Below are positions 1 to 64,000 of a DNA stretch of 64,000 nucleotides, piece after piece. A program made the position numbers and the translations under genes. The stretch comes from Imbricaverruca yamaguchii (lineage: Eukaryota > Arthropoda > Thecostraca > Neoverrucidae). The notes beneath the pieces are model-generated. The model was not told the origin of the DNA. It did not search any database and worked only from the letters and a program-made list of their open reading frames with translations. How positions within the stretch are numbered: position 1 is the stretch's first letter; each line of letters starts with the position of its first letter. Where the stretch lies: positions 35,001-99,000 of the forward strand of contig JAOTOL010001602.1 of NCBI GenBank assembly GCA_034440575.1. Reading direction: 5' to 3'.

Positions 1-1507
1 TTTGATATGTCACTTCGGGATGTCATTCGGCATGGATAAAGAACAAGCAGTGAAGCATGTGCGTAAATTACAAGAGAAGCGAAGAGCCCCCATTGTCCAT
101 TCACATGCTCCATGGTGATTTTGCAATAAAAAGAACCTCGCATAAAAATATGTCTTCAGAGATCATGAATGTGGGAAGAAGCATGGCATGAGCTGTGCAC
201 GTGAAATCGTTTCGCCAGCGTGGTGAGCGGATGTTTTTTTTTGTTAGTGTGTGGTTAGATCTCTATTAATAGCTTCTGATGGGAATGTGATGGCTTATGG
301 ATCGTCGATGGAGTGTCTGTGATGGGGAGGAGCTGGTGTCGTCGCTCAGCATGTCTCGGAATAAATTAAAATAAGTCCCGTCACAGGAAAAGACAGCGTA
401 AAACGTCCTACCAATATTTGTTGTAAAATGTTTCCACCTAAGATGCGCAAAACGTTCTAACATGTCGACACCATGTTCTTCCCACATCTGTTGTGTCAAT
501 GGAGAAAAAATTCAAAACTTCAAAACGCTTTGAGCACTGTAGAAGCGATACGGTGTCTGTCCCGATCGGAAAGGATGTTGCGGAAACGTAACGTTGCCAC
601 GTAGAGTAACGTAACGTGGTGCCCTGCATAAAACAACGAAGCCCGCTGATATCTTAGCGTTGTATTCGCCCGGTAAATCAAATGTTAAAGCCAGCTTGGC
701 ATCCCAGAAAACTCGCCGTGGTGCATACAAAATAGAATCTAGAAGCTTTGAGCATAGCTGCGGAGGAACGGCCAATGTTGATGGCCATCTGTTCAGGAAG
801 GAGTATAAAACTGGCAGAAAAAAATATATTGAACCATAATTTGCCACACCAAGTAAGAAAATAGTTCAAAAGTCAGTAAGGTTTGTGGGACCCAGGCCAT
901 ACCGGACATCAATAATGCAACTTGGCCAAAATTATTGACTGGTCCAATGCATGAAAACAATTGGACGACCCAAATCGGTTGTGTAACTGTCACTGAACAG
1001 AGTTTCACGTTCAAAACAGCTATTGTGGCGGGGGAGTGGTGGGGTAGTATGGGTAGGGTGCGCCACGGTCAAGAATCCAAAACCCTAACTCTGAACGAGA
1101 TGCAAAATTATGCCCATGGTTTTTCGTTAAAATGAATAATGCATCTATACGTATATGTATATATATATATATTTATGTGTGAATGGCTTTGAAGTAATTT
1201 TTGGACAAGTTGTAGAGAAGTGGAATCATACCAGAAGATCTATATTTCTTCGAAACAAGTCACCAATGTGCCGGCAGCAGATCTCTTTCAGGGTGGCAGA
1301 ATACAAGCTCAGAAAATGGTACAACCACGCGCCTGAAATCCAGCATTGCAAAACGTGGCACTTCATCGCACCTCCAGCAGACCGATGCACGATACAACAC
1401 AAACGTATCCATGAATGGCAAAAGGGAACACAACAGAACACATTTCAGGTGGTGGTCGACATCCACAAATCTGCACTTGCGCCCCGATGTCACCACAACA
1501 TTTACCG
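1..1507. other. Unassigned sequence
   Basis: No gene, RNA or repeat family could be recognised. All open frames are short and resemble nothing known to me. A short TA-rich run lies near 1150-1175. Treated as intergenic. Confidence 0.5.
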
Positions 1508-1840
1508 TCCCGGTAGCTCAGTTGGTTAGAGCGCTGTCCTGCACTGGTCTCCCCTGTACTGGCAACACAGGGTTCGAGTCGCTTCGCGCGCCCGCATTTA
1601 GCCCCCGGCCGGGAGTGTCAGTTGGCAGCTGGCCCGATAAGGCCGGGGACGAGCTACCGGGCGGCCGTGTCGGTGCATTGACGGTACGTTAAACTTTCGG
1701 TCTAAATTCTGCCGTTGAGCTGGAGTTCATGGATCGGGTGGTGGGGCCAGGGTTCAAGCAAAAAGCTCTGCTTAGCAATAGAACCCTGGCTCCTCAAGCC
1801 ACCCCAACAACAACTCGGATTAAATTTATTTAAAAAAAAA
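1508..1840 (+). mobile_element. SINE1 copy 1, tRNA-headed retroposon
   Basis: A tRNA-like head starts about 1508 with a Pol III A box TAGCTCAGTTGG (1514-1525) and a B box GGTTCGAGTCG (1571-1581). A unique body of about 250 bp follows, ending in an A-rich tail (1825-1840). The same head and body recur at 16664-16990 and, rearranged, at 46353-46580. No target-site duplication was found around this copy. SINEs of this kind are transcribed by Pol III and mobilised by a partner LINE; that part is family knowledge, not seen here. Confidence 0.85.
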
Positions 1841-2349
1841 CATGCTGGCCTAGATACGCTTGTGACGACACCGCACGACACCAACACATTGAGCTTGACT
1901 CAGCGGTGAAACGGAGCGGGGAAACTACAATTTCTAACGCGATGATAGACATGGCGATCGACGGGTCAGAGGGAAGACGTCGCTTGTGTGTGTATCAAAA
2001 GCCAACTAGCAAGAACGATCTCCCACAGTTTTATTCGGGAGATTCTAAGCGTTGGAAGATAGCGGTTGTCATAACAGGCTTTTTACGGACTTGGATATGC
2101 TTCCCGAGCGTCTCCGTGTTGTCTCTTTCAGGGATTCATTGAAAATATTGAAATATCCCCTGGATTTGTTCATTGAAGTGATGGAGAAGGCACTACGAAT
2201 CCGCGGGGAAGCGAGCTGGCCGGGCGTGTGAAGTTGAACACAGTCATTGCGCATAGGTGCCTTGTCTCGCACTGCGACAGGCTTACCAAAGTTCATGGAC
2301 GAAAGATAACGATAATGGAAGCGTTAGGACGGAGGATTGGGGACATAGT
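1841..2349. other. Unassigned sequence
   Basis: Nothing recognisable. It lies between SINE1 and the truncated family A element. Confidence 0.5.
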
Positions 2350-3075
2350 GACCCACCCATTGGGGTCCGGGTCCACCCCTCCAAAAACAAATGTCCCTCA
2401 AATGTGACGTCACCAGGGAGGATAGATTTTCACGACTTTTCACGACGTTCATTATGTTTTTTACTCTGGGGAGTTCATTTTTGGGGATATATGAAAAGCA
2501 AAATTTATTTGGAATGAGAAAAGGACAGCGAAATCGACCAGGGCTATGATTTTTTTGTCCCCCAAAAATAAAAATTTTGTTTTTGAAATTTTGAGGTTTC
2601 AAGTTTTCTTTAATTTTCCTTCTCCAATGGGTAGAGCAGATCGAGAAATGTTGTTGGAAGTCAACTTTCCCTAATACAAAATGCTTACGTTAGCCAGAAT
2701 CCTGTGTTTGAACTGCAATATGGCAAATACGCAAAATTTGTATGTAGTCAAAAAACGAAAAAAAAGAGAACAATTCAACTCATACGTTTTATTGCATCAG
2801 TAAAGATAAGCAAACGCTGAAAGTTTCATTAAAATATCTGCATCCGTTAAAGCGTGATAACTGGTTGAACTTTTTTTGGAGGTGACCTCACTTGACCTTG
2901 ACTAACTCGTTGACCCTAGATGACCTGACCTAAATATTTTGAATCGCCATGTCAAATTGATGTGGGAAAAGATATGCCCAATTTGTGCGCGCTACCGCGC
3001 TCCATTTGTCCGCTATCCGCGAAAACCTGACGGGGTGGGGGGCGATTGAAGACCCCCTGAGACGGGACGGGTTAA
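2350..3075 (+). mobile_element. Family A TTAA element, copy 1, left-truncated
   Basis: This aligns along its length with 24460-25320 (inverted), 42015-42774 and 43124-43874. The right end is intact: a CGGGTTAA terminus (TTAA at 3072-3075), preceded by a G-run/C-run hairpin near 3035-3060 and the GAAAACCTG...GGGG box. The left terminal inverted repeat is missing or unrecognisable. The interior near 2880-2935 has several TGACCT/AGGTCA hexamers. There is no transposase frame, so it is a non-autonomous element. The TTAA ends suggest a piggyBac-like mobiliser, which is inference. Confidence 0.8.
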
Positions 3076-3484
3076 GATTGTATATCACTTAATACCAACA
3101 TGTTCGGATCATAATATTAAAACCAATACAATGAAAGGTCGTCCTAGTTTAATTTGAACTGTCTACCTTTAAACAATAGGTGTAATGAAAGTAACCATTA
3201 TAATCTTCGTCTACTCTAGGACTGGCTCTGCCAATAGACGTGATGTGTATGTCCCAGGGAATCCCCATCCGGATTCCGTGGGACACACATCAGCAATGCT
3301 GTCTTGAATCTGTGAATCAGCAGAAATTCGGGTGAAACGTCATAAAATGGGACAACTGCTCGGTGCGACTTAACGATGGCACACCCTAGGAGACGCCTGG
3401 GGCCGCTAAGTCCAGGACTTCTCATCATCCCGTATAATGAGCTGGAGCACATGCCCTTCGGCATTAAGCTGTTACAAGCATGGA
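3076..3484. other. Unassigned sequence
   Basis: Nothing recognised. The small minus-strand frame at 3216-3464 has no features I know. Confidence 0.45.
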
Positions 3485-3680
3485 CCAGAAATGCACTTGG
3501 TTGGTTGGTTGGTCATTGGTTTTTACGACACATCGACCGCTCAGTCATGTAGCGTCGCCAATCTCTCACGCCGATTGGTCGCGGGCGAAGAGTAGTGACA
3601 GGTGAGGCTCGGACCAACAACCTTTCGAATGTGAGACGAACAACTTACCCCTAGGCTACTCGTCCCCCAGAAATGCACTT
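3485..3680 (-). mobile_element. SINE2 copy 1 with target-site duplication
   Basis: This is a reverse-strand tRNA-headed SINE. A perfect 14-bp target-site duplication, CCAGAAATGCACTT, flanks it at 3485-3498 and 3667-3680. On the minus strand the head carries a TAGCCTAGGGGTAAG A box and a diverged B box. Its anticodon region, CTCACA, resembles tRNA-Val(CAC). The 3' end is an AACC-rich simple tail at 3499-3520. Sister copies are at 29402-29550 and 60307-60466, both also on the minus strand. Confidence 0.92.
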
Positions 3681-4139
3681 CTGCCTTTTGCTTGATGCAA
3701 CGTTTATTTGCCGTTTATATTTTTTATCGGTACAATAGTTGAGTGTATGCTACATTCATAAGCTTTCTGAAATGCCAGAGCGTAAGTAAGAAACACAAAA
3801 GTAAAATGAGGGATTTGGCATACCCGATCCGGCTACTAAGTATTTATATCATGTGGTTGCATGCCTGATAGCCTCTCAAGAAATGTTCTTCATGAGAATA
3901 TGCGCAACAGACATGATGCATTTCTTGCAAATCCTTTGGTGACAACGGCGTCAACAACAACAATTCCCAACTCAGTTTGCCACTTGTTGGCTGACACCTG
4001 CCGAGGTGACCGCAACAGTTCTATCAAGCACCCTCGGTAAACAAACATTATTTGCACCATACGTTTGGCTGCCAACAGTTTCAACTGTTCTCCATAGCTC
4101 GCGCACATCGCTCAACGCTCAGCATCGAAACCCACCTAC
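3681..4139. other. Unassigned sequence
   Basis: No recognisable gene or repeat between SINE2 and the 57-bp minisatellite. Confidence 0.45.
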
Positions 4140-4900
4140 CATATTACTGTCCCCATCCACAGCCATCGTCCTCCCCACCTACCTGTCGAACTCCACACCG
4201 ATCCACCTACCCACCCATTCGCTACTGTCTCCACCCATCCATCGCTCTCCCCACCGTCTCCGACTACCCACCAATTCGTAACTCTACCCAATCACCGTCC
4301 TCTCACCCACCTATCCGATCCGATCCACCTACTCACCCGTTCGCTACTCTCTCCATCCACCCACCGCTCTCTCTATCATCTCTGACTATCCACCCATTCG
4401 TTACTCTACCCAAGCATCGTCCTCCCACCCATTTATCGCCCTCTACACCGCCTCCACCTACCCACCCTACTATCCCCTATTTTCCACCCATTCGCTACTA
4501 TCTCCACCCAACTATCGCCATCTACACCGTCTCCACCTACCCACCCATTCGCTACTCTCTCCATCCACCCACCGCTCTCTCTATCATCTCTGACTATCCA
4601 CCCATTCGTTACTCTACCCAAGCATCGTCCTCCCACCCATTTATCGCCCTCTACACCGCCTCCACCTACCCACCCATTCGCTACTATCTCCATCCACCCA
4701 CCGCTCTCTCTATCATCTCTGACTATCCACCCATTCGCTACTATCTCCACCCAACTATCGCCATCTACACCGTCTCCACCTACCCACCCATTCGCTACTA
4801 TCTCCACCCACCTATCGCCCTCTACACCGTCTCCACCTACCCACCCATTCGCCACTCTGCCCACCCATCCACATCTCCTCCGACCTGTCTCGTCCTGGCT
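4140..4900. repeat. 57-bp minisatellite, open in frame
   Basis: C/T-rich tandem repeat with a unit of about 57 bp (19 codons) built around CCACCCATTCGCTACT. In the plus frame beginning 4052 it reads as a 19-residue repeat with a YPPIRY core, inside a 316-codon open frame ending at 5002. The minus strand is also open over 4433-4906. Units alternate between two sub-types, giving a partial higher-order structure. Because the period is a multiple of three, an open frame is expected if one unit lacks a stop. There is no signal peptide or other domain. Probably non-coding. Confidence 0.85.
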
Positions 4901-4984
4901 GACCATCTGCCGGGGATCATCTCCTCCGTCCTCCAGCTTGCCGCCAGTCTCACCGTCTCTCGGCAGTCCTACTCAGCCTGCGCA

Positions 4985-5205
4985 ATTCCAGTCCCTCCCT
5001 GATGCCGCCTGTCCCATCCCGCCACCACCACCCACCGCTCGTCTGGTCCACTCGTCACTACACAATCCTCCTGTGCCTCCGGAAGGCTGTCTTTTCCATC
5101 CCGCTATTACTGCCCGGCGCTCGTCTGGTCCACTCGTCACTACACAACCCTCCGTGCCCCCGGGATGCTGCCTGCCCCATCCCGCTGCTTCCCAGGTCCG
5201 CCTCT
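4985..5205. repeat. Short ~82-bp tandem repeat, about 2.5 units
   Basis: The phrase CGCTCGTCTGGTCCACTCG occurs near 5037 and again about 82 bp later. It is followed each time by a diverged block ending CCATCCCGC. The downstream region to 5500 is very GC-rich with GTCGGCACCGTCG-type repeats and shows no recognisable gene. Confidence 0.7.
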
Positions 5206-5524
5206 TCACCACGCACGCTCCTCCCGGGTGCCGCTTCCGCCTCGGCGCAGATGCGGCGCAGACGCGGCGCGTCGACGCGCGCTGGCAGCTCGGCCGGCCG
5301 CCGTCGACGCGCCGCCCGTCGGCACCGTCGCCAGTTGGTCGCCGCCGTCGGCACCGTCGGCACCGTCGCCACCGACGCCGGTCGTCGTCGACAGCTCTCG
5401 TAGGGCGGCTTGGTCGGCAGTGAAGTCGGCACCGGCCAGTGAAGTCGGCACCGACGGGGCAGCGTTCGTCGCTCCGCAGGTGAGCGGCAGAGTTGGGCCG
5501 TGGTGACCGCCGTCGCCGACGCAG

Positions 5525-5941
5525 CAGGGGCGGATTCAGGAATCGTCACGGGAGTGCACTCGTCTCGGGGGCACCGTTTCTTCCGAGGGGCACCGATACG
5601 AAGTACCCGAGGAGGCCCTTCGAGGTTGGGGTTACGGGTGTAATCCAGCACACTGAAGGCGTGCCTCTTCCCCCGCACCCCGAGAGTAAAAGTCGGGGGT
5701 GCTTCCGAAGGAATGCCCGAGGGGGAAGGGAGGGGGGTACTTCCGAGGGGCATTAACCTCCGACAGGTGTACCCGTTTGAGAAAAAGATAAAGTGTTGAC
5801 ACTTGATCAATGGATTTTTTTCGGGGAGGACAAACGCACTGGAGCCTTCCCGGAGGGTCGCCTCTTCCCGACCGCAGAGACACGACCTTCACATGGGGCA
5901 CATGCCGCTAGTGCCCCTGCATTCGCCCCTGCGGCACATAT
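5525..5941. mobile_element. Possible hAT-like MITE
   Basis: The left end begins CAGGGGCGGATTCAGG (5525-5540). The right end, read on the minus strand, begins CAGGGGCGAATGCA (5928-5941), giving imperfect terminal inverted repeats 417 bp apart. CAGGG-type termini are usual for hAT elements, which make 8-bp duplications. The flanking 8-mers (5517-5524 and 5942-5949) match at 5 of 8 positions, so the duplication is only suggestive. No transposase frame lies inside. Confidence 0.5.
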
Positions 5942-6339
5942 AGCTGCCGACTGCCGCGTGTGCTGGTCATGCCGTTCGCAGGCTTATTCATTCACTGAGT
6001 GAAGCGACGTGTAAAATGTCAGCAGATAACAGCAGATAACATCAAATGCGTGCTCGGTATGCAATCACATCAGGAAATGGTGCTTCTCTTTCCATGCAAC
6101 TAACAGAATACCAGAAGCATGCCAAGCAGTCGTGACCAAGCAACACTGATGCGGCCCTGGCAAGTGATGCATATGCTAATGCAGTGCTCTCTTGTGGATT
6201 GGATAGGATATGCTTTGTTCTGTCTGTAACTAACATGGCAGGACGTTCTACGTTTGTTGTCCACACGCGGTTCACAAGACGACTTTTTGACGCCTTGTGA
6301 AGATGCTGGGTTCGGGATACGAGGTTCGTGGGTTGTGGG

Positions 6340-6432
6340 ATATTTGGACGCATGCTTGGGCGCACATTTGGGCGTATATTTGGGCGCATACTTAGGCGAA
6401 TATTTGGACGGACATTTGGGCGCATATTTGGA
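6340..6432. repeat. 12-bp minisatellite
   Basis: About eight imperfect units of TTGGGCGCATAT. The preceding stretch 5942-6339 has no recognised feature. Confidence 0.8.
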
Positions 6433-6442
6433 CAGCTGACGC

Positions 6443-6690
6443 ATTGCTTTATAATTGCGAACGCCAGACACGTGAGGAAGTTATGTACGTGTGCGGTGGT
6501 TTGAATATTTCTAGCTTTTACAGTGCGTTCAAGTACTTTTTGCATTCTTCTTCCATGGAGAAATCTGGGACGTGAAAATGTTGAAAATGTTGCAAGCGCG
6601 ATACCATGGCAGCAGGTTGTGCAATAACTCAGGAGGAAATGCGGCTAAACTAGCTACAAGTCATGCATTCCTTTCATGCATCCAGTGGCG
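6443..6690 (+). repeat. Dispersed repeat DR1, copy 1
   Basis: About 245 bp that realigns with 8826-9070 in the same orientation. Shared blocks include GCGTTCAAGTA, GATACCATGGCAGCAGG and GAGGAAATGC. No termini, tail or target-site duplication could be defined, so the element class is unknown. Confidence 0.75.
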
Positions 6691-7680
6691 ATGGAGCAGT
6701 TTCCATTTTACTACATCTTCATGCTACGCAGCCATTAGAGTCAATTAGAACCAACTGAATTAATTTTATGCAAGTTCAGTTTGCTCCGGAAAGCCCAGGC
6801 ACCTCTGCGACTGCTGATTACAGCTGGGCCGCTAATTTAACGCTCCAAGTTTCGGCTAACTTGGCGCACGGGCGGGGTAGCCCGAGGACGTTCCCTACAG
6901 CCGGACCTGCACCCATTAGCCTCCTGAACTTCTCACATCCGCGACGGCCGCGGGCGGTATTGGCGGGGCGACGGCCGCTAGCTGGCAAATCTGGAGGCGC
7001 AAGGTGGCCGTTGGCGAAGAGATATGTTGTCGGGCGCCGCGGCAGTCGGAATATCCACGTGTGGAACGTCGGATCTCGCCTCTCGCGAAGGAGACTGGTG
7101 GGAATTTGCACGGACGTGTGCTCCGACTGGCCTACTTCGCCCGTACGGGCCGTGGGATTGGCCGACGTGCGAGCTCCCTTCGGCAAGGGTGTGACGGTTT
7201 GCATGAGAAACGACTCACTTCAAGGGACGACAAACTTCTGTCTGATGAGATTCGCTTCCCGCCATGTGCCACGAGTCGTCGACTGTTGCGGCGGGAAGCG
7301 GTGTCGCGGCGCTGTCCTACCAGAGATCGTCTCCGCCAACGGAAGCCATCCCCCATCCACCGTCTAAGGTGCTCCACGACACGCGACAATAATAGAGGCC
7401 ATCGGGGATCTGCACCGGCCGATTACGATTGTCTCAGCATTCCCAGTTCTTGACGGTGTTCATCACGAACATGAACGTGAGAAGACTGGCGAGGAGCATT
7501 TGAGTTAGGGGCCTGCTCAGATGAAACGAATCTCCACTGGGCGCGATATTTATGGAATCTTATTTCCATACGCTTACTCGGAATGAGTGCCGGTGTCGCT
7601 CTGTCGTCTCGCGACCCATGACACGTCAGAGATCCGGCTGAAGCCACGCTCCCAGCTGGGAATTCCTGTCGAACTGTAGA
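6691..7680. other. Unassigned, GC-rich in part
   Basis: 6840-7400 is GC- and CpG-rich and holds several overlapping open frames on both strands. None resembles a known protein, and frames of 80-200 codons are expected in GC-rich DNA. No gene called. Confidence 0.45.
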
Positions 7681-7682
7681 GT

Positions 7683-8120
7683 TTGAACGGCGACCTTAAG
7701 CCGCTGTCAATCCCTCGACGGCGACTTTAAGCGGCTCACAATCCCCCGACGGCGACTTTATGCCGCTGCAAATCCCTCGACGGCGACTTTAAGCCGCTGC
7801 CAATCCTCAGACGGTGACTTTAAGCCGCTGCCAATCCCCAGACGGCGACTTTAAGTCGCTGCCAATCCCTCGACGGCGACCTTAAGCCGCTGTCAATCCC
7901 TCGACGGCGACTTTAAGCCGCTGCCAATCCTCAGACGGTGACTTTAAGTCGCTGCCAATCCCCGACGGCGACCTTAAGTCGCTGTAAATCCCCAGACGGC
8001 GATTTTAAGCCGCTGCCAATCCTTCGACGGCGACTTTAAGCCGCTGTCAATCCCTCGACGGCGACTTTAAGCCGCTGCCAATCCCCGACGGCGACTTTAA
8101 GCCGCTACCAATCCCCCGAC
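7683..8120. repeat. 31-bp minisatellite
   Basis: About 14 units with the core GACGGCGACTTTAAGCCGC and a spacer of the CTGCCAATCCC type. Each unit has a short imperfect dyad (CGGC...GCCG) around TTTAA. Units differ by single substitutions and one-base indels, so the array is not recent. The period is not a multiple of three and no frame crosses it. Confidence 0.92.
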
Positions 8121-8825
8121 GCTGCCGCATGCCTCAACTTGCGCAGCTAGCTGGCAAAGCTGGCGACCGAACCGCGACTGCCAACAGATGACAAAATACT
8201 AGCGCGTCCATTCGAAACCCTGCCTGGTCAACAGGGCAAGATGTTTGAATAGTTCATCGCGAGGGCTCCACAATAATAAAGCTGTTGCTTCAAAATGCAT
8301 TATAGGAGCTCGGCCGTCTGACCCCATTATGATATCTGTGATTTCTGAGGGGACCCGATCGAACATTGGGTGACCCGGCCCCTCTGCATGGAGAGGAGGC
8401 TCCACCTGTGTTTGTCAGGACAGGGCCGACCTCGCCAGCATTCTGTCGATAGAATCGCCACGGCAGCAAGTGGCCCGGCTTCCAAATAAAATCGGTTGTT
8501 TTTTCCCTGCTGCTCTTGTGCATTTTGTTCAATTCCATGTTCCGGCTGTTAGTAGAGGTGTATCCAATCCCCGCCTTCTGTGCGGGCAGCGCTTCGATCG
8601 GGTCGTTGCCACGCACAGTTCGCGGTGTATCTGGGCTACCGCTGAAGTCGAGCGAGGAACCCTACAGGTTTGCTGGGCGTGCCGGAGACCTCGCAACTAC
8701 TTCGTGAAAATAAATACTGTTGATGGGTTGATTGCCCGAAGCGAATTTTCTGTAAAAGCATGCCTCCATCAGTAAGTCAGTACCGTTCTGTAGTAAGTAT
8801 GTTAACATGACGTACCTACGTATTT
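8121..8825. other. Unassigned sequence
   Basis: Small open frames on both strands at 8199-8775, none recognised. Confidence 0.45.
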
Positions 8826-9070
8826 ATTGCTTTAGGATTGCGAACGCGAGACATGCGAGGAAGCTATGCACGTGTGCTGTGGTTTAATGGGATTTTGAGC
8901 TTGTACAGCGCGTTCAAGTATTTCTTTTTGCATGCTTCTTGCATGCAGAAATCCGGGACATGTAGATGCTGAAAATGCTGCAATCGAGATACCATGGCAG
9001 CAGGCTGTGCAGTAATTAAGGAGGAAATGCCGTTACACTAGCCAGACGTCACGTATCCATTTTATGCATT
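8826..9070 (+). repeat. Dispersed repeat DR1, copy 2
   Basis: Aligned with 6443-6690 in direct orientation, with scattered substitutions and small indels. It contains the same GATACCATGGCAGCAGG block. Confidence 0.75.
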
Positions 9071-9135
9071 CAATGGTCAATAAAATTGGTATATTTTCAT
9101 GTAAACCGCTGAAAGGTAGACAGGGGCTTTGTCAA

Positions 9136-9183
9136 GTGGAGCTCCTCCTGGAAGACCCCAATGTCTTCCAGGAGGAGCTCCAC
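9136..9183. repeat. Perfect 21-bp hairpin
   Basis: Arms at 9136-9156 and 9163-9183 are exact reverse complements around a six-base loop, CCCAAT. It is too perfect and too short-looped for a typical animal microRNA precursor. It lies inside a small, unconvincing open frame (9064-9333). Confidence 0.95.
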
Positions 9184-9689
9184 GGGACGTTCTCCAGCTC
9201 CAGGGCGTCCATGCATAAATGTCCCGACGAGGACACTTGGCCTCTGGGAAGTGCGTGGATTGCTTTGGTCATCTCATTCTCGAGGATCCTCGATCACCCG
9301 CATAACCATTTGGCGGGAAAAACGAAGCAGTGACGCATGTCTAATTTCGCGCACACGTCTCCTCAATCCTGATGTGTCATTTACATCCGTTCAGGTCACA
9401 CATATACAAGTGTACGTGCCCGGCGTTGCTGCGTGTTCTGCTGCATGAACGAACAGCTGACAGCGAACTCTTTACGACATAAATATAGGGCAATATTTTA
9501 CCGGTCTGGATCATGCGGGAATCATGACCTGAAATGTCAACAGTTTCAATCGAGGATGCGCTGCGCCCAATGTGCTTCGCCATGCTTTACAAAGGCTCAC
9601 ACCATCATAACGTGACAAACGGCTTGTGGGAGGTCGCATCGATCGCAAACGGGTACCGCTTTCTTCGTCCATAACCGTCCGTGAGTGGC

Positions 9690-10440
9690 GTGGGGTTTCA
9701 AGATAGCACGATGGAGTCTCACTGGCTGACTTTGGGCCCAGGGACCCCTGTCAAGCATCGCGACCGCATATCCCCAGACGTGATGTGGTCTCATGCCGTA
9801 CCTTCAGGGTTTCTCGTGAGCCGCACGGCTTCCTGTACAGCTTCTTGACCAGCGATCTCCAGATGTGATACGGGCCCCAGTCAGGCCTTGGGGATTCTCG
9901 TTGGCCCTAAGGCCTGCTGTGAAACCTCTTGACCCGGGATCTCCACTCACGATTGCGTTTCCTGTCTGTCATTGAAATGTTTTCGTGAGCTCTTGGGACC
10001 TCATGTCAATGGTCTTCTAACGCGGGGCCTCCAGAGAATATGAGGACCTTCCATCTGCCATTTCCTGGAGTTTGAGTGCAGACACGGACAAAATAATAAT
10101 GATGGCAGTCTGTTTCCAACATTGGGTTTATTACCCATTCCGCTCTTGCTCAGTCCCTACTACCATGGCCACATCTGTCAAGAGGCCTGTTCCGAGTCCT
10201 CCAGACCACGTGATGTGGCATCCTGCCGGGCTTTAAACCCCTAGGACCTCCTGTCCAGCTTCTTGACGTGACCTGACGATCTACTGATGACCTGATGATG
10301 ACCTGATGATGAAGACTACTGATAGGGCCTCCTGCCAGGCATTGGGCCTTTTCGGTAGTCCTAGGGTGGTCTGTCAGGAGCTCTGGGCATCCTGTCATGA
10401 GAAATGAACCTCTTGACCTGGATCTCCAAACTTCTGTGAG
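9690..10440. repeat. Old, degenerate ~90-bp tandem repeats
   Basis: Recurring phrases of the types CTTCTTGACC, GATCTCCA, GTGATGTGG and GGACCTCCTGTC return roughly every 85-95 bp. Identity between units is low, so unit count and borders are approximate. 9184-9689 has no recognised feature. Confidence 0.55.
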
Positions 10441-11762
10441 CGTTAATGGATGCGAATGATACTAATTGATGCTAATTGATACAAATGACCATGCAGGGCG
10501 TTGAACAGAGTTTAGTGAAAAATCGAAAGTGGAAAGTGACAGCATCTGCACCGGGAAAACACCCGCGCTAGTTTAAATTGATAACGTGCGAACTTTCGCG
10601 TCTGCCAGAGAGCCGCTACACAGGCGGTATTTTGCCGGCGCCGAGCCATTTCCAGTCCATTTTAGCGTTGCAGTCTCAGCTGGCAGCGTGCCAGCGGAAG
10701 CGGCAGCGCCAGCTGGCTGTGCGGTGGCGAAGCGGCGCTCGACCGTGATGCATGCGCCGCTGCAGTGTGTGCGGAAATGGCCGTGATGGCGCGAATGTGT
10801 TTTGAAGACATTAAGTTAATAAATAGTTGGTAAATAAGGCCTTCGAATAAATCACGCCGCGAGGCCGAATTCGCATCAAGAGCAGACATCAACCGCGTAT
10901 GGATTTGCCATCAGCGCGGATTACGAGATGACACGCCATAGGAGGAGGATTTTCATTTCGTCTAAGTGCTGCATCCTGCCTGGTCGTCGAATGCATTTCT
11001 CTTGACAAGAGCTTCTCTTGCGGGGTGGGTTTCAGGGCGTTTCGACCAGCTCTGATCATTCGCCACAAGGAAGTGCAAAGAGCTTTCTGATGTTTGACTA
11101 ATTAATTTGCTGGTGTTCGAAGCAAATATGCCAAGGATGCCCGTACCACTCAATAGCAGTGAGTTTAGCGGTTTAATTATGATATCGTCACACCTGAAAC
11201 ACTCACATTTGCATCGTCCTTCCATCCTTCCGTCCATCATCCTACTCCCCTCTCTTTTGCGAAATTCCTACCTCTTTCTAGGCAGTTATTCCAAAAAGCT
11301 CGCGAAGAAGTCGAAACACACTCTGGAACGCTTATTTTAGAGACAAAGAGACAAGCTAATACTAATACTTTTAGCAATACTAATAATAATATGAACAATA
11401 AAGGTAATAATTAGCATACAAGTACTAATGAAGATCAAGAGAAACATCATTATTATCTTACTAATCCTAATAATAGGTATGCTAATGCTAATACTGATAT
11501 ATGATAACCAAATGAATTAATCGTGTGGAATAAGAAGCTTCACTTTCGCAATTGTTTTGCTTAACCGCTCTCTTGTGGCTTTGTGCATCTATTAAAACTC
11601 ACTTCTCGCTCTTTGGAAATATATCCAGCGACTGGAATGGATTTCTTTCTAGTGATACCGTAGTACCTATTGGTTCGCTCTACTACCTTGTTTGTGAGCC
11701 TACGTTATGACACGTTGGGATTCTCTGAACTACTTTGTTTCCCGTTTGAGTAATAATATGTA
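10441..11762. other. Unassigned; AT-rich triplet-like stretch
   Basis: No gene recognised. 11350-11510 is low-complexity AT-rich DNA built on ACTAATA-type triplets. Confidence 0.45.
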
Positions 11763-13094
11763 TTAGCACGCGCCCTGGAGGGGGGGGGGGCGAAATCCGC
11801 CTACCCCTCCGGTTTTTCGTAGATAACTCCTGATGTTACCGGCCCATATACACCATTGTTTGTGTACCTGCTAATACATGACCGGCGCGTTGTGTAAAGT
11901 AAGAGAAATGAAACTCGACTGAAAATTTTCGAGTTAGGGGTCGCTAAAGTAAAAAAATTCAGAGCCAGACCAAAAATATCGGCGCTGATGCGCTTCCCGT
12001 CTATTGGCAACAATGAAGAGTTCTTTGCAAAACCAGCGACTTCTTTGATGTACATTGTTATGCTATATTGTTTCAAAGTCATGTCAGGTCACCGAGGTCA
12101 GGTCAGGTCAAGTTCATGACAGGTTAGCACACGCACTGGAGGGGATGGCGAAATCCGCCCACCCCTCCGATTTTTCGTACATAATTCCATATTGTACCAG
12201 CTGATATACGCCATCTTTGCGTACCTGCTTAGAAATGATCGGCGCATTGTTTAAAGAAAGACAAATGAAAATCGGCCGATTAAAAAAAGATAGGTGCAGT
12301 TTAAGTAAAAACAATTCGCAGCGCCAGACCACAAAAATCGTCGCTGATGCACTTCCCGTATATTGGCAAATGGGAAGTGACCTTGAGAACACTAGCGACT
12401 TGTGTGATGCATATTGTTATGCTATGCAATTTAAAAGTAATGTTAGGTCGCCGAGGTCAAGTCAAGTCAAGTTCATGACAGGCTAATGGAACCAAACTTG
12501 GTCAACTGGAATGCTGTCATAAATGCAAATGACTGTCATGCGATTGATGTCACTTTGCATTTTACTCCCTACACATCCATATACTTACTGTTTGTCATTG
12601 TGCGCCAAAGCGTTTTCATACCTTATTCATGTATTTCACTCCTTTCTTTGCGAAGCCGATTATGCCGAGCTGCCTAACGCAGCAGTCAGGTGGGCAGCCC
12701 GGTTCCGGTAACTGGAGCAGGTAATGGCCTGACAAAGTGCTCCTATATGGGTGACCTGAGGTTAAATGGCGGATCTGGCATCTGTACTCCATCATTAGTA
12801 ATGTCCAAAACATCATTAATGCCAATTTCGGAGTATTTAAACACAATCACAGTGATCCATAACAATGAAAAGCCAAGCCATGCAAAATCAGAATGCGTTG
12901 CTATTTTGACCTCATTTGACCTTGAAGATATTGAGCTAAGGTCATACCATTTGCACACAATAGAGTTCACTATAGTGCCCATCCACCCTGCGGATTTAGT
13001 TGTTCTTGCCTTAATAGGAGCCTAGATCTTAGGGGGCGGAATACGCCCCCTCCAGTGCGCGTAATTTTCAGAGCCCCTCCATGGTGCGTGTTAA
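11763..13094 (+). mobile_element. Family C TTAA element with duplicated left end
   Basis: The right end (13091-13094) reads, on the minus strand, TTAACACGCACCATGGAGGG. It matches two left ends, TTAGCACACGCACTGGAGGG at 12124 and TTAGCACGCGCCCTGGAGGG at 11763. The first about 360 bp (11763-12123) and the next (12124-12483) are diverged tandem copies. The element is therefore either 12124-13094 (971 bp) with an extra left end or a nested pair. Each left end is followed by a G-run, a C-run and a CCCCTCCGNTTTTTCGTA box. The interior has AGGTCA-type hexamers. No transposase frame. Confidence 0.8.
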
Positions 13095-14025
13095 CATATT
13101 CTTCTGAAAATATAGCAGCATCAAACGGCACAACCCTATCACGGGGGTGTTACGCCACCTTTGGTTCCAGTCAGGCTGTCCCCGAGAGCAATACAGCAGC
13201 GAGCTAGCGTGTTGCACGTGTCATATCTGAGACCTTCTGGTTGGACCAGGTCACGTCGCATGGCCAGGTCAAGTAAACACAAGCTCGAATACCCCAGCAC
13301 CACCACTTTTGAGGTATTAAAAGTGTACTTCCTCCGACGATAACCGATGCGATGACGAAACTTCTCTGTCAACTGTCCAGTGCCTGAATTTGTTGCCTGA
13401 CCTAACATGCTGCTAGGTCAGGTCATGGCCGAACAGCATAACCTAACATGCTGTTAGATCAGGTCCTGGGTGCTGTTAGGTTAGGTCGTGCTGAAAAATA
13501 TGTAAATTGATAAGAAGCTGGCTTTGACCTTCGTCTCGGTGTGCACTGTTTGCACAATATGTTCATAGAAAGATCATGCAGGTGAAATAAGGTCAGGTCA
13601 TACGAGGTCAGGTTATCTCATGTCATCGGTTGGTCACCTAAGGCCATGACACGCGACTTACGTGGCATTGAAACATAATTCAGAGAAACACTTCAGGAGG
13701 AAATTCAACGTGCTGTATAGCATGACATCTTGCATATACTGCATGGTATTGAGCTTGAATGTCAACCATTGTTTGTTTAGTGGGGTTTAGGGGCGCATCG
13801 ACTGCAGTGGCCATGCATGCAGCGGAACGTAAGCCATTCACCTCGTCAGACATTTTTTTCAACAGAATGTCAAGGATACTCCGTCCCTTATTTACCCCAA
13901 GGAAAGTTGTACCAACTTATATTCGCATCACTCATGAAGTTTAAAAAAACGAATTCGCCATCACCCCAGGCCAGTAACATTGATTTTCATTTAAAAAATA
14001 ACTTTGTCATAGCGAGTTGTTCGTC
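13095..14025. other. AGGTCA-rich spacer
   Basis: No gene. 13395-13630 carries a dense set of AGGTCA/TGACCT-type hexamers around repeated AACCTAACATGCTGTTAG-like phrases. It may be a fragment of a fourth related element whose ends could not be identified. Confidence 0.5.
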
Positions 14026-15016
14026 TTAACCCGCGCTGGTCCGGGGGTTGATATCTGCCCCCTGCGGTTTTTCCTAATTTTCCGCAATACTAATAGAGAT
14101 AGCAAGCCCAAACATCGCATGACTGCTCATTAGTCTTTTCCACACATCCTCATGCATTTTAAATCCTGGGTCATCTTAGGTCAGGCCACCAGGTCAGGCA
14201 AAGTGACCCAACTACACCCGGAGTTATAGGTAGCATAACATCCACAATAACTGTACGATTGATTTCAAACTTACAACACGTCATGATCTCACTGGGGACC
14301 ATAATATGTATACCAGATTTTTTGTAGCATTGACCTTAGGTCAGGTCGCGGCCGTGGCTTCCCCATTATAGGGCTATGGTAAAATATGCAAATGTTTCCT
14401 GGTTATACATTTGCTCTCGGGATGATCTCACAACGGTTGTGGCATGTAGTTGGAAGCTATGCTCAATGTTACCGCTGCCATTTTTGCTCAATGACCTCAC
14501 CAAGGTTATCTGAGGTCACCTGAGATCACTACACATTTCTGCGCATTATATCGCACTGCATTGAGTTAGAAGGCTGAAATTACCGTCATTGTACTTGTTA
14601 CGCCAAGACGTGTCGATTGATACATTGCATGCCCTCACTATGCTACTTCATGCCCTTGATCTGAGGTCATAGTTTCGGTTGACCTGACTTTAAATCACAC
14701 ATCCTATTGTCGGTAGCACATTTCGAGGACTGTCGAATAGCTTCGCCGTTTGTTTCTATCTGTTACAGGTCCTGAGATTTGTGTCAATATCTGAGAGACC
14801 GACCCGATCTGGTCGAATTGGACCTATCATGGCCCAGTGACCTGAATATTGACCTGAGCGAAAAAATGACCGAACCACCTTCGATAGAGCCGGTCACCAG
14901 CTACCCAACGCCGTTTTCCGTTTGTCGCTAGCTAGCATAGGTCTAGAGATCTTAGGGGGGCAAACATCTGCCCCCAGGACATGCGAAGTTGGCGCCGACC
15001 GCTGGACGAGTGTTAA
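14026..15016 (+). mobile_element. Family B TTAA element, copy 1
   Basis: 991 bp bounded by TTAA at 14026-14029 and 15013-15016. It aligns over its full length with 18258-19253 in direct orientation. The left end has a G-run/C-run hairpin and a CCCCTGCGGTTTTTCC box. The right end has a GGGGGG...TGCCCCC hairpin before GACGAGTGTTAA. The interior is rich in AGGTCA/TGACCT hexamers. There is no coding capacity. TTAA is the piggyBac target site, so a piggyBac-like mobiliser is the leading inference. Confidence 0.87.
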
Positions 15017-15940
15017 TGGTTGAGCAATATGACTCGAGTGCGATGTTCACACGTTGGAACTACTCCGCATAGCAGCACTTCAAATATTTGGGAGCATTAC
15101 ACTCATTGGCGCTGCCCAAATCAATGACCAGTGATCTTGACCTGAAATTTGAGCGTGTTACGTAGGCATTGGAACGTACTGAAAGCTTAGTGTCTTAGCG
15201 TCCAATCATTCGGCCACTATCACGGAAAAACCTGACTGGACTCTCAAAAGCGCCATCTCCGATCCAAGCCGGCGTGAGCTAGACAAAGATTTCCATGAGT
15301 GCATTGCACTTCAGGGTGTCTCAAAATGAGCGAAATCTCACGCCCGTTTGCCTGCAGCGTGTCGTTTCGATTGCGCCACACTTCACTGGAGCTAGCCCAC
15401 TGTGCGCTCGTCGCCACACTTCACGGGAGCTGGCCCTCTGTGCGCTCGTCTCCGCCGAATCGCAGTGATTGAGGGGCACCCGGCCTGGAGGCAATATGTG
15501 GCGCCGATTTCGGCTAATGGCGGAATTCTTTGCGAAATAGCCGCGCGGCGCGCCTTGCAATCTTTCGCGCGCCGATTTGGGCTCTGGCGGTGCGACAGGG
15601 GCGTTATTGGCTTCCGGTGTCCGACCTCGATTGGCGCGAGGGCGGTCACACAGATGGCTTCGCATCAGGATTGGCCGACCACGACTGAATGCGTCCATAA
15701 ACTCGCCCTGCTTAAGATGGCTAAGGTAGGTGATACGCGAGTCAGTGCCCGGATTAAACAGGCGGGACGAAGTGCTCGCTACTGGTGAACAGCCTGTAGA
15801 GTGGATTTTATGTGGACGCTTTCGAACGGATCGCACCGATCCGGCTCGGCCATGAGAGCACGGCTTGACGTGGGGCTGTAGGACGAGATTGCGTAGCACA
15901 GCAGAACTGCACAAAACAGCCATGGTTCTCGTATGAGAGA
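15017..15940. other. Unassigned; short 41-bp duplication
   Basis: 15370-15455 holds two units of about 41 bp (CCACACTTCAC plus GGGAGCTGGCC-type phrases ending TGTGCGCTCGTC). The region is GC-rich. The overlapping minus frame 15321-16019 runs into the 12-bp minisatellite and is not convincing. Confidence 0.5.
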
Positions 15941-15944
15941 AATA

Positions 15945-16130
15945 TGCAGATGAATATGCAGTGGGATATGCTGGGTAATATGCAGGGGAATATGCAGATG
16001 GATATGCAGATGAATGCACAGAGGAATATTCAGAGGAATATGCAGAGGAATATGCAGGGGAATATGCAATGAAACATGGATTGGAACATACAGCGGAATA
16101 TGCAGTAGAATTCGTGGTGGAGTATGCAGT
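15945..16130. repeat. 12-bp minisatellite
   Basis: About 15 units of GGAATATGCAGA with variants. The minus strand reads a periodic four-residue SAYP-like frame, which is a by-product of the period. Confidence 0.85.
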
Positions 16131-16530
16131 TCCCTATGTTCTACCGATAATTGCTGTGGGTCAGACAGCGGCGAGTTGATTACGCTTGTGTCAGGTCATG
16201 TTCTCACTCCTCCGTACGCAGAGTATCGCGCTTCACCTCCGCTTGCCCATTCCTCTCTAGAAAGCGCAGACATATTTCACTTCTACAGCACCTCGATGTA
16301 ATATTGACATACAACGTTCTACTGTGTAACACTCCTCCAAGAACCAATGTATTAAATATGCATAAACTTCATCTGGTAAATGTGCAGTGAGTGAAAATGC
16401 CAAAGCGAGTCAAGGTGTTAAAGCTGGTTAAGATATTACAGCTGGCCAATAGGCGTGCAACGTAGGGATAGTATGGTGCGCACGTAAGAAGCTAGACGTA
16501 CGTTAACATCCAGCCAACAAACGTCTCTCT

Positions 16531-16663
16531 CCAGCCGAACGGCATGTCACGTGCAATCTAGGCCGATGAACTGCACGACGAAGAAAAGTGTCGCAGCGTC
16601 GTGTCGGCGCGCGGCGGTGAACAGCGAGCTCCGTCGCGGCTGCTCGCGCGATTCGGCAAATTC
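16531..16663 (+). repeat. Left copy of the long direct repeat flanking SINE1
   Basis: 133 bp, from CCAGCCGAACGG to GGCAAATTC. It recurs at 17000-17135 immediately after the SINE tail, with one substitution and a 3-bp indel. 16131-16530 upstream has no recognised feature. Confidence 0.93.
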
Positions 16664-16995
16664 CGCTCCGGTAGCTCAGTTGGTTGGAGCGCTGGCCTGC
16701 ACTGGTCTCCCCTGTACTGGCAACACAGGGTTCGAGTCGCTTCGCGCGCTCGCATTTAGCCCCCGGCCGGGGTGTCAGTTGGCACTGGTCCGATAAGGCC
16801 GGGACGAGCTACTGGGCGGCCGTGTGTGCATTGGCGGCACGGTAAACTTTGGTCTAAATTATGCCGTTGAACTGGAGTTCATGAATCGGGTGGTGGGGCC
16901 CGGGTTCCCGCAACAAGCTCCTTTTAACAATAGACCCCCCCCCCCACCCCCCCCCCAACAAATAAGAATAAATTTTTTTAAAAAAAAAAAAAAAT
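16664..16995 (+). mobile_element. SINE1 copy 2
   Basis: tRNA-like head with A box TAGCTCAGTTGG (16672-16683) and B box GGTTCGAGTCG (16729-16739). The body matches copy 1 (1508-1840) closely. The 3' part is disturbed by long C-runs (16927-16950) and ends in an A-run (16980-16994). It sits exactly between the two copies of the 133/136-bp direct repeat. Confidence 0.9.
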
Positions 16996-16999
16996 TTTT

Positions 17000-17135
17000 C
17001 CAGCCGAACGGCATGTCACGTGCAATCTAGGCCGATGAACTGCACGACGAAGAAAAGTGTCGCAGCGTCGTGCCGGCGCGCGGCGGTGAACAGCGAGCTC
17101 CGTCGCGGCTGCTCGCGCGACTATTCGGCAAATTC
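17000..17135 (+). repeat. Right copy of the long direct repeat flanking SINE1
   Basis: 136 bp matching 16531-16663. It differs by T/C in the GTGYCGGCG segment and by three extra bases (ACT) near 17120. Because the copies are not identical, a simple read-level duplication is less likely. Confidence 0.93.
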
Positions 17136-17318
17136 GCACGCTGGCGTACAGCAGCTGGTGCGACCGTCAGGAAGCCGGCCGAACAGCCGCCGTGAGCTGG
17201 GCCGGCTCTGACGCATCCACCGCCGCCGGGAGCGCGCTCCGAACTTCCAGGACTGGAGGCCGGTTGTGGGGCGGGCGCCCGCATAAGCAGCGAATCAGCT
17301 TCCGGATCTCACCGAGCC

Positions 17319-17596
<278 letters not shown>

Positions 17597-18257
17597 GTGG
17601 GGATGTGGGGTGAGTTGTTGGAAGCAGGTTCGCCAAGAACAGCGTCCTGCGGCACTCACAGTGCCTCGTGTTCTTGCGAGCTTGTTGTGACGATGCGAAA
17701 CGACTTTATACATCGGTATGGCGCACGTATTTCGAGTTCTTTTTCTGCCAGCTATGTTCGTGCCACCTGCGGATACCACTGGTACACGTTTTGTCCACGG
17801 CTTCCATGGTGGAATGGTCGCAGAAGGTACTCTTGGGAGTAGGGATAATTTGATCAGCGTCTCGCTCAGGAGAGATGTTCCAACGGATATTTGACGTGAA
17901 GTCGCCAGCAGTGGAAAAGGTGGGAATCAGCTTACGAGTAAGTCGATAGTGGTCGATATGGTGGATGTCAGTGTGGAATCAATGAGGTATACGTTGAGCA
18001 TTTGGGTGCAGCGGGAAAAGTGCCCAACGTGCAATCTCGCCAGTGTAAAAGAGGGCTGGGGTATGGGTGTCCAAAAAGTGTCAATAATATGATCGCGTTT
18101 GTCTATGCGGCCAGCGGCTGTATCTAAAGTTGGGCTGTGCACGATGAAATCACCGAGTAAGACATAGCCCCTTTGAAATGGGCTGCACATCATTCAACAT
18201 GTGATGAAAGCTATGTTGGATGGAAGATGGTTCCATCAAATCCCAATAGCCCAACTA
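17597..18257. other. Unassigned sequence
   Basis: No recognisable gene or repeat. Confidence 0.45.
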
Positions 18258-19253
18258 TTAACACGCGCACGTCCGGGGGAGATATATGCCCCCCTGCGGT
18301 TTTTCCTAATTTGCCGCCATATTAATCAGGTTAGCAAAGCCAAACATCGCATGGCTGCTCATTTGTCTTTTCCGCATATTCTCATACATTTTTAACCCTG
18401 GGTCATCTCAGGTCAGATCACCAGGTCAGGCGAAGTGACCCAACAGCACTCGAAGTTCTAGGTGGCATAACTTCCACGATAATTGGGTAATTGATTTCAA
18501 ACTTATAACACGTCATGATCTCGTCAGGGACCATAATATATATCTCGGGTTTTTACGTAGCATTGACCTGAGGTCAGGTCGCGGCCATGGCTTCCTCCAT
18601 TATAGGGCTATGGTAAAACGTACAAATGTTTCCTGGTTAAATATTTGCTCTCGGAATGACCTCACAACGGTTGTGGCGTGTAGTTGGAAGCTATGCTCAA
18701 TGTTACCGCTGACATTTTTGCTCAGTGACCTCACCAAAGTCATCTGAGGTCGCCTGAGATCACTAACACATTTATGCGCATTATATCGCACTGCATTGAG
18801 CTAGAAGGCTGAAATTACCGCCATCGTGCTTGTATCACCACGACGTGTCGATTGATATATTACATGTCCCCCTAGGCTACTTCATGAACTTGACCTGAGG
18901 TCTTAGTTTCAGTTGACCTAACCTTAAATCACACCGCCTACTGTCGATAGCACATTTCAAGATCTGTTGCATAGCGTTCGCCGTTTGTTTCTATCTTTTA
19001 CAGGTCCTGATATATGTGTCAATATCTGAGAGTCCCATCCGATCTGGTCGAATTTGACCTATGATGACCCAGTGACCTAAATATTGACCTGAGCGAAAAA
19101 TGACCGAAAAGCTTTCAACAGAGTCTGTCACCAGATATCCAACGCCGTTTTCCGCTTGTCGCTAGCTAGCATAGTTCTAGAGATCTTAGGAGGCAGACAT
19201 CTGCCCCCCGGATCGGCGAAATTGGCGCGGACCGCCGGACGTGCGAGTGTTAA
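18258..19253 (+). mobile_element. Family B TTAA element, copy 2
   Basis: 996 bp with the best-preserved ends in the window: left TTAACACGCGCACGTCCGG, and right end read on the minus strand TTAACACTCGCACGTCCGG, a match at 18 of 19. Each terminus is followed by a G/C-run hairpin, and the left one by CCCCTGCGGTTTTTCC. The interior matches copy 1 (14026-15016) and carries many AGGTCA/TGACCT hexamers. No transposase. Confidence 0.92.
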
Positions 19254-19611
19254 GACGATATGCATGCAAAGACTTGCAGCGGGGTAGTTAATGGTTTATG
19301 GGTGCCATGTAAATCGTCGCATATGCAAAAAGCCATGCCACCAATGCGCTGGGTCGGCTCCATATATCATCCGAAGAAATAGGCAAAATTTGGGGATTAC
19401 AATTAGACTGGTCGGAGAGCAACGTCAGTTTCTCTTGGACGGCAATGGAAAATCCAAGCTGAACATCATAGAATGCATTCGCATCAACCATCTGCACAAA
19501 TGACGACCAAAATTCCACATACGAGCAAAGCAAAAAAAGCAAAGCTCATAAGCCAAAAATACACCAGCAAAAGTTTCTCTAGTTCCGCACCTTTCGATGT
19601 AGGATGAATCC

Positions 19612-19800
19612 ACGATCCGACTGTGTGGTGGATGCCGCCGACTGTGTGGTGGATGCCACACGGTCGAGTGTGTGGTGGATGCCGCTGACTGTGTGGTGGA
19701 TGCCGCCGACTGTGTAGAGGATGCCGCCAACCGTGTGGTGGATTCCGCCGTCTGTGTGGTGGACTGCGTGGTGGAGGCCGCCGACTGTGTGGTAGGAAGG
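19612..19800. repeat. 21-bp minisatellite
   Basis: About nine units of ACTGTGTGGTGGATGCCGCC plus one base, with some shortened units. All overlapping minus-strand frames (19425-20231) draw much of their length from it. 19254-19611 has nothing recognised. Confidence 0.88.
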
Positions 19801-20800
19801 GGAGGGTGAGGGTCTGAGCCCTGATCCGGTGCTGTGCAAGCTCTGGAAGAGTCTCCGACTGTGTAGACGATATAGACATGCATGTGGAGAGTAAACACTG
19901 ACGTCGTGATGAGGAAATTTCCACCGATGCTGTTGCCGCGAGGGAAGTGACTGCGACGGTCCGGCAGCCCCGCGGCTAGAAAACACCGGGCTTCGCATTG
20001 ATCGCGCAGACTTCCCCGTCGTTCTCCCACGTGGGGACCGAAGTGGACTTGGCAGCGTGCTGCGAAGATACGCAGTTGAGGGACTTGACCGCCGCTGCGC
20101 GAGGAGAGACGGTGTGTGTATGGGGAGGCTCGCCACAAGTTCGACGTCGAGAAGGCCTGCGGATCGTCTTGTTGTCGTGGCACCGAACTGCCGACAAAAC
20201 AATGCAGACGGTTCGGAACGCAGTTGTCCACTTGATATCCGAGACCGCTGACGAGGAGACGTCTGAGAATGGCGGCGAAAGCGAGGACGTGGAGATTATG
20301 GAGAGTGGGGTGGAGACTCGAGGACGTGGAGATTATGGAGAGTGACGTGGAGACTCGAGGACGTGGAGATTATGTCGCGCTTGGCTGCAGGTTGGCACAG
20401 CTCCATTTCTGTTGTTCTCCATCCAAAGCGCGTTCACGTTTGAAAGCGCAGCGGGTTTGAGCTCTACGGGACGCGTCGCCCGAGGATATCCAGGGCGGTG
20501 TGGGATTCCAGCGGCGAACGTCGCTGGTTGCCTTCCGCTTTGCGAGCGCTGCACGTCCTTCACGGCTCGTCGGGGCCATTTTTCGCCGCCGCCACCGGAC
20601 GCCGGGGCAGGTTTCCGATCTCGAGAGGATGGACGCCTAATGATGGTCAATCGGAGGAAAGAGTCGGGCGCGGCGGGAGAGACGATGGGGGTGGGGGGGG
20701 GGGGGGGAGGGGGCATACGAACTCCGAGAGACGGGACTCGGTGAGATGACTGACTCAGTGAATCGGTAGTGACGCTAACCGTTGCCTGCGTGTCGCGCTA
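19801..20800. other. Unassigned GC-rich region with a short tandem repeat
   Basis: 20278-20372 contains three imperfect units built on GAGGACGTGGAGATTATG. The rest is GC-rich with overlapping frames on both strands and a G-run at 20690-20708. No protein recognised. Confidence 0.5.
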
Positions 20801-20819
20801 TTCGTGATTCGCGATCTCA

Positions 20820-21010
20820 ACCGCGACTGGCGAGCCCAACTACACTCGTGAACATCACCGCGACTTCAGCCGTGACTCGTGATCTTATCCGTGACCGGCA
20901 AACTCAGCCACGCTCGTGATACTAACGGTAGCTCGTGACGAACGGTGGCTCGTCACTCTTACAATCGCTGGTAACCGTAACAGGTGACTCGTGACTCTAA
21001 CGGTAACCCG
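20820..21010. repeat. Degenerate short repeats
   Basis: Loosely repeated phrases such as CTCGTGACTCTAACGGTA with an irregular period of about 18-25 bp. Confidence 0.55.
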
Positions 21011-21111
21011 TGCGTCTAACGGCTACTCAAGCTGCCTCCCTGTGTCAATCCGACTCGCCCTCCACCCTCCTCCCTTGCCTTCGTCCAACATCCGGCTCTC
21101 CCTCCTCATCT

Positions 21112-21113
21112 CG

Positions 21114-21151
<38 letters not shown>

Positions 21152-21162
21152 TATTTCTATTT

Positions 21163-21195
<33 letters not shown>

Positions 21196-21310
21196 TCTCT
21201 ATCTCCCTCTCTCTCCATTGCTCTCTCTCCTCTTCTCAATCTCTCTCTATCTCTGTCTCGCTCTCTCCATTTTTTTATCTCTCTCTGCCCTGTCCTATGT
21301 ATGTCTTCAT
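21112..21310. repeat. CT-rich low-complexity tract
   Basis: Interrupted (CT)n with ATTT and ATCT insertions. Serine/leucine-rich frames over it are by-products. Confidence 0.95.
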
Positions 21311-21879
21311 TTATCTTCTCGCCGGCTTGTCTTGATTCCGCCGGTCTCGCATCAGCCACCGACACGCACCGTGACAGGCAGATGCTGGTCACGTAGCTTC
21401 CCACCTGCGAGCGTCGAGTGGCGCGGAACGACGTCGCGTTCCTGGAGAGACACACGTGCGCATCACCGCCGGCAGCGGCTTCTTCAGGGCCATGCCGGCG
21501 ACGGATGCTCCGGGTGATTTCCCCGGGGTGTCATTCGTCACTAACGGACAGTGTTTCGCCGGTGACCGGAGCACCAGCGAAAACAGCGGCACGCCGCCGA
21601 GTTTCCGGCACGCGGAGGGTCCTCCCGCCACGGAGTCGACTCCGTCTGTTACTGGCTGTTCAACAGGAGATTAACGATGGATGACAGGAACGTTTCGTGC
21701 ATAGTCGACGGTAGAACATTATTGTACCTTCCATTTATGCATATTGTTGTATCTTCCATGAGGCCTCCATGAGGCTTCGGTGCCGCTTTCACGAGGCCTT
21801 CGTGCGGCTTCCATCAGACTTCCACCAGGCTTACCAGCGATGCATGCGCAACGTTGGACCCGGCTATACAGATATACAT

Positions 21880-22280
21880 CCCACCGTAGTGCCCAGTGCT
21901 ATTTCCCACCGTAGTGGCCAGTGCTACTTCCTACCGTAGTGACCAGTGCTACCTTCCACCATAGTGATCAGTGCTACTTCCCACCTTAATGACCAGTTCT
22001 ACTTCCAAACGTAGTGGCCAGTGCTACTTCCCACCGTAGTTATCAGTGCTATTTCTCACCCTAGTTACCAGTGTTACTTCCCACCTTAATGACCAGTTCT
22101 ACTTCCCACCGCAGTGGCCGGTGCTACTTCCCACGGTAATGGACAGTGCTATCTCCCACCGTAGTAATCAGTGTTGCATCCCACCGTAGTGACCAGTGCT
22201 ACTTCTTACCTTAATGACCAGTGCTACTTCCCAACGTAGCAACTGGTGCTGCATCCCACCGCAGTGACGAGCGCTACTTT
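21880..22280. repeat. 26-bp minisatellite
   Basis: About 15 units of CCCACCGTAGTGACCAGTGC plus TACTTC, with substitutions spread across units. The period is not a multiple of three and no frame spans it. 21311-21879 shows no recognisable gene. Confidence 0.92.
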
Positions 22281-22334
22281 CCACCAGTGCATAGTGGCCG
22301 TTGGCCGTCGGATGCGAGCACCCCCACAGCTTGT

Positions 22335-22575
22335 GAACCATTCACCATTCACCATTCACCATTCACCATTCACCGTTCACCATTCACCATTCACCCGTCA
22401 CCCGTCACACGCCACACGCCACACCCCACCCGCCACCCGTCACCCGTCTCCCGCCACCCGTCATCCGCCACCCGTCACCCGTCACTCGCCACCCGTCATC
22501 CGCCACCCATCACCCGTCACCCGCCACCCGTCACCCGTCACCGGTCACCTTTCACCATTCACCATTAACCATTCA
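22335..22575. repeat. 7- to 8-bp CACCATT/CACCCGT minisatellite
   Basis: Two sub-arrays: ATTCACC units at both ends and CACCCGT/CACCCGC units in the middle, giving a mirror-like arrangement. Confidence 0.9.
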
Positions 22576-22595
22576 CCATCTGTTCACCGGGCTAG

Positions 22596-22952
<357 letters not shown>

Positions 22953-23079
22953 TGAAGGGGCTGCCGTCGCTGCTTCAGACCGCTGACGTCGGAGCGGTAA
23001 GCTGGCGGGCATGTTTTAGGGCCGCTCTCGTTGTTGTGTCGGACTGGTCACATCGGAGCGGTAGAATGGCGGGCCTGTT

Positions 23080-23286
23080 TTGCGGACACACTCGTTTTTG
23101 TTTATTGGTTGGTTCACGACACACTTTATGCACATTCACGGCTAATGGCGCCGCCCACACTGTTTCGCCGGTGGGCCACTGGATTGGGAAATGTCCTGAG
23201 TGGCGCTGGAGTCGAACCCGGGACCTTTGGTACCCAAGCCCGACACCTTAACCACTCGGCCATCCTCGCCCCTTGCGGACACACTC
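23080..23286 (-). mobile_element. SINE3 copy 1 with target-site duplication
   Basis: Reverse-strand SINE with a head of type II tRNA (Ser/Leu) character: A box TGGCCGAGTGGTTAAGG and B box GGTTCGACTC on the minus strand. A perfect 14-bp duplication, TTGCGGACACACTC, lies at 23080-23093 and 23273-23286. The 3' tail is of the AACCAACCAATAAACAAA type. Other copies are at 29769, 37510, 51330 and 61888. Confidence 0.95.
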
Positions 23287-24459
23287 ATCGCAGTAACACG
23301 TATCATACTGGCGACACTGTGGCGACTGGCCAGTGATCGATGTCGACGCGGAGCAGCATCGATGTCGACGCGGAGCAGCGGGAAGTGCGGGGCGAAGTGG
23401 TTCGGTGTTCTGCAGTTGCGACAGCCGTAGTGTACAACTTCGCCGACCCAAATGCCGCCCGCGAGATGCTGCCGGCCCTGATTGGTTATTGATCCTAGTA
23501 TTTGCTCGGATATTCTGCCGCCTCCTGTGCCCTCGGACGATGAGTCGGACACATGTTCGCATGTTTCGCACAGTTACCGAAAAAGTCCAATGGAACATTC
23601 AGCATGTGGACAGAGTGAACTCAGCGATGCAAATCGTATTCGGCGGAGTGTAATGTGCGGCGTTGCACGCCACACAAAACTAAAATATTTGTTCAGCTTG
23701 GCATACGCCAGTTATTTTCCTTCACTTATATTCCGATAAGTAATGTTTCCAGAGCTATAAGGGTTCAAATATGATGCAAAAGCACCTCAGGCATAAAAGT
23801 AGATTCGTTGTGTCAATTCAGAGTTAACAGTCAAGCTGGATCGTGCGAAAATAAAGCACAACAATTATACATGTTCATCAAAATACTAACATGGTGCAAG
23901 CATTCTTAGCTAAAAACGTGAGCAAATCGGAATCCTATGCTGATCATTGCCACTACTAGAGCACTGTTGTGTTTGCATCTGAGCCACCCTTCCATGGCGG
24001 CTCCTTTCTGGTAGTGTGCGTTTGTCTTGTTCAATCAGTTTCATTTTACGGCTAAGTCAATGCTTTTGGATACGCCCCCATACATTTTGCACAGCCATGC
24101 GTGCTACCCGTCTTATTTCTCCCCAGAGCCTTCTGCTGCCGACGGCGGTCCGACCAGAATTAAGTCGGCTCTACTGTCCCATTAACGGACCATTAACATG
24201 CATAGTCGTGCATGTCATACATACGTACACATGCCGTGTCGGTCACTTCCCAACAAGTGCTCGCGCAGAAAGTGCCTGCTTTGCGAGAAGCGAACATTTG
24301 TGTGGTCGCTTCGCACGTCTTCGTTTGGAAGCATTCAAATCGTCCGCATCAACAGAACCGGAATGCAGCATATTTAGCATTCAGCAAGCATTCCTGCCGC
24401 ATTCGCACGGGCCTCCACCCCCATCAAGCCACGACCCATGCCTTAATCCCCTACCCCCA
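23287..24459. other. Unassigned sequence
   Basis: A short CATCGATGTCGACGCGGAGC-type phrase is duplicated near 23335-23375. The plus frame at 24016-24588 (190 codons) has no recognisable domain and runs into family A. No gene called. Confidence 0.45.
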
Positions 24460-25320
24460 TTAACCCGTCCCGTCTCGGGGGGGAGGGGGGAGGGTATTCA
24501 ACCGCCCCTCAGGTTTTTCACGGATAGCGGACGAACGGCGCGCGGCAGCACGCCCAAATTTGGCATACCTTTTCCCACATCAATTTGACATGCTGATTCA
24601 AACTTTTTAGGTCAGGCAATGTAGGGCAATGAGTTAGTCAAGGTCAAGTGAGGTCACCTCCAAAAAGTTAAACTAGTCGTCACGCTTTAACGGATACAGA
24701 TATTTTAATGAAACTTTCAGCGTTTGCTTATCTTTACGGATGCAATCAAACGTACCAGTTTAATTTTTCATTTTTTTCGTTCTTGACTACATATAAATTT
24801 TGCGTATTTGCCAAATTGTAGTTCAAATACAGGATTCTGTCTAAAGTAAGCATTTTTTATAGGGAGCATGTTAGGGCAAGTTGACTTCCATCAACGTTTT
24901 TTCGGTCTGCTCTACCCATTGTAAAAGGAAAATTTCAGAATACTTGAAAACTCAAAATTTTGAAATTTCCCCAATTTTTTTTTTGGCGAGGTCAAAAAAC
25001 AAAAATAGCCCTGGTCGATTTCGCTGTCTTTTTCTCATTCCAAATAAATTTTGTTTTTCATATATCCCCCAAAATGAACTCCCCAGAGTCAAAAACATAA
25101 TGTAAGTCGTGAAAAGTCGTGAAAATCTAGCCCCCCTGGTGACGTCACTTTTGGAGGAAATTGTTTTGGAGGGCGGACACGGGCCCAACTCGGCGAGCGC
25201 TTTCCGATGACACCAGTTTCGTTTTCGTGCGATGCTTAGTTTGGATTTTAGAAGGGGGTCTTCAACCGCCCCCCCCGAGACGGGGTGGGAGGATTTGACC
25301 GGAAAGACGGCGCGGGTTAA
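24460..25320 (-). mobile_element. Family A TTAA element, copy 2, full length and inverted
   Basis: 861 bp bounded by TTAA (24460-24463) and TTAA (25317-25320). The left end runs TTAACCCGTCCCGTCTCGGG, a G-run, TTCAACCG and the CCCCTCAGGTTTTTC box. The right end, on the minus strand, is TTAACCCGCGCCGTCTTTCC followed by the same CCCGTCTCGGGG block. This is the reverse complement of copies 1, 3 and 4. AGGTCA/TGACCT hexamers cluster at 24605-24660. No transposase frame. Confidence 0.9.
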
Positions 25321-25486
25321 CCTTCAGACACCCTGAAAGGATTTGGGTCATCCCAAGTCAACAAGACCCATCCGAGTGTATCAGCGAAATAGGCGACGGA
25401 AGGCTCTACCACTCGTAAGCTGAGATAAAATCTTGCAAAGTTGCTTCTGTCGCACACTACATAATATCACTTGCATTCTGACAACA

Positions 25487-26338
<852 letters not shown>

Positions 26339-26419
26339 GGCAGTGTGATGGTATGGGCGCTGCATGACCGATGTAGTCGATGCGCGCCGAAACGCCAATA
26401 ACCAACCGGCAGTGGGATG
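26339..26419 (+). mobile_element. 57-bp LINE-type 3' tail with target-site duplication
   Basis: The insert 26351-26407 ends CCAATAACCAACC. It is flanked by GGCAGTGTGATG (26339-26350) and GGCAGTGGGATG (26408-26419), an 11/12 duplication. The insert shares GGGCGCTGCNTGACCGA and GTCGATGCG with the tail at 62488-62682, and GCTGCATGAC, GTCGATG and the AATAACCAACC end with SINE2. It reads as an extremely 5'-truncated LINE insertion. Confidence 0.75.
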
Positions 26420-27080
26420 ATGATGACGTCACGAATGCGTGCTTTGTTGTTCTCGAGGCTTTCGGTGGCGTGTGAGGAAATTATGTGTGGGTGAGTGAGT
26501 AGTGAGTTTGGCTAGCCTGCTATCGCGCTGGTGATATCGACTGTTGCCGTGTATTTTGCTGAGTGTAAGGTTGTGCAAGGCTTAGGGATGTAGCAAGGTG
26601 GGACAATGAGTACTGAGTTCAGGACGTGCGAAGACAAAGGCATAGCAGAGCTGACTTGACGAGAGTCGACGCCAAGAGTTGTTGAATAGTATCTTGAAGA
26701 TAGACGAGCAGAGATGAACAGAGCTGAGAAGAGTTGCAGTAAAGTTGGGATTGTAGGGTTGTTGACAGTTGGCGTGCCGTGGGTGATGAAGTAGCGACGA
26801 GTTGCCAATATAGACGGTGTTTAATTGGGGTGTTGGATGTAGAAGGCGGGCTGGGAACGAGTTATCGCCCGAAGTAGATTTAACGTTTGAAAAGGAGTAT
26901 CCACTTTATGGATCTTCTTTTTGTTTGTTTTCGTTTGTGTTTCGTCTTTTTTTTCAGTCTCGTTTTATTTCTGTTAACTTTCATTTCTAGCGTATTCGGT
27001 TCTTTTGCCTTGTTTCTTTTTTTAAGAAGTTTTTTTTGGTGTTCTGCAGTGGAATTTGTAAGTTGCTCTATGCTTATTGA
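26420..27080. other. Unassigned sequence
   Basis: T-rich stretch at 26915-27045; no gene or repeat family recognised. Confidence 0.45.
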
Positions 27081-27084
27081 ATGC

Positions 27085-27670
27085 GGGTGTTGATATCCCG
27101 GTGTATTGTGGAGTAGTACTCCGATTGTGAGTATGGGCAGTGTTGATAGCCTGGTGTATTGTGGGGTAGTACTCCGGTAGTGAGTGTTGATAGCCCGCTG
27201 TATTGTGGGGTGGTAGTCCGATTGTGAGTGTTGATAGCCTGGTGTATTGTGGGGTAGTAGTCCGATTGTGAGTGCTGATAGCCTGGTGTATTATGGGGTA
27301 ATAGTCCTATTGTGGGTGTTGATAGCCTGGTGTATTGTGGGGTAATACTCCGGTAGTGAGTGTTGATAGCCCGTAGTATTGTAGGGTGGTAGTCCGATTG
27401 TGAGTGTTGATAGCCTGGTGTATTGTGGGGTAGTAGTCCGATTGTGAGTGTTGATAGCCTGGTGTATTGTGGGGTGGTAGTCCGATTGTGAGTGTTGATA
27501 GCCTGGTGTATTGTGGGGTAATACTCCGGTAGTGAGTGTTGATAGCCCGTTGTATTGTAGGGTGGTAGTCCGATTGTGAGTGTTGATAGCCTGGTGTATT
27601 GTGGGGTAGTAGTCCGATTGTGAGTGTTGATAGCCTGGTGTATTGTGGGGTAGTACTGAGATTGTGAGTG
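27085..27670. repeat. 44-bp minisatellite open in all minus frames
   Basis: About 13 units built on GTGAGTGTTGATAGCCTGGT, GTATTGTGGGG and TAGTAGTCCGATT. The 44-bp period shifts frame each unit, so each minus-strand frame cycles through the same 44-residue super-repeat, and none meets a stop. The minus frames 27074-27892 and 27307-28347 owe most of their length to this. Confidence 0.93.
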
Positions 27671-28700
27671 CGGGCATTGTGTTGCCTGATGTAGTGCCAC
27701 GACTTCTCTACCGGCGTCCGCTGGTGGTGGCGGAGGTGTGGACTTGTGCCGCTCTGAGCAGCGTGCCGACCTTGTGGGCTGCTCGTCCGGTGCCCACGCT
27801 TTTGCCCGGGGCGGGGCCAAGCCCTCCACGTGGACTTTCCCCTCGAAGGCGATGATTTCTCTCTTCGACCCCCCCCACCCCACCCCACCCACCCCGCCGA
27901 GGGCAGGCGCTGTCTCAGGAGGCGTGGTCTGTGCTGCAGCTCACACAGCGCCACTCGCAGCCGGTGTGTAGTCAGCTGTGCGCCGCAAGTGGGCGTGGCG
28001 AAGCGACACCGCCGGCGGCGTTTCCGTGGTGGTGGTAATTTGCATCTCGTCGCCCGAAGGGCGCGCGTGGGGTGACGGTGTAGCGTATGCAGTCGGCCTT
28101 GATGTGAGTGGGTTGTTTGCGGCCGGTGAATGTCAGTATGAGTGAATGCGTGCTGAGTTTGTGTGGTGGTGTGGGCGGCCTGTGTACGGCGGAGGTCCCT
28201 CGGCTCTCCAGTTTGAGGACCAAGTCCTCCGCTGACACACTTGCCGGCTGGCGCGCTTGGATGGTGCCTTGTGATGTGTTGAGGTGGGTGATGGGTGTGA
28301 CTGCGATTGGGACATTTTGTATGTAGTGAATGGTGGTGAGTACGCACAATCGGACTGCTAATAGCGTCGGTCGATGCCGTCGTTTGCCTGGATGAAAGGG
28401 ATCCTGATCTGATCTGATCTGGTGTACGTGCAGGAGCACTCCCGTGGTTTTAGAGAGCTCTTCCTCCATATCCTTTCCTTCCTCGTACCGCGGCCAACGA
28501 GCCAATGGGTTCCCCTCGTCCCGGCGACACGCGAAGAACTCTCCCGAAGGGGCAGTGTGAGGTGCGATTGCGTGTGTGTGCGAGTGGTGGCCAGTGTTAG
28601 TAACAGGCTGGTCTGCGAGGCATCTGGAAAAGCCTTGCTGGAACCTCGGTCCACTTGGCAGTGACTATGAAACAGCAGGCTGCGTGGTGATAAATTCTGA
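27671..28700. other. GC-rich unassigned region
   Basis: Overlapping open frames occur on both strands, but none resembles a known protein. A CTGATCTGATCTGATCTGG run lies near 28400. Confidence 0.45.
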
Positions 28701-29386
28701 TGGGTGCCAGAAGTGCCGTGACTGCAGCCGATTTAATAAAACACATTTTACCTTCTTCAACTGCTTGAACCCACCTGCCATGATTTATTATATCGGAACG
28801 AAGAAAACAAAGGGGAAAACGAACAGAACACAGACCTTGTTTCGCCACCCGGACATTTTTTTCAAGTCAATATGTGTTGTTGAAGTGCCGCCTGGTTGTA
28901 TGTAAATCATTCGGTAGTTGCGAGGGACAGTAGTTTCGGTAGTTCGGTAGTTGGTGGCCAGAGGAGCAGTAGTTGCGAGTGAGGCTGGATGAAGCTCTCT
29001 TCACCAAGCAGAAATAATTCATCCTCGAATTATATTTTGAGATGGTCATAATCTTGTAAGCATGTAATCTTAGAACACTGAATAAGCACGAGCTTGCAGT
29101 TACATCATGAATGGAATGTTGAATGGACTAACAATATTATGGACCATAAAACATACAGCCTACGCATATAAAACATTCTATCCCAGTGTACATTATGTTC
29201 TGCACACTTGCAGTAATAATTCCATTAATATGGCAGCGGTGGCAAAACCATCCATGACACGTATTGTAGCTACGTCCTTGCCAGCGCAGTCGATGGTGGG
29301 ATTTTCACTTCACTATTTCACAAATGATAAAAGTTCACACCAGCTGCCATTGTGAAGGTAAACAAAGTGATTGTGCGTGTCCTTTG
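28701..29386. other. Unassigned sequence
   Basis: Short GTAGTT-type repeats occur at 28910-28975. Nothing else recognised. Confidence 0.45.
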
Positions 29387-29565
29387 CTGTCCGAGTATGT
29401 TGGTTGGTTATTGGTTTGTACGACACATCGACCGTTGAGTCATGCAGCGTCGCCAATCTCTCACGCCGATTGGTCGCGGGAGAAGAGTAGCGAGAGGTGA
29501 GACTCGAACCCACAACTTTTCGATTGTGAGACGAGCAACTTACCCCTGGGCTGTCCGAGTATGTT
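29387..29565 (-). mobile_element. SINE2 copy 2 with target-site duplication
   Basis: A perfect 15-bp duplication, CTGTCCGAGTATGTT, lies at 29387-29401 and 29551-29565. The minus-strand head has a GGGGTAAG A-box segment and a canonical GGTTCGAGTC B box. The tail is AATAACCAACC. Confidence 0.96.
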
Positions 29566-29755
29566 TTGCGGTGCGTTTGTCTACCTTTGGCGCACTTTTG
29601 TATATATGTGACATACTTTTGTCGACAGTCACTTCGTTTCCAGTAGACATGCAAACTTTTTGGTGCGCAACTGAAGCAAACGAGAAAAAGAAGCTGCAAC
29701 TGGTTTGTCTCTGTTGGCAATGTCGGCGAAGGCCATTTAAACGATCGCAGCTATG

Positions 29756-29959
29756 AAGGACTGTGTGGGGGGCGTGGATGGCCGAGTGGTTAAGGTGTCG
29801 GGCTATGGGTACCAAAGGTCACGGGTTCGACTCTAGCGCTACTCAGGACATTTCCCAATCCCGCGGCCCACCGGCGAAACAGTGTGGGCGGCGCCATTAG
29901 CCGTGAATGTGCATAAAGTGTGTCGTGAACCAACCAATAAACAAACAAGGACTGCGTGG
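29756..29959 (+). mobile_element. SINE3 copy 2, plus strand, with target-site duplication
   Basis: A box TGGCCGAGTGGTTAAGG (29779-29795) and B box GGTTCGACTC (29824-29833). The tail AACCAACCAATAAACAAAC ends near 29946. It is flanked by AAGGACTGTGTGG (29756-29768) and AAGGACTGCGTGG (29947-29959), 12 of 13 matching. It is the only SINE3 copy in the window on the plus strand. Confidence 0.95.
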
Positions 29960-30214
29960 CCGGTGACTGCCGAAGTGCGGAGGTGAGCCCCGACTGCAGG
30001 CGCACCTCTACGTCTACGTCAGGCGCACCTCTACGTCCGACGTCCGGGGCTCGGCGAACCGATGATCGAGCCGTGAATTCGCGGCTGCCGCGCGCCGACA
30101 ACCTCTGCGGGTGCTGCGCCGGCCCGTGCCAATTTGCCGCCGGCGATGAATCAAAGGCGGCCGCGGCGTCGGCGGCGTGTCTGCAGGCGAGCGGCGTCGG
30201 CACCTCGGGCGGCT

Positions 30215-30680
30215 GGGGGACGTCCGACTGGAGGACGTCCGACCGGATGACGTCCGACTGGACGACGTCCCATTGGACGACGTCCCACTGGACGAAGTAC
30301 GACTGGAAGACGTCCCACTAGACGACGTCCTACTGGTCGACGTCCAACTGGAGGACGTCCGAAGGGACGACATCCGACGAGCCGACCGGACGACGTCCGA
30401 CTGAACGACGTCCGGTAGGATGTCCGACTGGACGCCATCCCACTGGACAGCGTCCCATTGGACGACGTCCCACTGGACGACGTCCAACTGAGCGACGTCC
30501 GGTAGGACGTCCCACTGGACAACGTCAGACTGGACGACGTCCAACTGGAGGATGTCCAACGGGACAACGTCCCAATGGTCGACATCCCACTGGACGACGT
30601 CCAACTGGACAACGTCCAACTGAACGACGTCCGACCGGACGGTCTCCAACTGGACGACGTCCGACGGGCCGACGGGCTTC
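30215..30680. repeat. 15-bp minisatellite
   Basis: About 31 units of GACGACGTCCAACTG with variants (CCACTG, CGACTG, TACTG). All three minus frames are open (RPVGR, DVVQL and TSSSW five-residue repeats) because the period is divisible by three. 29960-30214 upstream is GC-rich with a short CACCTCTACGTC duplication. Confidence 0.93.
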
Positions 30681-30783
30681 TGTCCGACCCCACATGTCGT
30701 TGGCGGTGTGAATGTAGCTGGCGATAGTCATGGCGACTGGCGACCCGCCCGGGGCGTGATTTGTTACTGGTCTGGAGCGCGTG

Positions 30784-30805
30784 TGATACCAGGACAGGGA
30801 GTGAA

Positions 30806-30875
<70 letters not shown>

Positions 30876-30897
30876 TTCACTCCCTGTCCTCGTATCA
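30784..30897. repeat. Long near-perfect palindrome on a TA core
   Basis: Arms of 29 bp (30784-30812 and 30869-30897), including GGACAGGGAGTGAACTATTT and its complement, with one mismatch, around an almost pure TA tract. The whole 114 bp can fold as one hairpin. It could be a foldback element or the product of a local inverted duplication. Confidence 0.93.
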
Positions 30898-33175
30898 TAT
30901 ACATATATAAATATATATATATATAGCCCCGGTGCGGCAAGAACGAACAAAGAAAACTGGGTAAGAAAGCCCGTTAAAAGCCAACGAGAATTTGTGCGGG
31001 CCTTTAGGACATTTGTCGGGGTATGGTCGCATTTTTCAGGTTTTAATGAAGCACGACAACAGGCAAAAGTATTAACATGCATGCCAAATGAGCTAATTAA
31101 TCATCATGCCACTTGAGAATTGGATGTCTGCGTCACGTTTAATTTAATTAAAGTACGCTAACTTAATTCCTCAAGTATGCAATGGGGCACGAATTAGTTC
31201 AAAGGACTTCTTCAAAACATATTCCACAACAGATCTTTGTCAAACTTACACAATAACGCTGAGAATATGATCTGACTTTCATTCACCGGCACGCTAATAA
31301 TGAAAGGCGCCATTTTCATCGGTAGATAGCCACGCTCAGGTTCATAGAAGCTTAGTCTCTGGAGTAGAAACAACAGTTCGTGGCATTCTGGGATTTATTT
31401 CACATGGACAAACATTGAACTATGACTTAGCGCCTGATCACAATAGGCCGCTGGTCATTTAAGGTGTAGCCAGAGACCGCACGAGTGGCGCCCTACTATG
31501 GGGTGTAGTTCAACTTTCAACCTTCAAACCTTCATACAATCCAGCTGGCTGCAATCACATTGACATCAATGAGCGTGTGAACACACTATCCGTAATCGCA
31601 TTCAACAGCCCATCCATTCCACCCGCAGCTGCATTATTGCTTATGCAGATACTTGCATACCAATTATTCATACATATACGGTGCAACCCGGTTCGCCCCG
31701 CGTGCGAAGTCAGTCAACTAAAACTGCTAACTTTTGATCCAATGCCATAATATTGAGTCAGCAATAGGCTGCATGTATTACAATTGTTACTCCCGCGGAC
31801 GAAGGCACTACTGGCTTCCCTGGTTTTATCAACTATGCTTAGAAAATACTGCATCGCGCAACCACGTGATCTGAGTCCACACATAGCTCTGTAACGTCAG
31901 TGCTCATGGGACGCATCTAAGGGGTATCCCTACAAGCATCATCTACGTTGATGCTTGTAGGGAAATACTTCCCCGAAAATTAATGTTTCCCTAAAAATAA
32001 TGTATGTTCACAATGCTCGTCATTTTGCGATGGAATGAAACTTAACGATTCTATGTCGTAATTATTTAATTTATTATGCAATATTGGAGTAAATTTACAC
32101 GACACCGTTTAGTTTGATTTCATTGTGTAACTTGAGGGATGAAAACATCGGCAATATCAACCAATTCCAAAAGTTGAACTACTTAATGGGTCCTTCACTT
32201 AGGACGTCATTTCATGATGACGAAGTGATAATGAGATCAAAACAATAATGTATAATCTTAGTTACAAATTTACGGCTCTTTTTGGTTAAGAATGACACAA
32301 TTGTAAGCTAGAATCATGTATGTCTGATGTCATCCATTTTAGCATTAGCTGTCGTTTCCATTCCTAGGAAGCGTTAATTCGTGTCCGCCAGGGTGAACAT
32401 AAAATGCATCCGACGTTGATTGATCCTTGATTCTTGCGTTCGGACCGACAACCATTTTTAGCCGTGCGCCAACTTCGGCGTTGGTGTGTGATATTTACGG
32501 CATTGGTATATTACGTACACTCTGTGATTACAATGTCGAATTGAACATTTACAGTGACTCTTCGCTTCATCACCCCTGCAGCCTGGGGGGGGGGGGAGTA
32601 GAGTGATTTTTAGAGGCGTCTCGGACCGGAAAGGTCATTTCCGCAAGCTCCCCGCGGCCTCCACACTGATCGAATGCCACGCGACGCAGTAGTTGCGCAT
32701 GCGCCACACAAAACACAAAAGCGCAACGATTGTCGCCACCGACCAGGCACTCGGAGAATATTCTGCGCGCCCGCGGTGAAATCCGCGGGGCGTTCGATTG
32801 ATTCCCGGTCGTCCGGATGGTCTCAATCGGCAAACTGGATAACGTCTTTTCCGACTGGTCCGTAGATTGTCGTGAATTCTTTGCCGTCCGGGCGACCCGG
32901 AACGCACGCTAAATCGGAAAGAAAAATACGCTGTCATATGTGAAGGCCGGTCTTCACATATGGAAGAGTGTTTTTCTTCCACGCCATCGCTTCGCGAACT
33001 GTAGTAAAACTACTCGCAGTCGGAGGCATGTCAAATCTTGTTGACAGGCAATGAGGAGTGTCATGGGCTCCCTTGAGAAGACAAGTGGAAGGAGAATATT
33101 CAGGGTCTAGAGGAGAAAGAAAATGCAAATATATAGGCGGAATGTAGTGTTATTTTGTGATATTGGCGGCGCCGG
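30898..33175. other. Unassigned, AT-rich, with two perfect hairpins
   Basis: No gene or repeat family recognised over about 2.3 kb. Perfect inverted repeats occur at 31927-31941/31949-31963 (15-bp arms, TCCCTACAAGCATCA, 7-base loop) and 32935-32945/32952-32962 (11-bp arms, CATATGTGAAG, 6-base loop). A G-run lies at 32586-32597. Confidence 0.6.
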
Positions 33176-33185
33176 GTCGACTTCG

Positions 33186-33790
33186 ATGAAGCCTGTCACT
33201 GCTGGGTTGGACTGATGACGTCACTGCTGGGTTGGGCTGATGACGTCACTGTTGGGCCGGGCTACTACCGTCACTGTTGGGTCGGGATGATGACGTCACT
33301 ATTGGGTCGGGCTGCTACCGTCACTGTTGGGCCGGGCTGCTACCGTCACTGTTGGGTCAGTTGGGTGGGCTGACGTCACTGTTGAGCCGGGCTGCTACCG
33401 TCACTGTTGGGCCGGGCTGCTACCGTCACTGTTGGGCCGGACTGCTACCGTCACTGTTGGGCCGGGCTGCTACCGTCACTGTTGGGCCGGGCTGCTACCG
33501 TCACTGTTGGGCCGGACTGCTACCGTCACTGTTGGGTCGGGCTGATAACGTCACTGTTGGGTTGGGCTGCTACCGTCACTGTTAGGTCGGGATGATGACG
33601 TCACTATTGGGTCGGGCTGCTACCGTCACTGTTGGGCCGGGCTGCTACCGTCACTGTTGGGCCGGGCTGCTAACGTCACTGTTGGGTCGGAATGATGACG
33701 TCACTATTGGGTCGGGCTGCTACCGTCACTGTTGGTCCGGACTGATGACGTCACTATTGGGTCGGCCGATGTAGTGATGACGTCACTGCT
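33186..33790. repeat. 25-bp minisatellite carrying CRE octamers
   Basis: About 24 units of GTCACTGTTGGGCCGGGCTG plus CTACC. Variant units read GATGACGTCACT instead of GCTACCGTCACT, giving eight exact TGACGTCA octamers starting at 33216, 33241, 33291, 33371, 33596, 33696, 33746 and 33778. Open frames across it are by-products. Confidence 0.93.
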
Positions 33791-33949
33791 GGATGCGGCC
33801 GCACTTGCGGCGCGGCGTGCACAGCCGCAGTACGGCCGCGCCGGTATTGTCGCCGCCAGCCGGGAGAGCGGTCGGCGGGCGTGGCGACCCGGCCGGGAGA
33901 CCAATCAATACCGACCTGTGTGCCGGCCGTGCCCCGGTGGTGCGACGTC

Positions 33950-34620
33950 CGAATCGGGAAGACACTCCGAAGATGGAAGACACTCCGAAGACGGAAGACG
34001 GTCCGGAGACGATCGGCGAGGACAGAAGAAAAAAGCCAGTCAGAAGGAGGAAGCCAGTCCGAAGACAATCCGCGAGGACAGAAGAAGACAATCTGAGAAA
34101 GGAAAACAGTCAAAAGAGGGACTACGATCCGAAGAAAAAAGAAGTACGATGACAATCAGAAGAAGGAAAACAGTCAGGACAATCCGTGAGGACAGAAGAA
34201 AAAAGCCAGTCAGAAGGAGGAAGCCAGTCCAGAGACGGACTACAATCCGAAGAAAGAAAGAAGTCCGAAGCCATGCCGAAGACAATCCGCGAGGACAGAA
34301 GAAGAAGACAATCCGAAGAAGGCAAACAGCCAGAAGAGGGACTATGATCCGAAGAAAAAAGAAGTACGATGACAATCCGAAGAAGGAAAACAGTCCGAGG
34401 ACAATTAGCGAGGACAGAAGAAGAAGGACAATCCGAAGAAGGAACACAATCCGAAGAGGGACTGCAATCCGTAGAAAGAAAGAAGTCCGAAGACGGTCTG
34501 AAGACAATCCGCGAGGACAGAAGAAGAAAGACAATCCGAGAAAGGAAAACAGTCCGAAGAGGGACTGCAATCCGAAGAAAGAAAGAAGTACGAAGACAAT
34601 CGGCGACGGTCCTCTGTCGA
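33950..34620. repeat. Purine-rich complex tandem array
   Basis: The plus strand is almost all A and G, with recurring CCGAAGACAATCCGCGAGGA, CAGAAGAAG and GAGGGACT phrases. The first super-repeat spacing is about 171 bp (34020 to 34191). All plus frames are open and give very basic, arginine/lysine-rich products, including the 333-codon frame 33732-34733. No domain can be recognised and a repeat origin is more likely than a gene. Confidence 0.8.
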
Positions 34621-35950
34621 CACCGACGCCCATGAGTGCCGGTGTCGTGGGCGAATTTGCCCCGGGCGACGGAGTACGGGTGGAACCCTCACTCCCACGC
34701 CGCGAAGCGTGGGAGGAATTTTCGCCCAGATAGCCCAGATTAAAGGGGTTTGTTCCCTGGTGCTGGCAGGAAGCGTGGTGTTTTGGTACAACTCTGGGGT
34801 GGTGGGAGAATGGCGAACGGACTCGGGTCGCTGTGGGCGACTGAGTAAGGAAGTCAGATCGTTGAGCGAGGTGGAATTTTTCCCGGCCGACGGGCTTCGA
34901 CAGAGTGAAGTAGACATCCAGGCCATCGTGGTGGGAATGGCCGAATCCGTCACACCTGATCTATGGTGATGCTTAGGTTGGAGATGGGGTGCTAAGCCAG
35001 TGATTGCGGGATGCTGAGTGAACCACCTCCGGACATGGATGAATCGCCGACGGAGATGGGTGGAGCGGCACTAATCTGATTGGAGAGACGTATGCTGCCG
35101 TCGATAGCGGTCCGCTCCAATCCGTGACCTTGACCGAGCGAGTTCTCACCCTTGACCTGCTCGTGAGTTGGGAATCCGAGTGTCCTCGAGATTGGCGCGT
35201 GCTGAGTCTGACGTCATCAGACGCGCAGCCAGGCATCCTAGAAAGGAGGAAACAAACGGCGAATGGAGGGGCAATTGAGATTCCAGACAGCCGTGAATGA
35301 GATAATGGGAGGGCATTGGTGTCAATGTATGGCACTCATTATACATTGTCCAAAAAAGAGGTTCGGAATTACTTTCTAGTTGACAAAAGACTGGCATCAC
35401 TCCAAGGTTGACAATCTCGGAGAGATCAGTCTAAGATTGTTAATGCTTTACATCGGTGTAAAGCATTTTTGCTGGGTCACAAAAGAATTTGTTTAGTGCA
35501 CGTGCATCCATGAAGAATTGTAGGGGTTGAATTGGTATGAACGTGTTCATCATGGAACAGATACTTTCGTGTGCAGTAAATACACTTTATTCGAAGTGTG
35601 ACGACAAAAAGCAAGTGTCAAAACTGATAATGTATTCGACAGACCCATCGATATTTTAAATGAAAGGTTAAATTATATCCTTGGTAAGCTTTTGTGACGA
35701 TCGCAAAATATACAGGGTATAGCACATACAAACAAAACATAGATTTAATTTATCCATGCACTACCTACCAGACACGTTCTTGACATCCACAGCTTTGCTA
35801 GGAGGTAGAAGGTAGTCGGTAGCAATGTTACTATTGGTGTGCCTTCTTACATGACGTTGCGTGAACGGGCTGGAGCATACATGCTTGTTTTAAAAATAAC
35901 TTGCTTGCGGTTCGTGGATGACAACGGGAGTACATTGCTAACAGCAAAAA
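34621..35950. other. Unassigned, with an 11-bp hairpin
   Basis: No gene recognised. Perfect inverted repeat with 11-bp arms at 35442-35452 and 35457-35467 (AATGCTTTACA) and a TCGG loop, followed by a T-run. Confidence 0.5.
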
Positions 35951-35959
35951 TGTTCAGCA

Positions 35960-36150
35960 CATAACTTATCATTTTAACACAACATTTTAACATTTTAGCA
36001 CAACATTTTAACATTTTAACATTTCAAGTCTTATTCTAACTGAATCTTAACAACGTAGCATTTCAATTGAACTTGGCATTCAACGTTTTAATTCGGATAG
36101 CACATTTTAGCCTTTTAACACGGCATTTTAAAATTGTAGCATTTTACAGT
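35960..36150. repeat. AT-rich short repeats
   Basis: Irregular ACATTTTAACA-type units of about 11-14 bp. Confidence 0.75.
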
Positions 36151-36834
36151 TAAAATTGTAAGGTGCTCACCAAAACAGACAAAATGTTCATACATGGTGT
36201 CTTGTACGTTCGGAAAGTGTTCTGTATTATTTCTGGGAACATCGCTTGTGACAATGGTCATACCAAATGTGGAAGACCTTGTTATGGTTAATTTTGGAAT
36301 TGTTTCGCTTCTTTGGGAAATTGGTTTGGTTACTTACCTTACGCAATTGGTTACTTTGTAAGCCAAATGTGCGAAGTCCGAGTCGTCATTGACTGAATAA
36401 AAAGGGTGCCGTTTTTCTTATCATCAGGAATCAATACCACCATGTTTCTTTTTAATCCAAGGAGTTTACATGTCAGCCTTTTAGTATTTTCGTCATTGGA
36501 TACAAAATTAATATTTGCATTTTGACCCTGTGCCACGCACAGTTGGATGCGACACAGGCTGGATATCGTGCATGCAGCGAGAGCATCGATTTTGCCTCTT
36601 GCGAGACCAAGGCTAGCTACACTTTTTGAAAAAAATATCCTTCTCATCACCTCCTCACCACCTTTGGTATCGACGGGGAATAACTCGGCATAGACAGAAC
36701 AGCAGTTGTACCGCATCCGGGTCGGCAAGTCCCTGGGTTCGTTCTGTCCAAACCCGAACAGCCTTGACCTTGTCGGGGTAAGACATTTGCCCTTGAAAAG
36801 GTGATGGGCCGTGGAAATGGCCACCTTCACGAAC

Positions 36835-37240
36835 AATTCAAAACAAAAACAAAACAAAAACAATTCAAAACAAAAACAATTCAAAACAAACACAATTCAA
36901 AACAAAAACAATTCAAAACAAACACAATTCAAAACAAAAACAATTCAAAACAAAAACAATTCAAAACAAAAAACAATTCAAAACAAAAACAATTCAAAAC
37001 AAACACAATTCAAAACAAACAATAAAAACAAACAAAAACAATTCAAAACAAAAACAATTCAAAACAAAACAATTCAAAACAAAAACAATTAAAACAAAAC
37101 AATTCAAAACAAAAACAATTCAAAACAAAAACAATTCAAAACAAAAACAATTCAAAACAAAAACAATTCAAAACAAAAACAATTCAAAACAAAAACAATT
37201 CAAAAAAAAAAAACAATTCAATTCAAAACAAAAACAACAC
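36835..37240. repeat. 16-bp minisatellite
   Basis: About 25 units of ACAATTCAAAACAAAA with length variants. It contributes the first ~20 residues of the minus frame 36351-36893 and all of the N/K/Q-rich plus frames. Confidence 0.95.
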
Positions 37241-37495
37241 CTTCACGAAACAACAGCGACAGAGATCTAACATTGTGCCTCCGGTGTCGACGTGCAACGC
37301 GACTTTTCGAGTGGCTCCTCCTCCGTCGACATGGCAACCCAGCAGACAAGCCTGACATCACGTGACGTAAAACCCTACCGAGTTGGCGGATGTTGCCAGT
37401 GACGGCGTCTGAGCAAATTGAGCGACACACCGCGAAGAGGCTACCAGCACGTGATCACTGGCGACAGATTGCCCGGACACGGACACGGAGGAACA

Positions 37496-37712
37496 CGTCG
37501 TCGCACCGCTTGTTTTGTTTGTTTGTCTTGTTGGGTGGTTCACGACACACTTTATCCACATTCACGGCTAATGACGCCGCTCACACTGTTTCGCATGTGG
37601 AACGCGGGGTTGGGAAATCTCCTGAGCGGCGCTAGTGTCGAACCCGGGACCTTTGGTACTCATAGTCCGACACCTTACCCACTCGGCCATCCCTGCCCCG
37701 TCGTCGCACCGC
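37496..37712 (-). mobile_element. SINE3 copy 3 with target-site duplication
   Basis: A perfect 14-bp duplication, CGTCGTCGCACCGC, lies at 37496-37509 and 37699-37712. On the minus strand the head reads GGCCGAGTGGGTAAGG, and the B box is GGTTCGACAC. The tail is ACAAGACAAACAAACAAAAC-like. Confidence 0.95.
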
Positions 37713-38399
37713 GTTGCGCGTCGATGCCGCGTCTGCGACACCTTCCCCAGCTCCAAAACCGTCGCGTCTCACTAATCGAGATCGTCGGCTGCGCCTCGAA
37801 CAACTTGTTCATTGACGCTTCAACTCGGCGTAATCACGCCGACGCCGGCGGCGTGTGTAATCAGACAATCAGACGTGTGTAATCAGGCGTGTGTAATCAG
37901 ACTGGCACAAGTTCCCACCGGGAAGTGGCGGCTCTGTTCGCACACAAATTCGCGGTGATATCCGGACCGGAAATCAATAGCGCTGAACGACGGAAGCCCG
38001 TCGACAGACGGGATTCCGGCTCCTTCGACGTTAGCCATTCACGGCATCCTGCGGAAAATACGGCAACTGATAACAATTGTGGCGAGGTAGTGAGCCAGTG
38101 GGGTTGCTGTGTTGACTAGGCGAGTGGGATGGATTTGGAGATGGGGTGGGGGGATGGAGGAATGGGTGAATGGGGAGGTTATTGGATAAACTGGAAGGCG
38201 AGATAATAAATTGCAGGGAGGATGAGTGGATTTGATTGCGTGACTAGAAGTGGCACGGAAGTCAACAGCATGAAGGGCACTACACAAGTAAAGGCAATGA
38301 AATTATAAACAAGAATGAATTGCAAACAGTTCCTCCAATGTGCTTTATTGATAACTCTGGGGATACCTGTGTAAATTAACAATTACCTGATAACTTCAA
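37713..38399. other. Unassigned sequence
   Basis: The phrase AATCAGACGTGTGTAATCAG is locally repeated near 37855-37900. No gene recognised. Confidence 0.45.
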
Positions 38400-38499
38400 T
38401 ACTTTTTCTTCAACGATAGGTAGTGAATTGGAAAAAAAATACCTGGAACACACATCAGTCCATTATATTATCTTACGCAGCCTAATTATGCAAGCATTA

Positions 38500-40155
<1,656 letters not shown>

Positions 40156-40410
40156 ATGTCAATTATAGTAATGTGCTATGCACGGCGATCTGGTGTCTTT
40201 TTGGGATATTTTCGTTTAAGAATCATGTTTCTTTCTTCTTCTTCATACTTTGTTCGTCCTTTCTCCTTAGTGTAGTAATAGTTTAGGAGATGCATGTGCA
40301 AGATTATGGATTTTGCATCATTTCCCCATTAACACATATGGCAGCTATTTTCCTGGAGCCTTCGAAGACGTTACTGACATTGCTAATTGTCTGAGAGGGC
40401 TCCAGGAACA
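40156..40410 (+). other. Likely LINE 3' UTR with a hairpin
   Basis: Follows the LINE stop. It contains 11-bp inverted arms, TTCCTGGAGCC (40350-40360) and its complement (40398-40408), with a 37-base loop. No poly-A or target-site duplication was identified, so the true LINE end is uncertain. Confidence 0.5.
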
Positions 40411-42014
40411 TCTTTTACTAATATCTGGTGGCGGGATCTGTCCAGTAAGAAACAGGAGCGGGGAGTGATGTGACTTGCGTTGAGTTGCTTACCACGACCT
40501 ACTTCTCACCATTGAAACTTAACGTAATTATGTCGCACGGGTATGGAAGGGCACACCTGTCTACCTATTAATGGGTAGGGAATTTACAAATACAATTTTA
40601 AAAAGAAAAGAAAGAGGCGAGGAGGAAGATCAGAGTGAATTAATGGAGTGTGGCAAGCCAAACTCGTCCAGAGTACCTGAAAATTAATGCGACGCGTTAA
40701 TGCATGCAGCATCACTCGAGACTGCATTGCAGCATTGCACTCTTCGCTATGAATGTTGCACACGGGCACATTTGGTTGCGGCGCAGATTTCGTTAATCGT
40801 TCTATTTATCGTACAGCATTCCACGTCGGAGCCAGAAAAGCACCAATTGCTGGGAATGGAAAAATATATCCATAATCATGGGTTTAGCTACTACCGATAT
40901 AAAATGGATTCGTTCCACGGAAGAACCACTTGAGAACAGATGCAATGAATGGAAACCCGTCTGGCGCTTTAACTTTATTCATCAACGAAGCCAGCTCCAG
41001 TGGTTTGCGGCAGAATCGCCAGGGAATTTCAAAACAAACGGTCGCGTCTCCCGAAGTAACCTCTGGGACGGCGGGGCTGTAACTTCAACGCCACCCTGGA
41101 GTGCCATCTGCACAGCAGGGAACTTGTGGAAAATTATAGTCGCTTTTTGGCGATCATGACACGCACTTCACGGTCGAGCGGCGTGGAGAGCCACCGTTTG
41201 CGGGGAATTGCAACGCTTTGGATTCTTTTCGAAAATGTTGCAGAAAGTGCTGCAGATAGCAGGCTCCCGGAGGACACAGCTGCGAACGACGCAGAAGTTC
41301 CGGAGAGTCTTCTTTCAACTGGCAGAAAAACAAACAGCACGTTGACGGGCCTCGATGTTCCAGCCGGAAAGTCCCTGATAGGTTTATGCGTTTGCAACAA
41401 TGTACTCTATGATCACAGAATTGGGGCGTGTATGCGGTTCCATCGCTAATGCTTGCACTTGGCGGTTTACGGAGTTGTGTACGTTTAATTATTTGTCTAC
41501 GCCTCTTGATATGCCATCATGATATCGAGATTTCAGGCAGCCATGTTTTGAACCATTTGAGCAAGGAAAAATTTCCAATGATGGCATGTGCGTAGCTGCT
41601 GCGTTGCTATAAATCATTCTGGTCCAATGTATATAAATGCAGCTTAAATTTTTAGATATGAATCAGTTTATGAATCTACAGCCCGGCTCGAATTATATTT
41701 GTGGTGCTATGATACAATTCAACCTATCGATTTTCTTGCATTCATATCCGCCATGGCACAACATCATAAATCACCTTCTATCTTGTTTGAAACATATACT
41801 AGGGAAAAGTGTACGTGAAGAGCAAATTGCATGATGAACGCGTGATATTCGGCTGGCAACCCAATACAACATCCTGGACCACGGAATTCCCAATTTCTGG
41901 CGTCTGAATCCACCCATGCAGCGCCTAGATGGAGGAACTCATATCATATCTCATATAGAGGGATTCGGTCAGACGCATTCGCTTTAGTTGCCACGCGAAG
42001 CAATCAGACTTTTC
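40411..42014. other. Unassigned sequence
   Basis: Open frames at 40878-41449 lack recognisable domains. No repeat family seen. Confidence 0.45.
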
Positions 42015-42774
42015 TTACCCAACCCGTCTCTCCTGTCAGATCCTCACACACCGTCCTGAGAGGGGAGGGGGAGGGGGTTGATAAAGACCCCTCTAATCTT
42101 CAAACCAAGCGTCGCACGAAAACGAAATAGGTGTCATCGGAACGCACTCGACGAGTAGGGCCAGACACCGCCTCCAAACATTCCCCCCAAAAGTAATGTC
42201 ACTAGGGACCATAGAGTTTCACGACTTGCATCATGTTTGTGGCCTTGGGGGTTCACTTTGAGGGAGATTAAAAAAACGCAAATTATTTCGAATCAGAAAA
42301 GAAAAGGGAAATCGACCAGAGCCATGAAATGTTTGGCCACCAAAAAACCTTATTTTTTATCTTGTTTTAGTGAAAAAAAATTGAGTGCTCAAGTTGTGTT
42401 TAATTTTCGTTTTCTAATGGGTAGAGGGGACCGAGAAGCGTTGTTGGAAGTCAAACTTGCTCCAATAAAAAATGTTTATTTTAGCCAGGATCGTCGATTT
42501 TATGTCTAATGGAAAAATTTACAAAACTAATAAGTAATCAAAAAGGGAGAAAAAATGAAGCGTGACGACTGGTTGAACTTTTTTTGGAGGTGACCTCACT
42601 TGAGCTTGACTAACTCGTTGACCCTAAATGACCTGACTTCAAAATTTTGACACATGTCAAATTGATGTTGAAAAAGTTATGCTGAATTTCGGCGCTCTGC
42701 CACGCTCCATTCTTTCACAGTCCGCGGAAAACCTCAGGGGGGGGCGTTGTCGTCAACGGGACCGTACGGGTTAA
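42015..42774 (+). mobile_element. Family A TTAA element, copy 3
   Basis: 760 bp. The diverged left end begins TTACCCAACCCGTCT and the right end is CGTACGGGTTAA (TTAA 42771-42774). Relative to copy 4 it lacks about 100 bp of the interior, the segment upstream of GCGTGACGACTGG. TGACCTCACTT and TTGACCCTAAATGACCTGAC phrases are retained. No coding frame. Confidence 0.88.
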
Positions 42775-43123
42775 GTAGATAATACGAAAGTGATGCATTG
42801 GTACATGTATGATGAATTATATTTCATATAGAACGTTCTATATTCTATATTTTACCGATAGTGCAGGGAAATCATAGCCATTGGATACTACTTAGAACTA
42901 GCAGCAACAAAGATGAATGAAGATTATCCGCATAAATCCTGCTGATATAGCATGTTGAGTTTATATATGAAAACAAATGACCGTTGAGTGGATTCCTCCA
43001 ATTATCACTTCTTCACTTCAGGAAGTTATGAAAACAATATAAATCAAATTAATCAGCATCTGAATTACAATAACCATTGGATTATTTCAAAGAGCGATGT
43101 GTAGCTATGAAGTAACAACTGGC
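42775..43123. other. AT-rich spacer between two family A copies
   Basis: 349 bp with no recognised feature, containing short ATATAGAAC/TCTATAT-type repeats near 42825-42855. Confidence 0.5.
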
Positions 43124-43874
43124 TTAGCCCGCGCCGTATTTCCGGTCAGATCCTCACATCCCGTCTCGGGAGGAGGGTGGAGAGTAACCCCCATCTGAAA
43201 TCCCAACTAAGCGTCGCACGAAAACGAAAGAGGTGTCATCGGAAAGCACTCGACGAGTAATGTCTGGATCCACCCCTAAAAAACAATTCCCCAAAAGTGA
43301 CATCACTAGGGGGGGCTAGCTTTTCACGACTTTTCACGACTTACATTATGTTTTTAGCTCTGGGGAATTCATTTTGTGGATATTTGAAAATGAAAGAAAA
43401 CTTGAAAACATGAGTTTCCAAGTTTTCTTTAATTTTCCTTTCCTAATATATAGAGGAGACCGAGAAGCGTTGTTGGACTTTCCTCATAAAAAATGCTTCC
43501 TTTAGTCAGAATCTTCAATTTGAACTGCAATAGGTAAATATGAAAAAAATTATATGTAGTCAAAAACGGAAAATATGATTCCCCTCGTACGTTGTATTGC
43601 ATCCCTAAAGATAACCAAACGCTGAAAGTTTCATTATAATATCTGCTTCCGTTAAAGCGTGACGACTGGTTTAACATTTTTGGAGGTGACCTTACTTGAC
43701 CTTGACTAACTCGTTGAACCTGGATGACCTGACTTCACAATTTTGAAACAGTACGCCAAATTGATGTGGAAAAAGGGATGCCAAATTTTGGCGCGCTGCC
43801 TCTCGCCGTTCGTTCACTATCCGCGAACAAAACCTGAGGGGGGGGGGCGGTTGAAGAGAGACGGAACAGATTAG
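43124..43874 (+). mobile_element. Family A TTAA element, copy 4
   Basis: 751 bp. The left end is TTAGCCCGCGCCGTATTTCC (from 43124). The right end is AACAGATTAG (43871-43874), so the flanking tetramer is TTAG on both sides. The right subterminal G-run plus CGGTTGAAGA is present. Same orientation as copy 3, 349 bp away. Confidence 0.88.
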
Positions 43875-44689
43875 CCAATTGACAAACATTTTGGCTTCAC
43901 TTTCCCAAACCGGCAAAGGTTCACGCAAAAATATTTTGACGGCTTGCCGAAATCCAAGCTATTGTTGTCTCGAAAGTTATGTCAAGGTCAAGGTCAAGGA
44001 ACTTCGCAACTCACAATCGGCATCCTCCGTGAACAGTCTAAGAACCGCACATGTGTATGTTTAACGGATAGGGAAATTGCCCCCCCCCCCACCACCACAG
44101 AGTAAGTTAGCGCCTTTCCTAGACCTGACGGTGACATCGAAGGGTGCGTTTCCGGCGCCGCAACGCACGCCCACCGCGCGGGCCGACTTCCGTCGTCTCC
44201 GACAGCCCGCGCCGTTGGTGTCCGAAGTGAGGCTCTGGCCACTCGCGCGGCAATAAGACCGGCCGGATCTACAGCGCGTCCGACGAATCGTGGCGCCCGA
44301 CCTGAATGGCCATCGATTGCGAGCATGGCATCGGAAGTGGTCGTTTCCGGCCTGTCTCGGAGCGAGTGCAGCTGGCGTCTTCTCCCGCGGACTGGAGGAG
44401 GGAGAAGGGCTGGGGGCAGGTGGTTCCGGGATTTTTGCAACAGGTGCAGTGAGGACAGGCATTCATTACCAGCGCTGGAGAGGGGGGAGTGGTCTCAGGA
44501 TCGATGCAGCAAGAGCAGTCCAGATAATTGTGCCTTCGTAGCATCTGCTTGAAGTGGCATGTGCACTGTTCATCAACTCTCCAGCCCACAGCGAGCCCCA
44601 CCTCCTCGACGGTGACGTTCCGGCCGGCGAATGAGGGCTTCCAGGAGTGCCGGGGCTGGAGTGTGGAGTGCCGGCACTCCACTGCAGAC
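43875..44689. other. Unassigned, GC-rich in part
   Basis: 44100-44460 is GC- and CpG-rich with overlapping frames on both strands. No protein recognised. A C-run lies at 44081-44091. Confidence 0.45.
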
Positions 44690-45040
44690 TGTACCGCTCT
44701 GCACGGTGGGGTAGACTGCCGCATTGTACGGTCGGGTAGACTGCCGCTTTGTACGGTCGGGTAGACTGCCGCTTTGCACGGCGAGGTAGACTGTACCGTA
44801 TTACACGGCGTGGTAGGCTGTACCGCACTGCACGGCGTGGTAGCCTGTACCGCATTGCACGACGTGGCAGTCGATGCCGCACTGCGCGGCGTGGTAGACT
44901 GTTGCGCACTACACGGCGTGGTAGGCTGTACCGCATTGCACGACGCGGCAGTCGATGCCGCATTGCGCGGCGTGGTAGACTGTACCGTATTACACGGCGT
45001 GGTAGGCTGTACCGCACTACACGGCGTGGTAGACTGTCCC
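44690..45040. repeat. 27-bp minisatellite
   Basis: About 13 units of GGCGTGGTAGACTGTACCGC plus ACTGCAC. The period is nine codons, so plus and minus frames stay open (RGRLYRIAR-like; the 264-codon minus frame 44269-45063). Units alternate between GTAGACTG, GTAGGCTG and GCAGTCGATG sub-types. Confidence 0.92.
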
Positions 45041-45238
45041 ACCGATAGACAGGAACAGAGCACACGAAAAGAGACGACTGCCCGCTAATATCAAGGACAC
45101 GCGCCATATACTCTGTGGGCCGATCCATGGAAAGGACACTGCCTCAAGGCAAACAAGCACAGCAGTTTGCCAAACCTAACCTGGCGCCGACAGGAGACAT
45201 CACCACAATAGCGAAACCAGTACCACTTTCAACTGTGT

Positions 45239-45511
<273 letters not shown>

Positions 45512-45613
45512 GGTTGTCTCATATAACCGGCAGGTGCCATCATTCAGGAAGCAGGCTCAATGAACTGGTAATTCACGTAATTAGCCCAAAAAAAACACCG
45601 CTGTGGAAAACCA

Positions 45614-45643
45614 CCGCTGTGACATTTTCCAATGTCACAGCGG
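45614..45643. repeat. Perfect 13-bp hairpin
   Basis: Arms CCGCTGTGACATT (45614-45626) and its complement (45631-45643), loop TTCC. Another CCGCTGTG lies just upstream at 45598. Confidence 0.93.
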
Positions 45644-46105
45644 CGATCGAACACCAGTGTACACGACTTCACGATTTTGTTCTGCAAACAGGCCGCTACA
45701 CTATTGCAACTCAGTCACAGCATTCTATGAAACGACACGCATTTTGTTTTGCAGTGGCATTTCAGAGTTGTTGCACCAGCATCGGCATAGCATTAGTAAC
45801 AATAGTACAATGTAGATATCAATTTGCCTTTAATACTGAACCCAATGTTACAAGATGCCAAGTGGAAACTTTTTTTTAAGAACTCATTAAGGAAACGAAC
45901 TCATTCATTAAGGCAACCCATGTCATAATATTTCATGGACGAATCTTGGGATGTAGATTTGGTGCCAACCCAATTATTGGCTGGAATGTCTTGCAGCTCT
46001 GGCATTGTTTGTTTTGCACGGCACTCGATGTTTTACCTTCTTAGAATGGCCCCTTTCCCTTTGCCACGCCTATTGGCGTGCCACCATCTGGCTTGCCGTG
46101 TTATG

Positions 46106-46226
46106 TGCCGTGCCGTGCCGTGCCGTGCCGTGCCGTGCCGTGCCGTGCCGTGCCGTGCCGTGCCGTGCCGTGCCGTGCCGTGCCGTGCCGTGCCGTGCCG
46201 TGCCGTGCCTTGCCGTGCCGTGCCGT
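46106..46226. repeat. (TGCCG)n pentanucleotide array
   Basis: About 24 units with two substitutions near the end. 45644-46105 has no recognised feature. Confidence 0.97.
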
Positions 46227-46352
46227 GTCCTGTGCCATTTTTTTTTGTGTGGGAAAACTAGCAACCGAACTTGAAATAGGTAGGCAGAAGGGACGGTGGA
46301 CTCATTGTGTGCCGCACGTTAGTCCACAGCGTACAGCCCGTCTGCTTTAGAG

Positions 46353-46580
46353 CCGCCCCGGTAGCTCGTTGGTTGCTGTGCCTGCACTTCTCCCTTTATG
46401 TGGGAAAACTAGCAACCGAACTTGGACATAAGGCCGGGGACGAGCTACCACGGCCGTGACGGTCTTGGTTATTTGGTACTCATTGTTGTGCATGGTCACG
46501 AATTAGCTCTGATCAGCAGTAGAACCCTGGCTCCTCAAGCCACCCAAACAACGTCTGAAAATTTATTTTAAAGAAAAACT
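46353..46580 (+). mobile_element. SINE1 copy 3, internally rearranged
   Basis: The head CCCCGGTAGCTCGTTGGTTG and the 3' half (AAGGCCGGGGACGAGCTACC through GAACCCTGGCTCCTCAAGCC and the A/T-rich tail) match the other SINE1 copies. The middle, including the B box, is replaced by 46399-46424, an exact 26-bp copy of 46248-46273. Without the B box it should be inactive as a Pol III unit. Confidence 0.85.
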
Positions 46581-46584
46581 TGTA

Positions 46585-48925
46585 CTGGCGGCACGGCGGG
46601 TAACACAAGGGACCGAGCTGTGACCGGAAACTGTAGTGTCGGTACCTAGATATGCCAGATACCTCGGATATCGGTAGTACTGCGATTGGACTATACCTAC
46701 TACCGTAGGTGCTGCTGCGGTGATTTTGCCAGGTAGAGGAAATTAGACTGGGCATTGGGAGCAATCGATAGATCGAAAGCGATCTACTTCGCAGTGCTGT
46801 ATGGAGCTATACGCTACATGAGGTATGACGTTGCATCGATCCACCAAAGCATGGTCAATTTCGTTCGATGCACTTCTCGACTGCACTAACGAAAGTGAAC
46901 ACAAGACAAGAAGACAGAGAGCACGAAAACAAAGCAAACGGTTGCTTTCCACGAGAAAACGCACAGTATTCAAGCCCGAACGGCAATGCTCGAACCCCGG
47001 TTGTGGACGTCTAGTAACTGCTGAGGGAACCGCTTAATTCGGAGCATCGTAGCCATGGAGCCGCAGCCCGGCTGACCATCCGAGTTTGCTGGCTTTGACA
47101 ACAAATGTCGACAACGCCTTCACGATGTCCCGGGTTCGTCACTATGCCTTGAGCGTAAACAGCGCAGTGAGCATTGTGAGCTACGTGGCTACGGGATTTT
47201 CTCATAGCCACGTTCGGTTCTTTCCCGAAATGGTGGTGATGGATGCATGCAATTGCAACTGCAGTGCTTAACCAATGCTTCGACGCGAAACCCACATGAG
47301 CCATGTGTGTATCAAGTGGTTCTGGGAGGTATGATACCATCAGGCTATCATGGTGTCATGACACCATACTCAGGTCTGCATGACACCATACTGAGGCCAT
47401 ATACATATTCCAAACGATCAAACGATGGGATTCTGACCTAGCGACTGCATTCAGATATGTGTGAGCATGTTACCAGTTGCAAACGATGGGGATCTGGCCT
47501 CGTGACTGGTTTTCAGCTCTGGGTGAACATTTGACCTGGTCCAAGGTATGAGTTTCCGACTTGTCATAGGCGTGGAATATTTTTTCTTATTTGCATCATC
47601 CAATCACAGTAATGTGTCGTACCACTTAGGGGACGCCAATTTAAATTCGGCAGAAATGAGCAACGAACTCCATGAGCGCGTGAATTGGAATTAATTGTGC
47701 ATGGCCCTCCATTCATCATTCCAGTGATTTTCAAGTCCAGCTAATGCCCATTCATGTCACACTGTCTGCATTCATGGCGCGCTGAAAATTGCCATGCATA
47801 AACATGTTAATTCTCCGGAAATGAAGGTTTTTATTGACGACAAGGAACTGCGATTACAAATTGCCGGAATTCCAGCGAAATGACTTTCACTCGGACAAAC
47901 AGCGCCTGGGCGACACTCCGTGAGTTAATGCTGTCGCGTTCCAGTTCACTCGGATGCACATCTCTCTGCCAGCAGCGAAACACACCCTTCGACCCTTCGA
48001 TTGGACACGGTGCGCATCGTGTAGAACGTTGGTGCAGGTCCGAAGTTTAAAATTAAATTCGATATTTGCCTTCACTATGCTTTATTTGACAGTTGTACTG
48101 TTGAATTATAATCTGACTTGAATCGATGCACTTTGCTCTTGTATTCAAGATCGGCTGGACGCTATTTTACTGCAGACCAGGTGAATATTGCTTCACTCGC
48201 TGTGGTGTTGTTCGGTCCCATCTGGCACTTCGCATTACCGGTTATATGTTTGTTGACAAGGCCTGTGTGTTTGCCTGACGGCACAAGTGTACTTCCGGGA
48301 ATCCATCTGGTTGCCATGGTGACCAGGGATCGCCTGTCGACCGGACAGTTCTGTTTTATTTCTCTGACATGTTTATTTCCACTCTGGTGACGGGAGGGCG
48401 GTGCTAGAAATGGCGACGGAAACCACGTCCGCTGCCATTGAAATTGACAACGCTTGGTGTTCGGGCGACTGGGGATATATGCGAGTTGATACTCGCTCGA
48501 GAGAAACCCGGATGTTGGGGTAGTGGCGACGTGGCGCCACTTACTAAATGTGCGCTCGCAGCAAGTATGTCAGGTAAGAACAGGTGTGGATAATCTTAGC
48601 TAGATACCGTTTTGCTGGGGACTGTGTGGGCTCGTGTGCTCGTAGCACACTGCGTTCTGGCTATGTGTGTGTAGAGCCCAGCTTTCCCCAGTGATTACGG
48701 TGTAAATTGCGCAACATCAGTTAGTTTTCTGATTGCTGACACTAGTAGTTATGCGGTCTCTATTGCAGCTTGCCCCACCCTCTTCAAACCGCAATTGCTC
48801 GACATTCTAATGACAGCGCATGCATGTTTGCCTTGCATTTGACACGGAGCTGGTTACCTGCGATGTTATTCCCCGGTCACCGTAGGCCACACCTGCTCAC
48901 TTCACTTAAACATTCAGTCTTCAGG
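46585..48925. other. Unassigned, with an 18-bp palindrome
   Basis: No gene recognised over about 2.3 kb. An uninterrupted palindrome, ATGGTGTCATGACACCAT, lies at 47350-47367, and half of it (CATGACACCATACT) is repeated at 47379-47392. Confidence 0.45.
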
Positions 48926-49409
48926 TGGCGGATCCAGGAGGGAGCATGTGCCTCCCCCGAAGGCACGTATCGCCCCTTTAACTGGAAAAAGGCGTCACCT
49001 CAGGACGCTGGAGTGCACTTTGCCCACCGTTCAATAAGTTTTTTTTCAGTCGATGGCACCCCTCAGATAGCAAAAAGATAATTTGGAGTCGGCGTCAGTT
49101 TCGTGAATAATATGAGTGATAAATCACCCTGACTCGCCCGAATATTTTTTTTTTTCACCTGATGGCGCCCTTCCGGAGAATATTGGCTCACCTCCAGAAC
49201 CAGCTCCTCTCAATAAAATTGCTGGACCCGCCGCTGCAGTCTTCTCATGACATCCGCGTCAGCCCAGCCCGAAACGGCGACTTTTGCCTGACATTTAGCT
49301 TCCGTCTACACTGGCGCCGACAGCCCAGCCCGGAACGTGAAGGTGCCTCCTGCATGCGGCAACTCGGAGGCAAACCTCCGCACATGGACCGAACCACCAG
49401 TCAAGACCA

Positions 49410-49578
49410 TAACTTGCATGTCCCCCGGTCCCGCACCGAGATGGGGAAGAGACGTTTTAGCTCCAGAGCGCCACATATGTACATCTCACTGCCACCTGAG
49501 CTGACGCGACTTCCCGTGTCGATCTTTGGTCGCCACCTACGGCAGTACCTGTTTGACTTTCCGCCCGTGCCGGACTGA
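49410..49578 (+). pseudogene. LINE C-terminal remnant, CR1/L2-like
   Basis: The reading frame that ends at 49578 closes with PRSRTEMGKRRFSS, SLPPELTRLP and FGRHLRQYLF. This is the usual C-terminal pattern of Jockey-superfamily (CR1/L2) ORF2 proteins: a G-x-R-x-F segment, then LP-x-L, then a final F-x-x-x-L-x-x-x-LF. No reverse transcriptase motifs were found upstream, so it is a 5'-truncated fragment. 49590-49740 looks like its 3' UTR, with a TTTTATTTTATTTT stretch. Confidence 0.7.
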
Positions 49579-49740
49579 TTGACTGCTCGACTTGCTGTAT
49601 TTTATTTTATTTTATTTTTATCTTGTATTCTGTGAGTTTGACCTTTTGTGCTGTGTTGTTGTATCCATTTGACACGATGTCATAATAGCCACGAGTCAAT
49701 TGTGGATGACCTCAATGAAGTCTGTCTGTCTATGGAAATC

Positions 49741-51317
49741 GCATTAATTGCTGCCGGTTATCTGCCGCATAGGAGCTGACAGGGCAGACACATCACACCG
49801 ACCGCCGGCAGCCAATTTCGCGACGTCATTTTCGGTGGCCTACAGTGTGACAGGGCGTCAGCCCAACGTGATTGCTTCTGAACCTCACAGAATGGCGGGT
49901 GCCAGTTCCACTCGTCGGCATGCTTCGCGCCAATGTTTATCGAACCAGGAGGTCTGACAGAGCCGTGCATTGTTGACGAAGCTTCGATGTGAAAGGAGCG
50001 GAACGGCTGCCGACGAAACTCCGATGCGGGGAGGGTGAAAAGGCGCAGGTCGTCAGATGGCCGTGCGCACTTTCTTACGAGCGGGGGCGAACTCGACGCG
50101 AGTTTGCTGCCGTATGCACGCGATACATGGGCCACGTTCCGTACGTCAAGGGGAGCCACTGACCCTTACGCTCATTGATGTGGTCCCCCTGCAATTTGAC
50201 ATTCATTGATCACATATTTGGCCCCTCCCCAATCAGGCCGAAGCTTATCAACTGGATCTATGGTAGTACACTAGATACAAATGGTTTTCGGAGCATCTTT
50301 GTTATTACGGAAGTCATTCCTTCTCCTTCTCAATCAACTTCAAAAAGTGCTAGACTTTCTTCACCTGAAGTTAGATCCTCTTCTTGCTCAATTGTGATGT
50401 CTGACTAACTTTTGTGACAAAGTGTTTCTTAAATTCTTGAAATCGTCTTTCAAAGAAATGCGAGAGTAAACGCGGTAAATGTTGCGAGAGTTGCAAAGGT
50501 TGATTAAAAAAGTTGTCATGTTTTGGAAGGAAATTGTAAGATCATATTTGTAAGGTGTGCAACAACCGCGTTTTTCCATGCAAATATTTGACGACAAAAA
50601 TTGTCACAGATGGCATAAACGCCTCATTTGGGAACCACGAAGAGTGAAACATCGGATCATGCTCCACCTCATGCGTATGAATTGCATCACATTGTCCAAG
50701 TTATGAAACGAGGAGCCAAAGGACATCCGGAAGAGCTGCCTCACACAAATGTTGGAGATAACGCGATTTCAATTAAATGGGGTGTCGCCATCGCAACGGA
50801 GATGCGAGAGGTAATACGAGGAGCGATCAGCAGAGGAAAAGTGAACAACTTCCACTGCACCAAAAGCTTTCCTATAACTCGGCGCAATTATCAAGGAATT
50901 CGAACACACTTTTGCTCGAACCAACTATATGTGTTACCCGTATACAGCTGTGAATGACGAAAACAGAGAAGAAAGCAAACGCATCGTAGTTTTATGCGGC
51001 TTAAAAGTTAGAAACGTTCGACGATTCAAGACACTAGTGGTGTAGTGGAACATTCAATTTACCTTCGAATTGTTACTCCCAAATATATGTCACGTCGAGC
51101 GAGCGACACCGTCACATGTCGCTAACACGTGACGGTAGGGGACACAACAGTGTGTGTCCCTCTCACGTGACAAGGAAGCCCTGAACTAGACAGCATCCGA
51201 GTCTGGAACACTTCGCACTGCCTCGTTTTAGCACTTGGCAGGGGGACTAGAACGGCCATCGCGCGTGCAGTAGTCCGAGTACACGATCTGCTGTTGCAGC
51301 TGTCGCACCGAGCAGCT
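49741..51317. other. Unassigned sequence
   Basis: An imperfect hairpin lies at 51126-51172 (CACGTGA arms with GGGGACACA/TGTGTCCC inner stems). The plus frame 50628-50957 has no recognisable domain. Confidence 0.45.
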
Positions 51318-51521
51318 TTGGTGATGCTCGCTGTTTGTATATTGGGTGTTCCGTGACGCACTTTATGCACGATCACGGCTAATCGCCCACGCTGTTTCGC
51401 CGGCGGGCCGCGGGATTGGGAAATGTCCTAAAGTGATGCGAGTGTTGAACGCTGGACCTTTGGTGTCCAGACCTCAGCACCTTGACCCTTCGGGCATCCC
51501 CGGCCCGTGTTGGTGGTGCTC
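51318..51521 (-). mobile_element. SINE3 copy 4, diverged
   Basis: Minus-strand SINE3 with more substitutions than the others (B-box region GTTCAACAC). It is flanked by TTGGTGATGCTC (51318-51329) and TTGGTGGTGCTC (51510-51521), 11 of 12 matching. Probably the oldest SINE3 in the window. Confidence 0.88.
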
Positions 51522-53950
51522 AAGCGCTCCCAATGCGTGCTCAACCAGCAACAATAGTGCTGATGAACTTAACTCACATGACATGGCGCATGATGAATAT
51601 TAAGTTAGTCCACTGCATTTAATATCGTCCAGAGTCCAACATGTTCAGCCTCATTTACCGAACACATCTCGCCAGCCTTGTCATTCGAGCAAAGATGGCT
51701 GCCACCATCCGTGGTTGTGTGCTCGCCATTTCGCTTCTTGCTTAGGCAGAGCCGCCGGACGAGAGCATGGCGTTCCGTTGCACGAGACAAAGACATACTC
51801 GTGTTTTTGTCATTACGGTCATTACGGTCACTGGTTGGTGACCCTGAATGACATATCAAGGGTTCAATTATCCTGATAAAGTCTGACATCAATAGGTCGC
51901 ATCGAGCTATGCACCGGATTTGAGACGAAATTGCGAAATGAGCGACACAGTGTAGCTTGCTCCGACGAACCTTTGCCGACATTTAATTTGACGTGACGTG
52001 GTCGTGATTAACAGGTTAGACAATTTGTCACACGGTGCACCGCCCTCGTAGTTCATGCCCAGTCATTAGAACATTCACGAGGCACTTGGAAAGTGCCTCA
52101 TTAGAAAAGATGGTCTGATTTAGGACTTCCAACTGCATTTCCATCTGAATCGCTCCGTTGAGAACCCCTCGGAAGAATCGAGTGCTGATCCTCCAAATAG
52201 GGTTTCAGTGAATAGACCTTCCTGGCGACGAATCGAGATCCGCTCTCTTGTCGAGCGACGTCCCACGAATTGTCCTGATCAATGACGCATCAGAACGGGC
52301 TGCCCTTCCGTTCCTTTCTCGTGAGGAAAAAGTGATGGATTTCACTAAGCCTGAATTGCAATTGCTTACATGAGCCTGAAAGTGACGTCTTTGAACTTCC
52401 CAGGTTCCGTACGGTGACGGGAATCGAAATCAGCTGGTAAAAATGTCCACAAACGTATGCATTGTAGCACAAGGTCAACCGAGGTCAATCCTGATCAACG
52501 ATCTCCGTTGCACTTGGCGATGTCACTGGTGACGCACAGAGAGTTAAACATACCCAAGCGCATGCAGCTTCAACCATCTGAACACACTGACTGCAGATAT
52601 ATGTGCACAAATGACTGTCAGAATAGGCAGACATGTCTTCAGAGGTGACGCCATGCTAGTTCCGCAAGCTAATATGACCCAATGACATCGCAACATCTGA
52701 GGAGAAAAGAGTCATGCCAAAAGCCGAGCTTTCTCTCGCCTGTTCGTGTTGTTGCGAGAAACGCGATTTGAGGAATCCACCTCCTCTACCTCGGATTGTA
52801 AGGGCGGCGGCATAGAATCGGTAACGGTACCCAATTTGCACCTTTAGGCCGACCGAGGGCACGGGTGGGCTTCAGCTTATTGAGCTGCTTAACCATGTGA
52901 AGCACTAGCGCAGCTTGAAGAATCCATCAGGGTGTCACGGGCAGGAACGGCAGCGTTCTATTGACGTTGATTGATTGAACCGGAAAATTAGCACGAAACT
53001 ACTCAAGAGCTCTCATCACGGTGTTAGAGGGACAGGGTTACCCCAGTTTATCTACGCAACGCGCCTAACCACTGCCATTCACTTCCAAATAGCACACATC
53101 GTTTATTTGAAGAGGCTATTTATTTAATGTATATTTCTAGAACATAGCCTTTTTAGTCGACTGACATGCTGTCATATTTTGACCCATCTTTGCCTATATT
53201 GACGGGTTTGGGATCTGTTAAGCATGCTGCTTTTGAAAAGAACCCCTGAGTTTGCACCTACTATGCAAAGTGGGTACCCTCAGCGAAATTAATGTCATCT
53301 ATTCAGAGGGATCCCGACCCCACCCACTCCCGCAACCACATTTACTCACTGGAGTGATGTGCTTATTCAATTTCGTTTTATTTCGCACCAAACATTACAC
53401 ATCTGGATGATGTGGTTATCACAACTCGTATTTTTTGTACACCACACGCTATACACCGGGGTAATGTGGTTATCTAAATTAGTTTATCGTGTTCATATGA
53501 TGGACAAGGCTGAATTGAGCAACGGCTAAGTCATCAGCTGTTGTTCTAGCACTCAAACTGGGTGGACTGTATCACATAAGCGCCTGTCCATGCCTCGAAA
53601 GTCCTTTCAGTGTCCAAGAACCACATGCGGGCGGCCGAAAACACTGCAATCCATCCGATTCAAGTCACGGCCACGTTATACTGCACCGCAACTCACCGGA
53701 ATGTCCGGCACAGCATTCTGCGCGACGACGAAATGCCAGCCAGTTTCAGGCCAGCCCGTAGTTGCTCAAGCAGCTTGGCCGTTTTGGCGGCAGCGGAGTC
53801 AGGTCCCCCCCCCCGCCTGGCAGCAGAGCGCGTATTCTCAGGAAGCGCGGTGTCCACGATAAAAGTGCGGTCACGGTGGTCGTTGTTAGCAACTCGAGGC
53901 GGTAAATTTCACCAAGTGGCGTGCTCCGAGTGGATGGCGAACTCGCCGCT
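51522..53950. other. Unassigned sequence
   Basis: No gene or repeat family recognised over about 2.4 kb. Diverged CACATNACTGGAGTGATGTGG-like phrases recur near 53335-53475 and may be the remains of a short tandem repeat. Confidence 0.45.
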
Positions 53951-53954
53951 ACAC

Positions 53955-54640
53955 CGGTCCGGTGGTATGGTCAGTGGGGATGGTCCGGTGGTATGGTCAG
54001 TGGGGATGGTCCGGTGGTATGGTCAGTGGGGATGGTCAGAGGGGATGGTCCGGTGGTATGGTCAGTGGGGATGGTCCGGTGGTATGGTCAGTGGGGATGG
54101 TCCGGTGGTATGGTCAGTGGGGATGGTCCGGTGGTATGGTCAGTGGGGATGGTCCGGTGGTATGGTCAGTGGGGATGGTCCGGTGTCAGTGGGGATGGTC
54201 AGTGGGGATGGGCCGGTGGCATCTTCAGTGGGGATGGTCAGGTGGTATGGTCAGTGGGGATGGTCCGATGGTATAGTCAGTGGGGATGGTCGGGGGATGG
54301 TCCGGTGGTATGGTCAGTGGGGATGGTCCGGTGGTATGGTCAGGTGGGGATGGTCCGGTGGTATGGTCGGTGGGTATGGTCAGTGGGGATGGTCCGGTGG
54401 TATGGTCAGTGGGGATGGTCCGGGTATGTCAGTGGGTGGTCCGGTGGTACGGTCAGTGGGGATGGCCCGGTGGTACGGTCAGTGGGTGGTATGGTCCGGT
54501 GGTACGGTCAGTGGGGATGGTCCGGTGGTACGGTCAGTGGGGATGGTCCGGTGGTACGGTCAGTGGGGATGGTCCGGTGGTACGGTCAGTGGGGATGGTC
54601 CGGTGGTACGGTCAGTGGGGATGGCCCGGTGAGATATGGT
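53955..54640. repeat. 27-bp minisatellite
   Basis: About 25 units of GGTGGTATGGTCAGTGGGGA plus TGGTCC. The 5' part has GTATGG and the 3' part (from about 54445) has GTACGG, so two variant blocks expanded separately. The period of nine codons keeps all plus frames open (up to 427 codons, 53921-55204); these are not convincing genes. Confidence 0.95.
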
Positions 54641-54929
54641 CGGTCGCGACCACACCTGTGCCGGCGGCGACCTGCAGCCGCAGCCGGTTCAGGGTTCAAG
54701 GCGAGCACGTTTCGGTCGTGTAGCGGAGCCGCAGATGCGGCGACGATTCACTGGCGGAAGTTGTCGGCGTTGCCGAGCCGCCGTTGGGCCCTCAGCTCTT
54801 CCCGGACGGCGGATGCCCGTGGATTCTGTAATTTTGTCGGAGCGCCGCCGCACTGTGCAGCCGTTAGCGCCCGTTTTCGCCTTGGGCTAGATGCAATGCG
54901 ACACAGGGTCGCCGGAACACAAGAATGGA

Positions 54930-55200
<271 letters not shown>

Positions 55201-56514
55201 ATGACCATATCGCCTATTGTGCGCTATGTGTGAACACACCAGCCTTCGTGACTTGTCGATTTATTGGCGACGATTTCAGAGCGGGGCATAATTGTGCTGC
55301 TTGACGAAAGTCGTCCGCCTACCTTAGTGCATTGTGTCCCCTACTATAAGTTCCTGCCGGCAAAAGCATGTAATTATGACCCGACTCTTTGATGGGGGTC
55401 CAGTACAATGACCCCACCGGTTATACGAAGGTATAATTATGTGTACAGGGGAAATTCTACGAGGATAGCACTTCCCTGGGTGTAATGAACGCTTTTGATG
55501 ACGCAACATGTGCATGCAAATTTCTTCCAGGTATGAAAATTTGTTCCAGGTAAAATTTGTTTGATGCATTGAGGTATATTTGCTGTCATTTGCACAACGA
55601 AAATGTTAATTAAATGCATCAGTGCTTCCACGAATAAGTAGGCAATGTCTAACATGTCCCTTGAAAAAAGTCACTGAGAAGAATAACCTCCACACGTAAG
55701 ACGGACGACGAATGCTAAATATGTTCAAAACAAGTGAATATAAATGTTGTCTCTAATGTTACGTCGTCCACATGTTTTGAAGTGGTCATACCAAGATACG
55801 TCTTGGTTTCCGTATGCTCCATCTGTTCAGTTTCATCAAATTATTTGTTTGTACTGTGGTGGGAAGCCTGCAAGGCATACATCCCCTATGTTGAGAGAGC
55901 TGGGACGATTTGTATGCCTTCAATATGGAAGACATCACACTACATCTCAGTAACAAGCTGCAATATCAAGTTAGCACTAATTCGTCCTTAACGATGGCGT
56001 TGTTCTCATCCCATTCCAAACCGGACTCGATAAGTTCACTGCATATTGGAAGTGAGAACATTTCCACACATCGGAGGAACATCACAAGCAGCGCTGTTCT
56101 TCGACGTTCAACTTGATGTTGCCAAAATAATTAGTCGGTATTGTGTGGTAGAATAAGCAATCATAAATGCAAATTGAGAGCAACTTCGGTACTTCATACG
56201 CAGCATTTGCACACTAAGTTATCCAGTCACGCCTTTCCTGTGTCTTCCCATTCTTACTGCTCAACGTTACAAGATTCGTTGTGAGATCCCTCATCTTGCC
56301 AGAACACTCAACTAACACCAGTTTCGCTCAGAACGCCCCGGGCGCGTTATGTCGTGATTTCTGTGGTGGTTGCGTGTTACCGTCGTGATTCAAAATTCCC
56401 AACTACGTATCTGTCCACAGATCTCTGCACGAATCTCGGTGCTGTGGAGACAGAGATCCAGACCGGAAGCCAGGCATACTTCGTGAGCACCTCACGACGT
56501 CCGCCGGTGCAAAG
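55201..56514. other. Unassigned sequence
   Basis: No gene or repeat family recognised. Confidence 0.45.
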
Positions 56515-56790
56515 CGTGTCGCGGACACCGGCAACGGAACTCGACAGCGGACACGGACGGCGGACACTCGGCAGCGGACACGGACAGTGGATGCCGTCAG
56601 TGGACATCACTAGCTGACTCCGGTAGCGGGCATCGTCAGAGGACACGGACAGTGGACACGGGCAGCGGACACCGTCAGCGGACACCGTCAGCGGACATCA
56701 ACAGAGGACATCGACAGCGGACACGGGCAGTGGACACCGACAGCGGACATCGAGAGCGAACATCGATAGCGACATCAGCAGCCGACAGCT
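56515..56790. repeat. ~12-bp minisatellite
   Basis: Irregular units of GACAGCGGACAC with TCAGCGGACATC-like variants. Confidence 0.88.
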
Positions 56791-56939
56791 GACGCGGAAG
56801 TGAACTCCGAAAGCCGAAGACTGTGGCGAAGGAGGTGATTCGGTCGGTGTCAAGCTCCTTCCTGCTCGTGTGATCGACTGGAAAAGTTTGCAATCGTACG
56901 GCCGCTGCGTGCTCTGTGTCGCCGTGATGCGGCCAGAAA

Positions 56940-57345
56940 TCGACCGTGCCTAGACGCGGGGAGTGAGGTCCGAGGAGCTTCGAGTTGCGAGCGAGGCTTT
57001 GTAGTCGACGCGCGTTCCGGTCCCGGCGGGCCGATGCTCATAATTGCACGCGCGCACCGCCGTCTCGAAACACGAGCGCCGCCGGAGTCGCCGGCCGGCC
57101 GACGCGACGCGACGACCTTGGGCGCTGCACGCTGATTGGAGGCGTGCCTCTGGACGCACCAATCGGCAGCCGTGGCGTGGCCCGGGGAGCGCGTGCGCGA
57201 TGACCTCTACCCGTGGGACCACGACACCGTTTTCGAGGACGGTCCGGCAACGTTGCCCGCGCCACGCGGTCGTTTCCGGCGTGCGGAGCCGCCACCGCGG
57301 AAACGTGGACTATCGGCCAACGTCTGCAGACGTCTGGGTGAGTAC
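56940..57345 (+). other. CpG-rich segment with a donor-like site
   Basis: Strongly GC- and CpG-rich DNA ending at GTCTGGGTGAGTAC near 57333-57346, which fits a 5' splice donor (G|GTGAGT). AT-rich sequence follows at once. A CpG-rich first exon is possible, but no TATA box, initiator or downstream exon was identified. Confidence 0.2.
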
Positions 57346-60293
57346 ATCATTTTTGTGTTCTTCAACAGAGGTGAAAAAACCTGCTACTCGGCCACGAGCG
57401 TGGGTGATAAATATTTGCAAAATATATTCAGTCATGGTGACAACTTACGGTACCGTATTACCATTTAGTATGGGTTGTATGGCCGTTTTGCTTTTGAATA
57501 TATCCAGTCAATTTGTTTTTTCTAACTATCCAGATATATACGTACGCATCTTGTTTCAGTACGTGTATCAGAAGGGTACCGAAGAAATTTATGAGCCATG
57601 ATCGAGAAGACGGGAGGGCGGGGGGGGGATCTGAAAAACGCCACCACACGAGGTACAGTCCATAGGTTTTAACATTACCATGGTAAACGCTGTCACCTAC
57701 GAACCGTCCCGTCCCCGTCCAGAGATTGAACCCGACGCAACAGTTCCGTTTTCCAGCGGAGTTTGTGGCGTGTGGCACGACTCACATCACGGGTAACGAT
57801 ATATGACTGACATCACGTGAAAGCCCCAAATGTTGACTATCCGTGGGGCACAATTAAGTTGTGGTCGGTTCAACGTGCTGCGCGTGCGCGTCACGGGAGT
57901 CCTGAGAGAACTGGCTTCCGGTGCATCACCGGCCGCCCAGAGGAATGGCACGTAAAACTGATATTCTTCGTTCGGGAAATCAGCAATTCGACCCGATTCA
58001 GACCGCCATATCTTGGCAACTAATGAACCGATCGACACCAAACCAACACCTCAGTGTTGCCACGACAATTGTCAACATCGCCGTGGCAACTGTTTTCGTG
58101 TCACGCGCCACACGCACGACAGGGGGTGGGGATGGAAAGCATTTGACGAGGGGTGTTTTCCAGCATCCAACGGAACCAACAGTCGGCGAAAGGACCTTGC
58201 TTCTCAAACCGCCTCATCGCTGCGAGAGTGTATTTCTCTTCGTGGAAGAAATAGAAATAAAATAAAATATGACAAATAAGTATGTTGATAAACACGCGAA
58301 TAATGAATAATAAAAACAAAGATTAAGCACAAGACTTCCCTTTAACAACAAACAGAAGCAGCACGGCTTCGGTATGGAGTACAAGAGTCACGTGACTCCA
58401 CCAGCTGACTGCCCTGACCAATTAATCTGGTGTGGTAAGGTGACCGACATTTCACACTTCGGTAAGAAGTGACGTCACCCGAGGCATGACGTCACCAGCC
58501 AGCTGCCTCGACGCATCGGTCCGGTGTGGTAAGGGCACCGACATTTCACCCAGCGCGCCTACCGATTTGTTCGTGCATTGATTGACCATTCTAGGGTAAT
58601 TCTAGATGATTTATCTAACTTGGCTTTGTATAACCTTTTCCAGTTCATGTGCCATTCTGGACTTAATTCCAACGCTTAAGTATTTTAAATCAGAGTTCAT
58701 TAGTACACATTGATAGTAAAAAAAACAGTGTTGTATGCAATTGTTAAAATTAGCAATATGAGGTCTGTACTGGCTTCTTGTTCCCATCAAGTATGGATTG
58801 AAATGCTACAAGTTGGGCGTAGCGATAATATTGAGAAATGCATCCAAAGACCGATTGGTAAAAACAGGGAAATGATGAAAGCAAGATTGCGTATCATCTG
58901 ACTAGTAAATTATTACTTCGACCGACTTTATACATCCGAGTTTAACATTCCGCTGTTTTCACCGCAATTGTAGCTGTTTCCACTGCCTGAATCTTATCAT
59001 TTGTACAGACGTAACGTCAGAGTAGGAAAATTTTCGATTGCTACTGAAAATAAAACCTTTTAGCTGACCTGAGAAGCTAAATCGAATAGCCCGAACCGTA
59101 TGAAACAGAGCTCGTATGACAATGGTGTAGCGCACAAATAATCATTCTTGGTCTTGAGCGTTTCTCCCCGAGCGTTTGACAGCTACCATTGCCACAGCTA
59201 ACGCAATCTCCCGTTCTCACTCTTGACACGCCTGAGGCGGAATTTGAACAGTGCTGAGAACGAGATGCGTCGGCATTCAAGCCGCGCAGCCTGCTCAGGC
59301 CTTCCCGATCTAGCTACGTCATGGCTAAGCCATGGGAAGCGGAGCGGCACTTTTTCAGTCCGACTTCGCCTGGTGGCTGTTCCCACGGCTGGTAAACAAC
59401 AGAGCAGCAGGTGACCTCGTCTGCTAGCGTCCCAGGCCGCCGGGTGGTCGAGCTAAAGCGATATTGGCCTCGTACATCAGCCAGTGCATTATTCCCCGCT
59501 GCGTCACGGGCAGAGGGCGGGGCCTCTGATACTCTGCCAACGCCAGCCGAATGGCAAGGGATAAGTTTGCCTTTGCACGCGGGAAAATGCCGGAGCACCT
59601 CTTCTTATCTGAATTTTCGGAGTTGGCTTCTGTTGTGGAAGTATAAGGCTATCAAACGCATCGAAACAACAAGGATTTCCGGGTGCGTATTCGCAATGAA
59701 TGCTACAAATATGCCCATTAAAAGACATGGCTTATGCCGATCAAACAAGTGGTCAGCTTGGAACCTGTCGAGAAAACGAATTGCTAACTGGTTCGCAGTA
59801 TGCGCACTATGATTTGAAATGAGTACAATTGAATACAATCCGCGAATGTTCAATTCTGGACGAAGCGCCCCAAAGCCCAAATAACTAACCAAATTGAACA
59901 CCATCATAGTCACACCCACGCCATGCATACGGTAGGGTTTTATATTGTGGCACCCTTGCGGGATAGTGCTGTCCACGCTTGTCCTCGCAAGTTCCTCGTC
60001 GTAGCACGTTGTGTAGCCGACGAGTCCATATCGACGTATCGGCTGCAAGGTGAACAGAGGACTGCTCCCGTGACACGACACGAGGCCGTGCCCTCGGGGC
60101 GTGCCACGTGACCGAACAATCTGTTCGAAGGTAGGTTAATCCAATGTTAATCCAATGTGGCAGACGCCGGTCGGCTAGCGTTACCTGATCCCCCGGGGAG
60201 GGGGAAGAATCGGCCCCATCACCCCTGGAAATGTGCTTTAATAGTTTGAAAGCACACGGCGACTTCGATCACAAAAGCACGTAGCCGTCATAG
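57346..60293. other. Unassigned, with a two-unit repeat
   Basis: 58400-58560 holds two related blocks sharing GGTGTGGTAAGG and ACCGACATTTCAC, with two TGACGTCA octamers between them (58470-58477, 58487-58494). No gene recognised elsewhere. Confidence 0.45.
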
Positions 60294-60479
60294 CTATTGA
60301 TACATGGTTGGTTATTGGTTTTATGACACATCGACCGTTGAGTCATGCAGCGTTGCCAATATCTCACGCCGATCGGTCGCGGCCGAAGAGTAGCGACAGG
60401 TGAGACTCGAACCCACAACCTTTCGATTGTGAGACGAGCAACTTACCCCTAGACCATTCATACCCACTGTTGATACATG
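60294..60479 (-). mobile_element. SINE2 copy 3 with target-site duplication
   Basis: CTATTGATACATG (60294-60306) and CTGTTGATACATG (60467-60479) flank it, 12 of 13 matching. The minus-strand B box GGTTCGAGTC and the tail AATAACCAACC are intact. Confidence 0.94.
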
Positions 60480-60483
60480 AATT

Positions 60484-60516
60484 ATGTATTTTGCCATAGC
60501 CTGCGGCAAAATACAT
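60484..60516. repeat. Perfect 12-bp hairpin
   Basis: Arms ATGTATTTTGCC (60484-60495) and its complement (60505-60516), nine-base loop, just outside the SINE2 duplication. Confidence 0.9.
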
Positions 60517-61744
60517 TCCAGTTCAGTATGGATCGTGTGTGAGTGCCATCATAGTGTCACCTTCCGCGACCTTTGCATGAAATGAAGAAAACACAAACAA
60601 AACGCCAAACATCGACGAGCAAGGATATCAACAGGCGGTTATTGCCACTTCATATCTAATTCATTTAAAGGACAATAATGCAATCTCAATTCTTCTTTCC
60701 CGTGCAACAAGGCGGTACACAATTTGTAGAACTAAAAAGTACTATTCTTCAATTTTCTTCCGACGTTGATTACTTTGTCCACCGAGCCGAACATTTGTGA
60801 CTCAGACCCGGATTGCGAAAATTCATAGCAAATTTCAAGTCGTTATCTTTCAACACGATTCAGGCATGGCACAGCAAACGTCCCGTGACGATCTCCGAAG
60901 ACATTGAGTGTTCTCTGTCGTCGCTGCACCGCCCGCCGTCGGCAAATGTCCGCGGCACAAGCATTTGACATCGATATACCTTTCGCCATTTCCGCTGCTT
61001 AAAAAAAATCAAACGCAAATTTCGATTATTTTGTTATTCAGAGTACATGTACTTCCATGTGCTCGGACCAGTTTTTCATTGCCTTTGTTGGAATCCCGAC
61101 AAAATCTTGGTGGAGAAACAGGTGCCACGTGAGTAGAACACAAGACTCGATATTTATCGTCCGAGTACCATGAGACCCACCATGGCACTTCGATCTTATC
61201 TTTACTCATATATGTATGCCTTTCTTGGCCGTGTGAAGTGCATGACGACATCCAACGTCGGCCTGCATGGTTGTTAATTGCATGATCCTCGACTAAGATA
61301 CATGCTTCGCAGAGTAGGTCAAGTTGTATGCTTTGTGCTAGCCCGTAACACCATATGTAACACTTCGGTTAATATATTCGACCCATGTGAGCTCATCTTA
61401 TTGAGTTCTGTCGCTTTCCACCAAAAACAGCAAATTCGGCTGGTAGCTTTTCGAGTCAAGCAAAGCCAGAATCCTCCCCCACCCCACCCCTGCCCCCACA
61501 TACACACCCATCCCCACCAGTAGGGCACATTCGGTCGCCGTTCCCAGTTGCGGGTTTATCGCGGGGTACGGAGAGCACTCTGCAATTACTGTCATCCCCT
61601 GGGTGGGGGCCGGCCATAGTAAAATATTCCAGACGTGTCTGTTCAGACGTGGACCAGGAGCCCCCACCTCCCCACCACACCACCACCACCACCACCACCA
61701 CCACTACACACGAGCAGGAGCATTAGCATGCGCGCCGGAGGGAC
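60517..61744. other. Unassigned sequence
   Basis: (CCA)n-rich stretch at 61675-61710. No gene recognised. Confidence 0.45.
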
Positions 61745-61761
61745 TCCCACATAGCACGGCC

Positions 61762-61825
61762 CAGAGGGGGCGGATTCGCCCCCTCTGAGATATCGGGTTC
61801 GCCTCCTCTGAGATATCGGATCGCG
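61762..61825. repeat. 11-bp hairpin and short tandem duplication
   Basis: Arms CAGAGGGGGCG (61762-61772) and complement (61777-61787), loop GATT. The right arm plus following bases (TTCGCC..CCTCTGAGATATCGG) is then repeated once in direct orientation. Confidence 0.85.
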
Positions 61826-61844
61826 ACAGCTGGGCGACGAGTAG

Positions 61845-62190
61845 CGATATCTGGATGAGGTGTAGCGACATCTTGATGAGGTATAGCTGTTGTTTATTGG
61901 GTGGTTCACGACGCACTTTCTGCACATTGACGGCTAATGGTGCCGCCCACACTGTTTCGCCGGTGGGCCGCGCGATTGGGAAATGTCTGGAGCGGCGCTA
62001 GTGTCGAACCCGGGACCTTTGGTACCCATAGCCCGACACCTTAACAAATCGGCCATCCCCGGCCCTGGATGAGGTATAGCGATATTTGGATGAGGTGTAG
62101 CGACATTTGGATGAGGTGTAGCAACATCTGGATGAGGTGCATCGTTATATGGATGAGGTGTAGCGATATCCGGATGAGGTGTAGCGACAA
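61845..62190. repeat. 21-bp minisatellite split by SINE3
   Basis: Units of GATGAGGTGTAGCGACATCT plus one base: about two before and six after the SINE3 at 61888-62067. The array therefore predates the SINE insertion. Confidence 0.9.
61874..62080 (-). mobile_element. SINE3 copy 5 inserted in a minisatellite
   Basis: Minus-strand SINE3 with intact B box (GGTTCGACAC). The sequence GATGAGGTATAGC borders both ends (61875-61887, 62068-62080). Because the host is a tandem repeat, this duplication alone is weak, but the GTATAGC variant is present on both sides only here. Confidence 0.93.
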
Positions 62191-62473
62191 ATGAGCCGTA
62201 GCGGTAGTTAGCTGGGTTTTGCTGGCCAGCCTTTTGCTTGTGTTGAAGTTGCGTCGCGTAGCCAAAACACTGATGTGCTTCTGGTACGACGTTCGTGTTA
62301 TTCTACTCGCTGCATGACATTACGTTTGCGAATAAATTAGCATATCTTCAACCGCACTGCGGTACAAAATAGCGCAAGCGACTTCTGCCTTCGGAACCCG
62401 ATGCAAAATATAACATGAATGTTTGTCGGCACGCAGGTTGCAAAGCGTGTTCCTATTACAAACCAACCATCGT

Positions 62474-62583
62474 CAACGCAGATAGAGGGCGCTGCGTGAC
62501 CGACGCAGTCGATGCCCCATAAAACCCAAAAAAAAAAAAAAAAAAAAAAAAAGGGGGCCCCCGAAACAACACAAAAGACACCC

Positions 62584-62618
<35 letters not shown>

Positions 62619-62696
62619 AAAGATAGAGGGCGCTGCGTGACCGACGCAGTCGATGCGCCATTAAACTCCAATAACTAACTAACAACGCAGATAGAG
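62474..62696 (+). mobile_element. LINE-type 3' tail with internal duplication and A-runs
   Basis: A perfect 14-bp target-site duplication, CAACGCAGATAGAG, lies at 62474-62487 and 62683-62696. Inside, GGGCGCTGCGTGACCGACGC and GCAGTCGATG occur twice, separated by two long A-runs (62528-62551 and 62585-62616) around a GGGGGCCCCC segment. The end is CCAATAACTAACTAAC. It matches the 57-bp insert at 26351-26407. Confidence 0.8.
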
Positions 62697-62969
62697 CAGC
62701 TATGCATCTGCCATCACAGGGATGGGCGGAGGTCGATGTAGCGGCGCCATATCAGGTCATTCGTCGGCCGGAATTGGGCCATTCGTAAGCTGTCCAATGC
62801 GGCAGCAAATTACCTTCACCGATTATTTTTTGTCCGCGTGGGCTGGCGTGTGGGTGAATAGGTTAGGAGCACAGGAGCGACGCCGACTATTTCCTGCCGT
62901 TTGTCGCGTGTCGGTGCCTGTGCGTTTTCCCTGGTGCCGTTGTCGCTGTCAGAGCTGCGAGCCGTCGGC

Positions 62970-64000
62970 TTTGGGATGCACGACTCGTCGGCCTGCGGCG
63001 AGGACGGCATCATCATCCACATGTTCATGGTGTGCTTCCACTCGGTGCTGCTGCATTTGGTCAATTCCGACATTACTCAATCCGATGCTCCTGATTCTTG
63101 GAAGCACTCCCTCGTTCATCCCATTTTCAAATTCGGCGATCCCTCTAGCCCTTTCAATTTCCGTCCTATCTCCATCGTCCCAGTCACTGCGAAGATGCCG
63201 TCATGCCGTCGACCAGCAGCTCTACAATTATCTCCCAGAAAACCGCCTCCTCTCTCCACGTCCGTACGATTTCCGTCCTCGCCACTCTACGGAAACCGCT
63301 CTGATCTTCATATCTGACTAGAATACATCCGCATGTGACCATGGAGAAATGTCCCTTCTTTACTTGCTGGATTTGAGCAAAAGGTTTGATGTGATAGGCC
63401 ATTCAAAACTCCTATCAAAATTAAGTCTCCACAGCATCGATACATCCTAGTTTTCGGCTTATCTTCCGAACCACACCCAGAGTGTCAGCCTCACTAACAG
63501 TCCGGGTGTCGTCCAGAAACCTGTCCCGTTGCCCAACAGCATCCGCGTTTTTCAAGGATCATCTCTTGGACCTCCTCTCTACTGCGTCTTCGCCACCGAC
63601 GTCAGCTTGTTCGTCGAAGACGTAGTGGATATCGAATACGACGACGGCACCCAAATTTTGATCAGTAGTCAGAAATCTGAAATTCAAAGCGTCGTCGCTC
63701 ACGTGGAAACAGTTTTGGCCTCCCTCGACCTCTGGCTTGGAGCACATTTACTAAAAATTAGCGTTGCTAAGACACAACTGATGCTTTTGGGCAACCCACA
63801 ACATTTGTGTGCCTTACCGGATATCAAGGTGCAATTTCGCAATCACGATCTACCAACCATTTCGTAATGCAAAAATCTCGGTCTTATTTTCGATCACTCA
63901 CTCAGCAGGGACTCACACATCTCAGAAGTGACTCGGCGTTGTTTTGGAGTTATGGGTGGTCTGTCGCATCTAAGGTGGCACCTTCCACCTCCCGTCATCT
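62970..64000 (+). pseudogene. Dead LINE reverse transcriptase, CR1/L2-like, runs off the window
   Basis: The 5' part (62970-63200) reads a PDG-like GEDGIIIHMF, SWKHSLVHPIFKFGDPSSP and NFRPISIVPV. After a shift near 63205 the next frame gives ENRLLSPRPYDFRPRHSTETAL, then stops near 63319 and 63448. The last frame (63529-63867) has a worn PQGS block (FQGSSLGPPLY), a damaged catalytic box (EYDDGTQ in place of YADD), LDLWLGAHLLKISVAKTQLML and, after a stop at 63865, KNLGLIFDHSLS. At least one frameshift, three stops and the altered active site make it non-functional. The 3' end lies beyond the window. Confidence 0.9.

What the first reader, a model, noticed from the sequence alone, without database searches (positions are those of the whole stretch)
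11763..43874. Three TTAA-ended element families share one end architecture
Families A (2350-3075, 24460-25320, 42015-42774, 43124-43874), B (14026-15016, 18258-19253) and C (11763-13094) have different interiors but the same end layout. Each has TTAA (or TTAG), then C-C/A-C, then a G-run, about 8-15 bases, a C-run, and a box of the form CCCCTNNGGTTTTTC about 40-50 bp from the terminus. The box reads CCCCTCAGGTTTTTC in A, CCCCTGCGGTTTTTC in B and CCCCTCCGGTTTTTC in C. All are 0.75-1.0 kb and non-coding. I read them as one superfamily of non-autonomous elements, possibly piggyBac-mobilised.
Basis: partly seen in the sequence, partly recalled or inferred. Interest (0 to 1): 0.8.

Follow-up and report, generated by a model that had tools for sequence, protein, structure and literature searches.

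The report
Three piggyBac-like non-coding transposon families
Three families of short jumping-DNA elements without recognisable genes share lopsided ends laid out like those of the piggyBac transposon, so they were probably moved by piggyBac-type enzymes made elsewhere in an unidentified, animal-like genome; the kind of element is already known.

Summary
The observation partly holds. Four A copies, two B copies and C are real dispersed repeats with TTAA (sometimes TTAG) ends. The box CCCCTNNGGTTTTTC is at one end only: exact in 4 of 8 such ends, one mismatch off in 2, more degraded in 2. C is not one 1.3-kb element but a 971-bp element (12124-13094) behind a 361-bp fragment of a second copy.

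The ends are asymmetric. At the box end (LE) a G-run/C-run dyad, where present, starts 13-14 bp inside TTAA/TTAG. At the other end (RE) the repeat recurs 27 bp further in for A24460 and C, 27-29 for B18258, 24 for B14026. Published T. ni piggyBac spacers (3 and 31 bp) give 28. Kolobok, which also duplicates TTAA, has RR termini; readable termini here mostly start CC or CA.

I read these as non-autonomous piggyBac-like elements moved in trans. No transposase was found in the window, and the host genome could not be searched. B and C mostly begin CAC, missing the usual CCC, so their membership rests on architecture. Interiors of the three families are enriched 7- to 18-fold in AGGTCA, unexplained. 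New member of a known kind.

The parts
24460..25320 (+). Family A element, TTAA at both ends; LE = left
24505..24519 (+). LE box CCCCTCAGGTTTTTC
24469..24483 (+). LE copy (LE bp 6-20) of the inner repeat CCCGTCTCGGGGGGG
25270..25284 (-). RE copy (RE bp 33-47) of the same inner repeat, offset 27
25254..25276 (-). RE G-run/C-run stretch of family A (weak dyad), starting 40 bp inside TTAA
43124..43874 (-). Family A copy, TTAG at both ends; LE = right, box degraded, terminal repeat 7/13
42017..42774 (-). Family A copy; LE = right with TTAA, RE without recognisable TTAA
42726..42740 (-). LE box of this A copy, 1 mismatch
2350..3075 (-). Family A copy; LE = right with TTAA, RE lost (homology starts at 2363)
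14026..15016 (+). Family B element, TTAA at both ends; terminal repeat only 5/13
14043..14062 (+). B LE dyad, 13 bp inside TTAA
14059..14073 (+). LE box CCCCTGCGGTTTTTC
14956..14975 (-). B RE dyad, 37 bp inside TTAA in this copy (offset 24)
14946..14959 (-). RE box CCCCCTAAGATCTC
18258..19253 (+). Family B element, TTAA at both ends, terminal repeat 12/13
18275..18294 (+). B LE dyad, 13 bp inside TTAA
18291..18305 (+). LE box CCCCTGCGGTTTTTC
19189..19209 (-). B RE dyad, 40 bp inside TTAA
19180..19193 (-). RE box, 1 mismatch
12124..13094 (+). Family C complete element (971 bp), TTAG left, TTAA right, terminal repeat 9/13
12162..12176 (+). LE box of the complete C element, 1 mismatch
12129..12144 (+). 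C LE bp 2-17, recurring at RE bp 29-44
13047..13062 (-). C RE inner repeat copy (RE bp 29-44), offset 27
13032..13050 (-). C RE dyad GGGGGCGTATTCCGCCCCC, 40 bp inside TTAA
13023..13036 (-). RE box CCCCCTAAGATCTA
11763..12123 (+). 361-bp LE fragment of a second C copy, 77.5% identical to the start of the complete element; exact box at 11804-11818

Best explanation
A, B and C are old, non-coding (MITE-like) elements with piggyBac-type ends that were cut and pasted in trans by piggyBac-like transposases encoded elsewhere. Shown: TTAA or TTAG at the readable ends, a short terminal inverted repeat in the better-kept copies, and an LE/RE asymmetry in which the inner part of the terminal repeat and a G-run/C-run dyad lie about 27 bp (24-29) further in at the RE than at the LE. 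Inferred: the dyad is where the transposase's C-terminal zinc-finger dimer binds, as the 19-bp palindrome is in T. ni piggyBac; the shift (about 2.6 turns of DNA) leaves room for a second transposase dimer on the RE, so that LE and RE are unequal partners in synapsis; integration is at TTAA. B and C look like sister families; A is more distant and shares the LE box and the layout.
For: LE against RE without gaps, 8 sets (C counted twice, from 11763 and 12124, with one RE). Offset 27 is the best in A24460 (15 of 15 bases), C and C12124; 0 of 500 shuffled REs reach these scores at any offset. B18258 has 8 of 8 at 27 (P 0.068 any offset, 0.004 at 27) and its best non-zero offset is 29 (P 0.014 any offset). 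B14026 is best at 24 (0 of 500). A43124 is best at 27, 7 of 7 (P 0.23 any, 0.006 at 27). Published T. ni layout: 13-bp terminal and 19-bp sub-terminal repeats, spacer 3 bp at 5' or 31 bp at 3' (PMC2532691, one passage), i.e. 28; RE bp 34-63 almost identical to LE bp 7-35 (PMC7351741, passages); the palindrome, LE bp 17-33, is the zinc-finger dimer site (PMC7351741, passages). CsuPLE1.1 has asymmetric sub-terminal repeats and a CTAA target among its variants (PMC4273485, passages); CTAA reads TTAG on the other strand. Kolobok termini are RR (PMC9587614, passages). LE similarity between families: P 0.013, 0.003, 0 of 300.
Against: No transposase: none detected in the window, and the host genome was not searchable. 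B18258, C and the B14026 RE begin CAC, not the CC[C/T]T given for piggyBac in PMC2872659; strict CC[C/T]T is met by no readable end here. Terminal repeats match 12, 11, 10 and 9 of 13 in B18258, C11763, A24460 and C12124, but 7 in A43124, 5 in B14026 and 3 in A42017 and A2350. Taken singly, most dyads do not beat shuffled ends (P 0.02-0.98 over 16 rows, two of them the same C RE); in family A the algorithm's best dyads are not at the expected positions, and the C12124 LE and the C RE each have a second, equal centre elsewhere. A42017 and A2350 show nothing at 27. RE sequence is not shared between A and B or A and C (P 0.51, 0.27).
Confidence: 0.8

Rival explanations
1. The elements are non-autonomous Kolobok elements; that superfamily also duplicates TTAA.
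For: TTAA at both ends of 3 of 7 elements; Kolobok MITEs at TTAA are known (PMC6004289, passages).
Against: Kolobok termini are 5'-RR (PMC9587614, passages); readable termini here start CC or CA, with TC at the decayed LE of A43124. The piggyBac-like LE/RE offset is not mentioned in the Kolobok passages I saw; I did not search for it further.
Confidence: 0.06
2. The three families are independent: shared ends reflect convergence of G/C-run sequence plus TTAA, with different transposases.
For: Interiors do not align beyond shuffles for A-B and A-C and only marginally for B-C (P 0.02); RE similarity is absent between A and B or C. Low-complexity G/C runs inflate end similarity.
Against: The box (13 specified bases) sits at one end of all three families (0.01 expected in the window); B and C also share the RE box; all three have an RE repeat shifted by 24-29; the C12124 LE also resembles the A24460 RE (0 of 300), though the five other LE-versus-other-RE pairs give P 0.04-0.40.
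Confidence: 0.13
3. The target duplication is TA (Tc1/mariner) or TTA (Harbinger-type), and the fourth base is coincidence.
For: TTAG at three left sites and one right site breaks a strict TTAA rule.
Against: The outermost T is kept at 6 of 6 readable left sites (A42017 and A2350 unreadable; C counted at 11763 and 12124) and the outermost A at 6 of 7 right sites; these would be random host bases under TA, and the outer A under TTA. Caveat: the ends were first picked because they looked like TTAA.
Confidence: 0.03

Closest known systems
piggyBac (IFP2) of Trichoplusia ni
   Same: TTAA; terminal repeat followed by a palindromic sub-terminal repeat close to the LE tip and 28 bp further in on the RE; part of the terminal repeat duplicated inside the RE (PMC2532691, PMC7351741, PMC3459987; passages)
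   Different: Here no coding capacity was recognised, the dyad is G-run/C-run, the offset is 24-29 (27 in the clearest copies), boxes abut the dyad at the LE (all families) and the RE (B, C), and termini are CCCG or CAC instead of CCCT
CMITE elements of Acropora corals (PMC2872659; abstract and part 1 of Results read)
   Same: Several MITE families with TTAA, related to piggyBac-like transposons; tandem arrays are reported, as at C here
   Different: CMITEs are about 100 bp and share their interior more than their terminal repeats; here the LE box and layout are shared and interiors differ
MER85 / PGBD3 of primates (PMC3459987, passages)
   Same: Non-autonomous piggyBac-type elements with a palindrome 3 bp inside the 5' terminal repeat, needed for transposase binding
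   Different: PMC3459987 gives MER85 a sole palindrome, 96 bp from the 3' terminal repeat. A later preprint (PMC12324416, passages) says MER75, MER85 and Looper have sub-terminal or inner inverted repeats at both ends, so this contrast is not settled
CsuPLE1.1 of Chilo suppressalis (PMC4273485, passages)
   Same: 13-bp terminal repeats, asymmetric sub-terminal repeats, a CTAA target among variants
   Different: Autonomous, begins CCCA, 25-bp sub-terminal repeats, lepidopteran

Membership tests
piggyBac superfamily | TTAA target duplication | tested here: met
   TTAA on both sides in 3 of 7 elements (A24460, B14026, B18258); TTAG on both sides in A43124; TTAG/TTAA in C; one side unreadable or lost in A42017 and A2350. 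No empty site available
piggyBac superfamily | Short (12-19 bp) terminal inverted repeats | tested here: inconclusive
   Matches over 13 bp: B18258 12, C11763 11, A24460 10, C12124 9, A43124 7, B14026 5, A42017 3, A2350 3. In a TTAA-only scan with a composition filter, B18258 and A24460 are the only pairs at 10 or better, against a mean of 0.35 (largest 2) in 20 shuffles. Good in at least one copy per family, poor in the rest
piggyBac superfamily | Terminal CC[C/T]T | tested here: not met
   CCCG at both ends of A24460, at the LEs of A2350, A42017 and B14026 and at the RE of A43124; CACG at the B18258 LE, C11763 LE and C RE; CACT at both B REs; CACA at the C12124 LE. Published members with CCCA exist (AmiPB4 in PMC2872659; CsuPLE1 in PMC4273485). 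B and C are therefore placed by architecture only
piggyBac superfamily (T. ni type) | Asymmetric ends: inner repeat about 28 bp further in at one end | tested here: met
   27 in A24460, C and C12124, 27-29 in B18258, 24 in B14026, 27 but weak in A43124, no signal in A42017 and A2350
piggyBac superfamily (T. ni type) | Palindromic sub-terminal repeat | tested here: inconclusive
   B and C dyads visible at the expected places, but most single ends do not beat shuffles (P 0.02-0.98 over 16 rows) and family A's are weak or elsewhere
piggyBac superfamily | DDD transposase (PF13843) in the autonomous partner | not testable with these tools
   None detected in the window: best six-frame profile hit E 3.3 against controls at 1e-93 to 3e-5; host genome not searchable
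Kolobok superfamily | 5'-RR ... YY-3' termini | tested here: not met
   Readable termini start CC or CA, TC in one decayed end; rule from PMC9587614 (passage)

The most novel reading that the evidence does not exclude
The ends carry 'address' boxes that tell left from right: CCCCTNNGGTTTTTC abutting the LE dyad in all three families, and CCCCCTAAGATCT abutting the RE dyad in B and C. If the transposase or a host factor reads them, this would be a piggyBac lineage with end-specific recognition beyond the asymmetric spacing known in T. ni. The AGGTCA motifs in all three interiors could be a further shared binding site, either sub-terminal transposase sites or nuclear-receptor half-sites.
Probability: 0.25. 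Interest if true: 0.5.

Novelty: new member of a known kind. Interest (0 to 1): 0.33.

Why it matters
The lopsided ends of piggyBac have been called enigmatic, and with the native transposase only LE/RE pairs both excise and integrate in cells (PMC7351741, passages), although the title of a 2022 paper, seen only in a reference list, says that asymmetric ends inhibit transposition in mammalian cells. piggyBat lacks the same pattern (PMC11707139, passages). If three MITE families with different interiors keep nearly the same offset, spacing rather than sequence may be what is constrained, and these families offer natural variants for testing that.

Tried and rejected
Autonomous partner. Six-frame profile search of the window with 39 piggyBac transposases (every third of those under 700 aa among the 120 that one search listed, of 974 found): best window hit E 3.3; tblastn with three of them, best E 0.88. 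All 9 control fragments scored 3e-5 or better, but they derive from proteins close to the profile, so a very divergent or short remnant could be missed. Pfam on 10 open frames inside the elements (10 of the 28 that one search listed; none from B14026): no family. Pfam on 7 other frames of the window: one reverse transcriptase.

Relatives elsewhere. One A-family pattern in viral contigs and a slightly shorter one in genome contigs: 0 exact matches each. B and C were not searched, and neither collection is meant to hold animal genomes, so this says little. piggyBac proteins in viral contigs: 94 stretches matched a pattern, none confirmed.

Host. A reverse transcriptase frame (38817-39611) finds 98 relatives, nearly all without an organism name; the two with one are arthropod, at ranks 52 and 60. 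Species not identified. Rfam and tRNA scans of the window: 0 hits.

Dropped as evidence: single palindromes, because most do not beat shuffles. Nested insertion of C into C: in the self-BLAST nothing right of 13094 resumes the first copy, so tandem duplication or a truncated copy is as likely. Further TTAA families: only B18258 and A24460 reach 10/13 in the filtered scan. AGGTCA in MITEs: one paper search; the term AGGTCA occurs in none of the 6 papers listed, and I opened none of them. PMC8086355 was looked at (passages) and not used.

Changed on checking: the B18258 and terminal-repeat statements were made more exact, and confidence went from 0.82 to 0.80 because terminal repeats are poor in half of the rows.
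Full report
What is there. The window looks eukaryotic (inferred): long GT, TA, TG and CT microsatellites, a reverse transcriptase frame (PF00078) and short repeats that look tRNA-derived by eye. The host is unknown. Self-comparison confirms that A, B and C are dispersed repeats: B14026 and B18258 are 86% identical over 1000 columns; A pairs are, in pieces, 69-84% identical. Both figures suggest old insertions.

The box. CCCCTNNGGTTTTTC with up to one mismatch occurs six times in 64 kb against a mean of 0.01 in shuffles, all six inside A, B or C. It marks one end only, which I call LE. Of 8 LEs (four A, two B, C from 11763 and from 12124), 4 are exact, 2 have one mismatch and 2 are more degraded. 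At the other end (RE), B and C share CCCCCTAAGATCTM: 3 matches with up to 2 mismatches, 0.31 expected, no shuffle of 100 with three. A does not have it.

Family C re-delimited. Bases 11763-12126 repeat at 12124-12485 with 77.5% identity, and the tandem-repeat finder sees the same unit (period 359, 1.9 copies). The complete element is therefore 12124-13094, 971 bp, close to B (991 and 996 bp); 11763-12123 is an LE fragment of another copy.

Terminal repeats. Over the first 13 bp inside the target site, LE and RE match at 12 positions in B18258, 11 in C read from 11763, 10 in A24460, 9 in C12124, 7 in A43124, 5 in B14026, and 3 in A42017 and A2350, whose REs are degraded or lost. A scan of all TTAA pairs 150-4000 bp apart, with a composition filter, finds B18258 and A24460 at 10 or better against a mean of 0.35 in 20 shuffles; at 9 or better the window has 4, about as many as the shuffles (mean 3.4).

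The asymmetry. LE and RE were compared without gaps at offsets -10 to 60. A24460 matches best at 27 (LE bp 6-20 = RE bp 33-47, 15 of 15), C best at 27 (LE 2-18 against RE 29-45), and C12124 best at 27. For these three, no shuffled RE of 500 reaches the score at any offset. B18258 has its terminal repeat at 0, a dyad match at 29 (P 0.014 at any offset) and 8 of 8 bases at 27 (P 0.068 any, 0.004 at 27). B14026 is best at 24 (0 of 500). A43124 is best at 27 but weakly (7 of 7; P 0.23 any, 0.006 at 27). A42017 and A2350 show nothing at 27, as expected for a degraded and a lost RE. C and C12124 also match at 21 and 24 through the dyad itself. So the boundary of the repeat is shifted by 27 and the dyad by about 24-29 (21 where the C11763 G-run is expanded). 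Best dyad centres are 23.5 bp at both B LEs and 26 at the C12124 LE, and 47.5, 51.5 and 50 bp at the REs of B14026, B18258 and C. The C12124 LE and the C RE each have a second, equal centre (60 and 38.5). C11763, with an expanded G-run, gives 29. Family A does not give centres at these places, and of 16 rows only one (the C RE, 0.02 in one run and 0.06 in the other) falls below P 0.05.

Comparison with piggyBac. T. ni piggyBac has 13-bp terminal and 19-bp sub-terminal repeats with a 3-bp spacer at the 5' end and a 31-bp spacer at the 3' end (PMC2532691, passage), hence an offset of 28. Chen et al. state that RE bp 34-63 are almost identical to LE bp 7-35, that the palindrome (LE bp 17-33) is bound by a dimer of C-terminal zinc fingers, that with native transposase only LE/RE pairs both excise and integrate in cells, and that inserting 5 bp in the RE or randomising its inner repeat cuts activity by about half (PMC7351741, passages). 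A hyperactive transposase is less strict (same passages). Asymmetric sub-terminal repeats are also described for CsuPLE1.1, with CTAA among its rare target variants (PMC4273485, passages). MER85 has its palindrome 3 bp inside the 5' terminal repeat (PMC3459987, passages); a preprint reports sub-terminal or inner inverted repeats at both ends of MER75, MER85 and Looper (PMC12324416, passages). piggyBat lacks the same pattern (PMC11707139, passages). Kolobok, which also duplicates TTAA, has RR termini (PMC9587614, passages; AGGRR or AG in Xenopus, PMC6004289, passages), which is not the case here.

How far the families are related. With one representative per family (A24460, B18258, C12124), LE similarity beats shuffles for all three pairs (P 0.013, 0.003, 0 of 300). 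RE similarity does so only for B-C (0 of 300; others 0.51 and 0.27). Of six LE-against-other-RE pairs, C LE with A RE gives 0 of 300 and the rest 0.04-0.40. Interiors do not align beyond chance for A-B and A-C (0.30, 0.51) and marginally for B-C (0.02). So B and C look like sisters and A more distant.

A shared interior feature. AGGTCA/TGACCT occurs 44 times in the 6415 bp of the seven elements (6.9 per kb) and 36 times in the other 57585 bp (0.63 per kb). Copies of one family are not independent, so the same was asked with one representative each (3 of 7): A 4, B 11, C 6, against shuffle means of 0.31, 0.47 and 0.34 (P 0.0005, and 0 of 2000 twice), and it is the top hexamer by its minimum over the three. 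Relative to the rest of the window this is 7-, 18- and 10-fold. AGGTCA is a nuclear-receptor half-site (recalled). Its role here is unknown. It is not confined to the elements: nine copies lie at 13.25-13.61 kb and four at 10.27-10.42 kb.

Mechanism. I infer cut-and-paste in trans by a piggyBac-like transposase, with the dyads as sites for its C-terminal zinc fingers and the shift of about 27 bp as the device that makes LE and RE unequal partners. No transposase was detected in the window (controls close to the profile), and none of 10 element frames tested has a Pfam family.

Limits. The terminal motif CC[C/T]T is strictly met by no readable end here: most readable A ends and the B14026 LE keep CCC, the other B and C ends read CAC. 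Membership of B and C is thus by architecture. The asymmetry is known for piggyBac, so the kind is known; what is added is three further families and the end-specific boxes. I did not establish that these families are unpublished: no repeat library such as Repbase was at hand, and my six paper searches concerned piggyBac ends, MITEs, Kolobok and AGGTCA, not these sequences.

Noticed in passing
23097-23272, 29769-29945, 37519-37699, 51330-51506, 61890-62065: Five copies of a roughly 180-bp repeat, 73-96% identical in pairs, with tRNA-like box A and box B sequences read by eye on the reverse strand, probably a SINE; ARAGORN and Rfam give nothing
   Followed up: partly
3504-3667, 29399-29552, 60305-60465: Second short dispersed repeat, about 150-160 bp, 87-94% identical
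   Followed up: no
38817-40047: Reverse transcriptase frame (PF00078, 38817-39611) holding a 114-bp AT microsatellite, followed by a second frame (39664-40047) without a Pfam match that may be its continuation. The two relatives with organism names are arthropod, not among the closest
   Followed up: partly
2350-3075, 11763-13094, 14026-15016, 18258-19253, 24460-25320, 42017-42774, 43124-43874: AGGTCA half-sites enriched in the interiors of all three families
   Followed up: partly
13248-13610: Nine AGGTCA/TGACCT motifs in about 360 bp just right of C, outside any element recognised here; possibly a decayed further family
   Followed up: no
7687-8121, 27139-27670, 33195-33765, 53967-54624: Minisatellites with 31-, 44-, 25- and 13-bp units
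   Followed up: no
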